The notes beneath the pieces were generated by a model. It had not been told where the DNA came from. It was given only the letters and a program-made list of their open reading frames with translations, and ran no database searches. From the IMG/VR virus record IMGVR_UViG_3300036781_000090, positions 1 to 63,203 of that record: 63,203 nt of DNA; one strand, 5' to 3'. The DNA is from a virus. Positions 1 to 63,203 of this stretch are shown piece after piece. Each line of letters opens with the position of its first letter. Within the stretch, counting starts at the first letter, position 1. The position numbers were made by a program, and so were the translations under genes.

Positions 1-127
1 GAAAAGCGAACATAAACCCAACGGAGAACCAACACGATGATACGTGCGACCGTCATCGCGGTAGTCACCGCCGCTGTCTGTATGCTCGGCTTCTCGCCAG
101 CCCAAGCTAAACCAAAGCGTTACCACC
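1..127. repeat. Terminal redundancy, copy 1
   Basis: These bases are identical to 63077-63203, which places the same gene start at both ends. The unique length is therefore about 63,076 bp and the molecule is circular or circularly permuted. An exact 127-base overlap is also what a short-read assembler leaves on a circular contig, so it should not be read as a physical direct terminal repeat without other evidence. Confidence 0.95.
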
Positions 128-567
128 ACATTAATGCGCAACAGGTTAAAGTCGTTCCGATTGATGTAGCCGCAAGACCGGCCTACGAAACGCAAGAGAC
201 GCGCCACTACCCTGCGCCTATGGGCCGTAGGCTAATTGCCCCATCGAACGGGTGGAGCATGGCCGAAGGGGTTATAGGCAGTCGTCCAAGCGGATGCCCA
301 CATGCCTATTGTGGCTGTGGCGCACGACTTTATCTCGGCCTATCGGACGTTCGTCTCAATCTCGCATGGAATTGGACTAAATATTACCACGGATCGACGC
401 CAGTAGCCGTTTGGCGACACCATATAGCGATTATCGAACGTATGACGGGACCACAGACGGCGGTTCTCAGAGACTACAATTCAGGTCGAGGGTTATCCCG
501 GATTCATGAGCGCTCAATACGCGGCGCTCGCATTGTTGGTTCTGTTCATTACGCGAGCAACCCATGA
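37..567 (+). CDS. Secreted NlpC/P60-like Cys-His protein
   Basis: A 176-residue protein with a clear Sec signal peptide (positively charged start, hydrophobic core, AQA cleavage site near residue 24). The mature part has a Cys-rich segment (GCPHAYCGCGARLYLG, about 86-101) and a later RHHIAII motif (about 127-133). This Cys...His order matches NlpC/P60 or CHAP-type papain-fold proteins, and I remember close relatives in Rhizobiales genomes. It probably acts in the periplasm on cell-wall peptides, but catalysis is inference. Its stop overlaps the next start by ATGA. The start is supported by an upstream CGGAGAA ribosome site. It looks like a host-derived accessory gene at the end of the lysis-side unit. 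Confidence 0.75.
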   Translation: MIRATVIAVVTAAVCMLGFSPAQAKPKRYHHINAQQVKVVPIDVAARPAYETQETRHYPAPMGRRLIAPSNGWSMAEGVIGSRPSGCPHAYCGCGARLYLGLSDVRLNLAWNWTKYYHGSTPVAVWRHHIAIIERMTGPQTAVLRDYNSGRGLSRIHERSIRGARIVGSVHYASNP

Positions 568-668
568 AACTCCTAACCGCAATCATTCTCTGCATCGCTC
601 TATCCGGCTGCGTTGATGGACAAACGGGAAAGCTGTTCATCTGCGGCGTTACGGTGACTTGCAAATGA
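564..668 (+). CDS. 34-residue lipoprotein
   Basis: A tiny protein starting MKLLTAIILCIALSGC, a textbook type II signal peptide with lipobox LSGC at residue 16, followed by only 18 residues with two more Cys. It overlaps both neighbours by ATGA, so it is translationally coupled. Its size and lipobox would fit a minimal outer-membrane spanin (Rz1-like) or an accessory entry-exclusion lipoprotein. Neither role can be proven from sequence. Confidence 0.7.
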   Translation: MKLLTAIILCIALSGCVDGQTGKLFICGVTVTCK

Positions 669-793
669 GCGTCATCCAACAAGAAGTAAACTTGGCACCG
701 CTGATTTTCACCGCCTCAGTAGCTCTATTGTTGGGCGGTTTCGTTATTTTTGATGAGGAACTGAAACGGCTGTGGCCGTGGTGGCGGGATTAG
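665..793 (+). CDS. 42-residue single-span membrane protein
   Basis: Starts inside the ATGA overlap with the lipoprotein gene. It has one hydrophobic segment (about residues 11-30, LAPLIFTASVALLLGGFVIF) followed by a short charged, Trp-rich tail ending WPWWRD. It is probably an inner-membrane protein of the lysis or exclusion type. Its last four bases overlap the end of the convergent gene at 790-912. Confidence 0.65.
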   Translation: MSVIQQEVNLAPLIFTASVALLLGGFVIFDEELKRLWPWWRD

Positions 794-912
794 CCGTTGA
801 CGTGAAAGTACATCCGTAGCCCGTCAGCAAAAGCGGTTGGATCAGTGTAAACAACATACCCGATACCAATTAGACATGCCGTTATTAAACCGTATAGCGC
901 CACATTCTGCAT
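790..912 (-). CDS. 40-residue membrane protein
   Basis: Last gene of the long leftward operon. The first 20 residues form a hydrophobic segment (ALYGLITACLIGIGYVVY). A GAGGT ribosome site sits before the ATG. Function unknown. Confidence 0.6.
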   Translation of the reverse strand: MQNVALYGLITACLIGIGYVVYTDPTAFADGLRMYFHVNG

Positions 913-936
913 ATTAACCTCAATGCTTATAAGACA

Positions 937-1188
937 TTAACCACGCGCGTTAGTGGCGCGCGCCTTTAGCAATTCCCGCGCTGTCACCATCCATTGTGGC
1001 AGATGGCCTAGCTTCTTCTCGACTTCATGAGAATCGAACCAGACAACTGCATCGCGCAGAATGTTGTAACCATCCACAATCCGCAACAGAGGATTGTGGA
1101 TGCGCCCCGACTCTGCGCTTTCGGTGGCCCCACAGACCGGGCATGGGTCACTCGTGATAGTCACACCTCCTACGCATTTTCCGTCCAT
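937..1188 (-). CDS. Small protein with a CPVCG knuckle
   Basis: 83 residues, with a single Cys pair (CPVCG, about residues 16-20) near the N terminus, preceded by C5; this could be half of a zinc site. The rest is helical and basic at the C terminus. A strong GGAGAGGAG ribosome site fixes the start. Family not recognised. Confidence 0.65.
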   Translation of the reverse strand: MDGKCVGGVTITSDPCPVCGATESAESGRIHNPLLRIVDGYNILRDAVVWFDSHEVEKKLGHLPQWMVTARELLKARATNARG

Positions 1189-1223
1189 CGTCTCCTCTCC
1201 TATTCCTTTACGCGCGTCAGGCG

Positions 1224-1415
1224 CTATTTGGGCTTTGCGTAGAGCGGTGCTAGTGCCAAGTCGCGACTGACTTCATGGAAGCATCCACAGGGCCATTCGG
1301 CGCAGGTGTCGTCCACTGGCAAATCGTCCCAATCCCAGCACCAATGCTTATGGTTTCCGGTGAGAACCTTGCCGCGCCACTTCATGCAATCTCGAATCCA
1401 ATCTTCCGAGGGCAT
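1224..1415 (-). CDS. Trp/Cys-rich small protein
   Basis: 63 residues starting MPSEDW; this start is preferred to the longer frame because AGGAG lies just upstream of it. It contains HKHWCWDWDD and EWPCGCFHE, so four Cys/His-rich positions could bind zinc. Family not recognised. Confidence 0.6.
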   Translation of the reverse strand: MPSEDWIRDCMKWRGKVLTGNHKHWCWDWDDLPVDDTCAEWPCGCFHEVSRDLALAPLYAKPK

Positions 1416-1449
1416 CGCCGTCTCCTGTCGGTCCAGCATTAACGTGTGC

Positions 1450-1614
1450 TTAGTGAGGCATTCTCATTAGAGCGCCTAACGCGATGTCCATTACACAACC
1501 AATCAGGCCAACGGCCCAAAGCGGCTGCCACTTTGATTTTTCATCCTTTAGCCGCACAACGGCAGACATTATAAAACATCCGAGTGCCATTATAGATAAT
1601 GGGCTAATGTTCAT
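1450..1614 (-). CDS. 54-residue two-span membrane protein
   Basis: Two hydrophobic segments (about residues 3-20 and 31-50) separated by a charged KDEKSKW turn. It is preceded by the recurrent leader AACAAACAAGGATAAAAA. Probably a small inner-membrane protein of unknown role. Confidence 0.65.
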   Translation of the reverse strand: MNISPLSIMALGCFIMSAVVRLKDEKSKWQPLWAVGLIGCVMDIALGALMRMPH

Positions 1615-1649
1615 TTTTTATCCTTGTTTGTTGATCAGTCGTCATCAAT

Positions 1650-1853
1650 TCAGTCGGTGCTAAGGAGTGCTTTTTTGAAAGCGTCCAAGCGCTCTTTCAC
1701 GATGGGCACAACGCGCTGGTTGATCTGGTCAAGCTCAAGAGCGCTTTCGACCGCCTGGATAAGATTGATGCCCTGCGCAAGCGTGTTGTCGAGCGAGTCG
1801 TAAAAGTCATGCTTGATAGCGAAGAGCGGTTTTAGGTCTTTCTTTTTTGCCAT
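1650..1853 (-). CDS. Helical small hypothetical protein
   Basis: 67 residues, starts MAKKKD, predicted mostly helical, no Cys. Family not recognised. It sits in the leftward operon between a membrane protein and a Cys/His protein. Confidence 0.6.
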   Translation of the reverse strand: MAKKKDLKPLFAIKHDFYDSLDNTLAQGINLIQAVESALELDQINQRVVPIVKERLDAFKKALLSTD

Positions 1854-1892
1854 CTCAGATCCCCGTGGCTTTATTGTTCTGTCATGAATAAT

Positions 1893-2072
1893 CTACGCGG
1901 CTACCTTGGCTTTCTCGCGCATCTTCGCTTTGACCATGTCGATATAATGCTCACTGTTTTGCGGCGTCGGCGTTAGGTGAAACGGGTGAGTGCAGGTTTC
2001 GACCTCACCCTCGACTTGAACTGACGGATGAAGATGCGGTTCGGGACTTTCGCAACGCGGGCAGTTGTCCAT
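1893..2072 (-). CDS. Small Cys/His protein
   Basis: 59 residues. CPRC (4-7) is followed by CTHPFH (27-32), a spacing compatible with one zinc site. The C terminus is basic and helical. A GGGAGATTTGAA ribosome site precedes the ATG. Family not recognised. Confidence 0.65.
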   Translation of the reverse strand: MDNCPRCESPEPHLHPSVQVEGEVETCTHPFHLTPTPQNSEHYIDMVKAKMREKAKVAA

Positions 2073-2101
2073 TTCAAATCTCCCTGATTATTGAAGCCGT
2101 G

Positions 2102-2326
2102 TTAGTGTTTGGCGCAGGCTGGGCAGGCCCATCCTTGTTTGACGCGCTTCCAGCCATGCTTTCTTGCGTCACTGCACAAGTCGGTGATCGCAATAGCTAC
2201 GCCCGACTTTGTTCTCCGCATCGAGCCTTGGTTATTTCCGCTCAGGTCAACGCATGCGTGGTCAACTCCATTCGGAGCCAGCCCAGGTACTTTAAGATCG
2301 CAGTGCAATTCTATCCAAAAGCCCAT
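2102..2326 (-). CDS. Zinc-ribbon-like small protein
   Basis: 74 residues that open MGFWIELHCDLK and close GWACPACAKH. The early Cys plus terminal CPAC pair is the pattern of a common family of short phage zinc-ribbon proteins. It probably binds nucleic acid or protein; the role is unknown. Confidence 0.65.
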   Translation of the reverse strand: MGFWIELHCDLKVPGLAPNGVDHACVDLSGNNQGSMRRTKSGVAIAITDLCSDARKHGWKRVKQGWACPACAKH

Positions 2327-2361
2327 CTGCTAAATCCACTCGCGTTGATGATGTCCCGTGA

Positions 2362-2532
2362 CTAAGCTTTTGGCTTCGGTTTGACGTATGGCTTCAACTT
2401 GCGGGCAATGACATTGTCATTCAGCCCGGTGCGGTAGCACCAACCGCAAGGGACGGTTTCGCCACTGCGAACGTAGGTCGTGTCGCAAATCCACCCTTTG
2501 CCGTTGCAGCTTGGGCACTTCGACGACGCCAT
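2362..2532 (-). CDS. DnaJ-type zinc-finger microprotein
   Basis: 56 residues from the ATG that follows GGAG (an in-frame upstream extension is rejected because it lacks a ribosome site). It has CPSCNGKGW (6-14) and CGWCYRTG (29-36), the CxxCxGxG repeats of the DnaJ central domain. Usually a zinc-binding protein-protein module; role in this phage unknown. Confidence 0.7.
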   Translation of the reverse strand: MASSKCPSCNGKGWICDTTYVRSGETVPCGWCYRTGLNDNVIARKLKPYVKPKPKA

Positions 2533-2563
2533 TTTCAAACTCCTGCTGATTATTAACTCGCGC

Positions 2564-2839
2564 TTAATGCGATTTTGAACATGACCCATCACAACCAGTT
2601 TCGCGGATAAGCGCCGTTCTGGCCGTAGCAGCAGCTTTCCATGCCTCATCGGATAAATCGCGGGCGCGCGCTAAGGCTTCTATGATATGAGAAACCTTAT
2701 TACGATCCTCATTATATCGAGCAGCACCCGTTAGATCAGTTAGTATTTCATGTAGATGCCGCGCACCTTCCGTAAGAAGGTTATGCACCCGAAACATTCG
2801 TTCATGCGTTTCTTCTACGCTTCTAAGATTTATGGTCAT
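2564..2839 (-). CDS. Helical hypothetical protein
   Basis: 91 residues, almost entirely amphipathic helix, with a Cys/His tail (GCDGSCSKSH). An AGGTAAG site lies upstream of the ATG. Family not recognised. Confidence 0.6.
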   Translation of the reverse strand: MTINLRSVEETHERMFRVHNLLTEGARHLHEILTDLTGAARYNEDRNKVSHIIEALARARDLSDEAWKAAATARTALIRETGCDGSCSKSH

Positions 2840-2856
2840 TGTTTACTTACCTGTGA

Positions 2857-3258
2857 TTAATCGACATTCCTTGTGCCGAGAACAACCTTCTCTGGCGTGG
2901 CTGTAAACGAAATAATCGCATCGCCGCAACATCCATATGGAGCCCGCCAAAGAGGCGTCTCTGGACCCATTACAAAGTCGCCGCCTTTGTAACCTTCGTA
3001 GGTTTGGCCAAGACTGCCACGACAGATAGCTAGAAGCTCTTTGGCCGAAATAGCGGCTCCATTGGCAAACGAAAGGTCGCTATAATAGCCCCGATAGCTA
3101 TGTGGCTCTCTTGGTGAGCCTCCGTCTGAAAACTCAACAGGACAATCATATTCAAGTTTCTCAAGCTCGGTAATGAGCGAGCCAAGCGTAAGGTGATACC
3201 TTGATCTATCGCGACGTGAAACATCGCTCATAGTGTCGAAGAGTTTTTGAATGTCCAT
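2857..3258 (-). CDS. Conserved-looking phage hypothetical protein
   Basis: 133 residues starting MDIQKLF; the longer in-frame extension upstream has no ribosome site and overlaps the neighbouring gene, while the leader AACAAGAGAATAAAA fits this start. The middle contains SYRGYYSDLSF and KGGDFVMGPETPLW, a pattern I associate with a small family of phage proteins without known function. Two adjacent Cys occur in YGCCGD near the end. Confidence 0.65.
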   Translation of the reverse strand: MDIQKLFDTMSDVSRRDRSRYHLTLGSLITELEKLEYDCPVEFSDGGSPREPHSYRGYYSDLSFANGAAISAKELLAICRGSLGQTYEGYKGGDFVMGPETPLWRAPYGCCGDAIISFTATPEKVVLGTRNVD

Positions 3259-3286
3259 TTTTATTCTCTTGTTCGTTGACTGTGAA

Positions 3287-3796
3287 CTAATGAGCAGCCG
3301 CAAGGCGCTCTTGTGAATGTTTAATCTCAGTTTTCCAGAACTGAGCCATATGTGTCTTATATTGCTGCCCGGGTTCGAGAATTTCACCGCACGCCAGATC
3401 GAAACATTCTTGTGGGTCAATCCCCATGGCCGAGAAGTTAAAGTCCATTAACATTGAGTCGCCATCCCAAACACTTGAATGCAAGTCGGAAGTGATGATT
3501 CTCCATGCCTTATTGGGGATCGCTCTCTCTGCAACAGCGAGGTTAAAGTTTACGAGCCAATGGCAAGCCGAATGCTTCGTGTAGTCCCAAAACGCTGGTT
3601 GGCGTCCGCGCCTCGCCGTGGAATATCTCCAATCACAGCTTTCAAACTCGGTCGGTAAATCTCCGTGCGAGAATTTCTGCCTCCATCGGCCCCAGGTGAA
3701 CCTATTGAAATCGCGCACTAGGATGCCCTGAACATCGTTCCTTTGAACGATGTTCCGTACTATTCTCCAGTTCTTTTGAATGTCGTAGTATTTCAT
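3287..3796 (-). CDS. Conserved phage/host hypothetical protein
   Basis: 169 residues from ATG at 3796, whose start overlaps the previous stop (ATGA). It contains AFWDYTKHSACHWLVNFN and WRIITSDLHSSVWDG, highly conserved-looking blocks that I remember from uncharacterised proteins in many proteobacteria and their phages. Several His/Asp/Trp could form an active site, but no known catalytic motif is evident. Confidence 0.7.
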   Translation of the reverse strand: MKYYDIQKNWRIVRNIVQRNDVQGILVRDFNRFTWGRWRQKFSHGDLPTEFESCDWRYSTARRGRQPAFWDYTKHSACHWLVNFNLAVAERAIPNKAWRIITSDLHSSVWDGDSMLMDFNFSAMGIDPQECFDLACGEILEPGQQYKTHMAQFWKTEIKHSQERLAAAH

Positions 3797-3972
3797 TTGG
3801 GGCTCAAACAACCTTGAACGGCACGGCGCGTATCCAGCGCCATATGTAGCTGACGCTCGACGTAGAACTCTGGACGGCTCAGCAACTTGCCAATGATCCA
3901 AGTATCCTGTTTCTGATCCCACAATTTCAGGATCGCCGCGCGCTCGTCTGACGTGCCTAGACCTATGAGCAT
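3793..3972 (-). CDS. Small HTH-like protein
   Basis: 59 residues, missed by length cut-offs. The segment SDERAAILKLWDQKQDTWIIGKLLSRPEFYVERQ (split here only for description, residues 8-41) reads as a helix-turn-helix of the GcrA/sigma-like kind. AAGGGGATAAA precedes the ATG. It is translationally coupled (ATGA) to the next gene. It is the first gene downstream of the promoter/operator at 4132-4161, a plausible place for a regulator. Confidence 0.6.
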   Translation of the reverse strand: MLIGLGTSDERAAILKLWDQKQDTWIIGKLLSRPEFYVERQLHMALDTRRAVQGCLSPK

Positions 3973-4131
3973 TTTATCCCCTTATAAACTTGGTAGCCAT
4001 CCGGCGTCCGAATCCATATCAGACCTTGCCTCATGGTTTAACCGGTGTACCATGAGTAACCGGACGGCCCGGTTGAGTGACTTGTATGGCTTGCGACCAT
4101 CGCTCCTGTTGTCTCAACCGTTTGTCAGGCG

Positions 4132-4161
4132 ACTATACCGGTTATTTTGACAGCCTGTCAA
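4132..4161 (-). promoter_or_regulatory. Promoter with palindromic operator (site A)
   Basis: TTGACAGCCTGTCAA at 4147-4161 is a perfect 7-1-7 palindrome. On the minus strand its TTGACA forms a -35 box, followed after 18 bases by TATAGT at 4137-4132. It would drive the genes from 3972 leftward. The same palindrome is found at three other promoters. Confidence 0.7.
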
Positions 4162-4514
4162 CCCTTATTTCTGACTATTTCCTGCATCTTTTGCAGGTTA
4201 TGCCGGGCGTCCCAAAGGGCCTTGGCAATGGGCAGCGGATCAATGCCCTTGGATTGCCACCACGCATATTCCCCGCGATTGTGAGCCGCGTCAGGCCCTA
4301 GACGATGCTCGCGGGGGCAAATTGGCAAGCACCACCGATGATCACGACCATTGAGTTTCTTGTATCTAGCATCGCTGAATCTGAGATGGCTTGCCTCGGC
4401 TTGGTCGCCACAAAGCAAACACGGGCATTGGCGAATGTGACGCAGGAATAAGCCAAACTCGTCTGGCTTGCGTTCCTTCTTAGACCGCGATCTGGTCTTT
4501 TCCAGAAACATCAC
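4158..4514 (-). CDS. HNH-like recombination nuclease (DUF968-type)
   Basis: 118 residues with CPCLLCG (about 31-37), ASHLRF, the DHRWCLPICPREHR block and a C-terminal GIDPLPIAKALWDARH. This is the pattern of the DUF968 / phage recombination-nuclease family, a zinc-bound HNH-type fold. It lies directly beside NinB and ERF, so a role in processing recombination intermediates of phage DNA is likely. Coupled by ATGA to the upstream membrane gene. Confidence 0.75.
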   Translation of the reverse strand: MMFLEKTRSRSKKERKPDEFGLFLRHIRQCPCLLCGDQAEASHLRFSDARYKKLNGRDHRWCLPICPREHRLGPDAAHNRGEYAWWQSKGIDPLPIAKALWDARHNLQKMQEIVRNKG

Positions 4515-4888
4515 TTCAGCAGCCAGACCATCGTTAGGCCAAGCGTAAAATAGTGAATTAGCTGATCAAAACCAATCATCACATAGAAATAGTGACGATG
4601 ATTTTCATAAAGCCGAGAGGTAATTCGGCTCGTGATATAATCTGTTACGAAATGGGCAGCGGCATTGATTAGCAACCAGACGCTGAGCATTGGCGTCCAG
4701 TACGGCAACCCAAGTATAATCCCCAATGGGATTGCAGCGCCCATCATGGCGAACGTATAAACTGCAACATGGAGAGAAAGAGCACGGTTTGACTTGCTTT
4801 TATTGAGTGCCATCTTGTCGGATTGTAAAACAAAATCGGCAACCCAATGCGCGAACAATAACCAAATAAGTCCGTAAAAATATTGCAC
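4511..4888 (-). CDS. DUF3307-type membrane protein
   Basis: 125 residues with about four hydrophobic segments. The N-terminal motif LLFAHWVADFVLQSDKMALNK and the later DYITSR...HYFYVMIGFDQLIHY are the signature of the DUF3307 family. Function of the family is unknown to me. It is odd inside a recombination cluster and may be a host-derived or superinfection-related membrane gene. Confidence 0.75.
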   Translation of the reverse strand: MQYFYGLIWLLFAHWVADFVLQSDKMALNKSKSNRALSLHVAVYTFAMMGAAIPLGIILGLPYWTPMLSVWLLINAAAHFVTDYITSRITSRLYENHRHYFYVMIGFDQLIHYFTLGLTMVWLLK

Positions 4889-4918
4889 AGAGTTTTCCTG
4901 TTGTTCGTTGTGGTCTTG

Positions 4919-5308
4919 TTAATGCTTAATCGCATCGTTGAATTGGACGCCATGTTCTGTACCGAAGGCCATCATGATTTCCATAACCGATGTCATTTCT
5001 TCTTTCGATAGGTCCGATGATCGGCGGAGACTTACAAGGCCATTTCCATCCAGGTTCGGCACTGTACGAATCTCTCCCTTCAGAGCATCCAAGAATATTA
5101 GACGCCAATCGTCAGGGGTTAGCTTCTGTCCGTGCCACGGTAACTGCCGCGCAATCTCAGTCAGCATAGCCCAGAAGCGAGAGTTTTGATCGAGCGTCCG
5201 CTTTGCTGCCTTTATCTCAACCCTAGACCCAGAGGGAGCCGCAGCGATAATGCTGGCTGCATTCGCGCGGTCCCCTTTAGAGTTCAAGACTACCGTGTAC
5301 CGGCTCAT
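4919..5308 (-). CDS. ninB: NinB / Orf-type recombination mediator
   Basis: 129 residues matching the NinB (lambda Orf) family: RTLDQNSRFWAMLTEIA (about 37-53), PWHGQKLTPDDWRLIFLDALKGE and a C-terminal MMAFGTEHGVQF. Lambda Orf binds SSB-coated single-stranded DNA and helps load the annealing protein. Here the gene overlaps the ERF gene by four bases, the classic pairing of mediator and annealase. Confidence 0.9.
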   Translation of the reverse strand: MSRYTVVLNSKGDRANAASIIAAAPSGSRVEIKAAKRTLDQNSRFWAMLTEIARQLPWHGQKLTPDDWRLIFLDALKGEIRTVPNLDGNGLVSLRRSSDLSKEEMTSVMEIMMAFGTEHGVQFNDAIKH

Positions 5309-6159
5309 TTTTTAATGGACTTCAGGTGGGTGAGTTGTCCCCGATATACGTCCCGAAGAAACTCCTGCCAATCATAAGGAAGTGTGGCAACGCGGTTGGC
5401 GTTGGTGTCACCCCAGGTTTTAAGCGCGGCCTCGGTCACTATGGCCCTGATTTCTGACTGCATTGCTGCAAATTCTGGCTTCGCCATTGCCTTGGACAAA
5501 CGAGTTACTTCAGGATCGCCAAGAGGGATATTGTTGATTGGGTTGCCCTGCTCGTCCTGCTCGATAGGCTCGATAACGTCAGACGGCTCCGTGACGTGCG
5601 GGTTCTGTCTCTTGCCCTTGCGGGCGTCATCATCGGCGGCTGCGGAAAGCCCAAGGGCGGCTTTGAGGGTATAACGCTGCAAATACGTGATGGTTGACCC
5701 TACGGCCTGAATTTTGTTCTTGCTCCCGCTCACGTCATGAGCACCAGTCAGGCTGTTTTCCTCGGCGTGGCCGTCGCGGTGGGAGATAATGCAGGTAACC
5801 GTTACGGTCGTATTGTCCGATAGAGTACGGAAACGATAGGATAGGCCAACTGATGCTAGAATAGGGTCAATCGTGCGAGAGATTTCAGCCAAATCCTCAT
5901 GAGAGTAATTGGTGTTCCCGTAATTGACCTGACGATTCTTGAATATAACCGGGATTGAGGCTTTGGCGCTCGCCATAGCATTATCAAATGACTTGCGAGC
6001 TTCGTTCTTTTCAAACCGTTCTTGAAGCGTCATAAGCCTCTCAGCAAGCTCAATATTGCCATTGGCAACCGCCTGATTAAGCAAGCTCATTGGCGTGATG
6101 GCCGTGCTAGCGGCTGGCGGGATAACCTGGATTTCCTGTTTCTCTGCGGCGTTGCTCAT
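5305..6159 (-). CDS. erf: ERF family single-strand annealing protein
   Basis: 284 residues from the ATG preceded by AGGA. The core (about 45-190) holds FDNAMASAKASIPVIFKNR, YSHEDLAEISRTIDPILASVGLS and GSTITYLQRYTLKAALGLS, the ERF superfamily signature of P22 Erf. It would coat and anneal single-stranded phage DNA for recombination and concatemer formation in the cytoplasm. The C-terminal third is variable, as in relatives. It is coupled to NinB downstream. Confidence 0.93.
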   Translation of the reverse strand: MSNAAEKQEIQVIPPAASTAITPMSLLNQAVANGNIELAERLMTLQERFEKNEARKSFDNAMASAKASIPVIFKNRQVNYGNTNYSHEDLAEISRTIDPILASVGLSYRFRTLSDNTTVTVTCIISHRDGHAEENSLTGAHDVSGSKNKIQAVGSTITYLQRYTLKAALGLSAAADDDARKGKRQNPHVTEPSDVIEPIEQDEQGNPINNIPLGDPEVTRLSKAMAKPEFAAMQSEIRAIVTEAALKTWGDTNANRVATLPYDWQEFLRDVYRGQLTHLKSIKK

Positions 6160-6161
6160 GT

Positions 6162-6422
6162 TCAATTCCTGTGTTTCTTGATTTGCTCTTGCGCAATCCT
6201 GACAACCAGAAGCGCGGCGGCTAGAGTGGTTGCGGCATTCTTTAGCGCCTCGTCTATTTCGGTGTCATAGATCGGCGTATCGGCCAGAATTTGCATGTAG
6301 TGCTGCAAATCGGCAGCATTCTTAGTCATCTTGTTGGTATGCAGTTCGATGCCATCCAGTGCGATAGATCGCAGATTGTTGTCTGGAAAGGCGACAAATA
6401 CCGGAATTTCTGTATCAGCCAT
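6162..6422 (-). CDS. Hypothetical protein upstream of ERF
   Basis: 86 residues from MADTEIP; AGGAGG lies just upstream of this ATG. Acidic N-terminal half, helical Ala-rich C-terminal half. It could be an ERF accessory factor by position only. Confidence 0.6.
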   Translation of the reverse strand: MADTEIPVFVAFPDNNLRSIALDGIELHTNKMTKNAADLQHYMQILADTPIYDTEIDEALKNAATTLAAALLVVRIAQEQIKKHRN

Positions 6423-6423
6423 T

Positions 6424-6582
6424 TCAGCCTCCTGACTTTGGTTCTTCACCTGACCCACCACAACGGTCACAGGTTATCCGGCCACCGTTGGCATAGACAT
6501 ACCTACCCCATCCACCGCAGCGTCTACAGGCGAGCTTAAAATAATCCGACTTTGGTACTTCTTTGATGGTCTTAACCGCCAT
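6424..6582 (-). CDS. DnaJ-type zinc-finger microprotein
   Basis: 52 residues starting MAVKTIKE after TTTAGGAGC. It has CRRCGGWGRY (about 19-28) and CDRCGGSGEEP, two CxxCGGxG knuckles forming one zinc site. It resembles the gene at 2362-2532 in type. Probably a zinc-binding adaptor of unknown role. Confidence 0.7.
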   Translation of the reverse strand: MAVKTIKEVPKSDYFKLACRRCGGWGRYVYANGGRITCDRCGGSGEEPKSGG

Positions 6583-6604
6583 TGTGCTTGCTCCTAAATT
6601 TACT

Positions 6605-6646
6605 GCCCGGACGGGTTCGGAATGGGGGTAACAAACCCATCCGGGC
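6605..6646. other. Long intergenic hairpin
   Basis: GCCCGGACGGGTT (6605-6617) pairs with AACCCATCCGGGC (6634-6646) with one mismatch, loop 16 bases. It lies between two leftward genes, before the ribosome site of the gene at 6582. It has no U-tract, so it is more likely an mRNA processing or attenuation structure than a terminator. Confidence 0.55.
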
Positions 6647-6698
6647 TTCGCTGCGGCACCGTGGCGGGTGCGCTGCAAACTTGTGCGCATTGAAACTG

Positions 6699-6881
6699 TT
6701 AATGCTGTGGCGGATCAGGCAAAGGCATCCAGTGTGTCGGAGGGGCCTCTTTGGTAAACGACCAACTATGAGTTGGGTCACACCAATCTAGATTGTGCCA
6801 AAGTACGTGATGTACTCCATCGCGATAGACAAGAATTTCGGTACCATCCTTGGGCGCAGATTCAATAGATTGCCAACTCAT
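6699..6881 (-). CDS. DUF551-type protein
   Basis: 60 residues: MSWQSIESAPKDGTEILVY at the start and THWMPLPDPP at the end are hallmarks of DUF551-like phage proteins of unknown function. The start overlaps the preceding stop by ATGA. Confidence 0.75.
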   Translation of the reverse strand: MSWQSIESAPKDGTEILVYRDGVHHVLWHNLDWCDPTHSWSFTKEAPPTHWMPLPDPPQH

Positions 6882-7039
6882 TTCGCCTTCTCCCGCTTCC
6901 GTTCCTCTTTCATTTCGGCCTTGATCTGCATGGTCCGCACCTTGGACAACTTGTTCACGAGAATGGCCGTCGATTGCCGGTTATCGACCTTGATAAGGAT
7001 TGCGCCCTTGATGTCAGCTATTTTTGCTTCGTAATCCAT
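6878..7039 (-). CDS. Small basic helical protein
   Basis: 53 residues from MDYEAKIADIKG, ending in a Lys/Glu/Arg-rich helix. The ATG lies immediately after the stop of the upstream gene, so reinitiation is likely. Family not recognised. Confidence 0.6.
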   Translation of the reverse strand: MDYEAKIADIKGAILIKVDNRQSTAILVNKLSKVRTMQIKAEMKEERKREKAK

Positions 7040-7040
7040 T

Positions 7041-7442
7041 TTATGCAGCTTTCTCAATCGCAAATGCCGGGAGCTTTTCCTTGAGCTTTGTAAGAGCCTC
7101 AGGAATGTTAAGGCGGGACTTATCACCATCAATTGCTGCGGTGATATCTCTTTCAGATAGGATACCCATTTGACAGGCGCGCATAACGCCCATCATTTTG
7201 TTAATGTCTTGGCCGCAAACATCTTTGTAGAACATCCAAATGCGCGGGCCATAGCAATCTAGATTATCAAGAGAAAATATTGGACCCATCGCACCTAATG
7301 CGCTGTCTGGATCGATCTTCTCGGCATTGGCAAAAAGCTGGGCCAAAACGCTGGCGGCACCAGGATTTCCCTCGGAAAAATCTACAAGAATTTCCATTGG
7401 GCTGATCGAAAGAGATTTAATTCGCGGCTTATTGTAGCTCAT
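7041..7442 (-). CDS. Phage hypothetical protein
   Basis: 133 residues with SEGNPGAASVLAQLF and GPRIWMFYKDVCGQD, blocks I associate with a conserved phage protein of unknown function. The leader ATGGGAAGTTAA lies upstream of the ATG. Soluble and globular in composition. Confidence 0.65.
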   Translation of the reverse strand: MSYNKPRIKSLSISPMEILVDFSEGNPGAASVLAQLFANAEKIDPDSALGAMGPIFSLDNLDCYGPRIWMFYKDVCGQDINKMMGVMRACQMGILSERDITAAIDGDKSRLNIPEALTKLKEKLPAFAIEKAA

Positions 7443-7475
7443 TTAACTTCCCATTTGTTGGTGATTGATCCGCAG

Positions 7476-7634
7476 TTAGCGAGTAACTTCAGCAATAACC
7501 GATCCGACTAGTATCATCATCGTTATCGTTATGAAGTATCCCCTGAGGGGTATTGCAAATTGATCGCCTTGGTAGGAGGCATATATTAGTGACCCCAAAG
7601 CCATACAAACCAACGTTGTTCCTAGGGTGTGCAT
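7476..7634 (-). CDS. 52-residue two-span membrane protein
   Basis: Starts MHTLGTT after GGGGAATAAA. Two hydrophobic segments (about 3-18 and 27-46). Downstream of another tiny membrane gene; together they could be an inner-membrane pair of unknown role. Confidence 0.6.
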   Translation of the reverse strand: MHTLGTTLVCMALGSLIYASYQGDQFAIPLRGYFITITMMILVGSVIAEVTR

Positions 7635-7635
7635 T

Positions 7636-7779
7636 TTATTCCCCGCTCCTACAGTCAACCGACTTAAACCCGCACGCATCCACTTTGGGCGATATAGCCC
7701 AGACAACGAACAAGATGCTCAGGCCCACAATGCCAGCGCCGACAAGGCGGAAGGATTCGGTGATGTATGCGCGGATCAT
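7636..7779 (-). CDS. 47-residue single-span membrane protein
   Basis: Starts by ATGA overlap with the upstream gene. One hydrophobic segment (about 11-29), then a short tail with two Cys (VDACGFKSVDC), suggesting a periplasmic disulfide. Function unknown. Confidence 0.6.
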   Translation of the reverse strand: MIRAYITESFRLVGAGIVGLSILFVVWAISPKVDACGFKSVDCRSGE

Positions 7780-8072
7780 TTGGTACCTTTGGCTAGCTTA
7801 AGAACGGCGCGTACAGCCGGTTCTAGTTCGTCGGCTAGACCGTATGTGTGAATCATTTCCAGGACATGAAGCATTCGGGGTGCCGCAGCGATTAATCTGG
7901 CGTCGGCCTCCGAATGAATATGCTGGGCAATTCGTGACCAATTTGTGTTGGTATCTTCCGGTCCGTCTGGACCTTCATCGTTGCGCCAAATGTGATGGGA
8001 AGTGCCGTTTTTGCCAGCGGGAGACTTGCTGATCTGCCACGGTCCCGGTGTGTGTTTTTGTTCGTTGTCCAT
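7776..8072 (-). CDS. HTPGPW/DARLIAAAP phage protein
   Basis: 98 residues. HTPGPWQI near the start and ADARLIAAAP (about 54-63) are a pattern shared by a very common family of phage and prophage proteins whose function is unknown. Coupled by ATGA to the downstream membrane gene. Confidence 0.75.
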   Translation of the reverse strand: MDNEQKHTPGPWQISKSPAGKNGTSHHIWRNDEGPDGPEDTNTNWSRIAQHIHSEADARLIAAAPRMLHVLEMIHTYGLADELEPAVRAVLKLAKGTK

Positions 8073-8082
8073 TAAGCACCCG

Positions 8083-8289
8083 TTAATGCGATTTCTTCCA
8101 ACGGCCAGTCCCGTTGAAAATCATGGCAGACGACATGAGCATTGATATTGGCCACGTCAGGCCTATTAAGAATATCAAGAAGAACGAAGATGGTGTGTTG
8201 TATTGCTTATCCATCGCTTGGCAGACATTGGCCCACCAAAATCCAGCGTATGAATATATAATAGCGCTCCACATATAGTCGCTAAACAT
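8083..8289 (-). CDS. Small two-span membrane protein
   Basis: 68 residues from MFSDYMW. Two hydrophobic segments (about 6-22 and 35-58) and a basic C-terminal GRWKKSH. Ribosome site is weak (GGTG directly before). Role unknown; holin-like topology is possible but the early position argues against it. Confidence 0.55.
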   Translation of the reverse strand: MFSDYMWSAIIYSYAGFWWANVCQAMDKQYNTPSSFFLIFLIGLTWPISMLMSSAMIFNGTGRWKKSH

Positions 8290-8316
8290 CACCAAATCCC
8301 CTATGCTTCCTGAACT

Positions 8317-8631
8317 CTACCGTGATAGCCGCGCGTCGTGCTTATCAGCCGCGCCAGCGAATAGCTGTTCGTCGATGAAGTTGCGAAGGAAAGACGGAAC
8401 CTGCTCGCTCTGGCTTTCCAGAAGGTCCAGAGCTGCCAGCGCGATCTCTTCGGTCACGTCGCAGCAGGAGCATTCATCCTCGCGAACCTCTAGGACGCGA
8501 ACCACCTTTTCCCATTCCCCGTGGGCAACGCCAGCCACTACGGAGGCTAGCGAGTTGGTGTTACGGTCGGTTTCCACGAAGGCTCGGTTGCGGTTAGGAA
8601 ATTCCACTTCGACAAAATACAGCGGTTCCAT
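8317..8631 (-). CDS. Hypothetical protein under operator site B
   Basis: 104 residues starting MEPLYFVEVEF after GGGGAGACACAA. Contains an ECSCCDVTEE segment, possibly metal-binding. It is the first gene after the palindromic promoter at 8657-8685. Confidence 0.65.
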   Translation of the reverse strand: MEPLYFVEVEFPNRNRAFVETDRNTNSLASVVAGVAHGEWEKVVRVLEVREDECSCCDVTEEIALAALDLLESQSEQVPSFLRNFIDEQLFAGAADKHDARLSR

Positions 8632-8656
8632 TTGTGTCTCCCCATCTGATGCAGAG

Positions 8657-8685
8657 AACCTAAACCAGTTTTGACAGGCTGTCAA
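8657..8685 (-). promoter_or_regulatory. Promoter with palindromic operator (site B)
   Basis: The palindrome TTGACAGGCTGTCAA occupies 8671-8685. On the minus strand TTGACA is followed after 17 bases by TAGGTT (8662-8657). It would drive the gene starting at 8631. Confidence 0.7.
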
Positions 8686-8703
8686 CTGTCTCTTGTGGAT
8701 TAT

Positions 8704-8922
8704 TTATCCGCGCTGATGGTTGCACCGACTATGCGCCAATTTGAGATTTGATTCCTCATTCGTGCCACCCTCCCGAACGCGGACCAGATGCTCAAACGTC
8801 GCGAAGTTAGGATCGCCCGGAGCATTATCGATCATGGGATAGCTGCACCAATGGCACAAACCGCGCTGCGCAAAGAACATTTTAGGCTTTAGCTTTAGTC
8901 TCTTCCGGGTACTTATCCCCAT
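8704..8922 (-). CDS. HNH endonuclease
   Basis: 72 residues: CHWCSYPM (23-30), then TFEHLVRVREGGTNEESNLKLAH and SRCNHQRG form a compact zinc-bound HNH nuclease (two CxxC-type pairs with the H in FEHLV and N in ESNL). The N terminus overlaps the upstream gene by 41 bases in another frame; the ATG at 8880 is an alternative start. Likely a free-standing nicking or homing-type enzyme. Confidence 0.75.
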   Translation of the reverse strand: MGISTRKRLKLKPKMFFAQRGLCHWCSYPMIDNAPGDPNFATFEHLVRVREGGTNEESNLKLAHSRCNHQRG

Positions 8923-9172
8923 TCAGGCCTCTTTTTAGTTTACGAGCTTCGACTTTCCCTGCCTTCGTTAGGAAAACAATATCTCTATTACTAGGCCCAG
9001 TGTCATCGCCGTCCAGCAAGCTCAATTCATAAAGCTCAGTCAGAATATCAGGTTTGAACATTTCGCCGCCTGTCTGATCCCAGAACGGAGACAAAAGTTC
9101 ATCATTGGTGTCTAATTCCTTCTCATCAAAGAGCAGCAAAAGAAGGTCCTGTTGACGTTGCGTTAGGCTCAT
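8882..9172 (-). CDS. Winged-helix-like hypothetical protein
   Basis: 96 residues. MSLTQRQQDLLLLLFDEKEL and a later FLTKAGKVEARKLKRG resemble the first and last parts of a winged-helix domain (the final motif is typical of the wing/helix end in small transcription regulators). Assignment is weak. Confidence 0.55.
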   Translation of the reverse strand: MSLTQRQQDLLLLLFDEKELDTNDELLSPFWDQTGGEMFKPDILTELYELSLLDGDDTGPSNRDIVFLTKAGKVEARKLKRGLNGDKYPEETKAKA

Positions 9173-9193
9173 GTGGTGTCCATTAAGAGGCTG

Positions 9194-9493
9194 TTAACGA
9201 GGCATATTTTCTACGTCTTTCACGAGGATTTCGTGCCATCCGTCTTTGCTGATATTTTTGTAATAGCGGTCGTATGAACGCTTCAGGCGATGCCAGAAAG
9301 CCTCGTTGCCGTTTCTTTCTGACTCTTCGATATTAGACTCGTATTCCGCTTTGGTGACCTCTTCGCCATCGCCAATAGGTGTGATGTGCCCCCTCTCTCG
9401 ATGGGAGAAAACAGAGCGCTTTTTGAAATATCGGTATTCGGCCTCACCGTGGGCGACTTTGTATTCTGCGGCGATTCTCTCTAGCAACGTCAT
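9194..9493 (-). CDS. Hypothetical protein
   Basis: 99 residues, charged, Tyr/Lys-rich (RSYDRYYKNISKDG). No motif recognised. Near the start of the leftward operon, so expressed early if transcription begins in 9802-9993. Confidence 0.6.
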   Translation of the reverse strand: MTLLERIAAEYKVAHGEAEYRYFKKRSVFSHRERGHITPIGDGEEVTKAEYESNIEESERNGNEAFWHRLKRSYDRYYKNISKDGWHEILVKDVENMPR

Positions 9494-9516
9494 GTTATTT
9501 GCCCGTTAAGGATACG

Positions 9517-9801
9517 TTAATCATCAAGCCGGTCTTTGCGATCAACGCAGTTTGCTACTACCGCATTGATTAGAGAGCGCATGGAACGTGGACTTGTTAC
9601 GCCATGCTCCATGAAGGTACTTACGATATTCCAACCATGTTCATGCACGACTAGCCGTTGCTCTGGCGTGAGGGCATCAATTCGCGCCATGCGGCGTTCA
9701 ATCTTAGGGCGTACCTCTTCTGTAGTCTTGCGTTGGCGTGGCAAAGGTTCATCATCGTTAAACTCGATGAAAACTCCACCAATATTAACACCATCTTTCA
9801 T
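9517..9801 (-). CDS. First gene of the leftward operon
   Basis: 94 residues. MKDGVNIGGVFIEFNDDE then RKTTEEVRPKIERRMARIDALTPEQR, a helical domain that could bind DNA, but no family is recognised. It is the first gene after the divergent control region. Confidence 0.6.
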   Translation of the reverse strand: MKDGVNIGGVFIEFNDDEPLPRQRKTTEEVRPKIERRMARIDALTPEQRLVVHEHGWNIVSTFMEHGVTSPRSMRSLINAVVANCVDRKDRLDD

Positions 9802-9839
9802 CTGTGGCTCTCAGCGGATATCAATCATAAACGATGAAT

Positions 9840-9910
9840 TGGCGGCCCACCTAGGAATCGAACCTAAGAAGTTGCGGTAACGTTACCTCCGCACCCCACC
9901 CAGTCAGGCC
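9840..9910 (-). other. tRNA-like 3' half
   Basis: On the minus strand, the T-arm TTAGG-TTCGATT-CCTAG (9867-9851), the acceptor 3' strand GTGGGCC (9850-9844), a discriminator G and an encoded CCA (9842-9840) look like the 3' half of a tRNA. Upstream, TGCGG/CCGCA pairs around an 11-base loop instead of 7, and no proper D-arm or matching 5' acceptor is found. It is best read as a degenerate tRNA or tRNA mimic, not a functional tRNA. Confidence 0.45.
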
Positions 9911-9934
9911 ATTACGAATGTTCTACCATACACC

Positions 9935-9963
9935 TTGACAGCCGTGCAACAAAATAATACAAT
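9935..9963 (+). promoter_or_regulatory. Strong sigma70-type promoter (site E)
   Basis: TTGACA (9935-9940), a 17-base spacer and TACAAT (9958-9963) form a near-consensus promoter 30 bases before the ATG at 9994. The -35 region TTGACAGCCGTGCAA is a degenerate copy of the palindromic operator found intact elsewhere. It should start the rightward GcrA-GapR-DnaA operon. Confidence 0.75.
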
Positions 9964-9993
9964 TTTTCCTTTGAAGCAAAATAAGGCTTGTTC

Positions 9994-10236
9994 ATGAAGA
10001 TTGATGCGCGCGATTTGCTCAACCATGCCGAAGTCGAAAGGCTTTTGGCGGAAATACACCGGGCGGCCAAATGGCTACAGCGTTCCCCTGGTGGACTAAC
10101 GGCAGAGCTAGTTGGCAACGGTCGAATCCCTGAGCGCCTAGAGGCTGGCGGCTCTGTGCTGCATTCCACGGCGAAGAAATTGCGCGCGCTTATGGACAAG
10201 CGGATCAAGAAGCTAATTGAGGCGGATAAGAAGTGA
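9994..10236 (+). CDS. First gene of the rightward operon
   Basis: 80 residues from the ATG preceded by AAGG. Helical and basic (KLRALMDKRIKKLIEADKK at the end). No family recognised. It overlaps the GcrA-like gene by GTGA, so the two are co-translated and may work together. Confidence 0.65.
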   Translation: MKIDARDLLNHAEVERLLAEIHRAAKWLQRSPGGLTAELVGNGRIPERLEAGGSVLHSTAKKLRALMDKRIKKLIEADKK

Positions 10237-10661
10237 CTTTCTGGACTGAAGATCGGATCGAGTGGTTGCGCCGGAACATCCATAACGGCCTATCGTCGGG
10301 TGTCACGGCATATCAGATTGGCTGCACACGAAACGCTGCAATAGGCAAAGCTAATCGGATGGGACTGCATTTCAAGTCTAAGGAAGGCCACAAGAGAAAG
10401 CCTATGGGTGGCAAACGAGTGCGTAAAAAGCCCATATTTATTGAACAAATCTACCCTTATCAGGAGGCGACCGTGGTTCCAGAACCAGTTTACGAGCCGC
10501 TACATCTGAGCTTTGGCCAGCTAAAGGATAGCCCGAAAATCTCGCAGTGCCGGTTTATCACATGCGATGGACCAACACGCTACTGCGGTCAACCCGTGAT
10601 CGCGGATTCGTCATGGTGCAAGCATTGCGCAAAGATCGTCTATCACCAGCGCGCGGCTTAG
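10233..10661 (+). CDS. GcrA-like cell-cycle regulator
   Basis: 142 residues, GTG start in a GTGA overlap. The N-terminal WTEDRIEWLRRNIHNGLS...CTRNAAIGKANRMGLHFKSK (about 4-49) matches the GcrA helix-turn-helix, in which the TRNAVIGKxxRLGL motif is diagnostic. The C-terminal CRFITC..TRYCGQPVIADSSWCKHCAKIVY (about 106-136) matches the conserved Cys/Gly end of GcrA that contacts sigma70. In alphaproteobacteria GcrA activates promoters carrying CcrM-methylated GANTC. A phage copy could redirect host RNA polymerase or read methylated phage promoters. The middle linker is basic and proline-containing as in relatives. Confidence 0.85.
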   Translation: MTFWTEDRIEWLRRNIHNGLSSGVTAYQIGCTRNAAIGKANRMGLHFKSKEGHKRKPMGGKRVRKKPIFIEQIYPYQEATVVPEPVYEPLHLSFGQLKDSPKISQCRFITCDGPTRYCGQPVIADSSWCKHCAKIVYHQRAA

Positions 10662-10693
10662 CGTTAACAATAGGTTAATGGACAGGAAATAAA

Positions 10694-11107
10694 ATGGGAC
10701 AAGCAGGAATTGGTGCGATGCTACACTACTTAGGCGGCGGTTCTAAGCACGATCCTAAGGAATATTACGGGCAAACGATTTTGGCCGCTGATATAGCCGA
10801 CGACAAACTAAGCCTAAAGCTTGATGGTGGGAAAACCATTGAAATTTGGGATAATGGCCAATCCTGCTGCGAGAACCGCTACATGCGGACGGATGACGAT
10901 CTCTCATCTTTAGTTGGCAATACTCTAGTTCGCATTGAAGCCAAGGATGGCCCTGACATTGGCGATAACGATTATGATGTTCATGAACAAGTGTTTGTGG
11001 AGGTCGGGACCGACAAGGGTTTTATCACCATCGCCAATCACAATGAACACAACGGCTATTACGGCGGCTTTGGTCTGACCATCACCGAGTCCGACGAACA
11101 GCGTTAA
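10694..11107 (+). CDS. DUF7448-like phage protein
   Basis: 137 residues. The block GQSCCENRYMRTDDDLSSLVG and the end NEHNGYYGGFGLTI are typical of a widespread phage protein family (I recall it as DUF7448) with no known activity. The start has AGGAAATAAA upstream. Confidence 0.75.
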   Translation: MGQAGIGAMLHYLGGGSKHDPKEYYGQTILAADIADDKLSLKLDGGKTIEIWDNGQSCCENRYMRTDDDLSSLVGNTLVRIEAKDGPDIGDNDYDVHEQVFVEVGTDKGFITIANHNEHNGYYGGFGLTITESDEQR

Positions 11108-11135
11108 GTATCCAACAATGAACAAGGAGAGTTAA

Positions 11136-11439
11136 ATGCTCTATGATCCGAAGTGGGAAAAGATTGAAACAAAGGCCGATCCGCACAGCGTTGCTGGGAT
11201 TGATTGTTTGGTTGGAGAATCAACCAGCAGATAAAATATATTGCTATGAGGACAGTGGCCGGTGTTTGGCTGCTCAATATCGGGCGGCTATTGGCGAAAA
11301 ATACATTCCTCCGGGCGCAGATTTGTCGATATTGCGCCTTCCGAAATCTGAATGGCCATTTACCGATATTCTGGAGGATGTTGCGGTTAAAAAACCGCGT
11401 ACTTTTGGTGCTGCTCTAAAACGTGCTCGTTCATTGTAG
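11136..11439 (+). pseudogene. Frameshifted gene
   Basis: The natural start is ATG at 11136, with AGGAG five bases upstream; this frame reads MLYDPKWEKIETKADPHSVAG and stops at 11232-11234. The rest of a coherent protein (WLENQPADKIYCYEDSGRCLAAQY onward to 11439) lies in the +1 frame. The join falls near GCTGGGATTG at about 11197-11206, where one extra G would explain the shift. I remember a Rhizobiales phage family that reads through this region as one protein. It is a pseudogene, a programmed frameshift or a sequencing error. Confidence 0.65.
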
Positions 11440-11457
11440 TGCAGTGTGGAGACAAAG

Positions 11458-11676
11458 ATGTCTGAAACCGAAGCGGAAGCAGCTTTCGCCGCACTGAGAG
11501 TCGCGGAACAAGAATGTTGGTCGATCAATTGCCAAAATTACCCTACGGGCGGTGGAGATGCTGAAGTCGGTTGGGAAGTTATCAGCCATTGGCAGGCTGA
11601 GCCACGCGAACGAGTAGAAGGGTATGGAAGAACTCCTCTTGAGGCCCTTAAGGAAGCTATCGCAAAAAATCGCTGA
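11458..11676 (+). CDS. Hypothetical protein
   Basis: 72 residues starting MSETEAEA after GGAGACAAAG. The segment GDAEVGWEVISHW and the terminal GRTPLEALKEAIAKN suggest a small alpha/beta fold. Family not recognised. Confidence 0.6.
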   Translation: MSETEAEAAFAALRVAEQECWSINCQNYPTGGGDAEVGWEVISHWQAEPRERVEGYGRTPLEALKEAIAKNR

Positions 11677-11707
11677 TATCACTGAACAACAAACAACGGG
11701 AGATTTT

Positions 11708-11845
11708 ATGCCAGACATGCACCTGATGGATTACTACTTCCACAAGATGGTTACTGCGGTTGGGCCAGAATGGCGCATTGCTCGCCGCCGTGCCTATCAG
11801 CACGGCTTCAATAGCGGGTGGACAAACCTTAAGGAGCCGGTCTGA
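11708..11845 (+). CDS. 45-residue hypothetical protein
   Basis: Starts MPDMHLMDYYF after GGGAGATTTT. Helical, with ARRRAYQHGFNSGW. Stop overlaps the next start (TGATG). Family not recognised. Confidence 0.55.
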   Translation: MPDMHLMDYYFHKMVTAVGPEWRIARRRAYQHGFNSGWTNLKEPV

Positions 11846-12030
11846 TGAAAACGGGCGACCCCGACATGCCTGACTTGAGCTTGTGCAGCTTCGAATATCT
11901 TGCCGCCGAAATGAGGAAGCGTGGTGCGACCGTTACGCCTGCGCCTCACGGTGGTGACTTTGAAAGCCCGATGCAGCACATCGCTGACGACATTCGCGAT
12001 GGCGTTTTCCCGCGCAAGTCGCCGCGTTAA
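11845..12030 (+). CDS. 61-residue hypothetical protein
   Basis: Shares one base with the upstream stop and has AAGGAG in the upstream gene. No motif recognised. Confidence 0.55.
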   Translation: MKTGDPDMPDLSLCSFEYLAAEMRKRGATVTPAPHGGDFESPMQHIADDIRDGVFPRKSPR

Positions 12031-12054
12031 CACCCTGTAAGCATTGAGGACGCT

Positions 12055-12291
12055 ATGTCTGACAGAGACGCGCATATCGCTATCATGGTTGCTGCCGCCA
12101 GAGGCGTCGGCTTGCGTCTGTCTGCTGATGAAGTCTGGGCGCTATCTCAGGATGAAGCCATCGTAGCAGCCGCTACAAATGGTCTCGACGAGATCGACTG
12201 GCCAGGTCACGCCGATGCTAAATCTTACGTCCGATGGGAAAAGATTAAGCGTTATCGCAAAGGGCGCATCGGTAAGAATTTCGCGGTTTAA
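12055..12291 (+). CDS. 78-residue hypothetical protein
   Basis: ATG follows TGAGGACGCT. The segment LSADEVWALSQDEAIVAAA is an acidic helix pair; the C terminus is basic (KIKRYRKGRIGK). Family not recognised. Confidence 0.55.
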   Translation: MSDRDAHIAIMVAAARGVGLRLSADEVWALSQDEAIVAAATNGLDEIDWPGHADAKSYVRWEKIKRYRKGRIGKNFAV

Positions 12292-12331
12292 CTGTTAACG
12301 GCCCGTCAATGAACAACAAACAGGAGAGAAC

Positions 12332-12634
12332 ATGAAAGAGGGAAATAATAGCACAGCCGAGCGCAACGAATATGGGGCTCGTATCAACAATCTACATAAT
12401 CAAAAAGACGATATCGATCAGGATATCAAAGACATTTACCTTGAGGCAAAGAGCAAAGGAATTGAAGTTCCGGTTCTTAAGCGCGCGGTGAAACTGCTGC
12501 GCGAAGATGAGGAAAAGAAACGCAAGCGTTTGGAAATTGAAGAGGAAGCCGAATTGGTGGCGAAGTCCTTGGGAGAATATCTCAATACGCCTTTGGGCCA
12601 AGCCGCCGTCCGTAATGTTCTAGTGGCAGGTTGA
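12332..12634 (+). CDS. GapR-like (DUF2312) nucleoid protein
   Basis: 100 residues. INNLHNQKDDIDQDIKDIYLEAKSKGIEVPVLKRAVKLLREDEEKKRKRLEIEE (about 18-70) follows the DUF2312/GapR pattern of coiled coil, DIKEVYAEAK helix and ILRKVI-type helix. GapR in Caulobacter is an essential nucleoid-associated protein that clamps overtwisted DNA ahead of forks and promotes topoisomerase action. The phage version extends further at the C terminus (about 30 residues). Leader ATGAACAACAAACAGGAG precedes the start. It sits immediately before a DnaA-domain-IV gene. Confidence 0.8.
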   Translation: MKEGNNSTAERNEYGARINNLHNQKDDIDQDIKDIYLEAKSKGIEVPVLKRAVKLLREDEEKKRKRLEIEEEAELVAKSLGEYLNTPLGQAAVRNVLVAG

Positions 12635-12637
12635 GTC

Positions 12638-13204
12638 ATGAGCCTGTACGAGTATCAACCAACTACGTCAGAATTGAAATTCTATCGAGACAGACAGCGC
12701 GCGCGGGCTAATATGGAAGCCCGCGCCAAGCCAATTAAGCATACCATCAAGTTTAATCTACCGGAGCGCGGCTCCTTCGATTTCTGGGAAATGCCAAGCC
12801 CATGTCAAGGATTTGAAATCAAAACTATTAATGCGGACCGACAGTTATCCCATGTATTTTATACGATTCGAGAAATCCAGGAAATGGTCTGCCTACTTGG
12901 CCACGTTACCTTGAACGATCTTATTTCAGCCCATCGGCATCAAAACATCTGTAATGCGCGCCATGTTGCGGTGGCCCTTTGTCGGGTTTTTACTAGTCGG
13001 TCAATGCCAGAAATAGGCCGTATGTTTGGTGGAAAGGATCATTCAACTATCCATAATTCTATTACCAAAATGAAACCTGTAGTTGCGGAAATTGAATGGT
13101 CATTCAATGCTCAATCTCTGGAGTACATTGTGCGCTCTGCGCTTGATGTGTGTTGGCGTCTATATCCGCCTGCAAAATATTCGCGACATGGCGCTAGGCC
13201 ATAA
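12638..13204 (+). CDS. DnaA domain IV-like DNA-binding protein
   Basis: 188 residues with no ATPase domain. Residues about 90-147 match DnaA domain IV: VTLNDLISAHR, then ARHVAVALCRVFTSRSMPEIG and FGGKDHSTIHN (130-140), the last being the DnaA-box-binding signature (usual form FGGRDHTTVxH). The N-terminal 85 residues are basic and unrelated. It would bind DnaA boxes without loading helicase, so it could compete with host DnaA or act as an origin-recognition factor for the phage. It lies three bases after the GapR-like gene. Confidence 0.87.
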   Translation: MSLYEYQPTTSELKFYRDRQRARANMEARAKPIKHTIKFNLPERGSFDFWEMPSPCQGFEIKTINADRQLSHVFYTIREIQEMVCLLGHVTLNDLISAHRHQNICNARHVAVALCRVFTSRSMPEIGRMFGGKDHSTIHNSITKMKPVVAEIEWSFNAQSLEYIVRSALDVCWRLYPPAKYSRHGARP

Positions 13205-13206
13205 AA

Positions 13207-13761
13207 ATGAAGAAAAGATATAGACTTCCATCTCAGGAACTTCTCAAATCTCGTTTAAATTACAATCCAGACACTGGGATATTTACGTGGATAATAAAAC
13301 CGGCTTGGGGAACTTACATAGGTGATATAGCTGGCGGCCCGCGAAGAAAATCCCACGGAACTTATTTAGCCATTAAGATTTTGGACTACGGTCAAATTGA
13401 CTCTCATCGACTTGCTTGGATTTACGTCCACGGCTCGATTCCAGACGGCATGGAAATTGACCACAAAGACCGGAACCCATCCAATAACCGTCTATCGAAT
13501 CTTCGGCTAGCCACTTCCTCAGAGCAAAAACGCAACAAAGGTGTTCAGTCAAATAATCGTTGCGGACTTAAGGGCGCTTTTTACCACAATAGGCATGAGG
13601 GGAAACCAAACTACGCCTCTTGCAAGAATTGGCGATCACAGATCAAAGCGCCGGATAAAAAGCTGATCTTCCTCGGGTATTTCCATACGCCAGAAGATGC
13701 CCATGAAGCCTACAAGGCGGCGGCTGTTAAATATTATGGCGAATGGGCTTGCTTAGGATAG
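13207..13761 (+). CDS. HNH homing endonuclease with AP2 domain
   Basis: 184 residues. The HNH core DSHRLAWIYVHGSIPDGMEIDHKDRNPSNNRLSNLR (about 61-96, key residues H, D-H and N) is followed by an AP2-like DNA-binding domain ending FLGYFHTPEDAHEAYKAAAVKYYGE (about 154-178). Free-standing enzymes of this type cut phage DNA and spread by homing. It is inserted between the DnaA-IV gene and promoter site C. Confidence 0.9.
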   Translation: MKKRYRLPSQELLKSRLNYNPDTGIFTWIIKPAWGTYIGDIAGGPRRKSHGTYLAIKILDYGQIDSHRLAWIYVHGSIPDGMEIDHKDRNPSNNRLSNLRLATSSEQKRNKGVQSNNRCGLKGAFYHNRHEGKPNYASCKNWRSQIKAPDKKLIFLGYFHTPEDAHEAYKAAAVKYYGEWACLG

Positions 13762-13786
13762 CCTTATTTTTCTGCATATTTAGCAG

Positions 13787-13814
13787 TTGACAGCCTGTCA
13801 AAATAGGCTATGGT
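13787..13814 (+). promoter_or_regulatory. Promoter with palindromic operator (site C)
   Basis: TTGACAGCCTGTCAA at 13787-13801 is a perfect palindrome. TTGACA followed by a 16-base spacer and TATGGT (13809-13814) would drive the plus-strand genes from 13848. Confidence 0.7.
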
Positions 13815-13847
13815 GTATCTATGATGCACACGGATGGGGAAGACAAA

Positions 13848-14042
13848 ATGTCCTACAAAATCGAAGGTTCGACGGAATGGGGCGCTGGAATTGGTCCGAA
13901 CGGAACCGGAAAGCGCAAAATGGTCTGTGGTTTCTATGTAGTGTCTCCAGAAGGCCGGAAGGTTCGTGCCTTTACCGGGATGAATGCAGAGGCTGATGCT
14001 GGAAAATGGGCCGCTTTCTGCAATGAGAATTTACTCAAATAA
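13848..14042 (+). CDS. Hypothetical protein under site C
   Basis: 64 residues from ATG preceded by GGGGAAGACAAA. It contains KMVCGFYVVSPEGRKVRAF, a small beta-rich fold. First gene after operator site C. Family not recognised. Confidence 0.6.
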   Translation: MSYKIEGSTEWGAGIGPNGTGKRKMVCGFYVVSPEGRKVRAFTGMNAEADAGKWAAFCNENLLK

Positions 14043-14047
14043 TGGCT

Positions 14048-14082
14048 TGTGTGGCCACACAGGAACGCCGGGCGGGGCGTTC
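14048..14082. other. Double hairpin after site C gene
   Basis: TGTGTGGCCACACA (14048-14061) is a perfect palindrome and GAACGCC/GGCGTTC (14063-14069, 14076-14082) forms a second stem. There is no U-tract. It may be an mRNA end or processing site between two genes. Confidence 0.45.
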
Positions 14083-14143
14083 GCCAAAATACCGCCCACT
14101 AATTTCTCGCTAACGACAACTCAATGAACAAAGGGGAAATAAA

Positions 14144-14602
14144 ATGAGCTTGGACGTTTATCTTACCGCCGATGTGCCGCCCACCGCGCCTACTGATGGG
14201 AGCGGCATCTTTGTGCGCCGAAATGGGCAGACTGTTGAAATGTCGCGCGCCGAATGGGATCGCGCATTTCCGGGACAGGAGCCAGTCGTTCTCACTGCTG
14301 AAGCTGATGTTGATCGAGGCGTCTATTCGGCCAACATTACACACAATCTCGGCAAGATGGCTGACGCAGCGGGTATCTATAAGCATCTGTGGCGACCTGA
14401 GGAAATTGGCATCAAGACGGCCAACGAATTGATAGAGCCTCTGGCGGCGGGTGTTGCGCGACTTAGGGCTGATCCTGCCAAGTTTGAACAGTTCAACGCT
14501 TCAAATGGCTGGGGTCTATACGAACATTTTGTTCCGTTCGTTGAAGAATATCTTCGCGCCTGCAAGCAGTATCCTAACGCACTTGTCAGTGTTTCGCGTT
14601 AA
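14144..14602 (+). CDS. Widespread phage hypothetical protein
   Basis: 152 residues. The start MSLDVYLT and blocks VYSANITHNLGKMADAAGIY and NGWGLYEHFVPFVEEYLRAC are shared by a very common phage family of unknown function. Leader ATGAACAAAGGGGAAAT lies before the ATG. Confidence 0.8.
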   Translation: MSLDVYLTADVPPTAPTDGSGIFVRRNGQTVEMSRAEWDRAFPGQEPVVLTAEADVDRGVYSANITHNLGKMADAAGIYKHLWRPEEIGIKTANELIEPLAAGVARLRADPAKFEQFNASNGWGLYEHFVPFVEEYLRACKQYPNALVSVSR

Positions 14603-14612
14603 GGAGCGGTTA

Positions 14613-14840
14613 ATGCTGGAGCGTTTCAAAGAACGAACCGAAAGCGGCGGCATCGTGATCCACGCAGGTGGGTTGGATGGGAACGACTACACGCTTTGCG
14701 GCTACGCCGAGGAAGGTCATGCGATGGGGAGCGAGGACACATCGCTTGAGCCGGTGACGCGCGGGAAGGTGAGCTGCGAAAACTGCATCGCTATCATCCG
14801 GTTCGGCAAGAAATTTCCAGCGAGACTGCTGGCGAGCTGA
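14613..14840 (+). CDS. Hypothetical protein with Cys pair
   Basis: 75 residues from the ATG after AAGGAGCGGTTA. VSCENCIAIIRFGK near the end gives one CxxC; C30 (TLCGY) could complete a metal site. Family not recognised. Confidence 0.65.
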   Translation: MLERFKERTESGGIVIHAGGLDGNDYTLCGYAEEGHAMGSEDTSLEPVTRGKVSCENCIAIIRFGKKFPARLLAS

Positions 14841-14870
14841 TGGAACGTTAATAAAACAGGAGTTCTGAGG

Positions 14871-15056
14871 ATGAAGCACTCTCTCGAAAGAACATCGCCA
14901 AAAGGTAAGCCGTTTATCGGCACCTGCACTCTTTGCGGCGTGGCAAATCTCACGCCAAATGCCGCCCTGCAGGATTGTGAGAATGTGCGCGGACTTTCTC
15001 AGGACGAAGCACTCATCGAAGCGATTGTCGGCCCCGCCTCACGCGTGAAGGCATAG
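14871..15056 (+). CDS. Small Cys-containing phage protein
   Basis: 61 residues. GKPFIGTCTLCGVANLT (12-28) and the terminal LSQDEALIEAIVG are features of a small family I remember from Rhizobiales phages and prophages. One CxxC and one later Cys may bind zinc. Function unknown. Confidence 0.7.
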   Translation: MKHSLERTSPKGKPFIGTCTLCGVANLTPNAALQDCENVRGLSQDEALIEAIVGPASRVKA

Positions 15057-15065
15057 GAGGAGACG

Positions 15066-15236
15066 ATGGCGAAGCGACGGAAAGCAGCAAAGCGCAGACC
15101 TAAAATGTTGGATATCCGCGTCTTGCTGCCACGCGTGAAAGGCAGTGTGCGACTCTATCGCGTGATTGGCATTGGAGAGGACCAGCGTCTCTACGAACTT
15201 CAAGTCGCAACAATGTCCGCCCCGGCGCAACGCTAA
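15066..15236 (+). CDS. Basic 56-residue protein
   Basis: ATG follows GGAGGAGACG. The first 13 residues are strongly basic (MAKRRKAAKRRPK), followed by a short beta-rich part. It may bind nucleic acid. Family not recognised. Confidence 0.6.
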   Translation: MAKRRKAAKRRPKMLDIRVLLPRVKGSVRLYRVIGIGEDQRLYELQVATMSAPAQR

Positions 15237-15263
15237 CGCGTGCTGAATAAGCAGGAGGTTTGA

Positions 15264-15557
15264 ATGGCGAATGATTGCATCATCCTGAACGGCCCACAGA
15301 TGTCCGAGCGCCGTGCCATTCTATACGGTCGTTCCGCGTTGGTTTACTTCGATGGCAAGTGGCTTTCTTATGATCGCGCGCCGGATGATGTCGAAGCGCA
15401 CATAGGCCCGGCGTTGGTAGTGGTCGGCACCACTCATGCAGCGATGGATGAAAACGCGGGCGTGATCTTCGCTCACCCCGAACACCAGCCGACCTTTCTC
15501 GACTATCGCACTTCTACCTTGCACCCGTGCGAGTTTAGCAAAGAGGCAGACCACTAA
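15264..15557 (+). CDS. Hypothetical protein
   Basis: 97 residues after GCAGGAGGTTTGA. Beta-rich composition. No motif recognised. Confidence 0.6.
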   Translation: MANDCIILNGPQMSERRAILYGRSALVYFDGKWLSYDRAPDDVEAHIGPALVVVGTTHAAMDENAGVIFAHPEHQPTFLDYRTSTLHPCEFSKEADH

Positions 15558-15563
15558 TAACGG

Positions 15564-15779
15564 ATGACAATCATGGTCGAGACAATTTCAAAAGAGACCT
15601 TCATCGGCCTAACCGAGCAGATGTTGCGCTTCGGCGGCGCGTGGACGATGTCGCTGAGCAAAGACGGATGCACGCTTTTATATGACGGCAAGACCCACAA
15701 CATTACCGAGCAGATGGCGGATGTCATGTTTAAGTGCATCCCGCGCAAGTGCAAAGACTCACCAGGACCCACCCCATGA
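15564..15779 (+). CDS. Hypothetical protein
   Basis: 71 residues; a second in-frame ATG at 15573 is an alternative start. FGGAWTMSLSKDGCTLLYDG is a beta hairpin. The stop overlaps the next start by ATGA. Confidence 0.6.
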   Translation: MTIMVETISKETFIGLTEQMLRFGGAWTMSLSKDGCTLLYDGKTHNITEQMADVMFKCIPRKCKDSPGPTP

Positions 15780-16924
15780 CCGACACAGCAGCACAGGGAT
15801 TGAGTGAGCGTTCGCCCGGTGACGTAGACCGAGTTATCACACACGACGAGGCGCAGGAGTCAGCGCAACGGCTTATCAATAGCCATTTCCACAAAGAGCC
15901 ACACGCGCGCATCGGTATTCCCGCGCGTCCCGGCTACGACGACGACCTAGTGATCTGCCAATACATTCGCCAGCAAGTCGCCCTCGCCTCCCCGGTGCCA
16001 GCACAAGCGGAAGGGAGGGCATGGGTTGGCAATTCGTATATGCAAGGAGATAAAGTCCTCGGCTTCATAGAGTATTCTGACACGACCGGCTGGCATTGGT
16101 TTGTGCCAAGCGCGTTTGGCGAATTAGGCCAATCTTGGAAGGCTAACGATGCAGCGCAAGCTCGTGAAGCCGTGGTCGCCGCCCTCTCCCCGCAGCCCGG
16201 CGCATCCGACAGCACGCGGGCGGGGTTGAGTGAGGCTGGACGCCAGCTGGTTGCAGACGCCATCGCGGATATGGAAACGAACATCACCCTGTTCAGCCAT
16301 CACAAGGCGCTTTGGCTTAAACTCGGTAAGGAGCGCCTCACCGCCGCTCCCCACGCGCAGCAAGCAACGGTCGGAAATATGACTGTCGGTATCTGCGAAA
16401 GTTTTGCATCAATCGGCATAGACATTTCGGAGGATCAGCTACGCCAGTTCGAGAAGTCGCTGTTCGAGCGTGGTTTAAACTTCGCCCTCCGTACCCCACC
16501 ATCGCCGGGTGAGCATCCCGATGAAAAACCTTTGATTATTCGAGCGGCTGAAAGTGACGCACGCGCCCTGATCGAGCGGATGCTTATTCGTCGCGGTGAC
16601 GTAGAAGGTGTTGCACAAGGTCGAGCAATCGCCATTGCCGAGGCACTGTTGCGCGGTGGCATGTTAGCGCCGCGTGAGCAGAACAGCGCAGAGAAGGCGA
16701 TGTCGCCGGAGGATTGGCAATTCCTAGACCGTCTTAGGCGCGACAACACCTATGACGGATCCCGCTTTGTGATCGAGAGCGAGCCCGATTTCTCCCAAGC
16801 GTTCCGTCTCTCTGACGAAGGCTATATAGGAATAGATCAGCGCGGCACAGGCATCATTTGCCACATCAGCCGAAAGGGACTGAAAGCCCTCAACGCCTCT
16901 CCCTCGAACGCCAAGGCAGATTAG
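15776..16924 (+). CDS. Mosaic hypothetical protein
   Basis: 382 residues from the ATGA-overlapping ATG. It looks like several short modules joined by linkers (a DDDLVICQYIRQQ helix near 55-70, a Trp-rich GWHWFVPSAFG patch near 110-120, a C-terminal SPEDWQFLDRLRR helix). I recall similar patchwork proteins in Rhizobiales phages where modules are exchanged between neighbouring genes. Function unknown. Confidence 0.6.
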   Translation: MTDTAAQGLSERSPGDVDRVITHDEAQESAQRLINSHFHKEPHARIGIPARPGYDDDLVICQYIRQQVALASPVPAQAEGRAWVGNSYMQGDKVLGFIEYSDTTGWHWFVPSAFGELGQSWKANDAAQAREAVVAALSPQPGASDSTRAGLSEAGRQLVADAIADMETNITLFSHHKALWLKLGKERLTAAPHAQQATVGNMTVGICESFASIGIDISEDQLRQFEKSLFERGLNFALRTPPSPGEHPDEKPLIIRAAESDARALIERMLIRRGDVEGVAQGRAIAIAEALLRGGMLAPREQNSAEKAMSPEDWQFLDRLRRDNTYDGSRFVIESEPDFSQAFRLSDEGYIGIDQRGTGIICHISRKGLKALNASPSNAKAD

Positions 16925-16954
16925 TTCTACGCCCTCACCAATCTGGAGATTTAG

Positions 16955-17212
16955 ATGGCCGAATATCCGAAAGAGATGACCCCGGCATTGCGCGAAGTCC
17001 TCGGCATGATGTGTTTCGAGTTCATCAAGCTTGTGCAGGGCTTCCGCGCTGCTGGATACGAAATCAAGACGCGCGCCGAGGATGAGCAGGCGTTCATGCT
17101 GCACTGGCTCATTCCCTTCGCGCTGGAGCATGGCGACAATTGGCGTCAGGCTGCTGGCGTAGAACTCAGTAAAATCTACGAGCAAGCCAAGGCTAAAGAG
17201 AAGGTCGCCTAG
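16955..17212 (+). CDS. Phage hypothetical protein
   Basis: 85 residues, helical: LREVLGMMCFEFIKLVQGFRAAG and FMLHWLIPFALEHGDNWR. The pattern is known to me from Rhizobiales phages without function. Leader TGGAGATTTAG precedes the ATG. Confidence 0.65.
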   Translation: MAEYPKEMTPALREVLGMMCFEFIKLVQGFRAAGYEIKTRAEDEQAFMLHWLIPFALEHGDNWRQAAGVELSKIYEQAKAKEKVA

Positions 17213-17248
17213 CTTATTCATGCGCCATCAACAACACAGGAGACTAAA

Positions 17249-17491
17249 ATGAAAAGCAGAGACTTCGCATTCTGGCTACAGGGTTTCTTTGAACTTGGCG
17301 GCGGCGCGGATGGCCTCAACGCGCAACAGGTTGCCATGGTCAAACAACATCTTGGTTTTGTCTTTCAGCATGACCCCGACATTGCGGCCAAACCTCATGT
17401 CACGCTCGGTCAACCCGCAAGAACCCTATTCCCGAGTCCGCTAACATCGGTCCACGTTCCAACCGACACATCGGCAACGATGATTTGTTGA
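17249..17491 (+). CDS. Conserved Rhizobiales-phage small protein
   Basis: 80 residues. MKSRDFAFWLQGFFELG and LNAQQVAMVKQHLGFVFQH form a helical domain common in phage and prophage proteins of this host group. Function unknown. Preceded by ACAGGAGACTAAA. Confidence 0.7.
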   Translation: MKSRDFAFWLQGFFELGGGADGLNAQQVAMVKQHLGFVFQHDPDIAAKPHVTLGQPARTLFPSPLTSVHVPTDTSATMIC

Positions 17492-17517
17492 TGGCTAGTC
17501 ACTGATGGAGAATTGGA

Positions 17518-17802
17518 ATGGCCTTTGAAGAAGAAATCGCACAGATCAAGCTCGAACATTTCGAGAAACTAAAGTCGCGGCGGCTCATCATTCTTGTCGA
17601 AGCTGACTATGGCTTTGATGTGGAGCAATGGATGCCTGACGGCGTTGCGCCAACATCGTCCTACGATACAGCTCAAGAAGCTGCGGCTCGCGTCCTGCAA
17701 TTGCTGAAATTGAAGGACCCCGTGACGCCGCAGAACTGGCCAGAGGTCGTTGGCATCGGCTCAACCGGCGGCCCACCGGAGCCGCAGCCAAAGATCGTTT
17801 AG
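17518..17802 (+). CDS. Hypothetical protein
   Basis: 94 residues starting MAFEEEIAQIKLEHFEKLKS; acidic helix then alpha/beta, proline-rich tail. Ribosome site TGGAGAATTGGA. Family not recognised. Confidence 0.6.
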   Translation: MAFEEEIAQIKLEHFEKLKSRRLIILVEADYGFDVEQWMPDGVAPTSSYDTAQEAAARVLQLLKLKDPVTPQNWPEVVGIGSTGGPPEPQPKIV

Positions 17803-17833
17803 CGGTTACGTGTCGTCAACAATTGAGGAAACG

Positions 17834-18108
17834 ATGAAACGTAAGGCACATAGGCACGAAGCGACGGCATGGATGGAAGCCCATGTTTCTTACGCGGGCA
17901 GCGAATGCCTGCCGTGGCCTTTCAGCGGAAATTGGAACGGCTACGGCCATCTAGGCGTAGACGGAAAGTTGATAATGATAAGCTCGAACAGATTTGCTCC
18001 CTAAAGGGGAAACTGAACCAGCGCGAAATTGGGGCATTGTTTGGTATTTCGTACCAGCACGTGAGCGTTATCCAGAATAAGAAACTGCGCCGTCAGCAAG
18101 CCGCCTGA
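17834..18108 (+). pseudogene. Decayed HNH endonuclease
   Basis: The frame from ATG 17834 starts MKRKAHRHEATAWMEAH and reads ECLPWPFSGNWNGYGHLGV, the N-terminal beta part of a common phage HNH endonuclease family, then stops at 18001-18003. The last part in another frame (DKLEQICSLKGKLNQREIG, then FGISYQHVSVIQNKK, to 18108) is the family's usual C-terminal helix-turn-helix. The HNH core that should lie between them is missing. The gene has therefore lost its catalytic middle by deletion with a frameshift. Confidence 0.75.
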
Positions 18109-18158
18109 GTAAATTGGTGTCATCACATAAATGTTAATTAGAAATAAGTGAACAGAAC

Positions 18159-18365
18159 ATGGCACATATCACGATCCAAGACCTAGAGCGTCGAGCTAAC
18201 CTTCAGCGTCTCATTGACCGTAAGGATGCTGCTAGAGGACGCCCGCTTACTGATGCTGAGAAGGCCGCAAATCTGATGCGCGCCATGACGCATTGTTGGG
18301 AGTGTGAAGGATATGTTGGTTGGAGCGCTGAAACTTGTAGCCACTGTGGCAAACAACTAGTTTAG
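18159..18365 (+). CDS. Small zinc-ribbon protein
   Basis: 68 residues. A basic helical N-terminal half is followed by CWECEGYVGWSAETCSHCG (46-64), two CxxC pairs forming a zinc ribbon. Function unknown. Confidence 0.65.
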   Translation: MAHITIQDLERRANLQRLIDRKDAARGRPLTDAEKAANLMRAMTHCWECEGYVGWSAETCSHCGKQLV

Positions 18366-18383
18366 TTCATTAATCATAAATGA

Positions 18384-18632
18384 ATGAACATGAATTATAG
18401 AATCCCAAAGTCTACGCCGCTGGCGCTTAAGCGCCTGAATGCACGGGTTGACCGAAACCGCAAGGCTCGCGAAGATGCAGCGAACAAAGAACCAGAAGAT
18501 GCCTTTGGCACGATGATGACGCAAATTGATTGTCCAGCATGCGATGATACTTTTGATATGGAAGGCGACCGTGACGGTGAGATAATCAATTGCCAGAATT
18601 GCAATACGCCTCTTCGTATCCGCCGAATGTAG
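18384..18632 (+). CDS. Small zinc-ribbon protein
   Basis: 82 residues (second ATG at 18390 possible). CPACDDTFDM (about 50-59) and CQNCNTPLRI (about 70-79) form a zinc ribbon after a basic N-terminal helix. Adjacent to another zinc-ribbon gene. Confidence 0.65.
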   Translation: MNMNYRIPKSTPLALKRLNARVDRNRKAREDAANKEPEDAFGTMMTQIDCPACDDTFDMEGDRDGEIINCQNCNTPLRIRRM

Positions 18633-18672
18633 CTCACTAACGAGTTGTTAATCACCAATACGGCAGGAAACA

Positions 18673-18945
18673 ATGGATATTCTGGAGGCACTGAACAAAG
18701 GTGTTAAAATCCGCACTGTTGATGGTGTCGATATTTGGTATCATGAAAACTACCCAATCGATGACCTTATAGAAGAAGCTGCCGAAGAAATCTCTATTCT
18801 TCGTAAGCACTTGAAAAAAATTATTGGAGAAAAAGATATCGCAGATATTCTTTGGTCCGACCTTCCAGACACAGAGCTTGTAACGGTATCAATTCGACTA
18901 AAAGAATATCGGGATATGAGCAAGTATCTAAAATCTTCTCGTTAA
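18673..18945 (+). CDS. Hypothetical protein
   Basis: 90 residues, acidic and helical. The ATG follows CAGGAAACA. No motif recognised. Confidence 0.6.
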   Translation: MDILEALNKGVKIRTVDGVDIWYHENYPIDDLIEEAAEEISILRKHLKKIIGEKDIADILWSDLPDTELVTVSIRLKEYRDMSKYLKSSR

Positions 18946-18963
18946 CTGGTTATAAGCGCTAAC

Positions 18964-19056
18964 GGAGGGAGCTAGTCGGATATTGGCCAATGGAACAACG
19001 GTTTACTCCGCGATCTAACGAACCCAGCCCGAGTCGGGGAAACTCGACCTCCCTCC
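18964..19056. other. Structured intergenic RNA candidate
   Basis: GGAGGGAG (18964-18971) pairs exactly with CTCCCTCC (19049-19056), closing a 93-base unit that contains a second stem, CGAGT-CGGGGAA-ACTCG (19030-19046). An alternative reading with GGGAGCT/ACCTCCC and a trailing CCA looks tRNA-like, but no T-loop or anticodon arm fits. The rest of 18946-19280 holds promoter site F and nothing else that I recognise. Confidence 0.45.
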
Positions 19057-19092
19057 ACCCTCTCTCTAACTAGATATAAGTGCGCAATTCAG

Positions 19093-19120
19093 TTGACAGC
19101 CCGGCAATAATCTCTAAATT
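19093..19120 (+). promoter_or_regulatory. Putative promoter (site F)
   Basis: TTGACAGCCCGGCAA (19093-19107) matches the phage operator at 13 of 15 positions and keeps the TTGACA box; TAAATT follows after 16 bases. It would drive the genes from 19281. Confidence 0.5.
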
Positions 19121-19280
19121 CAATGCAGGCCGAATGCTAAGCCGGTCTGTCACTTGCGGCTATGTCTTTGACAATCGTCAACGATAACTTCCCCATCGGA
19201 CAGCGTAGCCTCGCGGCTTAGTTGTTCGGAGTTTTCGGCCCTTGTACTTGGCAACAGAAACAAGGGCCACTTAGCACTCC

Positions 19281-19520
19281 ATGACCCACGAAGACCTAAT
19301 CATCACAAATCACGCCATTGAGCGTTACCAGGAACGTATCGCCTACGTTAGCCGGGAAGACGCTGTTGTGGCCATTCGAATTGGGATAGCTGCCGCCAAG
19401 GATAAGCATCTAGAACCTCATAGGCTGGCCAAGCGGACGTTCTACATTCCCACAGGTGAAATGACCCTCATTGGATCAAACAATCGCATAGTGACCGTCC
19501 TACGGTCTTCTGGCGATTAA
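19281..19520 (+). CDS. Small phage protein (ITNHAIERYQER motif)
   Basis: 79 residues. IITNHAIERYQERI near the start resembles small RelE/DUF4258-like proteins (xxHAxERxxER), which include toxin-like RNases, but the assignment is weak. No antitoxin partner is visible beside it. The reading frame continues without stop after its TAA (see next entry). Confidence 0.6.
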   Translation: MTHEDLIITNHAIERYQERIAYVSREDAVVAIRIGIAAAKDKHLEPHRLAKRTFYIPTGEMTLIGSNNRIVTVLRSSGD

Positions 19521-19529
19521 CCCCCGTCC

Positions 19530-19691
19530 TTGGTCTGCGAGGGCTTTACTCGTCCAGAATGCAAGCCGTGCCTTAGTCCGGACGTTCTGGAGGTGGATTA
19601 TCTTTGCATGGGCATTCCAGAGACTAAGATGCTATGTACCCTGTGCGCCTCCCGCATTTTCACGTGCGAACCCATTGGTTGGGCAGCATAA
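19530..19691 (+). CDS. Possible zinc-binding ORF
   Basis: In the same frame as the upstream gene and separated from it by one TAA and three codons. It encodes CEGFTRPECKPC and later CTLCASRIFTC, six to seven Cys in a zinc-finger-like array. It has only a TTG start candidate and no clear ribosome site, so expression may depend on readthrough or reinitiation. It ends inside the first arm of the structured region. Confidence 0.35.
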   Translation: MVCEGFTRPECKPCLSPDVLEVDYLCMGIPETKMLCTLCASRIFTCEPIGWAA

Positions 19692-20112
19692 GGCGAGCCG
19701 CTGTTTTGTCAGCCCTCTTCCGCCAGCCAGAAAGAGGGTGAATCTGCCGTGAGGTAAGGTTTGGACGGCGGCTCACCTTATGTTCATTGTCCATCCGTCA
19801 ACGAACAAAAAGAAACCGGCCCCTTTCGGGACCGGGCGCTAGCCGAAGCTAGCTCGGGGCGAAGCTCTTTCCATTTCTGGATATTTTCCCGCGCGGGAAA
19901 ACCATTTTCATGGTGGCGCTGGCTATCTAACGCCCGGGTCCAGCGATCTGATGGTTAGATAGCATGGCGTCATGAAACTTGCACGGCTTTCTGGCATTTG
20001 CTAGATTGTAATGGAGGCACCTGGGGTAGCTCCCCGGATGCTGGGCGGGTGCTTGGCTGGTGACTTTCACACCATTCAACCCCGCCCGCCCTCTAACCCG
20101 ATGAAAGCGGGG
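19687..20112. ncRNA. Highly structured noncoding region
   Basis: No gene is evident in 19692-20116, but stems follow one another: 15-base arms 19687-19701/19768-19782 (14 paired) with an inner CCCTCTT/AAGAGGG; 19816-19822/19828-19835; GCTAGC-CGAA-GCTAGC (19838-19853); TTTTCCC-GCGC-GGGAAAA (19884-19901); GCTATCTAAC/GTTAGATAGC (19922-19931/19954-19963), which competes with CGCTGG/CCAGCG (19917-19922/19940-19945); GGGG/CCCC near 20023-20035; and CCCCGC/GCGGGG (20080-20085/20107-20112) that hides the ribosome site of the gene at 20117. It may be a regulatory leader, an RNA gene or a replication origin. Confidence 0.55.
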
Positions 20113-20116
20113 TAAA

Positions 20117-20722
20117 ATGCAGTATCTCTACGTCCGTAATTGGGCGACATTTCAGCACTACAAATATCGCAATCCGCCGTGGATTAAACTCCACCGGGAA
20201 ATTCTCACAAGCACCGATTGGGTTTCCGTAGATGATGCTAGCAAGCTGCTAGCAATCGTCTGCATGATCGTGGGCGCTAAGGATCAGGGCCGCGTGCCTA
20301 ATGATCCGGCGTTCCTTAAGCGGATAGCCTATCTAGATAAGCTTCCAAATCTTAAACCATTGATTGAATGTGGGTTTCTCACAGAAACGCTAGCAGATGC
20401 TAGCAAACGGGAGCAACTGCGTACAAATGCTCCGACAGAGTCCAGAGTCCAGAGTTCAGATACAGATTTAGAAAGTAAGAAAGTTGATGATGATGTTAAG
20501 AAAAACGGAAAGGGGGATAAAAAAACAAAACCCCAGCATCTTCAGCAAACCCGTGACGGCAAGCGGCTGTGGTGCGACCAAGGGACTTCCGAATGGGTAG
20601 CCTATCTGAATGATTTCAAAGCTGCGCACTCAGGGGTAGACCCAAAGATCGAATGGAATGGCGCTGGCGCATGGTTTAATACGGAAGGGGAAATTAGGAT
20701 GGCTAAGGCTGTTCCAAAATAG
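20117..20722 (+). CDS. Replication-initiation-type protein
   Basis: 201 residues. The N-terminal block NWATFQHYKYRNPPWIKLHREILTS...LIECGFL (about 8-88) matches a winged-helix domain found at the start of many alphaproteobacterial phage replication proteins (O-protein/DnaD-like role). The middle is a charged linker (KKNGKGDKKTKPQ), and the end holds DGKRLWCDQGTSEW. Such proteins bind the origin and bring in the host helicase. The start codon is preceded by GCGGGG inside a hairpin, so translation may be controlled by RNA folding. Confidence 0.65.
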   Translation: MQYLYVRNWATFQHYKYRNPPWIKLHREILTSTDWVSVDDASKLLAIVCMIVGAKDQGRVPNDPAFLKRIAYLDKLPNLKPLIECGFLTETLADASKREQLRTNAPTESRVQSSDTDLESKKVDDDVKKNGKGDKKTKPQHLQQTRDGKRLWCDQGTSEWVAYLNDFKAAHSGVDPKIEWNGAGAWFNTEGEIRMAKAVPK

Positions 20723-20927
20723 TTTTCTTATACTTTCGCAGGAATTTTTTAATTACCTTGCGAGCATCCTCTAGCGCCCAAAGAGAGCCTTCAACAAATT
20801 TCAGATATTCTTTCGGGTCATCGGTGCAGGCGTCGTCAGAAATCCAGGCATCAGACATTGGGCCTTCAACTTTGAGGAAAAGTTCATTGCAAATCTCTTG
20901 GGCTTTTCCCTCTCGGCGCATACCCAT
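20703..20927 (-). CDS. Hypothetical protein, last of minus cluster
   Basis: 74 residues from ATG 20927 (a TTG three codons earlier is also open). Contains DDACTDDPKEYLKFVEGSLW and a Lys-rich end. It converges on and slightly overlaps the end of the replication-type gene. Confidence 0.55.
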   Translation of the reverse strand: MGMRREGKAQEICNELFLKVEGPMSDAWISDDACTDDPKEYLKFVEGSLWALEDARKVIKKFLRKYKKTILEQP

Positions 20928-20928
20928 T

Positions 20929-21222
20929 TTAATCAAACCCGTACATGGTCATACGGGCTCTTTGAAACTCTTCGTTCCATTCCCAATCCGATCCATCGCC
21001 CAAGGCCGTTCCGAAAAGCATCTCCTCTTTGCCGTCAGCAATTCGGTTACTTACACGGTGGCGCTGTTTTTCGGTCATATCTTTGAATGCCAAGGTAATC
21101 GCGTCTAAATGACGTGGAGCGGCCACATAAACCCGGTCCCGGAACAAAACAGCGTTGTGCCGTTGTTCTGGCGAGTAAATAAAGAAATCAGCGGCGATTG
21201 GACAAATTACAGGGTTTTTCAT
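20929..21222 (-). CDS. Hypothetical protein
   Basis: 97 residues. MKNPVICPIAADFFIYSPEQR then a helical middle; the end WEWNEEFQRARMTMYGFD is acidic/aromatic. Family not recognised. Confidence 0.6.
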   Translation of the reverse strand: MKNPVICPIAADFFIYSPEQRHNAVLFRDRVYVAAPRHLDAITLAFKDMTEKQRHRVSNRIADGKEEMLFGTALGDGSDWEWNEEFQRARMTMYGFD

Positions 21223-21252
21223 GTGGATTTTAATCCATAATAGGTAGAAGGA

Positions 21253-21423
21253 TCAGCGCGTTATACAATCAAACGGCCTATCCAAATCTCCCGTCCAAAC
21301 AACAGCTTTAGTGAGAGGACATTCGGAGAGTAGGGCCATGCGAGGAGCGGGTTTTGGCTGGGAGGCCAGTGCCATAAGCGCCAAGATCGATCCGATAGCA
21401 ATGATAGCGCGGTAGTAGATCAT
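21253..21423 (-). CDS. Small exported or membrane-anchored protein
   Basis: 56 residues, below usual length cut-offs. One hydrophobic N-terminal segment (AIIAIGSILALMALA, 6-20) resembles a signal peptide; the remaining 35 residues carry two Cys. TGAGGGGCGACC precedes the ATG. Confidence 0.55.
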   Translation of the reverse strand: MIYYRAIIAIGSILALMALASQPKPAPRMALLSECPLTKAVVWTGDLDRPFDCITR

Positions 21424-21468
21424 GGTCGCCCCTCAGCGTTGATTCAGCCACAGTAAACAATGGGTTAG

Positions 21469-21648
21469 CTACGACCCGACAAATTCAATATTGTCCTTGT
21501 ATCGGTAGGCAAGGTCATTTCGATATTGGTCAACTTCAATAAAATCGCCAGTTTGGCGATCCCTTACGACCCAACGCGAATTCATAGAGTTTCCGTTAGG
21601 AGTAGTTCCGTTTTCACGAGCCGCGATAAACTTGGTTAGTTTTTCCAT
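21469..21648 (-). CDS. Hypothetical protein
   Basis: 59 residues from MEKLTKFIAAREN; an upstream in-frame ATG would add 15 residues without a better ribosome site. Contains WVVRDRQTGDFIEVDQY. Family not recognised. Confidence 0.55.
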   Translation of the reverse strand: MEKLTKFIAARENGTTPNGNSMNSRWVVRDRQTGDFIEVDQYRNDLAYRYKDNIEFVGS

Positions 21649-21713
21649 AGAATGGCACTCTAGGTTCTTAGCCAAATGGCCCGTATTCTTCATTAGAGCG
21701 GTTTCTGTGCGTT

Positions 21714-21884
21714 TTAGTCCGCTTCAAGTACCTGATAGCCCCAAGCCTTACATACAGTCGTCTGCGAGGCTGCGTCGTTGGCTTGTTCTTCGGTTTTGAA
21801 CTCGGAAACGTCTCCTTCGTCATTATCGACGATGGTAATTAGTTTCTGGGTGCTCGGATTGCGCGTGACGATAATGAAGGTCAT
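21714..21884 (-). CDS. 56-residue hypothetical protein
   Basis: MTFIIVTRNP then a beta-alpha arrangement ending WGYQVLEAD, similar in layout to small DUF-type sequence-tag proteins. ATG overlaps the upstream stop by ATGA. Confidence 0.6.
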   Translation of the reverse strand: MTFIIVTRNPSTQKLITIVDNDEGDVSEFKTEEQANDAASQTTVCKAWGYQVLEAD

Positions 21885-22249
21885 TTGCCGTCCTGTGCAA
21901 GCTTGAGGGCTGCGCGGGCAATCCCACCGCCATCACGGGTTACGTCGAAAAGGTACGCACTCCCGTTCGAGAATTTGTCGTCGGCGTCGTTGCGCTGATT
22001 AGCCCCCTCATGCCGCTTAGGATCGGCGTAGAATTCCAATGCAGCAATTAGCATTGTGTGCGAATTAACAGCAAGAGCCATCGAATGAAGATTCGTCTTG
22101 AACTCAGGCGTAACTGGACCGGCTGGCGCGATCAGCATTAGAACACTGACATTACCTGCTTCGTCGGCTGACATGATCGAAAAATCTAACCCATCACCGC
22201 TGCGGCAATCGTGCGGTTGTTCATGAACTTCCCACTTATCGTTTTTCAT
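21881..22249 (-). CDS. Phage hypothetical protein
   Basis: 122 residues. LIAALEFYADPKRHEGAN and a terminal GGGIARAALKLAQDGK resemble a widespread phage family related to the DARLIAAAP proteins (compare the gene at 7776-8072). Leader TGAACAAGAGGTTAGG lies before the ATG. Confidence 0.65.
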   Translation of the reverse strand: MKNDKWEVHEQPHDCRSGDGLDFSIMSADEAGNVSVLMLIAPAGPVTPEFKTNLHSMALAVNSHTMLIAALEFYADPKRHEGANQRNDADDKFSNGSAYLFDVTRDGGGIARAALKLAQDGK

Positions 22250-22285
22250 CCTAACCTCTTGTTCACATATGGCTATTCAGCGCTG

Positions 22286-22456
22286 TTAATTATTGCCAAG
22301 TAGCTTATTGAGGCGGTCGAGCCAATATTGGCTCTTTTCGTATAGTTTGTTTGCCTTCGCCTTTTCTCCGCGCTCAGAAGCTTCATTGGCATCGCCAAGA
22401 TATCGCGCGCTATTCATGTCAGCGTCTGCTATCTTCTGTGCGAGCGTTTTGGCCAT
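22286..22456 (-). CDS. Hypothetical protein under site D
   Basis: 56 residues from MAKTLAQKIADAD after CAGGGGA. Entirely helical, charged. First gene after operator site D, which makes it a candidate regulator, but no DNA-binding motif is visible. Confidence 0.6.
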   Translation of the reverse strand: MAKTLAQKIADADMNSARYLGDANEASERGEKAKANKLYEKSQYWLDRLNKLLGNN

Positions 22457-22481
22457 GTCATTCCCCTGATCTGATATAGCC

Positions 22482-22510
22482 ACCCTACCCACGATTTGAC
22501 AGGCTGTCAA
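22482..22510 (-). promoter_or_regulatory. Promoter with palindromic operator (site D)
   Basis: TTGACAGGCTGTCAA at 22496-22510; on the minus strand TTGACA is followed after 17 bases by TAGGGT (22487-22482), 26 bases before the ATG at 22456. The neighbouring 22515-22582 contains two TTGACGGA copies that may belong to an opposite promoter for 22583. Confidence 0.7.
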
Positions 22511-22582
22511 CTGGTTTATTGACGGATTGTGCAGAAATATTACGGGATTGACGGAATAGATAAACCATGAAATATATTAGAA

Positions 22583-22981
22583 ATGCCAGCTAAGAAATCA
22601 ATTAAGCCAGCGCAACCAACTATAACATTTCCCGCGCCTCAGGAAATGAAAGACTGGGTTCGCGCCCAAGCTGATGCGGATAGGCGTACTTCTAGCGCAT
22701 GGATGCGGTTGGTCGTGGAACGAATGATGGTTGGTGAGGGCCATTTTTCTGTTGAAACTCAGCCTAATCAAGAGCAGTATGTACAGGAAGATCAATCAGA
22801 TAGCACTGTAAGTCCGGATGATCTGGTTGCCGCCGCGCTTCAGACGGCAGAACAGCAAGGGGCTACGGAACCACAATACGAGGAAGTTCCGCAGCCACAA
22901 GGCGTCCGCAGTCTTCGCAAGCCAGTCAGCCGCCTATCTCCGGGAAATCACGGACAAATCGAAAGGTTCTTGGGGCGATGA
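22583..22981 (+). CDS. Ribbon-helix-helix-like protein
   Basis: 132 residues. The N-terminal ITFPAPQEMKDWVRAQADADRRTSSAWMRLVVERMM (about 14-49) has the beta-strand plus two-helix layout of RHH DNA-binding domains. The rest is acidic, Gln-rich and disordered, ending SPGNHGQIERFLGR. It could be a regulator of the rightward late region, where it is the first gene. Its stop overlaps the nuclease start by ATGA. Confidence 0.6.
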   Translation: MPAKKSIKPAQPTITFPAPQEMKDWVRAQADADRRTSSAWMRLVVERMMVGEGHFSVETQPNQEQYVQEDQSDSTVSPDDLVAAALQTAEQQGATEPQYEEVPQPQGVRSLRKPVSRLSPGNHGQIERFLGR

Positions 22982-23358
22982 ATATTCTCTGTGGTATACT
23001 GTTCGCGTGCAGCCTAAGTGGGCCTGCATTGACCGTAGACGGCGACACAATTCGAGTATCAGGACAATCTGTGCGTCTTTTCGGGGTGGATAGCGAAGAA
23101 CTATCGGAGCCCAATGGCTATGCGGCCAAAGCCGCGATGGTTAAAATCGTTAGCGGCCATACGATTTCCTGTGAGCCGAGCGGCAAGTCCTACAATCGCG
23201 TAGTCGCGACATGCAAAACCGAACAAGGCATTGATATTAACGCGGAAATCATTAAAGTAGGCGCTGCGCTTGATTGCGCTCGATACTCAAAGGGCAAATA
23301 CCGTCAGTTTGAACCCGAAGGCGCAAGGGCGCGGCTCATTCAGAAGGGGTATTGCTGA
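22978..23358 (+). CDS. SNase-like nuclease
   Basis: 126 residues. VDGDTIRVSGQSVRLFGVDSEEL (about 20-42) contains the staphylococcal-nuclease-fold calcium/active-site motif (DGDT and the Arg of RLFGVD). CEPSGKSYNRVVATC matches the YGRxVAxC part, and the end is the usual Glu-rich helix. The first 17 residues are hydrophobic and may act as a signal peptide. Exported nucleases of this kind degrade DNA outside the cytoplasm; role for the phage unknown. Confidence 0.8.
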   Translation: MNILCGILFACSLSGPALTVDGDTIRVSGQSVRLFGVDSEELSEPNGYAAKAAMVKIVSGHTISCEPSGKSYNRVVATCKTEQGIDINAEIIKVGAALDCARYSKGKYRQFEPEGARARLIQKGYC

Positions 23359-23511
23359 TGGACCGTCGAGGATTTTCGATTGGGGTGGTAGCTACAACTG
23401 CCGCTCTCATGGTGCCGTCTCTTTTCAAGAGGGTATCGGTAGAGTTTGACTATATTGATGGTGAGTGGATGTACCTCGTGGCGGGAGACTATCATACTGG
23501 CCAGAAAGACA

Positions 23512-23519
23512 AAAACTAT
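23512..23519. repeat. Target-site duplication, left copy
   Basis: AAAACTAT, identical to 25680-25687 on the other side of the element. The 8-base length is usual for the IS1595 family. Confidence 0.93.
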
Positions 23520-23542
23520 GGGACCTATATACGTGAGTGACC

Positions 23543-23591
23543 CACTCAAAAATACCCCACAGGATCAACCTGTTGCATCAACCCTGTGGGG
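23543..23591 (-). terminator. Terminator of the IS operon
   Basis: CCCCACAGG (23555-23563) pairs with CCTGTGGGG (23583-23591). On the minus strand the stem is followed by TATTTTTG. It lies between the cargo genes and the left end. Confidence 0.65.
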
Positions 23592-23607
23592 TTCTCATTC
23601 CTTGCCT

Positions 23608-23694
23608 CTACTGAGGTTTGGAACGCCAGTGCGCGCGCACCTTATGGATGCGTCCGTACGGGCTGATACGTCGGTACTCGGCAATGAAAATCAT
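23608..23694 (-). CDS. Possible 28-residue cargo peptide
   Basis: A tiny basic peptide starting MIFIAEYRRISPYGR and ending VRAHWRSKPQ, with AGAAAGG upstream. I recall short proteins with a VRxHxR end near other transposons but cannot assign a family. Upstream of it, GCACGCTCGCAGA (23714-23726) and TCTGCGAGCGTGC (23779-23791) form a perfect 13-base inverted repeat. Confidence 0.35.
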   Translation of the reverse strand: MIFIAEYRRISPYGRIHKVRAHWRSKPQ

Positions 23695-23921
23695 TGCGGG
23701 TGCCTTTCTGTAGGCACGCTCGCAGATGGATTAGGTGGTTCTCACGGTCCGGCTAGGAACAAGAAGAAACATCCAACCTCTGCGAGCGTGCGCAGATGTG
23801 AAGGTTTCCTCGATTGCTCCGTTGCTGACGGGCGTATTCGAGGCCTTGCGCCACACAGGCAGAGTGTGGCGACTCGTGACCCCAGAAATCTAGGCGAAAG
23901 CCTGACCCAAGGCAATGGGGA

Positions 23922-24236
23922 TCATGCTGCGGGGTGCTTCCCCTCAAATGCGTCCATCAAAGCTAGGGCGGCCGCTTCCGTGGCGGGGCGAATGTATGGG
24001 TGCCATACGTACACCCCAAAGAACGATACCAGGATCAGGAATGCGCCGAAATACGTGAGCGCGCCGCCTCCAAAGGAGTGGCTGATTTCTGCGGCTACGA
24101 AGTTCGAGAAGGCCAAAGCTGCGACTGGGAAGCTGGCCCAAATCATCGCCACTCCGAGCATTATCCAGATGGAGCCAATTCCCTTTCCGGCACTAAGCAG
24201 GATTTGGTGAGCGCGATGCAGCCAGTCTCTAGCCAT
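23922..24236 (-). CDS. IS cargo: two-span membrane protein
   Basis: 104 residues from MARDWLHRAHQILL. Two hydrophobic segments (about 24-46 and 55-76). It lies 55 bases after the preceding cargo gene, on the same strand as the transposase and within the element. Function unknown; a longer in-frame start exists but overlaps the neighbour. Confidence 0.6.
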   Translation of the reverse strand: MARDWLHRAHQILLSAGKGIGSIWIMLGVAMIWASFPVAALAFSNFVAAEISHSFGGGALTYFGAFLILVSFFGVYVWHPYIRPATEAAALALMDAFEGKHPAA

Positions 24237-24291
24237 TCCGAAAACGTGCCTCTGCTGCAATGGCGCTTGGTGCCCCCGCCAATTATGGTCC

Positions 24292-24543
24292 TTAAGCCGT
24301 TCCCTTTGGTGGTTCCGACTCAAATTTTTGAAGAATTTGTCGCTGCCGTGCGCGTTCTGGATCGCGGACGCCATCAATCAAGATATTTAAAACTACTGCG
24401 GCATCTATTCTACCGGCAGAGAGATGCCCGTCGCGCTGAAATTCAAGCGGTCTTAGCAAATCTGATTGATGAGCACCGGAAGCAAGGAAAACTTCCATGA
24501 CGGTAGCTAGGGCGTCCAGCAAGCCAATCTCGGTATCGGTCAT
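24292..24543 (-). CDS. IS cargo: 83-residue acidic protein
   Basis: MTDTEIGLLDALATVMEVFLASG, a helical region, then ILIDGVRDPERAR and a PPKGTA end. It overlaps the 52-residue gene by ATGA. I recall similar proteins beside IS1595-type transposases in alphaproteobacteria. Function unknown. Confidence 0.7.
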   Translation of the reverse strand: MTDTEIGLLDALATVMEVFLASGAHQSDLLRPLEFQRDGHLSAGRIDAAVVLNILIDGVRDPERARQRQILQKFESEPPKGTA

Positions 24544-24698
24544 TTTATCTTCCGTTTTGGCGGACGCTTTTTCTGTTTGGCCTTCTCAATGCTCCGCTCA
24601 ACCTCTTTCGGCTTGGTTTGAACAAACCGTTCAAGAGCTTCGGCAAACGGCATGTCGATCTTTAGCTTGGGCTCTAGCTTCTTACCCTTGGCGTTCAT
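24540..24698 (-). CDS. IS cargo: 52-residue basic protein
   Basis: Starts in the ATGA overlap with the transposase stop. FAEALERFVQTKPKEVERSIEK followed by a very basic tail (AKQKKRPPKRKIK). It could bind DNA or the transposase. Its tight coupling suggests a role in transposition control. Confidence 0.7.
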   Translation of the reverse strand: MNAKGKKLEPKLKIDMPFAEALERFVQTKPKEVERSIEKAKQKKRPPKRKIK

Positions 24699-25609
24699 GC
24701 GATCAGCGCCTTGTAGGTCAAGCGGCCTTCGATCTGAGAGAACAGACCGTTCATCCGTTCCGTGACGGTAAGGCCGCGCCGATTAAAGCGGAAGGTCATT
24801 TCCTGAACGTAGCGGTCCAGATGCTTGGGCGAAACCCAGTGATGAATGCCCGTAATCTGCCGTTTCAGAAGCGCCCAAACGCTTTCGATGCTGTTCGTGT
24901 GGGCATCGCCCTTACGCCATTCGCCCTTGGCGTGATTTACGACCTGATGCTGCGGATAGCCTTCAAGTCCGGCATAGGCCGGATGTGCGTCGGTCGAAAG
25001 CAATTCAGCCTTGGGCGACACAACGGCGTGGATGAAGCCCTGCAATTGGGGCTGGCCAGCAACATGAATAACGCGCGCGATCAGGTTGCCCTTACGCTCG
25101 ACGGCCCCAATAACGGCAGTTTTGCCAACCGAGCCACCGCCCGTTCCGCTTCGGCGACCGTGTTTGTTCTTGGCTTTCCCTCCCACGTAAGTCTCATCAA
25201 CCTCGACTTTGCCACGCAGCTTATTGGTGGAATTAAACGACTTGGTGCGGGCGGCATGTCGCAGGCGGTGCAGGACAAACCATGCGGTCTTTTGGGTGAT
25301 TTTCAGGTCCTTAGCCAAGGTGGTGGAGGCGATGCCCTTGGGGTGGTTCGTAATGAGCCAGATCGCCATGAACCACTTACGGAGGGGAAGTTTGCTGTCC
25401 TCGAAAATGGTGCCGACCTTGATGGAGAAACGGGACCGGCAATCCGCACACTTGAAGGTAGTTTTGTCGGAGAACGAATAGACGCGGGTCCCGCCACAGT
25501 GCGGGCAGAAAGAGCCATCAGCCCAACGGATGGATTTGAGATGCTCAACGCAGGCGACTTCGTCGGGGAAGGCCTTCATCAGATCGAACAGGCTGTCGAA
25601 GTTCATCAT
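24695..25609 (-). CDS. IS1595-family transposase
   Basis: 304 residues. The N-terminal zinc ribbon CPHCGGTRVYSFSDKTTFKCADCR (about 36-59) is followed by the DDE-type ISXO2-like domain: VEVDETYVGGK (first Asp), LLSTDAHPAYAG (second Asp) and HTNSIESVWALLKR (final acidic residue). This zinc-ribbon plus ISXO2 order defines the IS1595 family. All catalytic residues are present. Start chosen at the ATG after GGAGCGGACC. Confidence 0.93.
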   Translation of the reverse strand: MMNFDSLFDLMKAFPDEVACVEHLKSIRWADGSFCPHCGGTRVYSFSDKTTFKCADCRSRFSIKVGTIFEDSKLPLRKWFMAIWLITNHPKGIASTTLAKDLKITQKTAWFVLHRLRHAARTKSFNSTNKLRGKVEVDETYVGGKAKNKHGRRSGTGGGSVGKTAVIGAVERKGNLIARVIHVAGQPQLQGFIHAVVSPKAELLSTDAHPAYAGLEGYPQHQVVNHAKGEWRKGDAHTNSIESVWALLKRQITGIHHWVSPKHLDRYVQEMTFRFNRRGLTVTERMNGLFSQIEGRLTYKALIA

Positions 25610-25679
25610 GGTCCGCTCCATCAGTGTGGAGAAACCGTACTCTCAAAATCAGGCTGGGTCAAGCATGTATATAGGTCCC

Positions 25680-25687
25680 AAAACTAT
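25680..25687. repeat. Target-site duplication, right copy
   Basis: AAAACTAT, the partner of 23512-23519; it starts the 3' remnant of the broken gene. Confidence 0.93.
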
Positions 25688-25810
25688 CTTAGGTATTGTG
25701 AGGCTATATCTGCTGGCCGAAAGGCGCATGAGCAGCACGTTTCCGCAACCAAAATGACAGTGAGTATTTGAATGGTTCTGCTCATTCACAAACCGTATTG
25801 TTGAGGACAA

Positions 25811-26074
25811 GTGTTGGATATCAGCAAAGAGTACAAAGCCTTGGCCACACCAACATATGTCATAGTTTCGTATGATGAAAATGGCGATCTAATTTGGCCT
25901 GAGCCGCCATATCACGTTCCGAAAGCCGAGTTTGATATTGCGGTTAGGTCTGGCTATCTCATTCGAGATTTAACGGATAAGTTTCACGGTTGGCCAACAT
26001 TCGCGGCAGAGCAGAAACGAAGTTTTGGATGCGATGATGAGGTTTCCCATGCACAGCATTTATCTTCGGTGTGA
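25811..26074 (+). CDS. Hypothetical protein
   Basis: 87 residues, GTG start (25811; TTG at 25814 possible) after TGAGGACAA. Contains VIVSYDENGDLIWPEPPYHVPKAEFD (about 17-42), an alpha/beta layout. No family recognised. Confidence 0.55.
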   Translation: MLDISKEYKALATPTYVIVSYDENGDLIWPEPPYHVPKAEFDIAVRSGYLIRDLTDKFHGWPTFAAEQKRSFGCDDEVSHAQHLSSV

Positions 26075-26366
26075 TTGTTCTGCTTGCGAGGCTGTAGTGG
26101 ATCGTCGTGCCGTAGACGATTTTGGAGGGACTTACCGAAAGTCGGAATCTCGCGGCACGTTTGCGGTAGGCGAAGATCGAGAGCTATTGGCTTATGCTGA
26201 AAGCCTAGGGTGGGATGTATCAGGTGGAACTCACAGATGCCCAGAGCACGCTAGTCTAGATTTTACCATGCGGTTTCCCAAAAACAGTATCAAGGGCATG
26301 TATGTGGTGCCTGATGCCAATAGACATGATCGAAGGGTTGCTGAGCGCGAATGGCGGCTGAAATGA
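26049..26366 (+). CDS. Hypothetical protein with metal-site Cys
   Basis: 105 residues from the ATG that follows GAGGTTTCCC; upstream ATGs in frame are less well placed. CDCSACEA near the start and THRCPEH later could form a zinc site. It overlaps both neighbours. Confidence 0.6.
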   Translation: MHSIYLRCDCSACEAVVDRRAVDDFGGTYRKSESRGTFAVGEDRELLAYAESLGWDVSGGTHRCPEHASLDFTMRFPKNSIKGMYVVPDANRHDRRVAEREWRLK

Positions 26367-26593
26367 GCAAAGCCGTGCTATGGACAATAGCGGTTCTAAG
26401 TTTAGGCCTAAGTGCGGTCAATACATACCAATTGTCTCGCAAGTCCAATGACTTAGACCTATCTAAATGCACGGTATATGGAATGATGGTATCTTGTCCT
26501 GTAGTGGCGATTAGATATTTCAAACCGAAATCAAATCAATCAATGTTAATGGAAAAACAATCAAAGGCTACCAGATGCCCCGTGGTGGCGTAA
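26363..26593 (+). CDS. Small membrane-anchored protein
   Basis: 76 residues from the ATGA overlap. One hydrophobic segment (AVLWTIAVLSLGLSAV, 4-19), then a polar tail. It overlaps the small terminase gene by 19 bases. Confidence 0.55.
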   Translation: MSKAVLWTIAVLSLGLSAVNTYQLSRKSNDLDLSKCTVYGMMVSCPVVAIRYFKPKSNQSMLMEKQSKATRCPVVA

Positions 26594-26886
26594 GGGAAGG
26601 CTCAGGGCGCAAGAAAGGCCAGCCGAACAAAAGGACGGCTGAATTGCTTCAGGCTGTCTCAGAGAGCGGCCTAACGCCTTTGGAATACATGCTGACTGTC
26701 ATGCGCGACAAAACCCAAGAATGGGCGCGCAGGGACGATATGGCTAAGGCTGCCGCGCCTTACGTGCATTCCAAGCTCGCGAGTGTTGAACATTCAGGTA
26801 AAATCGATATGGGCCTAGGCGATAGGCTATCTGGCGCTATTCAGCGGGTAGACGAGGACCAGCCGGTTGTCGAAACCCAGCACTGA
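26575..26886 (+). CDS. terS: Terminase small subunit (probable)
   Basis: 103 residues. A basic, glycine-rich start (GGVREGSGRKKGQPNKR) and the block GLTPLEYMLTVMRDK...AKAAAPYVHSKLAS (about 32-68) match small terminase proteins of podoviruses and related phages. It would recognise the packaging site and pass DNA to the large subunit, whose gene overlaps by 20 bases. Confidence 0.8.
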   Translation: MPRGGVREGSGRKKGQPNKRTAELLQAVSESGLTPLEYMLTVMRDKTQEWARRDDMAKAAAPYVHSKLASVEHSGKIDMGLGDRLSGAIQRVDEDQPVVETQH

Positions 26887-28384
26887 GCCGGATCACGAGC
26901 AAAGGCTGTTCGATGAGATAGCCAAATGCTCGAAAGACCCATTGCGGTTTGTCCTATTCGCGTTTGACTGGGGTAAGGGCGATCTAAAGGATTCGGATGG
27001 CCCTGACGAGTGGCAACGCGGCGTTCTGGTGGCTATTCGGGATGGGCTGAGTCTGGATAGCGCTCTCCGGCTGGCGATGGCGTCTGGTCACGGTATTGGA
27101 AAATCCTGCCTCGTCTCATGGCTCATCCTTTGGGCGATGTCTACTAAGGTCGATACGCGCGGTGTAGTCACAGCCAATACCGCAGTGCAGCTAAAGACCA
27201 AGACATGGGCTGAACTCAGTAAATGGCATCGGCTTTGCATCTGTGGCTATTGGTTTGAGCTAACAGCCACTGCGATTTACGCCAAGGACCCGAAGCACGA
27301 GAAGACGTGGCGTATCGATAGCATTCCGTGGTCTGAGAACAACACTGAAGCCTTCGCCGGTATGCACAACGCCGGAAAGCGCATTATTGTGCTGTTCGAT
27401 GAGGGGTCGGCTATCGCGGATGTGATCTATGAGGTTACGGAAGGCGCACTGACGGACAAGGATACCGAGATTATTTGGGGAGTGTTTGGCAACCCTACGC
27501 GCAATACTGGGCGGTTCCGGGAGTGTTTTGCCGGGGGTAGGTTTCACCATCGGTGGTTGGCTAAACAGATCGATAGCCGAGATGCGAGGATCACGAATAA
27601 GGCTGAGATTGCCGAGTGGGTCGCGGACTATGGCGAAGACAGCGATTTCGTGCGCGTCCGTGTTAAAGGGGTATTTCCTAGAGCCGGATCGACGCAGTTT
27701 ATCTCGGGCGACCTTGTAACCGCTGCCGCAAGTCCTGACCGTGATCCAGAAGTTACCTTGTATGACCCACTGGTTATGGGGGTGGATGTAGCTCGATACG
27801 GTGACGACAAGACGGTTTTCCGGTTTAGACGGGGCCGGGACGGTCGTTCGATTAAGCCCATGAAATTCCGTGGTCTAGACACAATGCAAGTAGCTGCCAG
27901 GATCGCGGAGGCTTACGAGCGCTATAAACCGGATGCTATTTTTATCGACAATGGTAGTTTCGGCGCGGGTGTGGTAGATCGATGTAACTACTTGAAATTG
28001 CCCGTGCTTGGAATCGATTTTGGTTCCGAACCAGATAAAGATATTCAGGGGCGAGACGGGCAGATAGCCTATTACAACAAGCGCGCGGAGATGTGGGGAC
28101 GGATGAGGGATTGGCTACCTGGTGGGATGATAGATGACGACATGGAGCTAGCGTCCGATCTCCCTGCGGTGGAATATGGCTTCGCGATGAAGAGTGGCCG
28201 GGATTGCATTCTCTTGGAAAAGAAAGAACACATGAAAAAGCGTGGTCTTGCCAGCCCAGACGATGGGGACGCTCTTGCGCTTACATTCGCACATCCGGTT
28301 GCCCCTACGGACCAGCGCTACAAGTACGGGCATCAGGCGGGCTCGGGTTACACAGCGGAATACGACCCATTGGCGATGTCATGA
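26867..28384 (+). CDS. terL: Terminase large subunit
   Basis: 505 residues from a TTG start (the only plausible one; the next in-frame ATG is beyond the Walker motif region). Walker A SGHGIGKS (73-80) and Walker B RIIVLFDEG (172-180) form the packaging ATPase; IIWGVFGNPTRNTG follows as the coupling region. The C-terminal half holds the RNase H-like nuclease, with VMGVDVARYGDD carrying the first catalytic Asp. It powers DNA entry through the portal and cuts the concatemer. Confidence 0.95.
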   Translation: MSKPSTEPDHEQRLFDEIAKCSKDPLRFVLFAFDWGKGDLKDSDGPDEWQRGVLVAIRDGLSLDSALRLAMASGHGIGKSCLVSWLILWAMSTKVDTRGVVTANTAVQLKTKTWAELSKWHRLCICGYWFELTATAIYAKDPKHEKTWRIDSIPWSENNTEAFAGMHNAGKRIIVLFDEGSAIADVIYEVTEGALTDKDTEIIWGVFGNPTRNTGRFRECFAGGRFHHRWLAKQIDSRDARITNKAEIAEWVADYGEDSDFVRVRVKGVFPRAGSTQFISGDLVTAAASPDRDPEVTLYDPLVMGVDVARYGDDKTVFRFRRGRDGRSIKPMKFRGLDTMQVAARIAEAYERYKPDAIFIDNGSFGAGVVDRCNYLKLPVLGIDFGSEPDKDIQGRDGQIAYYNKRAEMWGRMRDWLPGGMIDDDMELASDLPAVEYGFAMKSGRDCILLEKKEHMKKRGLASPDDGDALALTFAHPVAPTDQRYKYGHQAGSGYTAEYDPLAMS

Positions 28385-28593
28385 CCGAAATAGATGAAGA
28401 CTCAGAAATCTGGCGGTTGATCGACCATGGCGGCGGTCAGACCTGCAACGTTCGCGGCGTGTTGCGTGCGTTGGAAGAGGCTGGCTATGTTATAATCCAT
28501 TTGGATGATTTGGCGGAAAGGCACTGTGACGCATTCGATGACGGTGTAGAAATGGCCATGCTCGATATAGGTCCAGTGGCGGGCAGCGCATGA
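28381..28593 (+). CDS. Hypothetical protein
   Basis: 70 residues, ATGA overlap with terminase. Acidic; RGVLRALEEAGYVII is a helix-strand. First of eight small genes placed between terminase and portal. Confidence 0.6.
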   Translation: MTEIDEDSEIWRLIDHGGGQTCNVRGVLRALEEAGYVIIHLDDLAERHCDAFDDGVEMAMLDIGPVAGSA

Positions 28594-28781
28594 CGAGTTT
28601 TGTTGGTATCGAAGACTGGTTGCTAGGCCATGTTGCGGCTTGGCAATTCAAGAATAGACGCTTGATTAGAGAAGGATGGACTCTAACGACTTGTTACATG
28701 GTCAACGGTGACATTGAGCACTATGCTGAGAAGGACGGAGAACGAGTAGACAATAACCCCTCAGAGGCCTTCAGTCTGTGA
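28590..28781 (+). CDS. Hypothetical protein
   Basis: 63 residues, ATGA overlap on both sides (GTGA at its end). Contains two Trp near the N terminus. Family not recognised. Confidence 0.55.
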   Translation: MTSFVGIEDWLLGHVAAWQFKNRRLIREGWTLTTCYMVNGDIEHYAEKDGERVDNNPSEAFSL

Positions 28782-29059
28782 CCCGCTGCCTCTACAACCC
28801 CAACCGTGAACGCTTCCAGCCCGGCAATGGTGCGCCGCAAGGCCATCACAAAGCCGCACAGGATGCTCGGCAACAGTTGGGTGAATTTCTAGACGCTAAT
28901 CTAACGCGCCCGCTGCACAACACCGCTTCTCAAAACGACGCTCGTGTAGAGCGCGAACTAAATGGCATGTCGCAGGCCGCGAGGGTATTTGCTGAACTTG
29001 AAATGCAGGATAGGACTAAGGCTGTACATTCGTGGCAGTATGATCCACTGGCGAGGTAA
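28778..29059 (+). CDS. Hypothetical protein
   Basis: 93 residues, GTG start in a GTGA overlap. Polar, His/Gln-rich, QAARVFAELEMQDRTKAV near the end. Family not recognised. Confidence 0.55.
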   Translation: MTRCLYNPNRERFQPGNGAPQGHHKAAQDARQQLGEFLDANLTRPLHNTASQNDARVERELNGMSQAARVFAELEMQDRTKAVHSWQYDPLAR

Positions 29060-29061
29060 TC

Positions 29062-29262
29062 ATGGAAGAACACCGAAAACGATGGCGTGAATTTGAGAGT
29101 GGATGCCGTAGAGGCGTATGGCAGAAGCATGAGGCCATAAAGAACAAGGAAATCGATCAGAATATTCGTCGTATGATGATCGAGTCATTGATATATCCGC
29201 CAGTGTGCGCCTTTAAATATTCAAAAGAAGGCCACGAGGCTATAATTTATAGGCCAATTTAA
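29062..29262 (+). CDS. Basic hypothetical protein
   Basis: 66 residues. Charged helix at the start (EEHRKRWREFESGCRRG). Stop and next start share TAATG. Confidence 0.55.
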   Translation: MEEHRKRWREFESGCRRGVWQKHEAIKNKEIDQNIRRMMIESLIYPPVCAFKYSKEGHEAIIYRPI

Positions 29263-29501
29263 TGAACGAACGAATCCTAGGCGCTCAGATCAACGGTGCG
29301 CTATACCTAGCCTCTGTGACGTGGATCGGGTGGCAGACCACGCATCTCATGGCAACATATCTGGCCATCGCGGCATTTGGCGTGACCTATCTCGCGTATC
29401 TGGTCCAGATCGCGCTGCCGTACAGCACGAAGATCGGCAATAGCCTTGTTGCGGTATCTGTGCTATTGGGCGCTAGCGCTGGTATTATGCTTTTGATTTA
29501 G
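29262..29501 (+). CDS. Three-span membrane protein
   Basis: 79 residues with three hydrophobic segments (about 11-27, 30-52, 60-78) and almost no soluble part. Topology is holin-like, but it is far from the endolysin, so the call remains generic. Confidence 0.6.
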   Translation: MNERILGAQINGALYLASVTWIGWQTTHLMATYLAIAAFGVTYLAYLVQIALPYSTKIGNSLVAVSVLLGASAGIMLLI

Positions 29502-29510
29502 GACAATATC

Positions 29511-29732
29511 ATGGGTCTTTTCTCGGCTCCTACGCCTCCTGCTGCCCCACCTCCGCCTCCCTTGCCGCCCGCAGCTAATCCTCAGACGCTCGCCAGCGCG
29601 GAAGTTCAAAAGACCGGGCAGAACAAGTCTAAGCCTGGATTTGGTGGAACCGACCTTACATCGGGCGACGTGACGGGTGGAAGCAAGACGCCAACAGCTA
29701 AAGCTCAGCTTTTGGGCGAGACAGCTAGTTGA
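29511..29732 (+). CDS. Proline-rich small protein near portal
   Basis: 73 residues. MGLFSAPTPPAAPPPPPLPP then a Gly/Ser/Thr-rich tail. Proline-rich proteins of this size are frequent just before the portal in podoviruses and may be minor virion components. Confidence 0.65.
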   Translation: MGLFSAPTPPAAPPPPPLPPAANPQTLASAEVQKTGQNKSKPGFGGTDLTSGDVTGGSKTPTAKAQLLGETAS

Positions 29733-29914
29733 ACCAACTAACCGCATTCGAGCAGTTTGAGCGCATCCTGCGGCACGTCAGTAAATCCTTAGCAGAACGA
29801 GATTGGGAAACGCCAGCAATGCAGATTTTGGATGAGTTGGCGGAAGAGTTCAGGCTCGCGGTTTTGGCTAAGGCGGATAACGAAGTCGCGGCTGCGTTGA
29901 GCTTTGGAGCATGA
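29729..29914 (+). CDS. Hypothetical protein
   Basis: 61 residues, TTG start in a TTGA overlap. Helical, acidic. Followed by another ATGA overlap. Confidence 0.5.
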   Translation: MNQLTAFEQFERILRHVSKSLAERDWETPAMQILDELAEEFRLAVLAKADNEVAAALSFGA

Positions 29915-30117
29915 CTCACCCTCTTAAAATCGTACCGTCTAAGACGGACGTTGAAGCCGCAGCAGAGATTAAGGATCGCTTTATCCAATCTGCGCAGCCT
30001 TTGATTGCGTGTATCGAAGACGCAAAAAACCTTGGGTTTGATGTCCATTTTCATCTTGAGCCTGGGCCACTAGGCAACATAGCAATCACAGTTCTTAAGG
30101 TGACCAAGGAATTTTGA
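29911..30117 (+). CDS. Hypothetical protein
   Basis: 68 residues, ATGA overlap. Ends one base into the portal start (TGATG). Family not recognised. Confidence 0.55.
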   Translation: MTHPLKIVPSKTDVEAAAEIKDRFIQSAQPLIACIEDAKNLGFDVHFHLEPGPLGNIAITVLKVTKEF

Positions 30118-31961
30118 TGCTTCAGGATTCTTCAGTCCATTACGAGGAAATGTCGCCATCCCTATTGGCCGAAACTCCTGCTATGCCGAAGCAAGAGTGG
30201 TACGCACAGGACCCTAAGTGGGAAGACCTCCGGCTACAATTAGAACAACGGCTATACGGACTTCGCAACTGGAGGTTGTCATGGCTCGACCACTGGCGAC
30301 GATTGGCTGAGGCGATACTTCCCCGGCGTCTACATTATTTGATCACCCCGAACACCATGGTGAGGGGGTCTGCGATCAATGGCGCTATCAAAGACCCTAC
30401 AGGCACTCAAGCCGTTCGCGTCTGCACTGCCGGTCTACGTTCCGGCATCATGTCATCTTCGCGGCCATGGTTCAAGATTAAATCAGGACTAAAGAACTTT
30501 AAGCCAGACCGCGAAGCAGACTTATGGTTTGAGAACGTCCAGGACAGGATTTACCGAGTATTCAGCGGTAGCAATTACTATCAAACTGCTACGCAGATGT
30601 TCGAGGACCTAACAGTCTATGGAACTGCCCCCAAGCTAATGCTGGAAGACAGACAAACAGTCATCCGTTGTTACAATCCGTGCGCTGGCGAATACTATCT
30701 TGGTGCTGGCGCTGACCAGCGGATAAATTCGTTCTACCGAACCTATGTGATGACCGTTATTCAGGTCGTTGAGATGTTCGGGCTTTCAAATGTTGGCCCT
30801 GAGGTTCAATCCTTGTGGGAAAATAAGGGCTCGTCGTTGGAGACTGAGGTTATCGTTGCTCATGCGATTGAGCCTAATTTCTCTCTTGAGATGCCCGGAA
30901 TGCCGCCGAAGTTGGGTAAAATCCCCGGCAATTTTGCGTATCGGGAATACTATTGGCTGTGGGGTAGATCAACGCCCGGTCCATTATCCGCTCGTGGCTT
31001 CCGTGAAAAGCCGTTTATCGCGCCGCGCTGGGCTACGACTTCGAACGATGCCTATGGCCGCTCTCCGGGCATGGATGCCCTGCCGGATATTCTACAGCTT
31101 CATCTCATGACCGTTCGGCAGGCCGAAGCCATCGAGAAGATGGTGCGCCCCCCGATGCTCGCTAGCCTGGCCCTTAAGAACCAGCCTAGTTCCATCCTTC
31201 CGGGCCGCGTGACCTACGTGGAAGACGTGGCTAAGGGCATGCGCTCGATCTACGAAATCAACATGGACATTCAGCATATGTCCGCGTTGATCGAAAAGAT
31301 TGAGAAGCGTGTGGAGAAATGGTTTTTCAACGATCTATTCCAGATGATGGAAAACCTTGAGGGTGTTCAGCCTCGCAATGAAATGGAAATCGCGGAACGG
31401 CGCGGTGAGAAACTTCAGGTTCTAGGACCTATTGTCGAAGGCATTGAGAATGAACTGGCCGACGATCTGAGGCGCACGATCTCGATCATGAAGCGCCGTG
31501 GGTTGCTGCCGCCCATGCCTGCCAGTTTGCGGGGTGTTCCGTTGGAGATTGAGTTCGATTCCATGGTTGCCGTTGCTCAGCGCGCGGCTGAGACGGCAAG
31601 CATGGAAAGGGGTATAACCGTCATTACTAGCCTGAAACAGACGTTTCCAGATAAGAATCTGGATGATAATGTGAACATGGATAACTGGGTTCGTGATTAT
31701 CTTGGTAAGTCTAACTTCCCAACCAAGGATATGAATGGTGAGGATGAAGTCAAACAAATCCGCGCTGGTCGTCAGGCTGCGTTGAAACAGGCCGCTGACC
31801 AAGCTAAACAAGCTCAGGCGCTAACGCATACCGTTCCTGCCGTTGCTGGAGCCGCGAAGAGCGCTGCGGATGCGGGCCTAGACGTTGGCGGCGCTTTAAA
31901 CGCGGTTCAGGTAGCACAAGGCTGGACGCCAGCTAACCAAGCTTCAGTGCCACAAGGATAG
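30117..31961 (+). CDS. Portal (head-to-tail connector) protein
   Basis: 614 residues. The order LEQRLYGLRNWRLSWLDHWRRLAEAILP (about 40-67), then CTAGLRSGIMSSSRPWFKIK and FREKPFIAPRWATTSNDAYGRSPGMDALPD, is the signature of the podovirus head-to-tail connector family. It forms the dodecameric ring through which DNA is packaged and ejected. AAGGA precedes the ATG. The Gln/Ala-rich C terminus is the usual variable tail. Confidence 0.95.
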   Translation: MLQDSSVHYEEMSPSLLAETPAMPKQEWYAQDPKWEDLRLQLEQRLYGLRNWRLSWLDHWRRLAEAILPRRLHYLITPNTMVRGSAINGAIKDPTGTQAVRVCTAGLRSGIMSSSRPWFKIKSGLKNFKPDREADLWFENVQDRIYRVFSGSNYYQTATQMFEDLTVYGTAPKLMLEDRQTVIRCYNPCAGEYYLGAGADQRINSFYRTYVMTVIQVVEMFGLSNVGPEVQSLWENKGSSLETEVIVAHAIEPNFSLEMPGMPPKLGKIPGNFAYREYYWLWGRSTPGPLSARGFREKPFIAPRWATTSNDAYGRSPGMDALPDILQLHLMTVRQAEAIEKMVRPPMLASLALKNQPSSILPGRVTYVEDVAKGMRSIYEINMDIQHMSALIEKIEKRVEKWFFNDLFQMMENLEGVQPRNEMEIAERRGEKLQVLGPIVEGIENELADDLRRTISIMKRRGLLPPMPASLRGVPLEIEFDSMVAVAQRAAETASMERGITVITSLKQTFPDKNLDDNVNMDNWVRDYLGKSNFPTKDMNGEDEVKQIRAGRQAALKQAADQAKQAQALTHTVPAVAGAAKSAADAGLDVGGALNAVQVAQGWTPANQASVPQG

Positions 31962-31963
31962 CC

Positions 31964-32497
31964 ATGACTGACGGTCCAATTCTCCTAGACGGCAAGCCGG
32001 TTCCTGACAAAGAGGAAATCAAAGGCATCCAGGTTGACGCCAATGGCGAACCTGTCCTCCAAGGGACAAGGATGACCGAGAAAGAAAGTCTGGAGCGGGT
32101 CATAGAGGGCCTGAAGATGGTTTCCGACGCCTGCGCTCATCTAATCCATCATGAACCACTTAAGGCTGACCATTGGCGGCAGTTTAAGACTAGGTTTGAT
32201 AAGTCGCGCCGAATTTGTGTTCAATATGCCGGTGGAATGGGTTCGGGCCAGAAAGAAACACAAGAGGTTCGTGATCCCATGCCTTGGCGGTTGTGTCGCC
32301 AGCGCTTTCTTGAGGGTGTGGAGCAGGCCGCTGGTGGATGTCGCCAATTATCTACGTGTTTTCGCGGTGATTTGTGGTGGTCGCAGATGGCAACTACGTT
32401 GGAGGACATGGCGCGGAAGCTTCAGACAATGCGCAGGATGGCCGCTAAGCAAGCCCTATCTCCTTTGATTATTCCTGAAGGATATTCGAGGCACTAA
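31964..32497 (+). CDS. Hypothetical protein after portal
   Basis: 177 residues. The middle, RVIEGLKMVSDACAHLIHHEP followed by WRQFKTRFDKSRRICVQYAGG, is helical and repeated in style with KQALSPLI at the end. Similar proteins occur after the portal in some Rhizobiales podoviruses; role unknown. Confidence 0.6.
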   Translation: MTDGPILLDGKPVPDKEEIKGIQVDANGEPVLQGTRMTEKESLERVIEGLKMVSDACAHLIHHEPLKADHWRQFKTRFDKSRRICVQYAGGMGSGQKETQEVRDPMPWRLCRQRFLEGVEQAAGGCRQLSTCFRGDLWWSQMATTLEDMARKLQTMRRMAAKQALSPLIIPEGYSRH

Positions 32498-32737
32498 ATG
32501 AAATCTGCGGACAGCAACACGCAGGGGTACAAAGCTAAAGCGGAGCCAGGCGATGATGCCTACAAGGCTCAAGTCGCAGAGCCTATGATGAATGCTATCG
32601 ACGCAATGCCTAAGAGTTACCGAGAATTGGTGCATTTGTTTGGATATGTTGATGTCTTCCGGGCATGGCGTAAGGGATGGTCGGTAGATGCAATTAAAGC
32701 CAAGGCCGCTAAGAATGGCGGTTATTTTGAACTGTGA
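32498..32737 (+). CDS. Hypothetical protein
   Basis: 79 residues, starts immediately after the previous stop. Helical end YVDVFRAWRKGWSVDAIKAKAA. Family not recognised. Confidence 0.6.
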   Translation: MKSADSNTQGYKAKAEPGDDAYKAQVAEPMMNAIDAMPKSYRELVHLFGYVDVFRAWRKGWSVDAIKAKAAKNGGYFEL

Positions 32738-32740
32738 ATA

Positions 32741-32842
32741 CCCCGCAGCAATGGGGCTAGTCGCGATGGAGAGCTTCCATCGTCCACCGGGTGGAGTCGA
32801 AAGATTTCCCCTGTTATTCGTGACCGGGCGTTGCTGACCGGT
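32741..32842. other. Hairpin cluster in capsid operon
   Basis: Four short stems in a row: CCCC/GGGG (32741-32756), CGATGGA-GAGCT-TCCATCG (32764-32782), TCCAC/GTGGA (32783-32795) and ACCGG/CCGGT (32823-32842). There is no gene here. It may control the downstream gene or be an RNA element. Confidence 0.45.
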
Positions 32843-32860
32843 GCGACGATGGGAGACAGA

Positions 32861-33097
32861 ATGTTAAAAGTTCTTGCGATACTGATGCTTATGATTGTGC
32901 CCGCTCTGGCTCAACAGCCACGGGAGTACACGATCAAACTGCCTGCCGATATGCTCAATCAAGTAGGTGCTGGGCTGGATGAATTACCGGGTCATATCCG
33001 CAGGCCGATTATCGATGCCATCTCAAAGCAGATAGCCGAGCAAAACGCCGCGATGGCCGAGAAGGAAAAGGCCGAGGCCAAGAAACCCAATGAATGA
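32861..33097 (+). CDS. Secreted small protein
   Basis: 78 residues from ATG after GGGAGACAGA. Clear signal peptide (MLKVLAILMLMIVPALAQQ). Mature part is helical, ending in a Lys/Glu-rich tail. A periplasmic protein coded between portal and capsid genes is unusual. Confidence 0.65.
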   Translation: MLKVLAILMLMIVPALAQQPREYTIKLPADMLNQVGAGLDELPGHIRRPIIDAISKQIAEQNAAMAEKEKAEAKKPNE

Positions 33098-33452
33098 ACC
33101 GTTTCCGACGCTGAGAAGCGGAGATGGGATAATCTGGGTGAGCGCCAAGACCGATCAGGCTTTTCGGAAGGCTTTGATGGACGGGGTTCCTCCGTCTCTC
33201 AGACCAAAGATGGCTGACGCATTGGCTGAACTGCCTCAGTCCGACGCTATGGAGTTCTCTGTTAAATACTTCGGCAAAGAACTGGCTGATATTAAAAACC
33301 AGATTGCGCCGTTGTTGATTTCTCTCAATAAGTATTTGAAAGAACAGAGGAATTTGGATGGCTTGTTTGAATGGCTAGATGTGACAAACATGGGAAATAG
33401 CCAAAAGCTGATTAGCGTTCTCAAAGAATGGTCGGAGATGAAGAATGCTTGA
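33090..33452 (+). CDS. Hypothetical protein
   Basis: 120 residues, overlapping the previous gene by 8 bases. Helical C-terminal half with a possible short coiled coil. Family not recognised. Confidence 0.6.
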   Translation: MNEPFPTLRSGDGIIWVSAKTDQAFRKALMDGVPPSLRPKMADALAELPQSDAMEFSVKYFGKELADIKNQIAPLLISLNKYLKEQRNLDGLFEWLDVTNMGNSQKLISVLKEWSEMKNA

Positions 33453-33714
33453 AATAAAAATAGAATTTCAAAAGAAGACCGAAACAGGATGGGAAAAAAT
33501 TTGGTCGCTGCCAGAGTCTGCTACATGGGAGAGCGATATTGAGGTTCATATGGCGAAAGCCCTTCTTAACGCACCCCGTCTGCGCGGTGGCGAATGGCGA
33601 TTTGTCATGAACCGATTTGCCCAAATGCTTCTTATGGGACAAATAGCGGTCAATAAATTTGGGAATTATAGATATCCACATATTGTGAATATTGTCACAG
33701 AGATAGTGGATTAA
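33445..33714 (+). CDS. Hypothetical protein
   Basis: 89 residues, overlaps the previous gene by 8 bases. Beta-strand start (LEIKIEFQKKTETGWEKIW) and a helical end. Stop is followed directly by the next ATG. Confidence 0.55.
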   Translation: MLEIKIEFQKKTETGWEKIWSLPESATWESDIEVHMAKALLNAPRLRGGEWRFVMNRFAQMLLMGQIAVNKFGNYRYPHIVNIVTEIVD

Positions 33715-34200
33715 ATGGCTACTTTGGCTGAAGAACCACTAGCGGCCTACGCCGCAGACGATCCGGTAGCAGAGAATAACCAGCGCCGAGAAGCCGCTCG
33801 CGTTAGCCGTGAAGACGCCGATGTTATGCGGTACATCATGGCCACAAAGCCGGGGCGCGCGTGGCTTTTCCGGTTTCTGGCCAAGTGCAATATCATGGGG
33901 GATTCATTTGTCCCCGGTCAGGCGGATTCGACGGCATTCCGGTTAGGTCAGGAAAACATCGGAAAACAAGTTTGGCTATCTGCTCAGAGCGCGTCAATTG
34001 ACGATTATCTCACGATGATTAAAGAACAGCAGGCCGAGGAAAAACGGCTTGAGGGGGTTCGTCAAAGGGAAGAACAATCTCGCAGGAACGAAGATGAAGG
34101 CACTAGCGATAGCCCGTTTATGCCTGACCTGCCCCCACCGGCTGGGTATCCCGGAGGGCCGGACTTGCCAAAGGATAAAAATAAAGGTAAAGCAAAATAA
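33715..34200 (+). CDS. Bbp19-like virion-module protein
   Basis: 161 residues. EDADVMRYIMATKPGRAWLFRFLAKCNIMGDSF...STAFRLGQENIGKQVWLSA (about 33-88) follows the Bbp19 family pattern of BPP-1-like phages, in which a small helical protein lies just before the scaffold. Exact role unknown. Pro-rich tail; stop shares TAATG with the scaffold gene. Confidence 0.75.
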   Translation: MATLAEEPLAAYAADDPVAENNQRREAARVSREDADVMRYIMATKPGRAWLFRFLAKCNIMGDSFVPGQADSTAFRLGQENIGKQVWLSAQSASIDDYLTMIKEQQAEEKRLEGVRQREEQSRRNEDEGTSDSPFMPDLPPPAGYPGGPDLPKDKNKGKAK

Positions 34201-35054
34201 TGGCCGACGAAGTTTCTATTCCGGTACCTGATACGGGCGCGCAAGCCCCGGTTGCCGATGCCGTCGCCCCTGCGGTAAATGCTGATGTAGCAGAAGTAAA
34301 AATTGAATCCCAGCCAACTCTTCTTGAGGCGGCTGCCGGTAAACCAGAAACCAAGACCGAAGAGGTTAAGGTAGAGGTTAGCCCGGAACCGGCCCCGGCT
34401 GAAGCCGATAAGGGTGAGGTTAAGGAAGCCAAGGCAGACGGTGAAAAACCAGAAGCTAAAGCGGAAGAACCAAAGCCTGACGCGGATAAAGCGACTGACC
34501 CGGTAAAAGAAGCCACGGCTGAACTTCAGCCCCCGGCCCCTGTGAAGTACGAAGCGTTCAAGGTTCCTGACGGGATTAAACTCGACGACAAAGAACTAGG
34601 TAAATTCACCGAAGTTCTTGGCTCTGCTCAAGTAAAACAGGAAGACGTGCAAAAGCTCGTCGATCTGTATACGGCGGAACGGCAGCGCGATTTCGAGACG
34701 GCCCGAACTGAACAGCGTGAGCACTGGAATAAACTCAACGACACTTGGAAAACCGACACCCGCAAGGATGAAAAGCTTGGCGGAAATCGGCTTGAAACGT
34801 CTCTCTCGATGGCTAAGGCATTTATCGAGGAATATGGCGGTTCAAAAGAACAAGTTCGCGAATTGATGGCTCATCTCAATAACAACGGGATGGGCAATTT
34901 TATTGGGTTTATTCGCCTTGCTCATAATGCTGCGACTGCCTTGAACATCTTCGAAGATTCTGTCGTATCGGCCAACCCATCCACGCCAAAGGAAGAGCGC
35001 GGACCGGGCAAGCGCGGCTGGTACGGCAACATGGGTAACGGGCAGGCCACCTAA
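34200..35054 (+). CDS. Scaffolding protein
   Basis: 284 residues, very acidic and Ala/Lys/Glu-rich for the first 110 (low complexity), then helical domain DKELGKFTEVLGSAQVKQEDVQKLVDLYTAERQRD and a C-terminal helical part. Composition, length and position directly before the capsid gene fit a podovirus scaffold that assembles the procapsid and leaves before maturation. Confidence 0.85.
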   Translation: MADEVSIPVPDTGAQAPVADAVAPAVNADVAEVKIESQPTLLEAAAGKPETKTEEVKVEVSPEPAPAEADKGEVKEAKADGEKPEAKAEEPKPDADKATDPVKEATAELQPPAPVKYEAFKVPDGIKLDDKELGKFTEVLGSAQVKQEDVQKLVDLYTAERQRDFETARTEQREHWNKLNDTWKTDTRKDEKLGGNRLETSLSMAKAFIEEYGGSKEQVRELMAHLNNNGMGNFIGFIRLAHNAATALNIFEDSVVSANPSTPKEERGPGKRGWYGNMGNGQAT

Positions 35055-35146
35055 GTTTCCGGCCAATTCAAACTGCTGCGGCAACGGCAGAAAGTCACGA
35101 TTTCTAATCACGACGCCGAGCGCGCGTGAAATAGGAGTCGATGAAT

Positions 35147-36181
35147 ATGTTCCTAACTTTGGCCGATATTGGTCGCCGTATGGACCCCGAAGGCAAAATT
35201 GCCGACATGGCAGAGTTGCTTTCTCAGTGTAATGAGATGGTTGATGACATGCCGATGGTGGAGGCCAATGGCCTTACCACGCACGTTACGACCGTCCGCA
35301 CTTCGCTGCCCAAGGGCTCTTACATTCGGTACTACCAGGGCACGCAGTACACAAAGTCTAACGCGGCTCAGGTTGAATTTGGCATGTCGCTGCTCCGCGA
35401 TTACAGCCAGATCGACAAAGAGCTTTGCAAGCTCGGTGGTCAGGAAAGCGTCCAGCGCGAAAAAGAAGATGTTGCGCACATGGAAGGTCTTTCCCAGCAG
35501 CAGTCCACGACGCTGGTGTACGGAAACACTTTCACATCGCCGGAACAGTTTACCGGCTGGTCGCCGTTCTTCAACACGGTATCCACGACCACGGCTCAGA
35601 ACGCGGTTAACGTGTTCGACTGCGGCGGCACGGGCGGCTCGAACGCTTCTATCTGGCTCATCGGTTGGGGCGAATCGACGGCCTACGGCATTTACCCGAA
35701 GGGCTCCAAGGGCGGGTTGGTGTTCGAAGACAAGGGCGATGTTGTCCCCGGCTTCGATGCTTCAAACCTGCGCTTTGAAGCCTACACGTCGATGTTCCAG
35801 TGGCAGCTTGGTCTAGCCATCGAAGACTGGCGCTATACCGTCCGTCTCTGCAATATCGATACGACCACGGCTGGCCTGCTTGGTCCGACGCCGCCCGATC
35901 TGTTCGCGATCCTCTCGCGTGCGGTTGTCCGACTTCCTACGGCTGGCCGTACTGTATCGGGCATTACCAAGACCGACGCGCCGGACAAGATGGCACCGGC
36001 CATCCGTCTCAAGCTCTATATGAACCGTACAGTCCGAGCGGCCTGCGATATTCAGGCCATTCGAGACAAGAACGTCCTGCTTTCTCCGACCGATTATGCA
36101 GGCAGGCCTATCGTCAATTTCAGAAATATTCCGCTGGGGGTGCAAGATTCGATGCTTTCCAGTGAAAGCCGCGTTGTTTAA
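35147..36181 (+). CDS. Major capsid protein
   Basis: 344 residues from ATG 35147, nine bases after AGGAG; ATG 35141 is only three bases from it and less likely. PMVEANGLTTHVTTVRTSLP, YGNTFTSPEQFTGWSPFFNT and DKNVLLSPTDYAGRPIVNFRNIP match the BPP-1 (Bbp17)-type HK97-fold capsid family. It forms the icosahedral shell. Terminated after the next gene by a strong hairpin. Confidence 0.93.
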   Translation: MFLTLADIGRRMDPEGKIADMAELLSQCNEMVDDMPMVEANGLTTHVTTVRTSLPKGSYIRYYQGTQYTKSNAAQVEFGMSLLRDYSQIDKELCKLGGQESVQREKEDVAHMEGLSQQQSTTLVYGNTFTSPEQFTGWSPFFNTVSTTTAQNAVNVFDCGGTGGSNASIWLIGWGESTAYGIYPKGSKGGLVFEDKGDVVPGFDASNLRFEAYTSMFQWQLGLAIEDWRYTVRLCNIDTTTAGLLGPTPPDLFAILSRAVVRLPTAGRTVSGITKTDAPDKMAPAIRLKLYMNRTVRAACDIQAIRDKNVLLSPTDYAGRPIVNFRNIPLGVQDSMLSSESRVV

Positions 36182-36205
36182 TCGGTCAGAGCAAAGGAAA
36201 CACAC

Positions 36206-36751
36206 ATGCTTAACGACCAGAATCTAGTCCTTTCGAGCGCTCAGGCCGTAACTGCCACGGCTGCATCGACCAACACGTATGATATCGAAATCGGTAACAC
36301 GGTAACGACTACGTTCACGCCAGCTCCGGCTCAGATTATCGGTAACGCGACTTACTTCGGTGAAGACCTTGGTATGGGTCGCGGTGTCGGTACTCCGACT
36401 GTTCAGGTGTTCAGCGGTTCGGGCACTCCTGCGGTTGCTACGTCTCTGCAAATCTCGTTGCAGGGCGCTCCGATGAACAACACGGCGTTTGGTACGGGTA
36501 ACGTCTCGGACCTCGTGTTCGTGCCGTACATCCAGACCCGCGCTATTCCGCTGGCGAGCATTCTTGCTTCGATCCAGCTTGCGGAATTTTCTCTGCCGCG
36601 CCGTGAAGTCGGTCAGGTTCTCCCGCGTTTCTACAACCTGAACTACATCGTGGCTGGTTCGAACTTTACTGGCCTTACGCTGACTTCGTACATCAACCTT
36701 GGTGATACGAGCGCTCAGAGTACGCTTGGCCAGTATCCCAGTAATTATTGA
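36206..36751 (+). CDS. Bbp16-like capsid decoration protein
   Basis: 181 residues, beta-rich, with GNTVTTTFTPAPAQIIGNATYFGEDLGMGRG near the start and LPRFYNLNYIVAGSNFTGLTLTSYINLG at the end. Length, composition and position after the capsid gene match the Bbp16 cement protein of BPP-1, which stabilises the shell. Confidence 0.8.
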   Translation: MLNDQNLVLSSAQAVTATAASTNTYDIEIGNTVTTTFTPAPAQIIGNATYFGEDLGMGRGVGTPTVQVFSGSGTPAVATSLQISLQGAPMNNTAFGTGNVSDLVFVPYIQTRAIPLASILASIQLAEFSLPRREVGQVLPRFYNLNYIVAGSNFTGLTLTSYINLGDTSAQSTLGQYPSNY

Positions 36752-36764
36752 AAATATTCCTAAG

Positions 36765-36787
36765 CGCGGGCTACGGCCCGCGTTTTT
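36765..36787 (+). terminator. Rho-independent terminator
   Basis: CGCGGGC-TACG-GCCCGCG followed by TTTTT. It follows the capsid and decoration genes and would favour their high expression over downstream tail genes. Confidence 0.9.
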
Positions 36788-36810
36788 AAACAGCAACAAA
36801 GGAAATATAC

Positions 36811-37446
36811 ATGGGCCGTCCCCGCAATCCGCCGACTGAACCTGAAGAAATCTTGCTTGAACAGCATGGTTTCGGTGATCTTCCCGAAGTGTTTGCCATG
36901 CGCGCCGATGATAATTCGATCATTCAGGAGCATGAACCTTGCTATGAATGCACTGCCGATGGTTTTTACGGCAAGGGTATTGATGGCACCTATTATCCTG
37001 AAGGGTCTATCATCGTAACCTCAGAAACTCCGAATGATTACATGAAGCCACTCAATAAGGCTTCTGGTTTGAGGTTCGTTCAGTGGATGCAATCTCTCCC
37101 ACAAAATCGCGCTCAGATCGATATTGGCGATATGTCGGAAGCGGCCCAAATGCTGGCCAAAGACCCGAATGTTACGGCGCTGGCCCCGCTCGAATATCAG
37201 AAAGCTCTTATCAAGCTTTGTGAAGAACTGAAAATCCGTCGCAATGGTGGCGTGGCCCCACAGGCTCCGCACATTCAGCATAACTTTACTCCTCAGTCTG
37301 GTGGCAATGCGCCTCCGATCTTGGGTGCCAAGGTGGCTGATTTGAGTCAGCGTGCTCCGGGCTCAACGAATGCCAAAACAACTATTCCGCATGGCCATGT
37401 TCAGTCGGCTCGACTAGCGGCTTTGGGTGGAATGCCTCCTCGCTAA
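36811..37446 (+). CDS. Hypothetical virion-module protein
   Basis: 211 residues. Contains EPCYECTADGFYGKGIDGTYYPEGSIIV (about 42-69), where two Cys and a YPEGS turn are typical of a small phage structural family, and an extended Gly/Pro-rich C terminus. Preceded by AAAGGAAATATAC. Confidence 0.6.
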   Translation: MGRPRNPPTEPEEILLEQHGFGDLPEVFAMRADDNSIIQEHEPCYECTADGFYGKGIDGTYYPEGSIIVTSETPNDYMKPLNKASGLRFVQWMQSLPQNRAQIDIGDMSEAAQMLAKDPNVTALAPLEYQKALIKLCEELKIRRNGGVAPQAPHIQHNFTPQSGGNAPPILGAKVADLSQRAPGSTNAKTTIPHGHVQSARLAALGGMPPR

Positions 37447-37473
37447 CAAGGGACGCCGAAGGGCGGTCAGATT

Positions 37474-38757
37474 ATGAAAATCTCTAAGTTTAAGATTGCT
37501 ATTCTGGCTGCTTTCGCTGCCGCAGCGGCAATGACCATGGGCCCTGTCCAGCGCACTGTTGCGCAGGGCATGGTCCAGCTCTTTACGTTGACCGGCACTG
37601 AGCAGATTTCGCTCAATTATCCCTGCACCGTATCGTGTTTTATTACGACCAACACACTGGCTGGGTACTCCCGTCAAAGTGCAGGCGGGGCCGGGTTTGT
37701 AAATTCCCTGATTGGTACGGACTACGGTCTTAACCCGTTCCAGCGCGGCACGACCAATGCTGCTGGCGTCCATATCTCTAATACTGCATCTTACACAGCC
37801 GATCAGACTTGGATGGTTGGCGGAGCTTCGTCGTCTATCGACTGGTCACAACAGACTGCGGCGGCAGATAGCCCGCCTAGGTTCGGTGGCTCGTTGCGTA
37901 TGCAGCGCACTGCGGCCAATACCGATACAGCTCCGGTTTGCTGGGGTCATACGCTCTCATCGGCTGAAACTTGGCGCTTTCAGAACCATACCGCGTTCTA
38001 CGAGGTATGGACCCTTAAGGGCGCTAACTATTCTGGCGGTGCGGTAACAGCAACGCTGGCTTATAGCACTGGTACGGATCAATCGACCGCTAACTTTGTA
38101 GCGGGAACTTGGACCGCGCAGGCGAACGCTTCGCCTGCAACGATTGTTCTTACCAATGGTTCAAGCGGCGCTTCCCCCACTACATTTACGCCAACTACAA
38201 CTTGGGCGCGTTCGGCTATCGCGTTTACCATTCCTGCGATGATTTCTACTTCGGACGTAACCCAGATCGGTATCAAGCTTTGTTGGACGCCATCTGGTAC
38301 GGCTGGCGCGAATGATTGGATCGAATTTACTGGCGAACAGCTTGAGGTAAACGATACTGGGACCCCCAGTTCTTACGATCATACTCCGAAGTCGGTAACG
38401 ACCGTTCGTGCTCAGAAGTTCTTGCAGTCCATTGCCGAGCCCGCTGCGGGTATCGGTGTAGGCATTGGTTCTTCGGCCTCTACCACGACTTGCTCCGTAA
38501 CCATTCCGCTCCAGAACGTCATGCGGATTGCGCCTACGCTGTCGTTCATCGGGACGGCCCTGAGTACGTCAACTTGGACTGTTACGCACGTAGTCACGGC
38601 TACAGCCCTTGCTACGCCGTTCCTTGCGGCTAATACGGGTCAGACAACCTTGGCCATCAATCTAACGGCCACTACGGCTGCGCTGACGGCAGGTCAAGCC
38701 TGCATCCTGACGGGTGCCGGTGGCGGCTCAAAGATTCTCGCATCATCGGAACTGTAA
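37474..38757 (+). CDS. Secreted fibre-like virion protein
   Basis: 427 residues with a full signal peptide (MKISKFKIAILAAFAAAAAM, cleavage near AQG at 30-32). The mature part is Thr/Ala/Ser-rich beta structure with DTAPVCWGHTLSSAETWRF and WIEFTGEQLEVNDTGTPSSY, the pattern of carbohydrate-binding phage tail/fibre proteins that align with adjacent structural genes. It may bind the host surface. An export signal on a virion protein is unexpected. Confidence 0.7.
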   Translation: MKISKFKIAILAAFAAAAAMTMGPVQRTVAQGMVQLFTLTGTEQISLNYPCTVSCFITTNTLAGYSRQSAGGAGFVNSLIGTDYGLNPFQRGTTNAAGVHISNTASYTADQTWMVGGASSSIDWSQQTAAADSPPRFGGSLRMQRTAANTDTAPVCWGHTLSSAETWRFQNHTAFYEVWTLKGANYSGGAVTATLAYSTGTDQSTANFVAGTWTAQANASPATIVLTNGSSGASPTTFTPTTTWARSAIAFTIPAMISTSDVTQIGIKLCWTPSGTAGANDWIEFTGEQLEVNDTGTPSSYDHTPKSVTTVRAQKFLQSIAEPAAGIGVGIGSSASTTTCSVTIPLQNVMRIAPTLSFIGTALSTSTWTVTHVVTATALATPFLAANTGQTTLAINLTATTAALTAGQACILTGAGGGSKILASSEL

Positions 38758-39065
38758 TGCGATGGCTGATCGCCATATCCATGTTGTGTTTTGCGCTTCC
38801 TGCTGAGGCGCAAAACATTACTGGTTTGGTGGTTTCGTCTTGTGGCGTAGTCCCTAGCCAATTCAAAGCGGGTAATCCCGGATCATTCACCGTCGATACA
38901 ACGGGAGCCTTATGTATGGGCTCTGGCGGGTCAGTAGTGGCTGGCCCCGTAAATGGGGTGGCTACTTCTACCGGACTAGTCGTTAGCACCTGCGGAAATC
39001 AGACATTCAAAGCAGGTAATCCAGGTCCTTATACGGTTGATCCTAACGGGAATATCTGCAAATGA
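38757..39065 (+). CDS. Secreted two-module repeat protein
   Basis: 102 residues: signal peptide (MRWLIAISMLCFALPAEA) then two copies of a module TGLVV..CG....FKAGNPG.(F/Y)TVD..G..C (about 22-55 and 72-102). The same module opens the next protein. Cys pairs suggest disulfide-stabilised periplasmic or surface modules. Confidence 0.7.
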   Translation: MRWLIAISMLCFALPAEAQNITGLVVSSCGVVPSQFKAGNPGSFTVDTTGALCMGSGGSVVAGPVNGVATSTGLVVSTCGNQTFKAGNPGPYTVDPNGNICK

Positions 39066-40009
39066 AGATCAAGATAGCCGCAGTTATTTTCTTCTGTCTG
39101 TTGCCATTTTCCGCCATGGCTCAGAATACAACCGGCCTTGTCGTTGCTGCGTGCGGCACTGTTTCTAGCGCATTCAAAGTAGGCAATCCCGGACCCTTCA
39201 CAGTTGATACTACGGGAAAACTTTGCACGGCTACATCAGGTGGAGGCGGGACTCCCGGTTCTCCAGTTAGCTCGCTTCAATACAATAATGCCGGTGCGTT
39301 TGGCGGTGTCTCAGGATGGACCAGCAACGGTACAACCGCACTCACAGGAGGAGCGTCAACAACGTTAGCTATCGGGGGGGCCACTATCGGCTCTAATGCT
39401 CTTGCCGTGACTGGTGCGGCCAATGTGAGTGGGAATGTTACGATAGGTGCTGGCTCTGCTATTACTTCTAGTGGTCCCGGTGGCGCTTTGGCTACTCCAG
39501 CATTTGCAGCGTTCGGCACAGCAGCAGGAACGGTTGCGCAGGGCGGTGTAATTACTGCCGGTGGGCCTACAGGATCGGCTACGGTCGTCCCTATTATTAC
39601 CTACAACGCGGCTGGCCAGCTTACAGCCGTAACTACAGCGACTGTTGCTAGCGCGGTAACATCAAAGGTCATTAACTCGACTTACGATCTAACGACCGCT
39701 TCCGGTACGCAGACAATAACATTCGCCTTTCCCCCATCCTCTTGCAACGTTTATGGGACAGTTGGTGGTGTAACAAACCAATACACGGTCTATAATGGGC
39801 AGATCGATAGTTCCGGTACGCAGTCTACGATGTATGCCCAAACAAACATAACGTACATCACCGGGTTCTTATTCAATGTTGTTGATGTAACCGGCAGCAA
39901 TTTTCAGAGCGGTGTTGGTTCCTTTAGCGGTAATTCCCTGATTATAACTTGGACTAAGGGCGGGATACCAACAGGTACATTCAACCAAAGCATCAAGTGC
40001 TTTAAGTGA
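39062..40009 (+). CDS. Secreted fibre-like protein
   Basis: 315 residues, ATGA overlap with the previous gene. Signal peptide (MKIKIAAVIFFCLLPFSAMA), one TGLVV...GNPGPFTVDTTG module (about 24-55), a Gly-rich hinge, then repetitive fibre sequence (SLQYNNAGAFGGVSGWTSN, a typical tail-fibre collar motif) and a beta-rich C-terminal domain with FAFPPSSCNVYG. Likely a tail fibre or receptor-binding protein. Confidence 0.75.
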   Translation: MKIKIAAVIFFCLLPFSAMAQNTTGLVVAACGTVSSAFKVGNPGPFTVDTTGKLCTATSGGGGTPGSPVSSLQYNNAGAFGGVSGWTSNGTTALTGGASTTLAIGGATIGSNALAVTGAANVSGNVTIGAGSAITSSGPGGALATPAFAAFGTAAGTVAQGGVITAGGPTGSATVVPIITYNAAGQLTAVTTATVASAVTSKVINSTYDLTTASGTQTITFAFPPSSCNVYGTVGGVTNQYTVYNGQIDSSGTQSTMYAQTNITYITGFLFNVVDVTGSNFQSGVGSFSGNSLIITWTKGGIPTGTFNQSIKCFK

Positions 40010-40016
40010 GGTTACA

Positions 40017-40172
40017 ATGCCTCCCGTAAGCGAGAAACAGCGCGCTTGGGCATGGGCCAACAAGGATAAAAAGACCAAAGAAGGCCGCGCTGCAAAGGAA
40101 TTTGCCGAAGCAGATAAAGGTGGTAAGTTACCTGAGAAGAAAAGCCGTTCTAGCAAATGGTACGGAAAATGA
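40017..40172 (+). CDS. Lys-rich WYG-type small protein
   Basis: 51 residues, below usual length cut-offs. MPPVSEKQRAWAWANKDKK resembles the N terminus of a known small phage family (SEKQRRxMxA). Ends SSKWYGK. Overlaps the next gene by ATGA. Confidence 0.65.
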   Translation: MPPVSEKQRAWAWANKDKKTKEGRAAKEFAEADKGGKLPEKKSRSSKWYGK

Positions 40173-40387
40173 AATCTCGTAAATGGATTCAGGGCGCGAT
40201 TAAGCCTGAGAACAAAGGAAAGTTCAAAGCTAAGGCAGAAGCCGCAGGCAAGACCACGCGCGAGTTTTCTGAAGAAAAGTCTAGCGCCCCCGGCAAGATT
40301 GGTCGTCAAGCGCGATTAGCGGAAACTTTGATGGGAATGCATAAGAAATCGCGCAATGCGCGCTGGTACGGCGACAAAAAGGACTGA
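40169..40387 (+). CDS. Lys-rich WYG-type small protein
   Basis: 72 residues from the ATGA overlap. MKSRKWIQGAIKPENKGKF is a pattern common in phages between capsid and tail genes. Ends ARWYGDKKD, similar to its neighbours. Confidence 0.7.
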   Translation: MKSRKWIQGAIKPENKGKFKAKAEAAGKTTREFSEEKSSAPGKIGRQARLAETLMGMHKKSRNARWYGDKKD

Positions 40388-40390
40388 GAA

Positions 40391-40756
40391 ATGGCTGAAA
40401 TGACCGAACGCAAACGCGACTGGTACGGAAAGTCGGGCAAGAAGTCTGAAAAGAAGGGTGATAAAAAGCCTGAGAAAAAGGCAGAGTCCAAATCCGACAA
40501 AAAGGAAGAGGACAAAAAAGAGGAAACCATGGCCGAGCGCCACGCGCGCGAGCGTATGGATGCCCACGGTCGCCACTCCGATTCACGCGAAAGCATGATG
40601 AAGTCGCATGAGGACGAGCTTGCAGAAATGGCCGAGCGTCATGCTTCGGAAATGACCGCGCAGAACGGCGAGGCTGGCGGCACTGCTGCGCCTCCGGGTT
40701 CTGAGGCCGGTCCTATGCCTGGTGCAATGGCTCCATCGCCGCAAGCTGCCGCATAA
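40391..40756 (+). CDS. Lys/Glu-rich small virion-module protein
   Basis: 121 residues. Starts MAEMTERKRDWYGKSGKK, continues as a highly charged Lys/Glu stretch and a helical His/Glu-rich segment, ends in an Ala/Pro tail. Third consecutive gene with a WYG motif. Confidence 0.65.
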   Translation: MAEMTERKRDWYGKSGKKSEKKGDKKPEKKAESKSDKKEEDKKEETMAERHARERMDAHGRHSDSRESMMKSHEDELAEMAERHASEMTAQNGEAGGTAAPPGSEAGPMPGAMAPSPQAAA

Positions 40757-40767
40757 GGATCGGTAAA

Positions 40768-41142
40768 ATGCTGAGCATGAAAGATATGGCGCGCAGCCCC
40801 GAAGACCTTAAAAAGGACCGGGATATCCCCATGCCGGTAGCGGCTAAGGCTATTGGCCCTGCCTATCCTTGGGGTCTTTCTTTGTGCCTCAATGACGAAA
40901 GCCTTGATAAGCTTGGCATTGACGGTGATCTGCCTGACGTTGGCGATGTAATTCATATCGCCGCCTTGTGCCGTGTTACTTGTGCTTCTGAGACGGAGAA
41001 CGCCACGGAGGATGGTGGAAAAGAAACCTGCCGTAGGATTGAATTGCAGGTAACTCATATGGCTGCGGAAGACGAAGACAGGGAAACCGAATCGCGTGGG
41101 AAGCGTTGGTATCAGCCCGAGGCTGAACCAAATGGAGAGTGA
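40768..41142 (+). CDS. Capsid-staple-like protein
   Basis: 124 residues. YPWGLSLCLNDESLDKLGIDGDLPDVGD (about 33-60) is a motif I associate with small capsid staple/accessory proteins in podovirus-like genomes. C terminus is acidic and disordered. Assignment moderate. Confidence 0.65.
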   Translation: MLSMKDMARSPEDLKKDRDIPMPVAAKAIGPAYPWGLSLCLNDESLDKLGIDGDLPDVGDVIHIAALCRVTCASETENATEDGGKETCRRIELQVTHMAAEDEDRETESRGKRWYQPEAEPNGE

Positions 41143-41143
41143 A

Positions 41144-41809
41144 ATGCAGACGCAGACCAATTCCCCGAAGACGGTTAAAGAATCTCCTAAAATTCAGGAA
41201 GACCGCACGGTAAAGCCGGATATTCGCTATTACCAGCTTACGACCAAGGCAGAAGTTAACGGAATCCTGCTTGAGCCCGGCTCCAGATTCACGTTGCCTG
41301 CCGGTGTAAAAGGACCGCATAGAACGGTCGTTGCCGGAACTCATGGTGCCAATATCGTGGGTAACAGCGAGCTATTGGATGTCCCGCTTTATGTGGAGCT
41401 GGACCCTGAGATTGAGCGCGAACGTGACGAAATGCGCGAGCGTCATCAGCAAGAACTAAACGAGCTTGATCCTGAATTGAAGCGTGAAGAATTGTTGGCG
41501 AAACAACGTGAGGAAAGCCGCGATCTTAGTCTACGAGCGCAGACACGTGAAATCCAAATTCGTCAGGATAAGGAAAAGCAGGAAATCGAGGCCCGTCATG
41601 AGGCTGAACGGCAGGCGTTCGCTAACCGCGCTCAAAACAATCCCCAGCGTGGTCCAGCGCCACCGCGCGAACTGACTGAGGAAGAACTGGTTGCCCGTCA
41701 CAAGGCCGAAAACGAGGCTTTGGAAGCGCGGCAAAAGACTGAACGCGACAATCTGGAAGCGCAGAAAGCCGCTACCAATCAAGCGGAACCTGGTGTATCG
41801 TCGGAGTAG
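41144..41809 (+). CDS. Coiled-coil virion-module protein
   Basis: 221 residues from ATG 41144. N-terminal beta part (YYQLTTKAEVNGILLEPGSRFTLP) then about 130 residues of Arg/Glu-rich coiled coil, with several short RHxxE(L/A) repeats. May be a scaffold-like or tape-like connector. Role unknown. Confidence 0.6.
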   Translation: MQTQTNSPKTVKESPKIQEDRTVKPDIRYYQLTTKAEVNGILLEPGSRFTLPAGVKGPHRTVVAGTHGANIVGNSELLDVPLYVELDPEIERERDEMRERHQQELNELDPELKREELLAKQREESRDLSLRAQTREIQIRQDKEKQEIEARHEAERQAFANRAQNNPQRGPAPPRELTEEELVARHKAENEALEARQKTERDNLEAQKAATNQAEPGVSSE

Positions 41810-41849
41810 GTTTAACTAGCGCCCGAACTTACGGGCATAAGGATGGCCC

Positions 41850-42671
41850 GTGACAAGCCCTGTTGATTTGGTGAACATCAGTTTAGACCAGATCACGGCC
41901 AGAACGAGCGTCACAGGTATCAATCCGGCTTCGCCGCCTAACAACCTTGCGGCTCAGGTGGCGAGCCGGAATTACCAGACCCAAGTAGACGCGATATTCA
42001 GGGCGGCGCATTGGAATAGTGCGCGTCTTCAGGCGAATCTGACCCTTCTCAGGGCGCAGATTGGTACGCCAGAAAACCCGTCTGGCGCTCTGCCGGTGCC
42101 TCCGGTTGGGTTTCTCTACGAGTATCTTTGGCCAAATGATTGTTTGCAGTTCCGGTTTATCATACCGATGCCGAACCTGCCTGCGGTTGGCTCATCTCCG
42201 ATCATGACGAATGTCGGAGTAACAAACCAACCATATATCAACACGGCCATGCCTTATGTCATTGGCATCGGCTTGGACAATGATGGCAATCAAATCAAAA
42301 CCGTTCTGACAAATGCGCCGCGCGCTATTGGTGTTTATACCGGACGAATTGATAACCCAGACCTATGGGATGTTGGTCTACAGAACGCAGTAATCGGAGC
42401 ACTTAGTTCATGGATGTGCATGCCGATCACTGGGGATAAAGTCCTAATGCAGCAAAGGGTAGGGATGGCCGTGGGGCTGATCCAAGCTGCCCGTATGCAG
42501 GATGGAAACGAAGGGGTTACATCAATGGACCATGACCCAGATTTTATGAGAATCCGAAATACGGGCTCCGGTTGGGGGTGGGGTGGTTATGGCGCGGTGG
42601 GCGGATACTATGGTGCGGGGGTTATTGGCGGGTGGAGTTCGTGGGGGGCTCCAGATGGTAATGCGTACTAG
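41850..42671 (+). CDS. Head-completion/tail adaptor protein
   Basis: 273 residues, GTG start after AAGGATGGCCC. N-terminal VDLVNISLDQITARTSVTG and FRAAHWNSARLQANLTLL, and mid-protein VGFLYEYLWPNDCLQFRFI, match the T7 gp11 / P22 gp4-type adaptor family that joins portal to nozzle. The C terminus is very Gly/Trp/Tyr-rich (GSGWGWGGYGAVGGYYGAG). Confidence 0.85.
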   Translation: MTSPVDLVNISLDQITARTSVTGINPASPPNNLAAQVASRNYQTQVDAIFRAAHWNSARLQANLTLLRAQIGTPENPSGALPVPPVGFLYEYLWPNDCLQFRFIIPMPNLPAVGSSPIMTNVGVTNQPYINTAMPYVIGIGLDNDGNQIKTVLTNAPRAIGVYTGRIDNPDLWDVGLQNAVIGALSSWMCMPITGDKVLMQQRVGMAVGLIQAARMQDGNEGVTSMDHDPDFMRIRNTGSGWGWGGYGAVGGYYGAGVIGGWSSWGAPDGNAY

Positions 42672-43336
42672 GCCATGTTAATCTCTTCCATGAAGGCTTT
42701 ACCATCGCGGGTACCTTTCTTGGAGTTACACAGCTTGCAAGCTGGAACGATATTGCTGGCGGCGTTTGAGCCACCGCGAGCAAGGGCTACAAAATGATCC
42801 CTAGTTATCGGATTTCCTTTTTTACCATGGCTACCGCAGTATTTACATTTCCCATCATGCGCAGCCAGTATCGCGCGCCACTCTTCGTTGGTATGATGTT
42901 CGGACAGGCCGAGAAGCCGGGCGCGTCTGCGCGCCGCGTGCACAACTCCCAACTCTTTAGTACGATCAGGGTTATCTGCCTTCCATTTTTTTATCCTGTT
43001 CCTTTCCCTTTCAGGGTTTTTCTCTCTAATTTTTCTCGATCTTTCTCTGCATCTTTCTGGGTTATTTTTAGCCCACAGCGCGGACCGAATTTTGGAGTCT
43101 TCTGGGTTTCTTGCGTAAGCTTCCTTACGTTTCTTTCGTTGCTCCACAATATTGTTATGGTAATATTCTTTTGCTTTGAGCCTCGATCTATCTCGGTTGG
43201 CTGCGCCCCAAGAACGCGCTTTCTCAGCAGCCATTGCCCTTTCCTCTGGAGTGAACTGTTTTCTTGCCCATCTGGCTCTGGCCAATTCATTGTTGCGAAG
43301 ACGTTGCTTTTCATTAAGTTTACCTTTGCGGGGCAT
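42668..43336 (-). CDS. HNH homing endonuclease, antisense in tail operon
   Basis: 222 residues from MPRKGKLNEKQ. A long basic N-terminal region (Arg/Lys/Glu-rich, repeats of the NPERxRxRxRK kind) precedes the HNH core CKYCGSHGKKGNPITRDHFVALARGGSN (about 162-189) and the CKLCNSKKGTRDG end. It lies against the direction of the tail genes and overlaps the adaptor stop by four bases, typical for a mobile free-standing endonuclease. Confidence 0.88.
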   Translation of the reverse strand: MPRKGKLNEKQRLRNNELARARWARKQFTPEERAMAAEKARSWGAANRDRSRLKAKEYYHNNIVEQRKKRKEAYARNPEDSKIRSALWAKNNPERCRERSRKIREKNPERERNRIKKWKADNPDRTKELGVVHAARRRARLLGLSEHHTNEEWRAILAAHDGKCKYCGSHGKKGNPITRDHFVALARGGSNAASNIVPACKLCNSKKGTRDGKAFMEEINMA

Positions 43337-43401
43337 GCAGAATCTCTTTTCCAAAAAACCTCTATAAGAGAACATAAGGATTTTCTGGAAGTGGTCAAGT
43401 C

Positions 43402-46400
43402 ATGACTGGGCCTATCAGTTTAATCCGACCCTCATTTGCGGCGGGAGAACTATCACCCAGTCTCTTTGGAAGAGTTGATCTTAGTTCATTCCAGATAGGG
43501 TCTTCTGTTCAAAGGAATGTCTTTGTTAATTATCGTGGCCCTGCGTCCTCTCGTGCAGGTACTGCCTTTGTATGCCAATCTTTGACGCCAGCGACAGAAT
43601 CGTCCTTGGCACCAAGGCTGGTAAAATTTCAGTTTTCGGTGTCCCAGTCTTATATCCTTGAGTTCGGGCAAGACGTTAATGGCCGATCCTACATGCGAGT
43701 CATCGCAAATGGCGCGGCTGTTACCGAGACGCCTATTGCTATCAGTGCGATTACTCAGGCCAACCCCGCAAACATAACCGCTCCGGGAAGCGCGTTCAGC
43801 GCAAACGATTGGGTGTTTGTATCTGACGTTGGAGGAATGACTGAGCTTAATTCTCGATCATTTGAAGTTCGCAATGTCGTTGGTGATGGGTTTAATATAT
43901 ACGATACATTTGGAAACCCGGTAAACTCAATTCTATTCGATGCTTATACATCTGGGGGGACGGTTGCGAGAATTTACACGAACTATAATCCGCCATATGC
44001 CCTTGCGGACCTTCCTTACCTGAAGGTTGTTCAATCAGCCGATGTCATGACGTTGTGCTGTGTCAATCAGGAAACCGGATCAGAATATCCACCAATTGAT
44101 CTTTCTCGATTGGCTGCGAACAATTGGCAGTTCGACGTAACGACTTTCTCATCGTCGATTGCTGCTCCAGCAAATTGCACAGCTACCACGAGTGTTACGG
44201 CCTCTCCCGCCACCCAATACGCCTATTGTGTAACGGCGGTTGATTCTGTTACTGGCGAAGAAAGCGTAGCCTCTAACGTAGCGTACATTACCAATTCAAA
44301 CAACATTGCGCTAACGGCTGGGTCGCATACTATTAGCTGGTCGCCCGTTGCCGGTGCTGCATATTACAACATATACCAAGCACCCCCGAGTTACGATACA
44401 CCGGTTCCAACTGGTTCCGTCTTTGGGTACTTGGGTCAATCTTTTGGGACTCAATTTGTAAACTCTAACATTCTCGCAGATCAGACTGTAACGCCGCCAC
44501 TGCATCTTAATCCTTTTGCGCGTGGCCAGATAATTGGCGTTAACATAACGAACCAAGGGGCCGGATATACTCAGTCCACGGTTTCTGCGACCGTTACCTC
44601 TGCTACTGGTTCTGGCGCAGTTCTTCTGCCTGTTGTTAATGGAGGTGCGGTTGTCGCCGTTATTGTCGAGAATGGGGGACAAGGATATCAATCTGGCGAT
44701 ACAGTCACTATCAATGGTCAAGGAACCGGTTCTGGCGCGACGGCAACTGCTCCAGCTACTCCGATTGTAACAGATGGTGGTACCGGCCTGTCGGCGGGCG
44801 GAAGCCTTGGACCTGTCAATCTGACTGCTGGCGGCTCTCAATATATAAGCCCCAGCGCGACGGTCCCAGCGTCCGGTGGTGGCGGCATACAAGCCACATT
44901 TTTCCCGCCCATTGTTCAGGGTGGCGTTATCACGGCAATCTATGTCGATAACCCCGGTGAGTTATATTCAGGTACACAGACACTAACTATAACGGACGTT
45001 GCTCCTGCTGGGTCTGGTGCTACGGCTACGTTACAGATAGGAGCGCAGACCGGGACTTATCCTAGTGTCCCTGCATATTTCCAATCGCGACGGGCCTACG
45101 CCAATACCTTGAACAACCCGGATACGTTGTATTTGTCGCAGACCGGGGCTTATCAGAACATGGACTCTGCTACGCCACCCATTGATAGCGATGCTATCGT
45201 TACCACTCCGTGGGGTCAGCAGGTTAATGGCATCCAATGGCTAGTTCCAATGCCGGGCGGTCTTATCGTCGCTACGGGTGCAAACGCATGGCAAATCGCG
45301 GGGGCATCGGGTGCTGGTTCTGCCTTAACTCCGTCTTCTCAAAGCGCACAGCCGCAAGAGTCAAACGGCTTCTCTCCGACCGTTCCTATCCTGAAGATCA
45401 ACTACGATCTACTTGACGTTCAATCGTTAGGGTACGTTGTTCGGGATATCCAATATAATTTCTACACGAACATCTATGCCGGTTCAGATATTTCTCTACT
45501 CTCAAATCATTTGTTTGAAGGGTTTCAGATCGTCCAATGGGCATGGGCGCAAGTCCCGTGGAAGATCATCTGGGCAACCAGAGACGATGGGAAATTCCTT
45601 TCTCTAACTTTTGATAAAGAAGAGAAACTTCAGGGTTGGGCGCGGCACGACACCAATGGTCTGGTTGTCGGTAATGAAGTCGCTACAGAGCCTCCGGTAG
45701 ATGCACCTTACTTTATCGTCAAACGATATATCATTGGATATAAAAAGTGGGCCTATTACATCGAGAGGATGGATAACCGTCTCTGGCAAGGGCCGGAAGA
45801 CCCGTGGTGCATAGATTCAGGTCTTGCTCTTACGCAACCAATGCCAGCCGCAACTCTTTCTGCGGCCTCTGCGGATGGTCCGGGAACAATTACGGGGGGG
45901 TATCTTGCTACGGGGGGATTTAGCTATACCGATCCGGTGGCTCAGATTATTGATCCGCTTGGGGACTTAGGTGGTAGTGGCGCTGTAATTACGTTCACAC
46001 AAACTGATGGCGTTGTGGATGGGTTTACCGTTGTAAGTCCGGGTTCAGGTTACTCACCTAGTACGCAAGTCAATATCATTGATAAAACTGGCGCAGGGGC
46101 TACGTTCGTTCCGTTCGTGTCTCAGAACGTATTCTTTTATACGGATAATCCGGTATTCAGCGCTGAAAATGTGGGAGACATCATTCGCGTTGGCGGCGGC
46201 GTTGCTTCAGTTACCAGCATGGTTTCAACTACGCAGGTGCAGGCGTCTATCGTTGTTCCTATCCTACAGACTATGCCAGATGATCCTTATAGGCTGCCCG
46301 TTCCTGCACCTCCTGGAATGTGGTCAATTACAACTCCGGTCAACTCTCTGACGAATCTTTATCACCTTGAAGGTATGACCGTTACTGGGCTTGCAGATGG

Positions 46401-46884
46401 CGCGGTTATAACTCCTGCCATTGTACAGAACGGCACGATAAATCTGGATACGCCAGCAAGTTCAATCAAGATTGGTTTGCCGTTCATCGCGCAGATTCAA
46501 AGCATGCCTGTAGAGGTTCAACAATTGGGCACTGTACAAGGCAAGCGTAAGGTAATTAATGGAGTTACTGTTCGTTTAGAGCGATCTAAAGGGGCGCAAG
46601 TTGGCGCTAACCAACCAGTCGCCTCTATGTTAGATTATCAGGAAGAGGTTCCGTGGACGAATCTCGGAGATTTGCCTGAAGTACCTAGGACGAATGTGCC
46701 TGATGCGCGTCTGCCACTTTTCACTGGAGACAAATATGTGAATGTGGATGACGATTGGCAATTCTGGGATGGATGGCAGTCGTCCTATGGGATGGTTTGC
46801 GTTCAACAGATACTTCCGCTTCCTTTGAACGTATTGGCGCTTGTTCCATCACTTAATATCGGAGATAGCGGTGGTGAGAAATGA
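43402..46884 (+). CDS. Tail nozzle protein with inserted beta repeats
   Basis: 1160 residues. The start SFAAGELSPSLFGRVDLSSFQIGSSVQRNVFVNYRGPASSRAGTAFV (about 10-56) and LVKFQFSVSQSYILEFGQ (about 73-90) are diagnostic of the podovirus nozzle/stabilisation family (T7 gp12-like role). It is longer than usual because of Gly-rich modules of the type N.G.GY...V.I....GSGA (near 375-410, 415-450, 470-555 and again near 830-905). These may project outward as receptor-facing domains. Overlaps the next gene by ATGA. Confidence 0.85.
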   Translation: MTGPISLIRPSFAAGELSPSLFGRVDLSSFQIGSSVQRNVFVNYRGPASSRAGTAFVCQSLTPATESSLAPRLVKFQFSVSQSYILEFGQDVNGRSYMRVIANGAAVTETPIAISAITQANPANITAPGSAFSANDWVFVSDVGGMTELNSRSFEVRNVVGDGFNIYDTFGNPVNSILFDAYTSGGTVARIYTNYNPPYALADLPYLKVVQSADVMTLCCVNQETGSEYPPIDLSRLAANNWQFDVTTFSSSIAAPANCTATTSVTASPATQYAYCVTAVDSVTGEESVASNVAYITNSNNIALTAGSHTISWSPVAGAAYYNIYQAPPSYDTPVPTGSVFGYLGQSFGTQFVNSNILADQTVTPPLHLNPFARGQIIGVNITNQGAGYTQSTVSATVTSATGSGAVLLPVVNGGAVVAVIVENGGQGYQSGDTVTINGQGTGSGATATAPATPIVTDGGTGLSAGGSLGPVNLTAGGSQYISPSATVPASGGGGIQATFFPPIVQGGVITAIYVDNPGELYSGTQTLTITDVAPAGSGATATLQIGAQTGTYPSVPAYFQSRRAYANTLNNPDTLYLSQTGAYQNMDSATPPIDSDAIVTTPWGQQVNGIQWLVPMPGGLIVATGANAWQIAGASGAGSALTPSSQSAQPQESNGFSPTVPILKINYDLLDVQSLGYVVRDIQYNFYTNIYAGSDISLLSNHLFEGFQIVQWAWAQVPWKIIWATRDDGKFLSLTFDKEEKLQGWARHDTNGLVVGNEVATEPPVDAPYFIVKRYIIGYKKWAYYIERMDNRLWQGPEDPWCIDSGLALTQPMPAATLSAASADGPGTITGGYLATGGFSYTDPVAQIIDPLGDLGGSGAVITFTQTDGVVDGFTVVSPGSGYSPSTQVNIIDKTGAGATFVPFVSQNVFFYTDNPVFSAENVGDIIRVGGGVASVTSMVSTTQVQASIVVPILQTMPDDPYRLPVPAPPGMWSITTPVNSLTNLYHLEGMTVTGLADGAVITPAIVQNGTINLDTPASSIKIGLPFIAQIQSMPVEVQQLGTVQGKRKVINGVTVRLERSKGAQVGANQPVASMLDYQEEVPWTNLGDLPEVPRTNVPDARLPLFTGDKYVNVDDDWQFWDGWQSSYGMVCVQQILPLPLNVLALVPSLNIGDSGGEK

Positions 46885-47360
46885 TCCCAGCGCTTGAACA
46901 TAATTCGCGCTGCATCGTCCGTCCGTCTGTTGTTGAGGACGTTTACCGTCTTGCCGCAGCCCTACGCCAGAATGACCGTGAGGAAGTTGAGGCTCTTGGT
47001 GTCGATCCGCGTATGGGTATCAGGCGATCTTTTCGGGACGGCACACTGAGGCGAACGTATTTTGTGGATGGTGAAATAGCCGCCATGTCCGGTCTATGTG
47101 GGGCTCTTCTAGGAGACATCGGGGAGCCATACTTGATGACCACGCCAGCGGCAGAAAGAGTGCCAATCACCCTTGTTCGTCAGGCTAAATTTGCCGTTGC
47201 TGACATGATGAGGCATAAACTTAGACTTGAGGGACATGCGGCGGCTCAATACACAGGTGCTTTGAGGCTTCTTGAGGTACTAGGATTTAAGTTGTATCCT
47301 CCCGCGCCGTTTGGCCCTAAAGGGGCTTTATTCGTTAAATATACGATGATGAGAGATTAA
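46881..47360 (+). CDS. Internal virion protein A-like / GNAT-like
   Basis: 159 residues. RPSVVEDVYRLAAALRQNDREEVEALGVDP and GALRLLEVLGFKLYPP resemble the small acetyltransferase-like protein that precedes the ejection proteins in T7-type podoviruses (gp13 position). Overlaps the nozzle gene by ATGA. Confidence 0.75.
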   Translation: MIPALEHNSRCIVRPSVVEDVYRLAAALRQNDREEVEALGVDPRMGIRRSFRDGTLRRTYFVDGEIAAMSGLCGALLGDIGEPYLMTTPAAERVPITLVRQAKFAVADMMRHKLRLEGHAAAQYTGALRLLEVLGFKLYPPAPFGPKGALFVKYTMMRD

Positions 47361-47361
47361 A

Positions 47362-47928
47362 ATGGGTGTAGCCGCTCTACCATTGGCTATCGGTGCAGGG
47401 GCGGCTGGCTCGATTGTTAGTGCCGCTGGACAGATGGAAGCGGGGGAAGCCTCTGCGGCGGCGAATGCCTATAAGGCTCAGGTAGCCACGAATAACGCAG
47501 AAATAGCCCGTAGAAATGCTATTTCTGATGCTCAGGCTGGCGATACAGCAGCGTTTAATCAAGGTTTGAAAACAAGGGCTAAGGTTGGGGCCGAAAAGGC
47601 TCAACAAGGCGCGTCTGGGATTGACGTAAACACGGGTTCTGCGGCAGACGTTCGGAAGGGTACGCAGCAACTAGGTATGCTTGACGCTCTTACCATCCGG
47701 TCCAACGCTGCTCGTAAGGCTTATGGCGATCTTGTGGAAAGTACCAGCGATACCGCTCAGTCTCAGTTGGATACAATGGCCGGTCAGCAGGCTAGTGAGG
47801 CTGGTGAAATCGGTGCTGTTGGGTCGCTCCTTTCTGGGGCTAGTTCACTTGCTGGAAACTGGGGAAAATACTCGCAGAGCTTCTCGCCGTCTTCTTCAGG
47901 ACGTGAGAGCGATAACGCTATTTACTAG
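47362..47928 (+). CDS. Internal virion protein B-like ejection protein
   Basis: 188 residues, Ala/Gly/Ser-rich. LPLAIGAGAAGSIVSAAGQ at the start, central ASGIDVNTGSAADVRKGT (about 82-99) and LDALTIRSNAARKAYGD match the gp14-type internal protein that enters the outer membrane at ejection. Confidence 0.85.
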   Translation: MGVAALPLAIGAGAAGSIVSAAGQMEAGEASAAANAYKAQVATNNAEIARRNAISDAQAGDTAAFNQGLKTRAKVGAEKAQQGASGIDVNTGSAADVRKGTQQLGMLDALTIRSNAARKAYGDLVESTSDTAQSQLDTMAGQQASEAGEIGAVGSLLSGASSLAGNWGKYSQSFSPSSSGRESDNAIY

Positions 47929-47936
47929 GGCACCCA

Positions 47937-50321
47937 ATGGCCTCCCACGCTATTGATTTTGACTCGGCACCTTCGGTTAACCCGACTGGTGGTTCTACAC
48001 CCGCAATGCGGATCGACGCTAATGCAGATCAGTTCGGTGGCGCTATCGCCCGTTCGCTTGGTAGTGTTGGACAGGGCCTAGAGAAAGCAGGGCAGGTTGG
48101 TTTCGATCTTGTCCAGCAACAGTCCATTTATGACTCTAAAACTCATGCCGCTGAATTGCATTCTTGGCAATCCGATCAGGTAACGGATGCGCAAGAACAG
48201 TTTTTGCAGTTGCGCGGTAAGGCCGCTCTTGAGGCGTTGCCTGATTTTAAAAAGAAAATATACGACATAAATTCACAGACAAGAAGTCAGGCTGGAAACC
48301 AGTTTACTTCGCAAATCGTGGATGCTGAAGGACGCAGGCTTACGGATACCGCTTATGCGGGTGCAGCAAGACATGCCGCTTCCCAGCGTTCTACGTGGGA
48401 AGCCACGACTGCCGCAAACTCCTCCGAAAGTTACGGCGATAGTGCCCACCTTGCGGCGGTTCAGTCTCCTGCTCAGAACGTGGCTGACGATCCTATCGTT
48501 AGCGACCGTCTGTTCAAATCAGATCAAGAGCGCCGAAACTTCTTCTCGTCTCAAGGGTATGATGGTGATGCCCTTGAACAGCAAGTCTCAAAGAATCGCG
48601 GTAAGAACGTCAATCAGATTGTTACGTCTTTAACTTCGGACGGCTCTCAGTCTGGCCTAAAGCGGGCGATTGATTTTTTCCATAACCAATATGACCAAAT
48701 CGATCCAGCAACTCGGGTAACGATTGAGAATAAGTTAAAGACACAATCGGCAAGCTATGACGGACGGACTGCTGCGGATACCTTCATGGGTCGTGCCCAG
48801 AATGTTCCTGCTGGTTATATTAATAGGACGTTCCAGATTGAGTCTGGCGGTAATGCGGCTGCGACTACTGGTAAATATAAAGGTCTGGGACAATTTAGCC
48901 CAGAGATGGAGGCGCGCTACGGTATTAACGATACGAACCGCGCTGACCCCAATGCGCAGTCGCGTGCCCTTTCCTTGGAAAATCAGGACAACCACGACGC
49001 TTTAACCAAGGCATTAGGTCACGAGCCCACTCCCGCAGATTATTATCTTGCCCATCAGCAAGGTATTGGCGGGGCTGTGGCTCATCTTTCCCAGCCTGAC
49101 TTACCGGCATGGAAGAACATGGCGTCTACCCTTGAAGGCCGGAGCAAAGGCGATGGCTGGGCTAAGCAGGCTATCTGGGGGAACCTAACTCCTCAGATGA
49201 AAGAGCAGTTTCCGGGTGGCGTCGATACCGTAACCAGCGGTGACTTTGCGCGAATGTGGGCGCAACGATTTAATAACCAGCCTATTCAGGCAAACGGAAT
49301 TGGCCCTGACGGGAATCCGGTTACAAAGTTCAGTGGTGCTCAGGTTTTAACGACCGAGAGCAAGGCTTCAGTTCTGACGCAAATTCAGAACGATCCCTAT
49401 TTAATAGACCATCCGCAAGCTATGAAAGCGGCGATTGAACACGCCAACAAGGTATTTGAGGCACAGAATGCCACTTATATAGATCAAGAACGGATGATTA
49501 AGGTTCAGAATGAGCAACGCAAAGTAGTCTCAGACGATACGGAAAATACCTACCTGAAAGACATATACAGCCCGCAGCCAAAGGCTAGCGTGACTTCAAT
49601 CGTTAATGATGATCGCCTTTCGCCCGAGGCGAAGAGACGTCTTATAAATATTGCTGGCGATCCTGGTCAAAAGGATTCCAAGACTTACGGCGCTGGCTTT
49701 GAACAAGCCTTTGCTGATATTCATGCGCCTCCGGGAAACCCTGACAGGATCACGGACCCTAATCAGTTGTATAATCGGCTTGGGCGAAACGCTGATCCGG
49801 CGAAGCAATTGACTATGGCTGGCGTTGAAAAGTTGCGTGAGGAAATTGAGCGGAGAAAGTCGCCTGAAGGCACTGCCGAATCTGAAATGAAAAAACAGTT
49901 TCTATCGAATGCCAAGGGGCAGATAAGCGGTTCGAATGAAGGGCTTCATATCAAAGACCCGAAGGGGGACGAACTTTACCTTAAGTTCTTGGCTCAGGCT
50001 TGGCCTTCCTATGATAAAGGCCGGAAGGACGGGAAAAGCCCTGAACAGCTTTTGAACCCTGACAGCGCAGATTATGTTGGTAAAATCATCCCGACATTCA
50101 AGCGCCCCATGAACCAATGGTTTTCGGATGTTATTCAGGATCAGCCGACAGTAGCACCCGGTGCGGGATTTGATGTGAAGTCTATCAAGACCCTTGATGA
50201 TGCGGTGAAAGCCTACCGTGGTGGTAAAATCACGAAACCGCAAGCCGAAGAATTGGCTATTCAAAATGGCTGGGCGCAACGTCGAGCGCAGGCTGCTCCG
50301 CTTATTCCGATGAGCCAATAA
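47937..50321 (+). CDS. Ejection protein with lytic transglycosylase domain
   Basis: 794 residues. FQIESGGNAAATTG...GLGQFSPEMEARYG (catalytic Glu at about residue 302) is a lysozyme-like/SLT fold that cuts peptidoglycan during DNA entry. The flanking helical regions (Gln/Ala-rich, SQAGNQFTSQI and KSPEQLLNP) are typical gp15-type tube proteins. The domain lies in the middle rather than at an end. Overlaps the next gene by one base (TAATG). Confidence 0.85.
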   Translation: MASHAIDFDSAPSVNPTGGSTPAMRIDANADQFGGAIARSLGSVGQGLEKAGQVGFDLVQQQSIYDSKTHAAELHSWQSDQVTDAQEQFLQLRGKAALEALPDFKKKIYDINSQTRSQAGNQFTSQIVDAEGRRLTDTAYAGAARHAASQRSTWEATTAANSSESYGDSAHLAAVQSPAQNVADDPIVSDRLFKSDQERRNFFSSQGYDGDALEQQVSKNRGKNVNQIVTSLTSDGSQSGLKRAIDFFHNQYDQIDPATRVTIENKLKTQSASYDGRTAADTFMGRAQNVPAGYINRTFQIESGGNAAATTGKYKGLGQFSPEMEARYGINDTNRADPNAQSRALSLENQDNHDALTKALGHEPTPADYYLAHQQGIGGAVAHLSQPDLPAWKNMASTLEGRSKGDGWAKQAIWGNLTPQMKEQFPGGVDTVTSGDFARMWAQRFNNQPIQANGIGPDGNPVTKFSGAQVLTTESKASVLTQIQNDPYLIDHPQAMKAAIEHANKVFEAQNATYIDQERMIKVQNEQRKVVSDDTENTYLKDIYSPQPKASVTSIVNDDRLSPEAKRRLINIAGDPGQKDSKTYGAGFEQAFADIHAPPGNPDRITDPNQLYNRLGRNADPAKQLTMAGVEKLREEIERRKSPEGTAESEMKKQFLSNAKGQISGSNEGLHIKDPKGDELYLKFLAQAWPSYDKGRKDGKSPEQLLNPDSADYVGKIIPTFKRPMNQWFSDVIQDQPTVAPGAGFDVKSIKTLDDAVKAYRGGKITKPQAEELAIQNGWAQRRAQAAPLIPMSQ

Positions 50322-53300
50322 TGGCCGATCCGCTTCCCGATGTAGATAGCTTATTTCCGTCTCAAAAACCGGATGTGGATACATTATTTCCGGCTAGCGT
50401 GGAGCGAGAGAGAACCCGCGCGTCTCTCGGTACATCTCCTGTCCAAGACCTTATTTTTGGCAATGCCGATGTAAGTCCTGTGGCTCGTATCATGAACCAT
50501 TTCGGACAAGGTTTTAAGCATGGATGGGGCGCTGAGCCGCTCGGTCTTTCAAATGAAAGTAACGAATACCTAAAGAAGAGCGGGGTGTTTAACGATTACG
50601 TCAGTGGGCACACATCGCTAGTTAAATCTGCGAACGAGGCTCTTATTCGTCCGGCTGCGGCTGGGCTGGATGCAGCTTGGCGTGGGACAATGGGGGCTTT
50701 TTCTGGCGCTCAAGAAGCGGTTGCTGCGACTGGTAAAGACATAGAAGACGCGAGCGGAGAAGGCACAAAGGTTCAGGTCGGAGATTTTACCGCCACGCGC
50801 GCCCCTATAGCTAAACAGATTGGCCTGAGCAGATTAGCTAGAGATGTAGCCGCATTACCTGAAGCTTTCCAAGGCTCTCCACACCCTACGGGTATTCCCG
50901 TAGTAAACTTGGATAAGGCCCGTTCGTTGGGCGTTATTGGTGAAGGCGAAGCTGGTTGGAAAGGCACTAAGGATATAACTCCAGAGCCTTCGGTCATTCC
51001 ACAGGCCGAAGCCGCAAAGGCTGAACGACCGGTAGAGAATACGCCTGTTACTGGCGAACCAGCGCCAACAGTTCCTGAAGTATCTCCGCAAGATGTGCAT
51101 TCGGTTGCTCGCACAATCGATCCTGCGACATTCACAAAATATGATGATTTGCAAAACCGGCAGCAAGTATTCCGGCGCTGGATGAATGAACTTGGCGAAG
51201 AACGAGAGAAACAGGCCGACGCCACCGCCCCCAATCGACAGGAAATTGCAGATACTATTGCAAAGATAAACGATCCAGACACCACCCCGCGTTTGAAGAA
51301 AAAGTATCAAACACGACTGGAGGATATGTCTGAGGAATACAACAAACATATGGACGATGCGCTATCCAAGGATACGCCGGATATGGCGCTTATCCGTAAG
51401 CGTTTGCAAGAAAATGACTATGCAATGCGTGATCTCGCTCCGAGCGTAGGAAAGGCATATCAAGAGGCGCGTACTCGGGTTCCTGAAACTATTCCTGAAC
51501 GCACGGTTGCGGAAGAGACTAGGACGATTGAGCCAGAAGCCACCGCAGAAAATTTCGCCCCTCCTCAGCCTGAACAGGTTACAGCAGAAGCCCCTGCGGA
51601 ACAGGCTAAGCCTGCACTTAAGCCTGTCGCGTCAGATGTTGCTGACAAACTTATCGCCGCTGGTCGCCCCGCCGAAGAAGCGCAAGCCGCCGCTCAGATT
51701 GTTTCAGAATACTGGAAGACTCGGGCCGAACGGTTCAAGGGAACCAAGGGCACCGCAGAAGAAATGTACCATGCCGAGTCGCCGTCTATTGTCGCTGGAA
51801 AGGGCGTAGAGCCTTCAGAAGGGACCAATAATAAACTTGCGGTTCCTGCGTCTTCGGCTGAATCTATTCAAGAAAAGACAGCCCAAACAGCTTGGGATGA
51901 ATTTATTGATGCGAGGCAGGGCAAAATAAGAAATACCCAAATTGCTACTGGGTTTAATGATTTTAGAACTCGCAGCGGAGCATCAAAGTTACGCGGTAGA
52001 TCATCCCAGAATTGGGTAGATGGCAATGTCGTTGATGTCGGATTTGTAAAGAATCTAGTTGTCGCTGGCAAAAACGAGGATGGTTCTTTCCGGCTATTGG
52101 CAAAGCCAAACGATGTTGGGGAAAGCCAACTTTATTCCTTTAAACAGCATGAAGGTCTTAGCAAGGATGGTAAAGTAAATTTTCTTGATTCTGTAAAGAA
52201 CATTGCGCCACAAGTTGAAGAAGAATTAGCTCAAGGTCGTCAAGGACGAATCCGTATTCGAGAGGATGGTCAGAATACCATCACACTCATGAAGAACGCG
52301 GATGCCTCAACCTTCATCCACGAAACCGGCCATGATTGGCTGGAACGTCTCATGAAGGATGGTAGGGATGATCTAGCTCCGACTGATCTCAAGGCGGATG
52401 TTGATGCAGTTAAAAAGTGGCTTGGTGTCACTGAGGATAAAATAAAGACCAGTCAGCACGAAAAATTTGCCCGTGGGTTTGAACGGTATCTCATGGAAGG
52501 AACAGCCCCATCCAAGGGATTGGCCAATGTCTTTGCCCAGTTCAAGGAATGGCTCACCAAGATTTATGAAACGGTAACTCGTTTAAAGTCGCCAATAACT
52601 GACGATATTCGGGATGTTTTCGACCGTCTGCTTTCCAGCAAGCCAGAGAAGACAGTTATCGCTCCAGAGGCAGAGTTGCGTAAGAACTTTGCCGATAAAC
52701 ATGAAGCTTTGGTCGATGCTGCAAAACCAGAGGAAGCACATAGCGCTGCGGAAACCGTACAGGCAGAGCGCGATAGAGCCGCTTTAAAGCTAAGTCCAGA
52801 GGATCAAAATGCCAGACTTGAAGGAATTGCAGAGCAAGCACCACGACGCGAGCCGCGAGGCGAGGAACTTGACAGTGATGGCAATGCGCCCGGACAACAG
52901 CCAGCAGACGGTGGAGTTAATAATGCACCTAGCGAGGTCAGCCCGCGCGGAGGCAAAGCTGAGAAAGAGAGCGCTGGATCACGGGAAGTAGAATCGCCAC
53001 ACGACCCACTTCCGGAACCGGAAACTCGCCTAATTGACAAGGCGGGTAATATCCGTCTGGATAATCTCAATCTACCTGAAGATGTTGCTACCGTATTGAG
53101 AGAGGCGGCGGATCGCAATGAAAATTTCATGGCCGCTCGCCGTGGCGTTATGTCTGACGCCCAAGCATTGGATTTAGCCGATGCTTTGGGTATGGATGCC
53201 TCTAATCTCAATATGCGGAAGATTGGCGAGGCGTTTAATGCAGAGGAAATCCTTGCCGCTCGTAAGTTGTTGATACAGTCGGCGCAGACTGTTCGTGACT

Positions 53301-55300
53301 CGATGGCTAAAGCTGCGTCTGGAACTGATGCAGATGTTATGGCCTATGGTGAGGCCAAATCTCGCCACCAGATGATTCAAGAACAGGTGGCTGGAATTAC
53401 TGCCGAAGCTGGCCGAGCTTTACGGGCATTTCGCTCCTTAGACGGAATGAAAGAAGCTCAAGAGCTAGGGGCTCTCCTTGAGCAATCCACAGGCAAAACT
53501 CTTTACCAGCTTCGCCGCGAAGCACAGCTTGGCATGGAGTTGGATACTCCTCAGAAGATTTCCAAGTTTGTTAACGATAGCAAGAGAGCTACGTTCAAAG
53601 ATATGGTTATGGAGTTCTGGATCAACGCTTTGTTGTCCGGTCCCATGACGCATGTAAAGAACATGATCGGCAACTTTGTTGTTGCTCTTAACAGCGTTGC
53701 AGAGACGGCTGGCGCTGCTGGCGTTGGTAAAATCAGACAAGTCATTGCTGGAGGTGAGGAAGGGGTAACAATTGGAGAGGCCAAGGCGCGGGCCTTTGGC
53801 CTTATGCAGGGCGCTCAGGATGGCATTATAGCTGCTAAAAATGCCTTCAAAAATGAGGAATCATTCACAACTGCTCAGACGATTGAACAGCGTAAGTTTC
53901 AGTCTATCCCGAGCTACAAAGTAAACCTATTTGGTAATGAGGTTGAAATTGGCGGAAAGCAGGTGCGCCTTCCAGGCCGGTTGCTGACGGCAGAAGACGA
54001 GTTTTTTAAGGCCATTGCCTCACGTCAGGAATTGAATGTTATCGCCTATCGAGAGGCGTCAAAGCTTGGTCTAGAGGGTGATGCATTTGCTGCAAAGGTT
54101 GCGGATATAGTTACAAATCCGACCGATGAGCAAATGCTCGCGGCAAAGAAAAATGCTGAGTATCAGACTTTTACTAAGGCTTTAGGGCCCGCTGGTCGAG
54201 CCGCCCAGAATTGGACAAATTCTCACGTTTTTTTCAAGTTCATAGTACCGTTTCTTAGGACGCCTATTAATCTTTTGAAATATGCCGGGGAGCGCTCCCC
54301 TTTCGGTTTACTTTCGGAGAAAGTCAGAGACAACATCTCTGGCAAGAACGGCGTGGTTGCTAAGGACACGCAAATAGCCCGATTGGCTATGGGGACCATG
54401 CTGACGGTGGCTATAGGTAAACTAGTTGCCGAAGGCATGGTTACGGGCGGCGGCCCCTCCGATCCAAAGCAAAGGGCTGCCCTTATGCTGACCGGCTGGC
54501 GACCGTACAGCATAAAGATTGGAGATATGTACCACAGCTATGACTGGGCTGACCCGTTTTCTACTAACATGGGTATTTCGGCTGATTTGATGGAAGCTTA
54601 CAAAGTTGCCGGAGAGGATGATGCGGAACTGAGCAAAATCGGTTCTGGCCTGCTTGCGTCGATTTCCAAGAATATCATGGGGAAAGCCTCTCTTCGCGGC
54701 GCGTCTGACATAATTCAGGCCGTTACAGACCCAGATAGATACGGTCCAAAGTACGTGCAAAATCTTGCTGGAACGGTCGTTCCATCGGTTGTGGCACAGA
54801 CCGCTAGAGCAATGGACCCAGTTCAGCGAGAAACGCGAACAGCCCTTGATTCCATCATTTCTAGGCTTCCATTTCTTCGCGAGAGGCTATTTCCCAAAAG
54901 GGATATCTGGGGTGAACCTATTGTGAGCGAAGGCAGCCTTGGTCCAGATATGATTAGCCCTATTCGCATAAGTACATTTAATAATGATCCGGTAAATAAA
55001 GCTCTTGTAGATTTACGAGTGGGGCCGTCAAAACTTGACCGTAAAATAAGAGGCGTTGATCTGACCGATCAACAGTACGATGACTTTTCTAGGGTGGCTG
55101 GGCGTATGGCAAAAATGCGGCTAAATGCCATCGTTGGTCAGCCCGGATTTGATAACGCTCCAGACAATATTCAGAAAAACTTAATCGAGACGACCATTAA
55201 AACGGCTCGGGAAACTGCTAGAACCATGATTATGATGCAAAACCCTAGCATTGTTAAAGATGCTATGGATGCAAAACTTGAGAAAATCCGGGGGAATTGA
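50321..55300 (+). CDS. Giant ejection protein with HExxH metalloprotease motif
   Basis: 1659 residues. It begins with two copies of DVD(S/T)LFP, continues as a Pro/Glu-rich linker to about 620, then has STFIHETGHDWLERL with HETGH at 667-671, a zincin-type protease motif. A second disordered stretch is followed by a long helical region (950-1650) with hydrophobic LSGPMTHVKNMIGNFVVALNS, as in gp16-like proteins that cross the cytoplasmic membrane. It probably forms the inner part of the ejection channel; the protease could process virion or host proteins. Confidence 0.8.
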   Translation: MADPLPDVDSLFPSQKPDVDTLFPASVERERTRASLGTSPVQDLIFGNADVSPVARIMNHFGQGFKHGWGAEPLGLSNESNEYLKKSGVFNDYVSGHTSLVKSANEALIRPAAAGLDAAWRGTMGAFSGAQEAVAATGKDIEDASGEGTKVQVGDFTATRAPIAKQIGLSRLARDVAALPEAFQGSPHPTGIPVVNLDKARSLGVIGEGEAGWKGTKDITPEPSVIPQAEAAKAERPVENTPVTGEPAPTVPEVSPQDVHSVARTIDPATFTKYDDLQNRQQVFRRWMNELGEEREKQADATAPNRQEIADTIAKINDPDTTPRLKKKYQTRLEDMSEEYNKHMDDALSKDTPDMALIRKRLQENDYAMRDLAPSVGKAYQEARTRVPETIPERTVAEETRTIEPEATAENFAPPQPEQVTAEAPAEQAKPALKPVASDVADKLIAAGRPAEEAQAAAQIVSEYWKTRAERFKGTKGTAEEMYHAESPSIVAGKGVEPSEGTNNKLAVPASSAESIQEKTAQTAWDEFIDARQGKIRNTQIATGFNDFRTRSGASKLRGRSSQNWVDGNVVDVGFVKNLVVAGKNEDGSFRLLAKPNDVGESQLYSFKQHEGLSKDGKVNFLDSVKNIAPQVEEELAQGRQGRIRIREDGQNTITLMKNADASTFIHETGHDWLERLMKDGRDDLAPTDLKADVDAVKKWLGVTEDKIKTSQHEKFARGFERYLMEGTAPSKGLANVFAQFKEWLTKIYETVTRLKSPITDDIRDVFDRLLSSKPEKTVIAPEAELRKNFADKHEALVDAAKPEEAHSAAETVQAERDRAALKLSPEDQNARLEGIAEQAPRREPRGEELDSDGNAPGQQPADGGVNNAPSEVSPRGGKAEKESAGSREVESPHDPLPEPETRLIDKAGNIRLDNLNLPEDVATVLREAADRNENFMAARRGVMSDAQALDLADALGMDASNLNMRKIGEAFNAEEILAARKLLIQSAQTVRDSMAKAASGTDADVMAYGEAKSRHQMIQEQVAGITAEAGRALRAFRSLDGMKEAQELGALLEQSTGKTLYQLRREAQLGMELDTPQKISKFVNDSKRATFKDMVMEFWINALLSGPMTHVKNMIGNFVVALNSVAETAGAAGVGKIRQVIAGGEEGVTIGEAKARAFGLMQGAQDGIIAAKNAFKNEESFTTAQTIEQRKFQSIPSYKVNLFGNEVEIGGKQVRLPGRLLTAEDEFFKAIASRQELNVIAYREASKLGLEGDAFAAKVADIVTNPTDEQMLAAKKNAEYQTFTKALGPAGRAAQNWTNSHVFFKFIVPFLRTPINLLKYAGERSPFGLLSEKVRDNISGKNGVVAKDTQIARLAMGTMLTVAIGKLVAEGMVTGGGPSDPKQRAALMLTGWRPYSIKIGDMYHSYDWADPFSTNMGISADLMEAYKVAGEDDAELSKIGSGLLASISKNIMGKASLRGASDIIQAVTDPDRYGPKYVQNLAGTVVPSVVAQTARAMDPVQRETRTALDSIISRLPFLRERLFPKRDIWGEPIVSEGSLGPDMISPIRISTFNNDPVNKALVDLRVGPSKLDRKIRGVDLTDQQYDDFSRVAGRMAKMRLNAIVGQPGFDNAPDNIQKNLIETTIKTARETARTMIMMQNPSIVKDAMDAKLEKIRGN

Positions 55301-55455
55301 TGGAGCCAAATCCTCCAAAACAGGCCAAATTTCCCGGACGAGCCAATAAGGCCAAAGACACGGCCACGCTGCGTCGTCCGAACGAAGAACTACATTTAGC
55401 AAAACCTCAGTTGCGTCCTGCCAAGGGTAGTAATTCCGAAAAATCTGAGGTATAG
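55300..55455 (+). CDS. 51-residue basic Pro-rich protein
   Basis: Starts in the ATG that shares one base with the previous stop. MEPNPPKQAKFPGRANKAKD, basic and disordered. Too short for most gene callers. Function unknown. Confidence 0.5.
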   Translation: MEPNPPKQAKFPGRANKAKDTATLRRPNEELHLAKPQLRPAKGSNSEKSEV

Positions 55456-55507
55456 GGAATAAAGCCGCTGCGGCAACGGCGGGGTCATGGCCCAAGCGGG
55501 GTCGTTA

Positions 55508-57190
55508 ATGAAGCGGGTTCTTGGCTGCCTGATTTTGATGATTGCGCTGGCTATGCCTGCGCATGGGACCGTCAATAATTCTGCGAACAAAACTACCGTT
55601 CCGGGCACCAGTATTGCCACTCAGTTCTCGTTCAATTTTATTGGCGTAGCTTCGGCTTATGTCAAAGTTCTGCTCACCGACAGTTCAGGCACCCAGACCT
55701 TACTCACGCAGGGCAACGGGGCCACGCAGTACCAGATTGTTCTGAACCAGCCCGTACAAGGGGCTATTTGGGGCATCGGCGGAACGGTTACTTACAACCC
55801 CTCTGGAACGCCAATTCCGGTTGGCTCAACACTCACCATCTATCGCGTTCTCCCACTTACGCAGGCGATAAACCTTCAAAATCTCTCGTCCATTGCGGTC
55901 TTAGGTAAAGGGTCCGAAACCGGCCTCGATACTGGAGTTATGCAGGGCCAGCAGATCAATGAGCAGATTTCCCGCGCTATCGTTGCGAACATAGCCAACT
56001 CGGCCCCGCCGCTTCCTCTTCCACCTGCGGCACAGATCGCCAATCAGGGAATTTGCGCGGACGGTACAGGGCTTAATCTAGTCGGCTGCGCTGTTCCTTC
56101 GTCTGGCGTTATTTCCACGGCTATGCAGCCCGTGGTGGATGCTGCCACGCTTGCTCTAGGTCGTCAGGCTTTCGGTCTTGGTGATATGGCCACCCACGGG
56201 ATTGGGTCTGGCCTTCAAGACGATGGTGGACTGTGCGGTTCGCCTAGCTGTGTGCGGGTAAATACTTCATCTCCTACGCAGGTTTCATCCAATCAATCTG
56301 TTGATTCGACTTTCAATCTCCAAAATTACATCACGACTGGCCCACTTACTTTCACACTACCGCGCGCCAATACGTTGTGGTCCGGTTTTGGCTTCTACGT
56401 TGCTAATCTTCCAACCGGCGGAACAGACACATTCGCCATTGATTCCAACGATAAATTTGTCGGCCTGTCGTCTGGTGTATCTCTCCAAATACCTACGGGC
56501 GCTACGGTATTTATTTATACCGACGCTGCGACAGCAGGAACTTGGTATGTAATGAATCTCGGCTTCTCGCCAGCCACAAGTTCAGTAACCCAAATTATAA
56601 CTCCTGGAAGCTCTTCATACAGCACGCCAACGAACTCAACAAAGATCGTTATCAAAGGTTGCGCTGGTGCTGGTGGTGGTGGTGGCTCGGGAAATCCTGG
56701 TGTAAGCGGGGGAGCAGGTGGCACCACTATATTTGGAAGTGTCCAGGTAGGCGGTGGCGCTGGCGGCCCCGGAAACACTAGCACTAGTGGTGGCCCTGGA
56801 GGCACGGGTGGAACGGGCGGAACAGGAACAGCGTCTATTCGCCATGCAGGCTCCAATGGCAGCGGCGGCGGCGGCGCTGCTGGACAGCAGGTCGGCAGCG
56901 GCGGCCACGGAGGCTCATCACCATTTGGTGGACAGGGTGGTGGCGGCCAAAACGGAATTGGCGGAACGGCTGGCAAAAGTTGTTCTGGCGGTGGCGGTGC
57001 AGGTTCTTCTGGTGCTGCGCTCGCCGCTGGCGGCGGTGGCGGTTCGGGAGAGTATTTTGAACTTGTCATTTATAACCCTGCTTCCAGTTATTCATACACT
57101 GTTGGATCAGGTGGTTCGGCAGGAACAGGCACTCTTGCTGGCGGGGCTGGCGGTCCAGGCGAGTTAGATATCGAAGCATTCTCTAACTGA
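55508..57190 (+). CDS. Tail fibre with signal peptide and glycine-rich tip
   Basis: 561 residues from ATG 55508 (an in-frame ATG at 55487 adds seven residues ahead of the signal peptide). Signal peptide MKRVLGCLILMIALAMPAHG; then a T7-type fibre N-terminal domain (GTSIATQFSFNFIGV...GTPIPVGSTLTIYRVLPLTQ, about 35-125) that attaches to the tail. The C-terminal 170 residues are Gly-rich (GGAGG, GGPGGTGGTGG, SGGGGAG), as in polyglycine-sandwich receptor-binding adhesins. It is probably the main host-recognition fibre. Confidence 0.85.
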   Translation: MKRVLGCLILMIALAMPAHGTVNNSANKTTVPGTSIATQFSFNFIGVASAYVKVLLTDSSGTQTLLTQGNGATQYQIVLNQPVQGAIWGIGGTVTYNPSGTPIPVGSTLTIYRVLPLTQAINLQNLSSIAVLGKGSETGLDTGVMQGQQINEQISRAIVANIANSAPPLPLPPAAQIANQGICADGTGLNLVGCAVPSSGVISTAMQPVVDAATLALGRQAFGLGDMATHGIGSGLQDDGGLCGSPSCVRVNTSSPTQVSSNQSVDSTFNLQNYITTGPLTFTLPRANTLWSGFGFYVANLPTGGTDTFAIDSNDKFVGLSSGVSLQIPTGATVFIYTDAATAGTWYVMNLGFSPATSSVTQIITPGSSSYSTPTNSTKIVIKGCAGAGGGGGSGNPGVSGGAGGTTIFGSVQVGGGAGGPGNTSTSGGPGGTGGTGGTGTASIRHAGSNGSGGGGAAGQQVGSGGHGGSSPFGGQGGGGQNGIGGTAGKSCSGGGGAGSSGAALAAGGGGGSGEYFELVIYNPASSYSYTVGSGGSAGTGTLAGGAGGPGELDIEAFSN

Positions 57191-57200
57191 GAAAATATTC

Positions 57201-57557
57201 ATGACTAACGCAAATATCGGTGCTCTTCTACTTAACCAACAAAACGCAATATCTCCTCCAATTAATGGAGGTACAGTTGGCGTTTCTCTGGGAACCGGTT
57301 CTACTCAAATTCTTCCGCAAAACACCCAAGTTCAGAAGGTTACATTCCATAATCCAGGCACGGTATCCGTTTATGTGTGTCAAGCAGAGGATGCTAATGG
57401 CAATGCTTTAACTGCCGGGCCAAACCCGGGTAATTTCCAGATTTTCCCCGGGGGCCTTCTGATTTTTACGGGTAACGGCGCAGGCGCAGCCTGGTTAGGG
57501 GCCGCAGCATCAGGAAGCGATAACCCATTCACTATGGCAGTGAGTCAGACACAGTGA
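57201..57557 (+). CDS. Fibre-associated beta protein
   Basis: 118 residues. Contains KVTFHNPGTVSVYVCQAEDANGNALTAG (about 49-76) and FQIFPGGLLIFTG, a small jelly-roll-like fold seen in phage structural cap proteins. It lies between two fibre genes and overlaps the second (GTGA). Confidence 0.65.
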   Translation: MTNANIGALLLNQQNAISPPINGGTVGVSLGTGSTQILPQNTQVQKVTFHNPGTVSVYVCQAEDANGNALTAGPNPGNFQIFPGGLLIFTGNGAGAAWLGAAASGSDNPFTMAVSQTQ

Positions 57558-59461
57558 AAAAACTGCTTTTCTCTGCGTTATTTTTCCTTGCTCTTTGTGC
57601 TCCTTCATTCTCTCAGGGGTGTGGGCCGAATAATGCAAATTGCATCGTCCCAACGGCCCCTCCTGGCACTAATAACAATCAGGCTGCTTCTACGGCGTTT
57701 GTTCAGCAAGCTATTAGCGGAGGCGGGTCCGCTATCACGGCCCTTACTGGCGATGTGACTGCCGTAGGTCCAGGGTCAGTGGCCGCTACACTGGCAACCG
57801 TAAATTCTAATGTTGGTTCTTTCGGCGGTGCAAACTCAATCCCATCGTTTACCGTTGATGCCAAGGGCCGCATTACTGCGGCTAGCAGCAATGTTCCTGC
57901 TATTCCGTTTACTGAAATTACAGGGACGCCATCTTGTTCCCAGATACAAACCTTTACTGGAGATATAACAAATTCTCTCTGCGTAATGACGCTGGCAACG
58001 GTCAACTCAAACGTTGGGACGTTTGGTGACTCAACCCACGCCGTTACGGTTACGGCAGATGGCAAGGGAAGAATTACTGCAATATCTCAAACGCCAATTG
58101 TCGCGGCTAGCTCTATATCAACCCCGGGCGGCAGATTAACCCCTGTCTCGGCAATGCCTGTCATCACCACAAGCGCTACGGCGGTAACGACATTATATTA
58201 TGCCCCTATTTCTGGGGTTTATCCAACTGTACCTATATATAATGGCACTTCTTTTGTGCCTACGTTGTTTGCATCAAGCGGCACTGACAAAGTCGGACTT
58301 ACGCACGTCCTAAGCCCAACCGCTCATAACAGCGATGCGGCTTATGACGAATTTGTCGGTCTTGACGGTTCAACGGTTCGGCTTGGTACTGGACCAAATT
58401 GGCAAAGCCTATCGGGGGTAATCAACGGGCCTTGCGGGCAAACGTCTTCTGGAGGCAGGGGCACGGGTGCCGGAACTACAGAACTTATAATGATGTTTGG
58501 TATTTGTGTGAATGCAAATACCATGACAGTTACCTACAATGACGGATCAAGTAGCGGGACGTTTAGTTGCCCCCAATATAGGTGCACTTATGTTGGCAGT
58601 GCATTCATCCCACAAGCGTCTACCACTCTCCGGGCAGCTATATCTTCAACTGGCGCGACTAGTATCAGCGTGACTGACCCTTGCGGGTCCGGTTGGACCT
58701 GTTTCCCTTATAGCGCCCCGACCAGCCCTCTATCTTTCTATATCAAGATTGATAGTGAAATTATGCTCGTTACTTCAGGGAATGAATGTACATTTGTCCC
58801 GGGAACTGGGTGTGGGACATACGCTGGAACTTGGACTGTAACCAGGGCTCAAAGAGGAACAACCGCTGCTACTCATCTTAACGGTGCTGCCGTTAATATG
58901 TCTCCAGGACAGACGCAATGTTCTCTGAAGCCAGCAAACGGTTCCGCTTCAGCAAACGGTGGTGATGCTTCTCTGTGTGCTATCTATAACGCATACAATC
59001 GAAGCCCTATGTCTATCTACTCCCGAGATAATGTCATTCAGTGGACGTACACGACGCCCAACGTATGGCATTCGTGCAATGGCTCCAATGCGAACCGTTT
59101 TGCATGGTTTGATGGACTAGGAACGATGGAGGTAGAGGCTAGAAACTACACCTCCATTTTAGGATTCGGGGACGGCGGGACGGGCATAGATTCGACCACC
59201 GCCCCACTAGGTCTTTTTTCTCTCAATTCTCTTTCTACTAATTCGGGATCGTCACCGAGTCTCGTCGCTGATGGTAGCGGAGTGGCAAATCTTAGCGGCA
59301 ACCAAACACTGCAAATGCCACCATCAGTCGCGACACAGCAATCTATCGGACGGCATTATGCCCAATGCCTCGAATATATCGATACCACCACTGTTGGCGG
59401 TCACAATATTGTTGGCAGCGGTCAGGGGTATCAGATGATTATTGGCGTCTTAAACAACTGA
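57554..59461 (+). CDS. Second tail fibre with signal peptide
   Basis: 635 residues, GTG start in a GTGA overlap. Signal peptide (MKKLLFSALFFLALCAPSFS), then N-terminal region with AASTAFVQQAI, then two copies of the fibre motif ATVNSNVG(S/T)FG..........DAKGRITA (about 75-110 and 145-180) common in collar/tail fibres, and a long beta-rich C-terminal part with several Cys. Likely a receptor-binding or side fibre. Confidence 0.8.
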   Translation: MKKLLFSALFFLALCAPSFSQGCGPNNANCIVPTAPPGTNNNQAASTAFVQQAISGGGSAITALTGDVTAVGPGSVAATLATVNSNVGSFGGANSIPSFTVDAKGRITAASSNVPAIPFTEITGTPSCSQIQTFTGDITNSLCVMTLATVNSNVGTFGDSTHAVTVTADGKGRITAISQTPIVAASSISTPGGRLTPVSAMPVITTSATAVTTLYYAPISGVYPTVPIYNGTSFVPTLFASSGTDKVGLTHVLSPTAHNSDAAYDEFVGLDGSTVRLGTGPNWQSLSGVINGPCGQTSSGGRGTGAGTTELIMMFGICVNANTMTVTYNDGSSSGTFSCPQYRCTYVGSAFIPQASTTLRAAISSTGATSISVTDPCGSGWTCFPYSAPTSPLSFYIKIDSEIMLVTSGNECTFVPGTGCGTYAGTWTVTRAQRGTTAATHLNGAAVNMSPGQTQCSLKPANGSASANGGDASLCAIYNAYNRSPMSIYSRDNVIQWTYTTPNVWHSCNGSNANRFAWFDGLGTMEVEARNYTSILGFGDGGTGIDSTTAPLGLFSLNSLSTNSGSSPSLVADGSGVANLSGNQTLQMPPSVATQQSIGRHYAQCLEYIDTTTVGGHNIVGSGQGYQMIIGVLNN

Positions 59462-59471
59462 GGTCGTATAG

Positions 59472-59981
59472 ATGCATTCCAGCTTTAAAGCATCTCTAAG
59501 ACTCGTCCTTAAAAGCGAGGGCGGCAATGATGATGACCCTTCTGACCATGGCGGCAGAACTTCTCGCGGTATTACTCAGGCGACATATGATGCATGGTGT
59601 CAGATAGAGAAAAAGCCAAAGGGTGACGTTTGGGAAGCCTCGGATGTGGATGTCTCCACGATCTACCTGGATAACTACTGGAACCCGTGGTGTGATAGTC
59701 TCCCTGTTGGGGTTGATTATATGTTCTTCGATATGTCCGTAAACGGCGGACACCATAGGGCTATTGTTCTGTTGCAAAAAGCTCTTGGTGTTGCCGCCGA
59801 TGGCGTAATGGGGCCGCAGACCAGATTATCAATATCCAAATCTGATCGTCAGGAATTGATAAAGAGATTCACTCAGGTAAAAAGGGATTGGTATATTTCA
59901 CTTCACCAGCCGAAATATACAAAAGGGTGGCTTAACAGGTGCGATAGTGTGCAAAAAGATGCTCTACAGATGATTTCCTGA
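59472..59981 (+). CDS. Endolysin, GH108 family
   Basis: 169 residues. SEGGNDDDPSDHGGRTSRGITQATYD (about 15-40) carries the catalytic Glu in EGGxxxDPxDxGGxTxxGIT, diagnostic of glycoside hydrolase family 108 (N-acetylmuramidase). VNGGHHRAIVLLQKALGVAADGVMGPQT (about 90-117) is the peptidoglycan-binding part that accompanies it. No signal peptide, so it needs a holin. It starts the lysis cassette. Confidence 0.93.
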   Translation: MHSSFKASLRLVLKSEGGNDDDPSDHGGRTSRGITQATYDAWCQIEKKPKGDVWEASDVDVSTIYLDNYWNPWCDSLPVGVDYMFFDMSVNGGHHRAIVLLQKALGVAADGVMGPQTRLSISKSDRQELIKRFTQVKRDWYISLHQPKYTKGWLNRCDSVQKDALQMIS

Positions 59982-59998
59982 AACAACATAGGTCAGAG

Positions 59999-60403
59999 AT
60001 GAATAAGCTTACTACAAGCCAGAAATTTCAAATCGCTCTTGGCGTCCTTGGTGTCCTTGTTGCTTCTACCGGTCAACTAACTGACTTGTTCGGCCCACAG
60101 GTTACAAAATATGTTGTTTCGGTAGCCGGTCTTGGAGTGGCTATGCTTTCGACCGTTGGTGCGATTGTCACGGGTCAAGGCAGCCAGATTCAAGACGTTC
60201 AAGATATGGCCCGCAACAACCCTAATTCAGATGCCGGTAAGGCGGTTGTCCAAACTGTGGTTGATTTTGCCAAGAACCCTACATCTCCGGTTCAGGGAAT
60301 CATCACTACGGCAACACCGGAAGGTAAAGCCTTGGCCGCGTCTATTCCAGGTCCAATTGTCACGGCTGGCTCTGATGCCGCTGTTGATATCGCAAAATCC
60401 TAG
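59999..60403 (+). CDS. Holin candidate
   Basis: 134 residues. Two hydrophobic segments (about 11-27 and 37-59) after a short polar N terminus, then a soluble tail. Position directly after the endolysin and topology fit a class II holin (or phage holin/superinfection protein). Confidence 0.65.
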   Translation: MNKLTTSQKFQIALGVLGVLVASTGQLTDLFGPQVTKYVVSVAGLGVAMLSTVGAIVTGQGSQIQDVQDMARNNPNSDAGKAVVQTVVDFAKNPTSPVQGIITTATPEGKALAASIPGPIVTAGSDAAVDIAKS

Positions 60404-60411
60404 AGGAACAT

Positions 60412-60819
60412 ATGAAAAAGATTACTTCTTTAATCGCCGCTGTATTTCTTGCCGTATCTTTGGCTGGGTGTGCAGGATTTGTTCAGAAAGTAGAGACGGC
60501 TGTTTCTGTCGTCACATCTGCATCTGTTACGCCGCAAGAGGCTTATATCGCAATCAATGCGTTTGATGCTGTTGAGGCGACGACCACGAATGTTCTTCGG
60601 GTTCCTTTGTGCAACGGAACTAGACCAGTCTGCCGTCCGTTGGGTGTAAGAGAGCAGATCAATAAGACCGTTCTAGCGGGTCGGGTAGCCCGTAACGAGG
60701 TCAAGGCTTATATGAGAGCCAACCCCGGCCAGAGCATTTCAATCCAGAGCTTCTCGGACCTGAAATCAGCCACCTCATCGCTTCAAGTCATCGTTTCAAC
60801 CTATCAGTCAGCGAGCTAA
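60412..60819 (+). CDS. Lipoprotein of the lysis region
   Basis: 135 residues. Lipobox LAGC at 17-20 (MKKITSLIAAVFLAVSLAGC). Mature part helical with a CNGTRPVCRP loop. An outer-membrane lipoprotein here may be a spanin component or accessory. Confidence 0.65.
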   Translation: MKKITSLIAAVFLAVSLAGCAGFVQKVETAVSVVTSASVTPQEAYIAINAFDAVEATTTNVLRVPLCNGTRPVCRPLGVREQINKTVLAGRVARNEVKAYMRANPGQSISIQSFSDLKSATSSLQVIVSTYQSAS

Positions 60820-60821
60820 CC

Positions 60822-61109
60822 ATGAACGTAGTCTTGACGCTTCTGCTTCAGATCATCTCGCAGATTTCTGGTAATGCGACGGTTGACCTTATAGCTAGGA
60901 TTATCAGCGCGCTAGAAATCCTCATTCCTCTGATAAAGGACGAGATTCAGACGCTATATCCCATTGTGCAGAACATAATCGCTGCACTCCGTGGGAACGG
61001 CGAAATCACTCAAGATCAAATGGATGCTCTTGATAAGGCTGAATCTGCGCTTGACGATCAATTCGATGCAGCTAATGCGGCAGCGATGGCTGAGGAGAAC
61101 AAGGGTTAG
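60822..61109 (+). CDS. Amphipathic helical protein
   Basis: 95 residues. Hydrophobic helices (MNVVLTLLLQIISQIS, LIARIISALEILIPLI) and an acidic tail. Possibly a membrane-associated lysis component. Confidence 0.55.
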   Translation: MNVVLTLLLQIISQISGNATVDLIARIISALEILIPLIKDEIQTLYPIVQNIIAALRGNGEITQDQMDALDKAESALDDQFDAANAAAMAEENKG

Positions 61110-61123
61110 CCGTATTCTCTAAG

Positions 61124-61354
61124 GTGTCCGAAAGCTTCAAATTCTTGTGGGATGCCTGCCAACAGGCGTCCCCAATCGTTTGTTTTCTAGAGACTATCGC
61201 CATCGTAGTTATCTGGCGTCAAATGAAGTTCGAACGTGTTGAGCATCGGAAGTCTGAGAATGGCTTTACATCAACGGTTCTTAAGCACGCAAAAGTTACG
61301 GATAAACTGGCAAATGCTCTCAATCGTCTATCTAACAAAAGCAGGCGGCAATGA
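61124..61354 (+). CDS. Small membrane protein
   Basis: 76 residues, GTG start. One hydrophobic segment (SPIVCFLETIAIVVIW, 16-31) then a basic helix. ATGA overlap with the next gene. Could be an i-spanin-type protein, but the coiled coil is short. Confidence 0.5.
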   Translation: MSESFKFLWDACQQASPIVCFLETIAIVVIWRQMKFERVEHRKSENGFTSTVLKHAKVTDKLANALNRLSNKSRRQ

Positions 61355-61587
61355 GCCTAGCCATGGAATCTGAACCACAAGGATGGTTTATCAGATGGTG
61401 GCGGGGATTATTTGCCCCCAACCCTTCTATTGAACTCATGAACCTGGATACTGCCACCAAGAGATTAGAAAGTGCTGCCATTAAGATTGAGGCAGCCGCA
61501 GCCAAACTTGAAGACCCTTGGGGCGCTATGAGTAGGCATATGAAGGAGCCTCGGCCTCGTAAAAAGCGCAAGGCTCCAAAGAAATGA
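61351..61587 (+). CDS. Hypothetical protein
   Basis: 78 residues, ATGA overlap. Amphipathic helix (TKRLESAAIKIEAAAAKLE) and very basic end (RPRKKRKAPKK). Family not recognised. Confidence 0.5.
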   Translation: MSLAMESEPQGWFIRWWRGLFAPNPSIELMNLDTATKRLESAAIKIEAAAAKLEDPWGAMSRHMKEPRPRKKRKAPKK

Positions 61588-62033
61588 ATGATCTTGGCTT
61601 GCTAATGTTCGGCGTCAGTAATGCCGTATTTTCTCCACAGCTAATCGAGTTTCTCAATGGATCAACATTTGTCCTCCATATTTCAATGGCATGGTTCTTT
61701 GGCGAATACACTCTATTGAGGTTTCACGATTACGGGTTTTCCAGAGAGACTTATGATAGGGTGGATGGCCCTCTATCAGTTACGATTGTGTCTATTGGTT
61801 GCGCTATTGTTCGCGGGTCATTTTGGCTTCTCCGATTTATGCAAAACCGGCACATGCCTACAGAGGCAATCGTTCCGTCCTTGTCGGTTCTGGTTATTAT
61901 CGGAGCAGCCATTACGGTAGCTGGTGGGGTTTGCGCGGTGCGCGTGTTCGCAAACCCTAAGTACGGGAAATATCCATGGGTGACAACGTTCATTGTCTCC
62001 ATGCTATTCGGAGCATTGGCTTTCTTGCATTGA
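61584..62033 (+). CDS. Four-span membrane protein
   Basis: 149 residues, ATGA overlap. Hydrophobic segments near 27-43, 65-83, 95-117 and 128-148. Typical of accessory membrane proteins of phage lysis regions. Function unknown. Confidence 0.6.
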   Translation: MNDLGLLMFGVSNAVFSPQLIEFLNGSTFVLHISMAWFFGEYTLLRFHDYGFSRETYDRVDGPLSVTIVSIGCAIVRGSFWLLRFMQNRHMPTEAIVPSLSVLVIIGAAITVAGGVCAVRVFANPKYGKYPWVTTFIVSMLFGALAFLH

Positions 62034-62058
62034 TTATAAACCTGAATTTGGGAAACAA

Positions 62059-62448
62059 ATGTCATCCCGCAACGGCAATGGTTGGACTAAGTACGCCACT
62101 ATCGGCGCTGCTGTAATTCCGGCTTTTGCCGCTTTTGTCACGGTCATAGTTCAATATTCCAATCAAGCCGCTGAAGTACGATTGCAGGCTACTCGAAATT
62201 CTGAATACGAACGCAGACTAGGAATATCTGAAGACACGGCCAGAAGGCAGGAGTTGCTAATGGCCAACCAAGCCCAAGCCTTGAATGAAATTGAAACGCA
62301 GTTTTGCGAAAGTGACCATCTTAGGAATTTGATGCACGCGGAAGACCTGAGAAAGTTATCCATGCTTTGGGAGAAGACGTTCGCTATAAAAATCCCTACC
62401 GACAATGCGTATTATCCCATTGTGTGTAATCGGAAAGCGCGTCAGTAA
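62059..62448 (+). CDS. Inner-membrane spanin candidate
   Basis: 129 residues from ATG 62059. One N-terminal span (IGAAVIPAFAAFVTVIVQY, 15-33) followed by about 60 residues of coiled coil (SNQAAEVRLQATRNSEYERR...LNEIETQF). This is Rz-like topology. Its outer-membrane partner could be one of the nearby lipoproteins. Confidence 0.55.
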   Translation: MSSRNGNGWTKYATIGAAVIPAFAAFVTVIVQYSNQAAEVRLQATRNSEYERRLGISEDTARRQELLMANQAQALNEIETQFCESDHLRNLMHAEDLRKLSMLWEKTFAIKIPTDNAYYPIVCNRKARQ

Positions 62449-62537
62449 CGATATGAATGTGAACAGTTTTCACAATAGGAAAGGTTAGTTTCATACCGCG
62501 CCAAACGGAATTTGGCATAGCAGAAGGAAGAAGCAGT

Positions 62538-62834
62538 ATGTTTACATTGAAGCTCTATAGAAATGGCCCGATTTCGCCCGGTGGAATGACCGTCATTGTG
62601 GAAACTTGTGGGTTATGGGTCGGTCACTGTGACAATGACATAAAACATGTGCAGGCCTTCAAAAAGAAGGTTGGCGTGATGGATGAAGAAGGAACGCCAG
62701 AGTTCTATGTTGGTGGCTCTTGGAAGCCTATTGCTGGCGCTGGCGATCTTCCTACAGCCATTAATGAGAGTAATTATTTTGATTGGGGTGTCCTTGAAAA
62801 CGCCCAAGGCAAAACAACGGAAATGTTTCGCTAA
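62538..62834 (+). CDS. Last gene of the late operon
   Basis: 98 residues. KLYRNGPISPGGMTVIVETCGLWVG then IKHVQAFKKKVGVMDEEG; beta-rich. Ends just before a terminator. Family not recognised. Confidence 0.6.
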   Translation: MFTLKLYRNGPISPGGMTVIVETCGLWVGHCDNDIKHVQAFKKKVGVMDEEGTPEFYVGGSWKPIAGAGDLPTAINESNYFDWGVLENAQGKTTEMFR

Positions 62835-62851
62835 GAGATAGCGTGATAAAT

Positions 62852-62890
62852 AACCCCGCTGTCAGAAATGATGGCGGGGTTTTGTTATTT
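62852..62890 (+). terminator. Rho-independent terminator, end of late operon
   Basis: AACCCCGC (62852-62859) pairs with GCGGGGTT (62874-62881), followed by TTGTTATTT. It closes the long rightward unit. Confidence 0.85.
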
Positions 62891-62909
62891 GACGGTTCCG
62901 TGACGGTAT

Positions 62910-63036
62910 GGCATAAGGTGAAGCGCAGTGGTTGGGAGAGCACCGACCCGTGAGGAAAGGTTTAGTCTGACCCGAAAGGGTAAATTACCGAAAGCGGGAA
63001 ACCGCATGCCTCTATTGTCAGGGTTAAGCGCCTGAC
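62910..63036. other. Structured leader with GAAA tetraloops
   Basis: GGCAT (62910-62914) pairs with ATGCC (63006-63010) around stems ACCC-GAAA-GGGT (62970-62981) and GCGG-GAAA-CCGC (62994-63005); GTCAGG/CCTGAC (63017-63022/63031-63036) follows. No gene lies in 62835-63112. Two GNRA tetraloops and an enclosing stem suggest a folded RNA, possibly the 5' leader of the gene at 63113 (= 37). A D-arm-like stretch occurs near 62921-62941 but no complete tRNA is found. Confidence 0.45.
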
Positions 63037-63076
63037 CTGCGCGCCAATTAACAAGATACGGTTTAGGAGGACCGGA

Positions 63077-63203
63077 GAAAAGCGAACATAAACCCAACGG
63101 AGAACCAACACGATGATACGTGCGACCGTCATCGCGGTAGTCACCGCCGCTGTCTGTATGCTCGGCTTCTCGCCAGCCCAAGCTAAACCAAAGCGTTACC
63201 ACC
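63077..63203. repeat. Terminal redundancy, copy 2
   Basis: Identical to bases 1-127. See the first entry. Confidence 0.95.
63113..63203 (+). CDS. Secreted NlpC/P60-like protein, start only
   Basis: Repeat of the first 91 bases of the gene at 37-567, cut by the window edge; it exists only because of the terminal redundancy. Confidence 0.9.
   Translation, partial: MIRATVIAVVTAAVCMLGFSPAQAKPKRYH

Follow-up and report, generated by a model that had tools for sequence, protein, structure and literature searches.

The window, by which we mean the whole analyzed stretch of 63,203 nucleotides, maps as a complete phage genome with a 127-base terminal repeat, corresponding to a circle of 63,076 bp with 51% G+C. 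As judged from its TerL, portal, and major capsid protein sequences, it is an epsilon15-like podophage. The portal matches Head-tail_con at 4e-118, the major capsid protein matches the GP7 capsid at 1e-95, and the epsilon15-type TerL is 46% identical to that of epsilon15 and 62–66% identical to those of the closest metagenomic relatives kept. The TerL type, the GP7-type capsid, and the Head-tail_con portal are shared with epsilon15-like podophages, whereas the genome here is larger (63 kb) and its early region is distinct. No near DNA match to the first 25 kb was found among annotated phages, and a tail-protein search yielded no closer relatives. The interval 790–22600 is 12.4% non-coding, a fraction that, like the gene map, rests on manual curation of open reading frames; the boundaries of transcription units were deduced from strand and from the gaps between genes. 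The tyrosine integrase profile PF00589 gave no match up to E=1, and no recombinase appeared among the Pfam families listed (best 25 per scan) for early or late open reading frames. An IS1595-family element (about 23520–25680) lies between gene 22583 and the terminase genes, with an ISXO2-like transposase at 24695–25621 on the minus strand, terminal inverted repeats, and the 8-bp target duplication AAAACTAT on both sides.

The 15-bp palindrome TTGACAG-N-CTGTCAA occurs intact four times, at 4147, 8671, 13787, and 22496, and in degenerate form at 19093 (two mismatches) and 9935 (three mismatches), as the initial annotation had reported. On the minus strand, the palindrome at 4147–4161 is part of a predicted promoter, TTGACA-18-TATAGT (4132–4161), ahead of the leftward unit 3972–790; that at 8671–8685 is part of TTGACA-17-TAGGTT (8657–8685) ahead of the unit 8630–4158; and that at 22496–22510 is part of TTGACA-17-TAGGGT (22482–22510) ahead of the unit 22456–20703, divergent from gene 22583. 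On the plus strand, the degenerate palindrome TTGACAGCCGTGCAA gives TTGACA-17-TACAAT (9935–9963) before the rightward unit 9994–13761, the intact palindrome at 13787–13801 gives TTGACA-16-TATGGT (13787–13814) before the unit 13848–18945, and the degenerate TTGACAGCCCGGCAA gives TTGACA-16-TAAATT (19093–19120) before the unit 19281–20722. All six sites hold a perfect-consensus −35 hexamer with a −10-like hexamer 16, 17, or 18 bp away, in agreement with the earlier claim, although at 8671 and 22496 the −10 hexamer is weak, matching the consensus at just three of six positions. The genome's best −35/−10 pairs include those at 4161 on the minus strand and at 9935, 13787, and 19093 on the plus strand. 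Five sites are wholly intergenic, and the 4147 site covers four bases of the upstream stop codon. The sites had been described as lying just before a gene, which is correct except for genes 19281 and 3972, starting about 170–175 bp downstream. They had also been assigned to all early promoters; they stand at the head of six of the roughly seven early transcription units, and only the leftward unit 9801–8704 lacks one, with the degenerate 9935 site 134 bp upstream. None of the six sites is among the predicted terminator hairpins, and a matrix scan showed zero sites in the structural region.

Read in gene orientation, the consensus is (CAG)TTGACAG-C-CTGTCAA(AA), with the central C in three of the four intact sites; the flanks and −10 regions differ among the sites. 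Allowing up to three mismatches, eight matches were found against 2.57 expected, a number reached in none of 100 shuffles. To correct for having searched among all palindromes, every perfect one with 7-base arms and gaps of 0–12 was counted: the genome contains 81, and TTGACAG-N-CTGTCAA is the sole recurring one (four times); no such recurrence was observed in 59 of 60 simulated genomes, and a single pair in the other. These results removed the concern that the sites might be no more frequent than chance. The composite TTGACAGNCTGTCAAAN6-8TANNNT fits all four intact sites (expected 0.00). The proposed scan of the whole circle, conducted with a symmetric matrix built from the six sites, ranked them as the genome's top six (17.5–25.4 bits, against a median of 13.4 and a maximum of 18.0 for the best match in random genomes), a ranking that is partly circular for the degenerate sites 9935 and 19093 since the matrix was built from all six. 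The operator-promoter architecture, that is, a symmetric site that recurs beyond chance and overlaps the core promoter at each unit start, can be read directly from the DNA. Neither the 15-mer nor its core turned up in any paper when the literature was searched.

Downstream of the 9935 site, a single unit encodes three proteins homologous to DNA-binding proteins of the host's cell cycle or replication, all on the plus strand: a GcrA-family protein, homologous to a host cell-cycle regulator (10233–10661), a GapR-like protein (12332–12634), and a DnaA C-domain protein (12638–13204). A phage GcrA homologue has a precedent in phiCbK-like phages (PMC3556154). Immediately upstream of the 9935 site, a tRNA-like 3′ end (GGTTCGATTCC, ...GGGCCGCCA) was observed at 9840–9914 on the minus strand; neither ARAGORN nor Rfam detected a tRNA there, and there is no cloverleaf fold. 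The CtrA consensus is TTAA-N7-TTAA, and CtrA boxes are a known phenomenon in phages of Alphaproteobacteria (PMC9437464). Here, six such 15-bp boxes lie at intercistronic junctions of early genes, at 2553, 8072, 9183, 9506, 10664, and 14599. In 1000 simulated early regions, the spacing of 7 occurred 0.33 times on average and three times at most, and none of the spacings from 0 to 20 occurred more than five times. Since the majority of the boxes share a few bases with a start or stop codon, the structure of gene junctions could account for part of the pattern. Because the phage carries the GcrA-family protein, the GapR-like protein, and the CtrA-like boxes, its host is probably an alphaproteobacterium.

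Transcription by sigma-70 requires TTGACA and a −10 hexamer, not any particular spacer sequence. The spacer-side arm CTGTCAA is nevertheless base-for-base identical at four otherwise dissimilar promoters, and since this exact complement is unneeded for sigma-70, it points to a symmetric DNA-binding protein. We consider the palindrome to be, more likely than not, the operator of one dimeric (or dimer-of-dimers) regulator, likely phage-encoded, that would block sigma-70 at the −35 hexamer. Each site spans the −35 hexamer of a predicted sigma-70 promoter together with the nine spacer bases that follow it. Occlusion would be the simplest effect, because the footprint would cover the −35 hexamer and half the spacer; a bound protein would keep sigma region 4 from the −35 hexamer, and the early units would be silenced or throttled together. 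Such a switch could serve immunity, in a lysogen-like or plasmid-like state, or early shut-off in the lytic cycle. From this layout we infer protein binding, repression, its timing, and the identity of the regulator. The initial annotation had proposed one dimeric regulator that occludes RNA polymerase. Its shared operator is still the best reading given the conservation of CTGTCAA at four promoters, but its candidate genes fared less well: the products starting at 13848 and 22456 have no DNA-binding signature, and that starting at 3972 has only a helix-turn-helix (HTH)-like look by eye.

That no classic repressor gene is visible was confirmed by profile searches. Pfam, PHROGs, and NCBIfam scans (best 25 families of each) identified no repressor family in the 72 early-region open reading frames, and six-frame searches showed no HTH_3 (PF01381) up to E=10, no YdaS, and no match to the Arc and RHH_1 profiles. 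The better-placed gene 22583 (22583–22981, plus strand), divergent from the 22496 operator, was missing from the earlier candidate list. Its 132-aa product, P0001, is our lead candidate and may be the regulator, though we hold this only tentatively. Residues 10–52 have a strand-helix-helix, ribbon-helix-helix-like look by eye, and a single-sequence model of low confidence (mean pLDDT 60.8) places helices at 20–34 and 39–50. A Pfam search with E up to 10 gave no family, the Arc and RHH_1 profiles were unmatched, and fold searches with this low-confidence model gave no match. The candidacy comes from placement and a faint structural look, not from family membership. The gene has no obvious ribosome-binding site. 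Two direct repeats, TTGACGGA, start at 22519 and 22548 (within 22519–22578, plus strand), the only two copies on this strand. A possible P0001 promoter, as read from the sequence, consists of TTGACG at 22548 and AATATA/TATATT at 22571–22578; it does not overlap the palindrome, and transcription from it would begin at about the ATG.

The second candidate is the 59-aa product of 3793–3972 (minus strand), the first sizeable gene past the 4147 promoter; that it is the regulator seems rather improbable. This product showed no significant similarity to the N-terminus of GcrA or to four small proteins of HTH-like appearance (best p 0.06). Annotated phages yielded no homologues of the 22583, 3972, 13848, and GcrA-like products, and viral contigs yielded none of the 22583 and 3972 products. 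Two further leads were discarded. An HTH_28 match at 17869–18108 was rejected as a repressor, as it resembles the C-terminus of a decayed HNH endonuclease; the interval 17834–18108 (plus strand) is probably such a decayed gene, with the N-terminal part and the C-terminal HTH in different frames. The guess that 8885–9172 encodes a winged-helix protein was dropped, its model being unusable.

We also followed the suggestion to look for the site in related phages: 50 related records contained no intact site and one single-mismatch site, and no comparable recurrent palindrome was found in 14 epsilon15-like relatives examined whole or in large part. The bare 15-mer was present in at least 117 stretches of viral contigs, about the chance level by our own estimate, and 25 orientations among the stretches listed were promoter-like. 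In several contigs unrelated to this phage (L009/L026, L086, and the second site of L047/L285), the palindrome-promoter lies directly in front of a small HTH gene of Cro/CI or YdaS type, the arrangement that repressor operators would predict, with HTH assignments mostly below Pfam cut-offs; L097 and L019 are weaker cases. Some viral contigs contain two or three sites. Near the end of one 64.7-kb viral contig (L079, record G095), three sites with at most one mismatch lie within 1.1 kb, with weaker ones upstream, and that phage possibly carries its own multi-site operator set. At L061:3851 and L080:4975/L096:5019, the palindrome-promoter lies before a gene whose 86-aa product weakly matches Phage_DsbA. 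We rejected the idea that viruses in general prefer the TTGACAG arm, as the control TTGACAC-N-GTGTCAA gave 13 matches in the same composite against 11. Since the control palindrome is equally common in promoters, the pattern in viruses seems to arise generally where repressors evolve around −35 boxes and not to mark a single widespread family.

The initial annotation had also offered a host factor as the binder. If an alphaproteobacterial host transcription factor bound the sites, early phage expression would track the state of the host; the phage has no recognizable repressor, it carries CtrA-like boxes, and phage-host regulatory wiring is known in Alphaproteobacteria from CtrA sites in phages (PMC9437464). 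However, in about 85,000 bacterial and archaeal species genomes the operator-promoter composite gave 29 matches, roughly the chance level (about 22 by our own estimate), none of them in Alphaproteobacteria, a scan from which the host may be missing or in which it may use another promoter context. This zero count speaks against a host regulon, and the scan makes a host factor unlikely.

An early or middle phage protein might instead bind the palindrome as an activator or co-factor and aid RNA polymerase. The symmetric site could suit an activator too, weak −10 hexamers occur at 8671 and 22496, and among the phage's products are several DNA-binding proteins (GcrA-like, GapR-like, and DnaA C-domain). 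Yet the perfect −35 hexamer at all six sites speaks against a need for help there and for occlusion, and GANTC (GcrA) sites are absent within 150 bp of both 13787 and 22496, on which ground GcrA was rejected as the palindrome binder; an activator is therefore quite unlikely. That no regulator exists, and that the sites are simply strong promoters for sigma-70 or scattered descendants of a single ancestral promoter, we regard as very unlikely. TTGACA is indeed the sigma-70 consensus and TTGACAGCC, in gene orientation, is common to five of the six sites, but the dissimilar flanks and −10 regions show that they are not recent duplicates, and at four sites seven spacer bases are exactly complementary to the −35 side, which sigma-70 does not need.

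On the favored reading, these six defined promoters and one 15-mer form a compact, testable regulon for an uncultivated phage type, and the 15-mer is a direct bait for a repressor beyond the reach of homology searches. If the regulator belongs to a new small family, recurring early-promoter operators would offer a route to hidden repressors. Together with the CtrA-like boxes and the phage-borne GcrA and GapR, it would tie the control of phage genes to the cell cycle of Alphaproteobacteria. In the boldest version, a small repressor free of detectable relatives (the product of 22583 or of 3793–3972) would control nearly all early promoters through the −35-anchored palindrome, alongside these host cell-cycle inputs, as a cell-cycle-tied switch; we regard this full scheme as rather doubtful.

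The operator-promoter set is real and well supported, and its layout is of a known type with ordinary logic; what is unusual is that the regulator protein is unrecognizable. In cluster A mycobacteriophages (L5/TipsytheTRex, PMC9283540), a regulator site is likewise dispersed over the phage genome, with some copies at promoters. There, however, the repressor binds more than 20 asymmetric 13-bp sites as a monomer, also inside operons where it stops elongation (PMC9283540), whereas the site here is a symmetric 15-mer in four to six copies at unit starts only, and no related repressor was found. CI/Cro (XRE) systems of temperate phages also place a palindrome over the −35 of early promoters, but this phage shows neither an HTH_3/XRE or YdaS protein in six frames nor a tyrosine integrase. 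Gene 22583 resembles Arc/CopG-type ribbon-helix-helix repressors in its strand-helix-helix look and divergent placement, although its product is unmatched by the Arc and RHH_1 profiles and by fold searches on a low-confidence model. Finally, CtrA sites in phages of Alphaproteobacteria likewise represent a regulator motif that recurs within one part of the genome; their motif is not the TTGACAG palindrome, and the binder in that system is a host protein (PMC9437464).

Follow-up and report, generated by a model that had tools for sequence, protein, structure and literature searches.

Phage-borne copies of GcrA have been reported from phage phiCbK (gp222) and its relatives (PMC3556154) and from Agrobacterium phage Atu_ph08 (gp5; PMC6630229), and for the phiCbK protein it has already been proposed that it raises the replication state of the host (PMC3556154). 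A phage GapR, ORF28 of Erythrobacter phage R34L1, was called the first in a phage genome (PMC12185513), and DsbA of phage T4 is a GapR relative that binds double-stranded DNA and is tied to T4 late transcription (PMC7824862). YfdR, which is encoded by a cryptic prophage of E. coli, binds DnaA and has been linked to blocked initiation (PMC4776307), and phages of Alphaproteobacteria that are controlled by CtrA have been described in terms of 'lytic deferment', in a study in which phages showed no skew in their GcrA or DnaA sites (PMC9437464).

The stretch of DNA analysed here (the window, 63 kb, IMG/VR record IMGVR_UViG_3300036781_000090) is the record of an epsilon15/BPP-1-like podovirus of Alphaproteobacteria that encodes a GcrA-like protein, a GapR-like protein, and a protein with domain IV of DnaA (DnaA-IV) in one rightward early operon (Table 1); the three identities and the shared operon are as the first-pass annotation had them. 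Like phiCbK and Atu_ph08, the phage thus carries a PF07750 protein, but phiCbK is a large lytic phage with its own T7-like polymerase, unlike the phage of the window, and the papers on these phages name no GapR or DnaA-IV partner (PMC3556154, PMC6630229). ORF28 of R34L1 is a phage GapR as in the window, with no GcrA or DnaA named there (PMC12185513), and T4, whose DsbA is comparable, is not an alphaproteobacterial phage (PMC7824862). YfdR is a precedent for host initiation as the target of a prophage product (PMC4776307), but it is unrelated to the DnaA-IV protein and its partner is DnaA itself, not the DnaA boxes; the phages with 'lytic deferment' are tied to the cell-cycle circuit of the host, but through host CtrA sites (PMC9437464). 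The novelty that had been assumed for the three genes therefore holds in part, as phage GcrA and GapR have been published, whereas a DnaA-IV phage family and the linkage of the three genes were not found in the literature searched.

Table 1. Features of the early region of the window, with positions counted in the window
Feature	Position	Strand	Evidence or remark
Sigma70 promoter, near-consensus TTGACA-N17-TACAAT	9935..9963	+	11/12 positions; top match within 7.5-15 kb
First operon ORF, 82 aa, without family	9988..10236	+	stop overlaps GTG start of GcrA gene
GcrA-like protein, 142 aa, GTG start	10233..10661	+	PF07750, PDB match, model
DUF7448 protein	10694..11107	+	PF24240, E 2.3e-17
Small ORFs without family: 11143-11439, 11446-11676, 11624-11845, 11845-12030, 12055-12291	11143..12291	+	
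GapR-like protein, 100 aa	12332..12634	+	PF10073, PDB match, tree
DnaA domain IV protein, 188 aa	12638..13204	+	PF08299, model
DnaA domain IV proper, residues 76-148	12863..13081	+	alignment to 1j1v
HNH endonuclease, probably homing gene, outside the set	13207..13761	+	
Phage replication protein, downstream in rightward early region	20117..20722	+	phrog_26426, E 1.8e-12

The operon lies between a divergent promoter and the genes of the replication protein and the terminase, behind a near-consensus sigma70 promoter that is probably the early rightward promoter, a call made from the match to the consensus in a region in which promoter-like sites are as many as expected by chance. A tRNA-like stretch near 9841-9935 had no match in Rfam, and at the DNA level the region matched none of 50,697 phage records. 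The phage encodes an Erf annealing protein and the replication protein, and as no DNA polymerase was found among the ORFs scanned in the window, it probably uses the host replisome.

All three proteins score above the curated Pfam cut-offs. The GcrA-like protein matches nearly the whole PF07750 profile with residues 4-141 (E 2.8e-12, 47.7 bits against a cut-off of 26.9) and in the PDB the entries 7ye1 and 5yiu (E about 2e-5). The top Foldseek match of its AlphaFold model (pLDDT 85) is 7ye1_G, a GcrA transcription-activation complex, and the DNA-binding domain superposes on 5yiu at 0.7 A over 43 columns. The weak E-values of the Foldseek matches are due to the loose linker between the two small domains of the protein. 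The N-terminal HTH (residues 4-45, recognition helix TRNAAIGKANRMGL) keeps the TRNA.IGK..R.GL pattern, and in the C-terminal zinc-type domain (C106, C118, C129, C132; matched up to position 149 of 155 in the profile) C106, C118 and C129 of the CxWP...FCG...YCxxH motif are invariant, while the usual His is replaced by Cys132 and the WPxG part has diverged. That the three are generic HTH and coiled-coil proteins which merely resemble the named families is highly improbable: many HTH domains do resemble the N-terminus of GcrA, and other phage copies of GcrA are divergent (20-33% identity to that of the window), but the Pfam match covers both domains including the conserved cysteines, and for the GcrA-like as for the DnaA-IV model the top PDB match is the own family. 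A tblastn of the GcrA-like protein gave a single weak match among the 50,697 phage records. That it binds sigma70 is an assumption based on its family.

The GapR-like protein matches PF10073 (E 3.7e-10, 39.7 bits against a cut-off of 22.6) and in the PDB 6ozz/6cg8 (E 2e-7). The match comprises the helical DNA-binding core, with R17, I32, E38 and G43 invariant, and the C-terminal part carries, besides a small insertion, an additional tail of the phage type, 'TPLGQAA'. No tblastn match was found in the 50,697 phage records, and a GapR scan of IMG/VR matched 593 stretches, so that phage GapR is common. In the tree the protein groups in a phage-only GapR clade; that a first tree drew GapR toward DnaA-IV was due in part to sampling, as divergent GapR could be reached only through DnaA-IV anchors.

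The third protein matches PF08299 with residues 78-144 (E 3.5e-20), and the top Foldseek match of its model is 1j1v_A, in which domain IV is bound to a DnaA box (TM 0.80, E 2.5e-5). Neither a missing profile match for two of the three proteins nor, in the two models, a wrong fold was found. It shares the fold and the DnaA-box contacts with domain IV of Caulobacter and E. coli DnaA (PDB 1J1V): R100, R108, D134, H135, S136 and T137 align with E. coli R399, R407, D433, H434, T435 and T436, the residues that contact the box in the 1J1V structure, and only T435 is changed, to Ser. Pfam finds no AAA+ ATPase domain III, and the protein is thus a domain IV protein and not a DnaA; unlike the DnaA of Caulobacter and E. 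coli it also lacks domain I and has instead a tail, about 75 residues long, in which a single helix (residues 10-29) and a disordered linker are predicted, and this helical tail could give it a different partner. Such a tail with domain IV and without ATPase is a common phage form, although some other phage loci carry a full-length DnaA. A scan of IMG/VR with the single sequence found nothing, and alignments were needed.

The set is real and recurrent, and not unique to the phage of the window. At least 76 non-redundant IMG/VR loci have two or more of the three genes, usually on the same strand and within 0.5-2.5 kb, and all three occur in at least 6 other clusters by the own profiles, in 2 of which Pfam confirms them throughout. 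One such locus (L581), with the order XRE regulators, GcrA, DnaA-IV, GapR and terminase, repeats the position in the early operon. Among the best-matching IMG/VR loci, from which full-length DnaA had been set apart before DnaA-IV was counted, GapR was found in 19 of 63 DnaA-IV loci as compared to 2 of 69 background loci (p 1e-5), GcrA in 9 of 63 DnaA-IV loci (p 0.02), DnaA-IV in 11 of 54 GcrA loci (p 0.006) and GapR in 8 of 54 GcrA loci (p 0.02), whereby the p-values are rough, as the background consists of terminase-centred loci not matched by host and the scans cover the best 80 of 600 candidates.

It could be argued that these neighbourhoods reflect no joint function, and that small host-derived DNA-binding genes simply pile up in an early region that tolerates turnover. 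Gene order and membership do vary, most loci have only one or two of the three genes, so that this is not a fixed operon, every family is common on its own (at least 161 GapR, 98 DnaA-IV and 81 GcrA clusters), and other, unrelated small genes lie in the same region. This explanation is nevertheless unlikely, since the genes are tightly spaced on the same strand (GcrA to DnaA-IV: median gap 485 bp, same strand in 22 of 23), and the association of GapR with DnaA-IV held in an unbiased rescan that was seeded solely with the phage GapR clade (18 of 67 loci, background 3 of 69, p 2e-4). Loci reached by a chromosome-like GapR query showed no excess of DnaA-IV (6 of 73). A prophage of a Tistlia genome, moreover, encodes a fusion protein of domain IV and an HTH of the GcrA type. 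The first-pass annotation gains support in this respect, as the genes co-occur far above the terminase-centred background.

The same annotation had suggested that DnaA and RNA polymerase might be diverted to phage DNA, for which the mapped sites give no support. DnaA boxes of the consensus type are absent from the window, where about 1 would be expected, sites with one mismatch number 37 (34.5 expected), and there is no cluster of boxes; across DnaA-IV phages, TTATCCACA is as frequent as in controls, and an excess of TGATCCACA (17 versus 9) falls short of significance once four tests are allowed for. GANTC is depleted in the window (121 versus about 236 expected), and the early promoter has none. 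Targets in cis, whether DnaA boxes or GANTC, are thus unsupported, and with neither a box cluster nor GANTC in that promoter, the targets may rather be on host DNA. These counts also bear on regulation of the phage's own genes, in which the GcrA-like and DnaA-IV proteins would serve phage promoters or the phage origin, as transcription factors or origin-binding protein with altered site specificity, and GapR would be an accessory for late transcription or packaging like T4 DsbA. The three genes lie upstream of the terminase and on its strand in 11 of 11 genes (5 loci with that terminase family, 2-8 kb), which is where phages keep middle and late regulators, a role in assisting RNA polymerase at late promoters has been proposed for T4 DsbA (PMC7824862), the Tistlia protein combines domain IV with additional HTH domains, and the DnaA of Alphaproteobacteria acts as a transcription factor as well (PMC3193534). 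As the box-contact residues are unchanged, however, the specificity of the DnaA-IV protein should equal that of DnaA, and together with the missing DnaA boxes and GANTC this leaves such self-regulation a serious, if less likely, possibility.

Another motif, TTAA-N7-TTAA, is 10-fold enriched in the window (6 versus about 0.6 expected). CtrA boxes were rejected as its explanation, because the full motif is longer than this, is oriented with transcription, lies where stop and start codons adjoin, and does not occur in quantity in 319 related loci; it is read as a phage-specific intergenic element that makes poor evidence for CtrA.

Taken as a whole, the set looks like a common means by which phages take over replication or transcription in the host. 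The preferred reading, a tentative one at somewhat less than even confidence, is that phages and prophages of Alphaproteobacteria widely share an early-phase toolkit which acts mainly on the replication and transcription machinery of the host, by small DNA-binding proteins that are made from host cell-cycle parts and expressed with the replication genes. The DnaA-IV protein would occupy DnaA boxes (TTATNCACA) at the host oriC and at DnaA-controlled promoters and, as it has no ATPase, may compete with host DnaA and damp new host initiation. The GcrA-like protein may bring the sigma70 RNA polymerase of the host to promoters with methylated GANTC and thereby keep on the S-phase genes for replication and nucleotide supply, and the GapR-like protein would bind overtwisted DNA in front of active phage forks and transcripts, to the aid of the host gyrase and topoisomerase IV. 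The net effect would be a replication machinery that is present and supplied, but free for the phage. More specific, and doubtful, is the claim that the three make up a modular 'cell-cycle override' kit shared by these phages, with DnaA competitor, sigma70 cofactor and GapR clamp jointly stopping new host initiation while they hold the cell replication-competent for phage DNA synthesis.

GcrA and GapR had so far been known from phages as isolated curiosities, and their clustering with domain IV-only DnaA in many unrelated phages makes phage control of the alphaproteobacterial cell cycle a testable general strategy. The phages would also supply natural small proteins, an ATPase-less blocker of DnaA boxes and divergent forms of GcrA and GapR, which may be used to dissect initiation, GANTC-dependent transcription and supercoil management in bacteria of the Caulobacter type.

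The three genes that the first-pass annotation had assigned to the GcrA, GapR and DnaA domain IV families indeed encode members of these families, as all three proteins score over the curated Pfam cut-offs (GcrA, GapR, Bac_DnaA_C), and the folds named for two of them hold as well. In the GcrA-like protein, the DNA-binding HTH is accompanied by the C-terminal cysteine domain. When it is aligned with 18 phage relatives, no sequence deviates at W4, K39, C106, C118 or C129, and the first matches of its AlphaFold model are 7ye1 (GcrA activation complex) and 5yiu (DNA-binding domain). The GapR-like protein retains the core of its family in sequence comparison and sits in a phage-only clade of the tree (support 0.885). 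The DnaA part of the third protein consists of domain IV alone, its model has 1J1V as top match, and the residues that contact the DnaA box in the 1J1V structure are retained.

Such a domain IV without the ATPase (DnaA-IV) is encoded in at least 73 non-redundant virus loci, typically in ORFs of ~150-285 codons, and most of the proteins end in domain IV, preceded by a tail of ~60-100 residues. Of the box contacts, R100, R108, D134, H135 and T137 (window numbering) are conserved, and the tails are variable in sequence. A predicted helix at residues 10-29 of the window protein has a motif in common with a subset of relatives, the profile of which is matched by 18 of 67 N-termini at E < 0.1, versus 0.1 in shuffled sets. 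Judged by its sequence, the window protein belongs to a phage family and is not a fragment. Full-length DnaA (AAA+ and domain IV) is also encoded in virus contigs, among them L401, L422, L425, L426, L429 as well as L392 (8810-10279) and L386 (8933-10273), with a GcrA gene directly 3' of it in the latter two.

Linkage was analysed in IMG/VR scans seeded per family and with our own HMMs, with near-identical loci removed and a span of ~20 kb. Among the matches listed, DnaA-IV loci contain GapR in 19/63 and GcrA in 9/63 cases, GcrA loci contain DnaA-IV in 11/54 and GapR in 8/54, and GapR loci contain GcrA in 10/73 and DnaA-IV in 6/73, compared to 2/69 (GcrA), 2/69 (GapR) and 3/69 (DnaA-IV) in a background of terminase-centred, host-unmatched loci that permits only rough p-values. 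A new scan seeded with the phage GapR clade gave DnaA-IV in 18 of the 67 loci listed (p 2e-4, rough, host-unmatched background). GcrA and DnaA-IV, some full-length DnaA included, lie at a median distance of 485 bp and on the same strand in 22 of 23 cases, and at least 76 non-redundant loci carry two or more of the trio. By our HMMs, the complete trio occurs outside the window in six clusters among the matches listed: Pfam confirms all three families in L480 and L514 and two in L581 (DnaA-IV slightly under the cut-off), the GcrA score is at the Pfam cut-off in L402, the L314 GcrA is matched by our HMM and not recognized by Pfam, and L452 has the trio by our HMMs alone, with a weak GapR match. 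L581 has the arrangement of the window, with early regulators, the trio, and then terminase and portal, and in L485, a close relative of L480, a terminase gene of the family present in the window lies 2 kb downstream. In 142 alphaproteobacterial genomes searched for each family, some second copies are close together (GapR and DnaA-IV in G184, GcrA and DnaA-IV in G053, GcrA and GapR in G120). In a Tistlia consotensis prophage region (L275, 6458-7915; identical to L454), a 486-aa ORF fuses DnaA domain IV with an HTH of the GcrA type and with another region resembling an HTH, 2 kb from a separate GcrA gene.

As judged from portal, terminase, capsid, large tail and internal virion proteins, the window, a 63,203-base virus record from IMG/VR, groups with epsilon15/BPP-1-like podoviruses; its nearest terminase relatives are in genomes of Rhodospirillales/Reyranella and other Proteobacteria (~60% identity or less). 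Erf-like and NinB proteins for recombination are among the products of its leftward genes, and no DNA polymerase was found among the ORFs compared with PHROGs. Since GANTC is depleted (121 observed vs ~236 expected) and the gene content agrees, the data fit an alphaproteobacterial host with CcrM. GANTC observed/expected is ~0.4 in phage loci carrying the trio (L294-L532) vs 0.65 in terminase-centred loci. GGATCC occurs once vs 16 expected, which suggests that the virus was at some time exposed to a restriction enzyme recognizing this site.

Features of the window
Feature	Position	Direction	Basis or context
tRNA-like stretch	9841-9935	minus	divergent intergenic
Near-consensus sigma70 promoter	9935-9963		consensus match; directly upstream of trio operon
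GcrA-like	10233-10661	plus	142 aa
GapR-like	12332-12634	plus	100 aa
DnaA-IV	12638-13204	plus	188 aa
Replication protein	from 20117	rightward	PHROGs match
27-bp motif	1439, 2553, 4908, 8072, 9183, 9506		mostly leftward genes
27-bp motif	10664, 12295, 14110, 14599, 18637		rightward genes

The 27-bp intergenic motif, ~[AG]TCGC[AG]TTAACGnnnnCTTAATGGACA, is confined to the early half, where it lies at stop/start junctions in an orientation that follows transcription. Its core is a perfect CtrA full site TTAA-N7-TTAA (6 observed vs ~0.6 expected). Mycobacteriophages have start-associated and stoperator elements, and by analogy the motif looks more like these than like CtrA sites. The tRNA-like stretch resembles a 3' half (CTTAGGTTCGATTCCTAGG...GGCCGCCA); ARAGORN and Rfam give no tRNA there, and it is possibly an attP core. 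No integrase was found among the window ORFs scanned.

Phage-encoded GcrA (PMC3556154, PMC6630229) and GapR (PMC12185513) have already been reported, and T4 DsbA is a relative of GapR (PMC7824862). The 2025 report presented its GapR as the first in a phage genome (PMC12185513), but GapR is very common in phages, with at least 593 confirmed IMG/VR stretches (loci L294-L373, L533-L609), which contradicts that claim. Among the open-access papers searched, none joins GcrA, GapR and phage and none is on phage-encoded DnaA, and therefore both the linkage of the genes and the family of DnaA-IV proteins are, as far as can be seen, new.

As to the targets, it had been proposed that the trio either holds the host in a replication-permissive state or diverts DnaA and RNA polymerase to phage DNA. 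Site mapping gives no support to the diversion: the window lacks a consensus DnaA box, near matches to it are not in excess, TTATCCACA is not above controls in DnaA-IV phages as a group, and GANTC is absent from the early promoter of the window, which is why the sequence data lean toward targets on host DNA. A domain IV without ATPase could occupy DnaA boxes and would be unable to open the origin, so that it would most simply be read as a competitor of host DnaA. The GcrA-like protein would bring sigma70 polymerase to methylated GANTC promoters, and the GapR-like protein would handle overtwisted DNA. This combined mechanism is a tentative proposal, with somewhat less than an even chance of being right. 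That phages borrow host cell-cycle regulators is known in general, and the trio consists of such host cell-cycle parts placed in the early region of a phage.

Follow-up and report, generated by a model that had tools for sequence, protein, structure and literature searches.

Genes for GcrA-like, GapR-like and stand-alone DnaA domain IV proteins in a plausible early operon of a podovirus-type phage

The locus studied here raises the question of what a GcrA-like protein, a GapR-like protein and a stand-alone DnaA domain IV (DnaA-IV) protein do for a phage that encodes all three, and whether they act on the host or on the replication of the phage itself. The three are shortened versions of proteins with which bacterial hosts govern DNA replication and the genes of S phase. 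The window (the whole stretch of DNA analysed, 63,203 nucleotides) is the record of a complete podovirus-type phage of 63.2 kb with a 127-bp terminal repeat. A Pfam search over the phage found no DNA polymerase, RNA polymerase, helicase or methyltransferase, so the S-phase machinery of the host must serve it. No DNA-level relatives were found among GenBank phages, a single-sequence search of IMG/VR returned no close relatives of the 188-aa DnaA-IV protein or of the GcrA-like protein, GTDB genomes searched with the capsid for a host gave no match and no RNA families were found in the window. Phages bearing the three gene families are probably phages of alphaproteobacteria.

The original prediction had assigned the three proteins to their families and all three, encoded on the + strand, were found to score above the curated Pfam cut-offs. 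Members of the GcrA family bind domain 2 of sigma70 and activate transcription at promoters with methylated GANTC sites. The GcrA-like protein of the window (142 aa; 10233..10661, +) matched PF07750 (E=2.8e-12, 47.7 bits, cut-off 26.9) over residues 4-141 of 142 and profile positions 3-149 of 155, so that it takes in the DNA-binding part as well as the sigma-interacting one, and matched 7ye1 by sequence in the PDB (E=1.5e-5). It has an N-terminal helix-turn-helix DNA-binding domain with the motif WT..R...TRNA.IGK and a C-terminal sigma-interacting domain with a CR-YCG-WC pattern (QCRF..YCGQP..WCKHC). The GapR-like protein (100 aa; 12332..12634, +) is a divergent member of its family, matching PF10073 (E=3.7e-10, 39.7 bits, cut-off 22.6) over residues 16-65 of 100 and, by sequence, 6ozz in the PDB (E=2e-7). 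Seven basic positions contact DNA in GapR (K34, K42, K49, K56, K59, R63 and K66; PMC8510090) and six remain basic in an alignment of the phage protein to 6jyk and 6ozz, with K34, K42, K49 and K59 retained, R63 replaced by K, K66 by R and K56 by P. The structural pair E28-R65 of GapR (PMC7373187) is replaced by N and L in the alignment, and with this pair lost, formation of the tetrameric clamp by the phage protein is uncertain.

The stand-alone DnaA-IV protein (188 aa; 12638..13204, +) matched PF08299 (Bac_DnaA_C; E=3.5e-20, 72.2 bits, cut-off 31.5) over residues 78-144 of 188 as its sole Pfam match, and 1j1v, a DnaA domain IV, by sequence in the PDB (E=1e-10). The domain was placed at residues 76-148, and the protein outside it, including a helical N-terminal arm (residues 10-29), consists of helices and disorder with no fold match. 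An AlphaFold2 model of the protein (mean pLDDT 80, approximately 95 over residues 81-150) matched 1j1v with a TM-score of 0.81 by target length, and the helix-turn-helix fold, the GG(R/K)DH(T/S)T signature and the base-contact residues are all present. Neither an AAA+ domain nor DnaA domain I was found and the protein, lacking the AAA+ and N-terminal helicase-loading domains, is not a DnaA initiator. In E. coli DnaA, R399, R407, P423, D433 and H434 act as contact residues (numbering taken from 1j1v by alignment); all five recur in the window protein and none of them varies among 26 aligned phage proteins, so that recognition of DnaA boxes is probably retained.

That the three genes lie in one operon, as had been proposed, appears plausible from their layout. 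A candidate early rightward promoter near the sigma70 consensus (TTGACA-17-TACAAT; 9935..9963, +) scored 11/12 in a consensus scan in which the total of promoter-like sites was not above that of shuffled sequence. A small ORF (80 aa; 9994..10236, +; no Pfam match) overlaps the start of the GcrA gene by GTGA. Approximately six small ORFs, mostly unassigned in function, separate GcrA from GapR, and a DUF7448 protein is encoded at 10694..11107 (+; PF24240, E=2.3e-17). The GapR and DnaA-IV genes are 3 nt apart, and a gene for an HNH endonuclease of the homing type (13207..13761, +; PF13392, E=2.4e-19; phrog_99, E=1.7e-56) starts 2 nt past the DnaA-IV stop. The candidate promoter sits between this rightward block and a leftward block encoding NinB and ERF recombination proteins (4919..6165, -; PF05772, E=2.6e-31; PF04404, E=9.2e-22).

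The association of the three families in phages is real. The Pfam family that occurs most often beside phage DnaA-IV genes is GapR (7 of 148 neighbours, 25 loci). Of the 55 stand-alone DnaA-IV loci left after dereplication, 26 have GapR, 17 of them on the same strand within 1.5 kb. GcrA was present in 9 of these 55 loci by a strict locus list that still includes L138, and within 1.5 kb in six. Among partly redundant loci, DnaA-GapR pairs shared a strand in 60/64 cases, mostly within 1.3 kb, and DnaA-GcrA pairs in 33/33. In several unrelated phages the GcrA and DnaA-IV genes are adjacent, and in L126, L135, L148, L161 and L173 they lie on one strand within 1.5 kb. Weak 'GcrA' matches from a local scan in L036, L115, L138 and L144 look like generic helix-turn-helix proteins and were not counted as firm, with L036, L115 and L138 falling below the Pfam GcrA cut-off.

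The full trio was rare, being found in 4-5 of approximately 200 loci, and the 18 structural relatives of the window phage, among which the early genome half is almost entirely exchanged, mostly lack the genes (GapR in 0/18, DnaA-IV in 1/18, GcrA in 4/18). The trio thus behaves as exchangeable cargo, and the grouping is not fixed but a cassette that can be swapped, which argues against treating it as one system. The same rarity and turnover, the variable gene order and the neighbouring HNH gene would suit three unrelated small DNA-binding passengers gathered in an early operon that is a store of exchangeable genes in alphaproteobacterial phages; this we consider very unlikely, as the pairwise strand linkage, the rank of GapR among neighbours and the existence of a GcrA-DnaA fusion (below) speak against it.

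We tentatively prefer, with rather less than even confidence, to read the genes as an early-operon cassette of small host-derived, host-directed DNA-binding proteins in an alphaproteobacterial phage, placed beside phage replication functions. The DnaA-IV protein, having no AAA+ or helicase-loading domains, would sit on host DnaA boxes at oriC and at DnaA-controlled promoters, where it would compete with DnaA or alter the DnaA regulon. GcrA would bind host sigma70 and favour GcrA-type (S-phase) promoters, and GapR would bind overtwisted DNA, aiding topoisomerases ahead of both phage and host forks. The families, the DnaA-IV fold, the conserved contact residues, the layout of the operon and the recurrent linkage of the genes are shown, and together with the six basic positions left in GapR, the span of the GcrA match, the fusion described below, the lack of box clusters in phage DNA and the depletion of GANTC they speak for this reading. 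We infer the host target, the competition with DnaA and any effect on replication; if they hold, phages use pared-down host regulators to act on several nodes of the alphaproteobacterial cell cycle simultaneously, and the cassette supplies small proteins open to direct testing. This reading is weakened by the structural relatives, which live without the cassette.

DnaA-IV and GapR often adjoin phage replication-initiation genes, which fits a phage-directed role too. It is quite possible, if on the doubtful side, that DnaA-IV and GapR form a replication module of the phage's own, while GcrA, a gene for transcription, would merely share their operon. In concert with an O-like initiator by which host DnaB is loaded, DnaA-IV would then mark the phage origin or assist in its opening, and positive supercoils ahead of phage forks would be relieved by GapR. 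The leading place of GapR among DnaA-IV neighbours points this way, as does Bradyrhizobium phage ppBeUSDA76-2, in which a primosomal DUF1376 protein is encoded right after GapR. In L127, L124, L146 and L178 the ORF after GapR contains an array of 5-7 TTCCACCGGAA-type repeats, like lambda O, and in the three loci scanned from this group it is a PHROG replication-initiation or primosomal protein; AAA+ DnaA homologues also occur in some phages, a few of them near GapR. However, domain IV alone cannot unwind an origin and the iterons found differ from DnaA boxes. The initiator candidate of the window, a replication protein and probable phage initiator (20117..20722, +; phrog_26426, E=1.8e-12), lies 7 kb downstream and has short repeats only (20229-20258, 20391-20409 and 20436-20460), clear iterons being confined to other loci. 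Neither iterons nor DnaA-box clusters were found near the window operon, and the repeats at 20229-20460 are a weak origin candidate.

Binding sites bear on both readings. The search covered the E. coli consensus box, TTWTNCACA, which occurs once in the 63-kb window against 3.9 expected. Across 86 DnaA-IV loci there were 40 boxes against 41.2 expected and no clusters, no locus having three boxes in 500 bp, which counts against the replication module; within 1.5 kb of the DnaA gene there was a weak, borderline excess (12 against 6.7). Phages with AAA+ DnaA homologues also have no boxes nearby, so the missing boxes do not separate host-directed from phage-directed models, and a box differing from the E. 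coli type may be in use. GANTC was the most depleted of 16 palindromes in the window (121 against 254 expected, 0.48 of expectation), and this depletion recurs in most loci with these genes and is consistent with a CcrM-type host. These counts lend no support to the earlier suggestion that the proteins could draw DnaA and RNA polymerase onto the phage genome.

The freshest lead is a 276-aa protein in L180 that fuses a GcrA sigma-interacting domain with a DnaA domain IV. Both parts exceed the Pfam cut-offs (36.1 and 85.9 bits respectively) and both folds were recognised (5yix_B, TM 0.73; 1j1v, TM 0.80); the gene has an ATGA overlap with a RusA-like ORF, and no further copies of the fusion were found in viral or genome contigs. 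DnaA is a transcription factor in Caulobacter, and this, the fusion and the five loci with close GcrA and DnaA-IV genes would suit a DnaA-IV that works as a transcription factor with host sigma70 holoenzyme alongside GcrA; promoters would be addressed through DnaA boxes and GANTC sites, and replication would not be the target. We hold this to be unlikely, as the fusion is known from one contig only, the window protein has no sigma-interacting domain, phage DNA shows no box cluster and the near-gene excess is borderline. A broader idea, only a little less doubtful, is that alphaproteobacterial phages carry a modular kit for taking over the start of S phase, in which DnaA-IV, the sigma-binding domain of GcrA and GapR are recombined, side by side or fused. 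DnaA boxes of the host would then recruit RNA polymerase with sigma70, and initiation in the host would be blocked. A natural fusion of sigma-binding and DnaA-box-binding domains would represent a novel type of transcription factor and could serve to read DnaA boxes in vivo.

The trio had been thought undescribed. Among the papers searched, none describes all three together and none joins GcrA, GapR and phage; the parts are less new, as GapR (DUF2312) is present in at least 154 phage records and GcrA homologues are published for phiCbK-like Caulobacter phages, where they are proposed, as a host-takeover idea, to shift host cells to replication (Gill et al. 2012, PMC3556154). Unlike the window phage, the phage there is a siphophage of 200 kb that encodes a DNA polymerase, and the passages considered do not discuss a GapR or DnaA-IV partner. 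Caulobacter phage DMCA (PQ480021) similarly has GapR and GcrA approximately 1.6 kb apart on one strand beside replication genes, but no DnaA-IV was detected in the stretch and the phage itself encodes a replicative helicase and methyltransferases. Bradyrhizobium phages ppBjS10J-1 (OP596615) and ppBeUSDA76-2 (OP596614) share the leftward ERF/NinB genes, the divergent control region and rightward DnaA-IV and GapR, although DnaA-IV precedes GapR, GcrA is absent and the kinship is by gene content only. Synechococcus phage Ssp-JY42 (PP438432) has an annotated GcrA and a DnaA C-terminal protein on one strand, but GapR was not found in the stretch. E. coli prophage protein YfdR also acts on DnaA-dependent initiation, but it binds DnaA protein and is not a DnaA-box-binding domain (PMC4776307, in the portion available). 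The 188-aa protein shares its fold and base-contacting residues with host DnaA domain IV (E. coli, 1j1v) but has no domains I-III.

The three clustered proteins of the early half, GcrA-like (10233-10661), GapR-like (12332-12634) and a stand-alone DnaA domain IV of 188 aa (DnaA-IV; 12638-13204), all on the plus strand, each scored above their own Pfam cut-offs and had sequence matches to solved structures, which upheld the family assignments of the original prediction. The proposed DnaA-box-binding domain was likewise recovered, as modelling of the 188-aa protein gave a confident domain (residues 76-148) resembling the box-bound domain IV of E. coli DnaA, and the equivalents of R399, R407, P423, D433 and H434 (E. 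coli numbering, 1j1v) were unchanged across 26 phage homologues. The N-terminal arm consists of a helix and disordered sequence, and the protein lacks an AAA+ domain; by sequence and model it is thus predicted to be a DNA-binding domain and no initiator. The GapR-like protein is divergent, keeping a basic residue at 6 of 7 DNA-contact positions (numbered by the 6jyk/6ozz alignment) and missing the E28-R65 pair. Both functional parts are present in the GcrA-like protein, GcrA being organised as two domains (PMC7403470).

The window is an entire virus record of 63,203 bases with a 127-bp direct terminal repeat. Its structural half is of podovirus type (head-tail connector, GP7-type capsid protein, terminase, internal virion proteins and endolysin, by Pfam and PHROGs), and the portal is ~34% similar to that of epsilon15-like phages. 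Besides ERF, NinB and HNH proteins, the early half encodes a single probable replication protein (phrog_26426); also in this half, a small staphylococcal-nuclease-like protein (PF00565) lies at 22978-23358. As none of the 21 Pfam families matched by the 89 ORFs is a DNA polymerase, RNA polymerase, helicase, integrase or methyltransferase, the phage presumably relies on its host for replication and transcription. Upstream of the rightward block is a candidate near-consensus sigma70 promoter (9935-9963); the GcrA gene shares four bases with the preceding ORF, and GapR, DnaA-IV and an HNH endonuclease follow one another with gaps of 3 nt or less. Two Bradyrhizobium phages share with the window leftward ERF/NinB genes, a divergent control region, a rightward block, DnaA-IV and GapR, but do not have GcrA. 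In the window, the minus strand at 9838-9865 reads AGGTTCGATTCCTAGGTGGGCCGCCA, resembling a tRNA T-arm and acceptor end; neither ARAGORN nor Rfam reported a tRNA there.

The trio is outside the core of this phage. Among 18 records with the window capsid protein at 64-90% identity, some of them incomplete, GapR was found in none, DnaA-IV in one and GcrA in four, and the 11 relatives that were mapped have structural genes in common with the window and an almost entirely different early half. A phage group of 61-67 kb (window 35141-36181 and relatives L206-L247) has a conserved structural half and an early half almost wholly swapped.

The DnaA-box pattern TTWTNCACA (E. coli consensus) occurred once in the window against 3.9 expected, TTATCCACA did not occur, and there was no box cluster. 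Across 86 DnaA-IV loci the pattern was seen 40 times (41.2 expected), again without a cluster; at 1.5 kb or less from the DnaA gene it was in weak, borderline excess (12 versus 6.7 expected). GANTC, whose methylation is read by GcrA, was observed 121 times against 254 expected (0.48); among 16 palindromes of this form it was the most depleted. This depletion, common to most loci examined, is consistent with an alphaproteobacterial host possessing CcrM. With few boxes, no clusters and GANTC depleted, the idea that DnaA or RNA polymerase is diverted to phage DNA by recruitment of DnaA or GcrA was unsupported, other box variants being possible.

We tentatively prefer a reading in which the proteins act on host DnaA boxes and sigma70, although at somewhat less than even chances; the mechanism is one that we infer. 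Close behind, with perhaps one chance in three, DnaA-IV and GapR would form part of the replication module of the phage itself. In four loci, TTCCACCGGAA-type repeat arrays (iterons) lie inside the ORF directly after GapR (L127:7331-7696, L124:3136-3235, L146:10229-10579 and L178:7363-7713), and the three such ORFs that were scanned had hits to PHROG families of replication-initiation or primosomal proteins. These arrays are candidate phage origins, so that in some phages DnaA-IV and GapR do adjoin likely origins, which keeps this alternative close to the host-directed reading. In the literature, a phage GcrA with a proposed influence on the replicative state of the host is already published (PMC3556154, PMC9437464), and no paper uniting GcrA, GapR and phage was found among the open-licence papers searched. 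Overall, the observation was confirmed and its interpretation borne out only in part.

GapR was present in at least 154 of 50,697 GenBank phage records, and GcrA-like genes in 15 (query, a Caulobacter GcrA fragment). Profile scans of ~200 IMG/VR and GenBank loci gave 55 dereplicated stand-alone DnaA-IV loci, with GapR in 26 (17 of them within 1.5 kb on the same strand), GcrA in nine (six within 1.5 kb) and both in three. GapR was also the top Pfam family beside stand-alone DnaA-IV (7 of 148 immediate neighbours, 25 loci; next family, 3), and GcrA passed its Pfam cut-off in 13 of 50 phage records with GapR or DnaA-IV. Because loci were picked by one of the genes, with no host-matched background, the enrichment is indicative only. 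Strict trios were seen in the window, L161 (where the genes are consecutive), L169, L041 (short DnaA match) and L138 (GcrA under the Pfam cut-off). Some phages have AAA+-bearing DnaA homologues, with GcrA adjoining or near in L113, L116 and L162. Such longer homologues were seen on viral contigs L113, L116, L118, L119, L145, L162 and L171, several near GcrA or GapR; some of these contigs, L171 for example, may be host or chromid DNA.

The biggest surprise lay outside the window, where DnaA domain IV and GcrA are joined repeatedly and once fused. The two genes adjoin, or nearly so, in L135, L148, L126, L161 and L173, and in L180 (IMGVR_UViG_3300016667_000580) positions 3365-4195 encode a single 276-aa protein, a search for further copies of which gave no second one, so that the fusion rests on a single contig. 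Its N-terminus is the sigma-interacting domain of GcrA (Pfam 36.1 bits; PDB 5yix, E=2.9e-4; fold TM 0.73) and its C-terminus DnaA domain IV (85.9 bits, TM 0.80). The start codon of the fusion gene and the stop codon of a RusA-like ORF overlap in ATGA, and GapR is encoded ~1 kb upstream.
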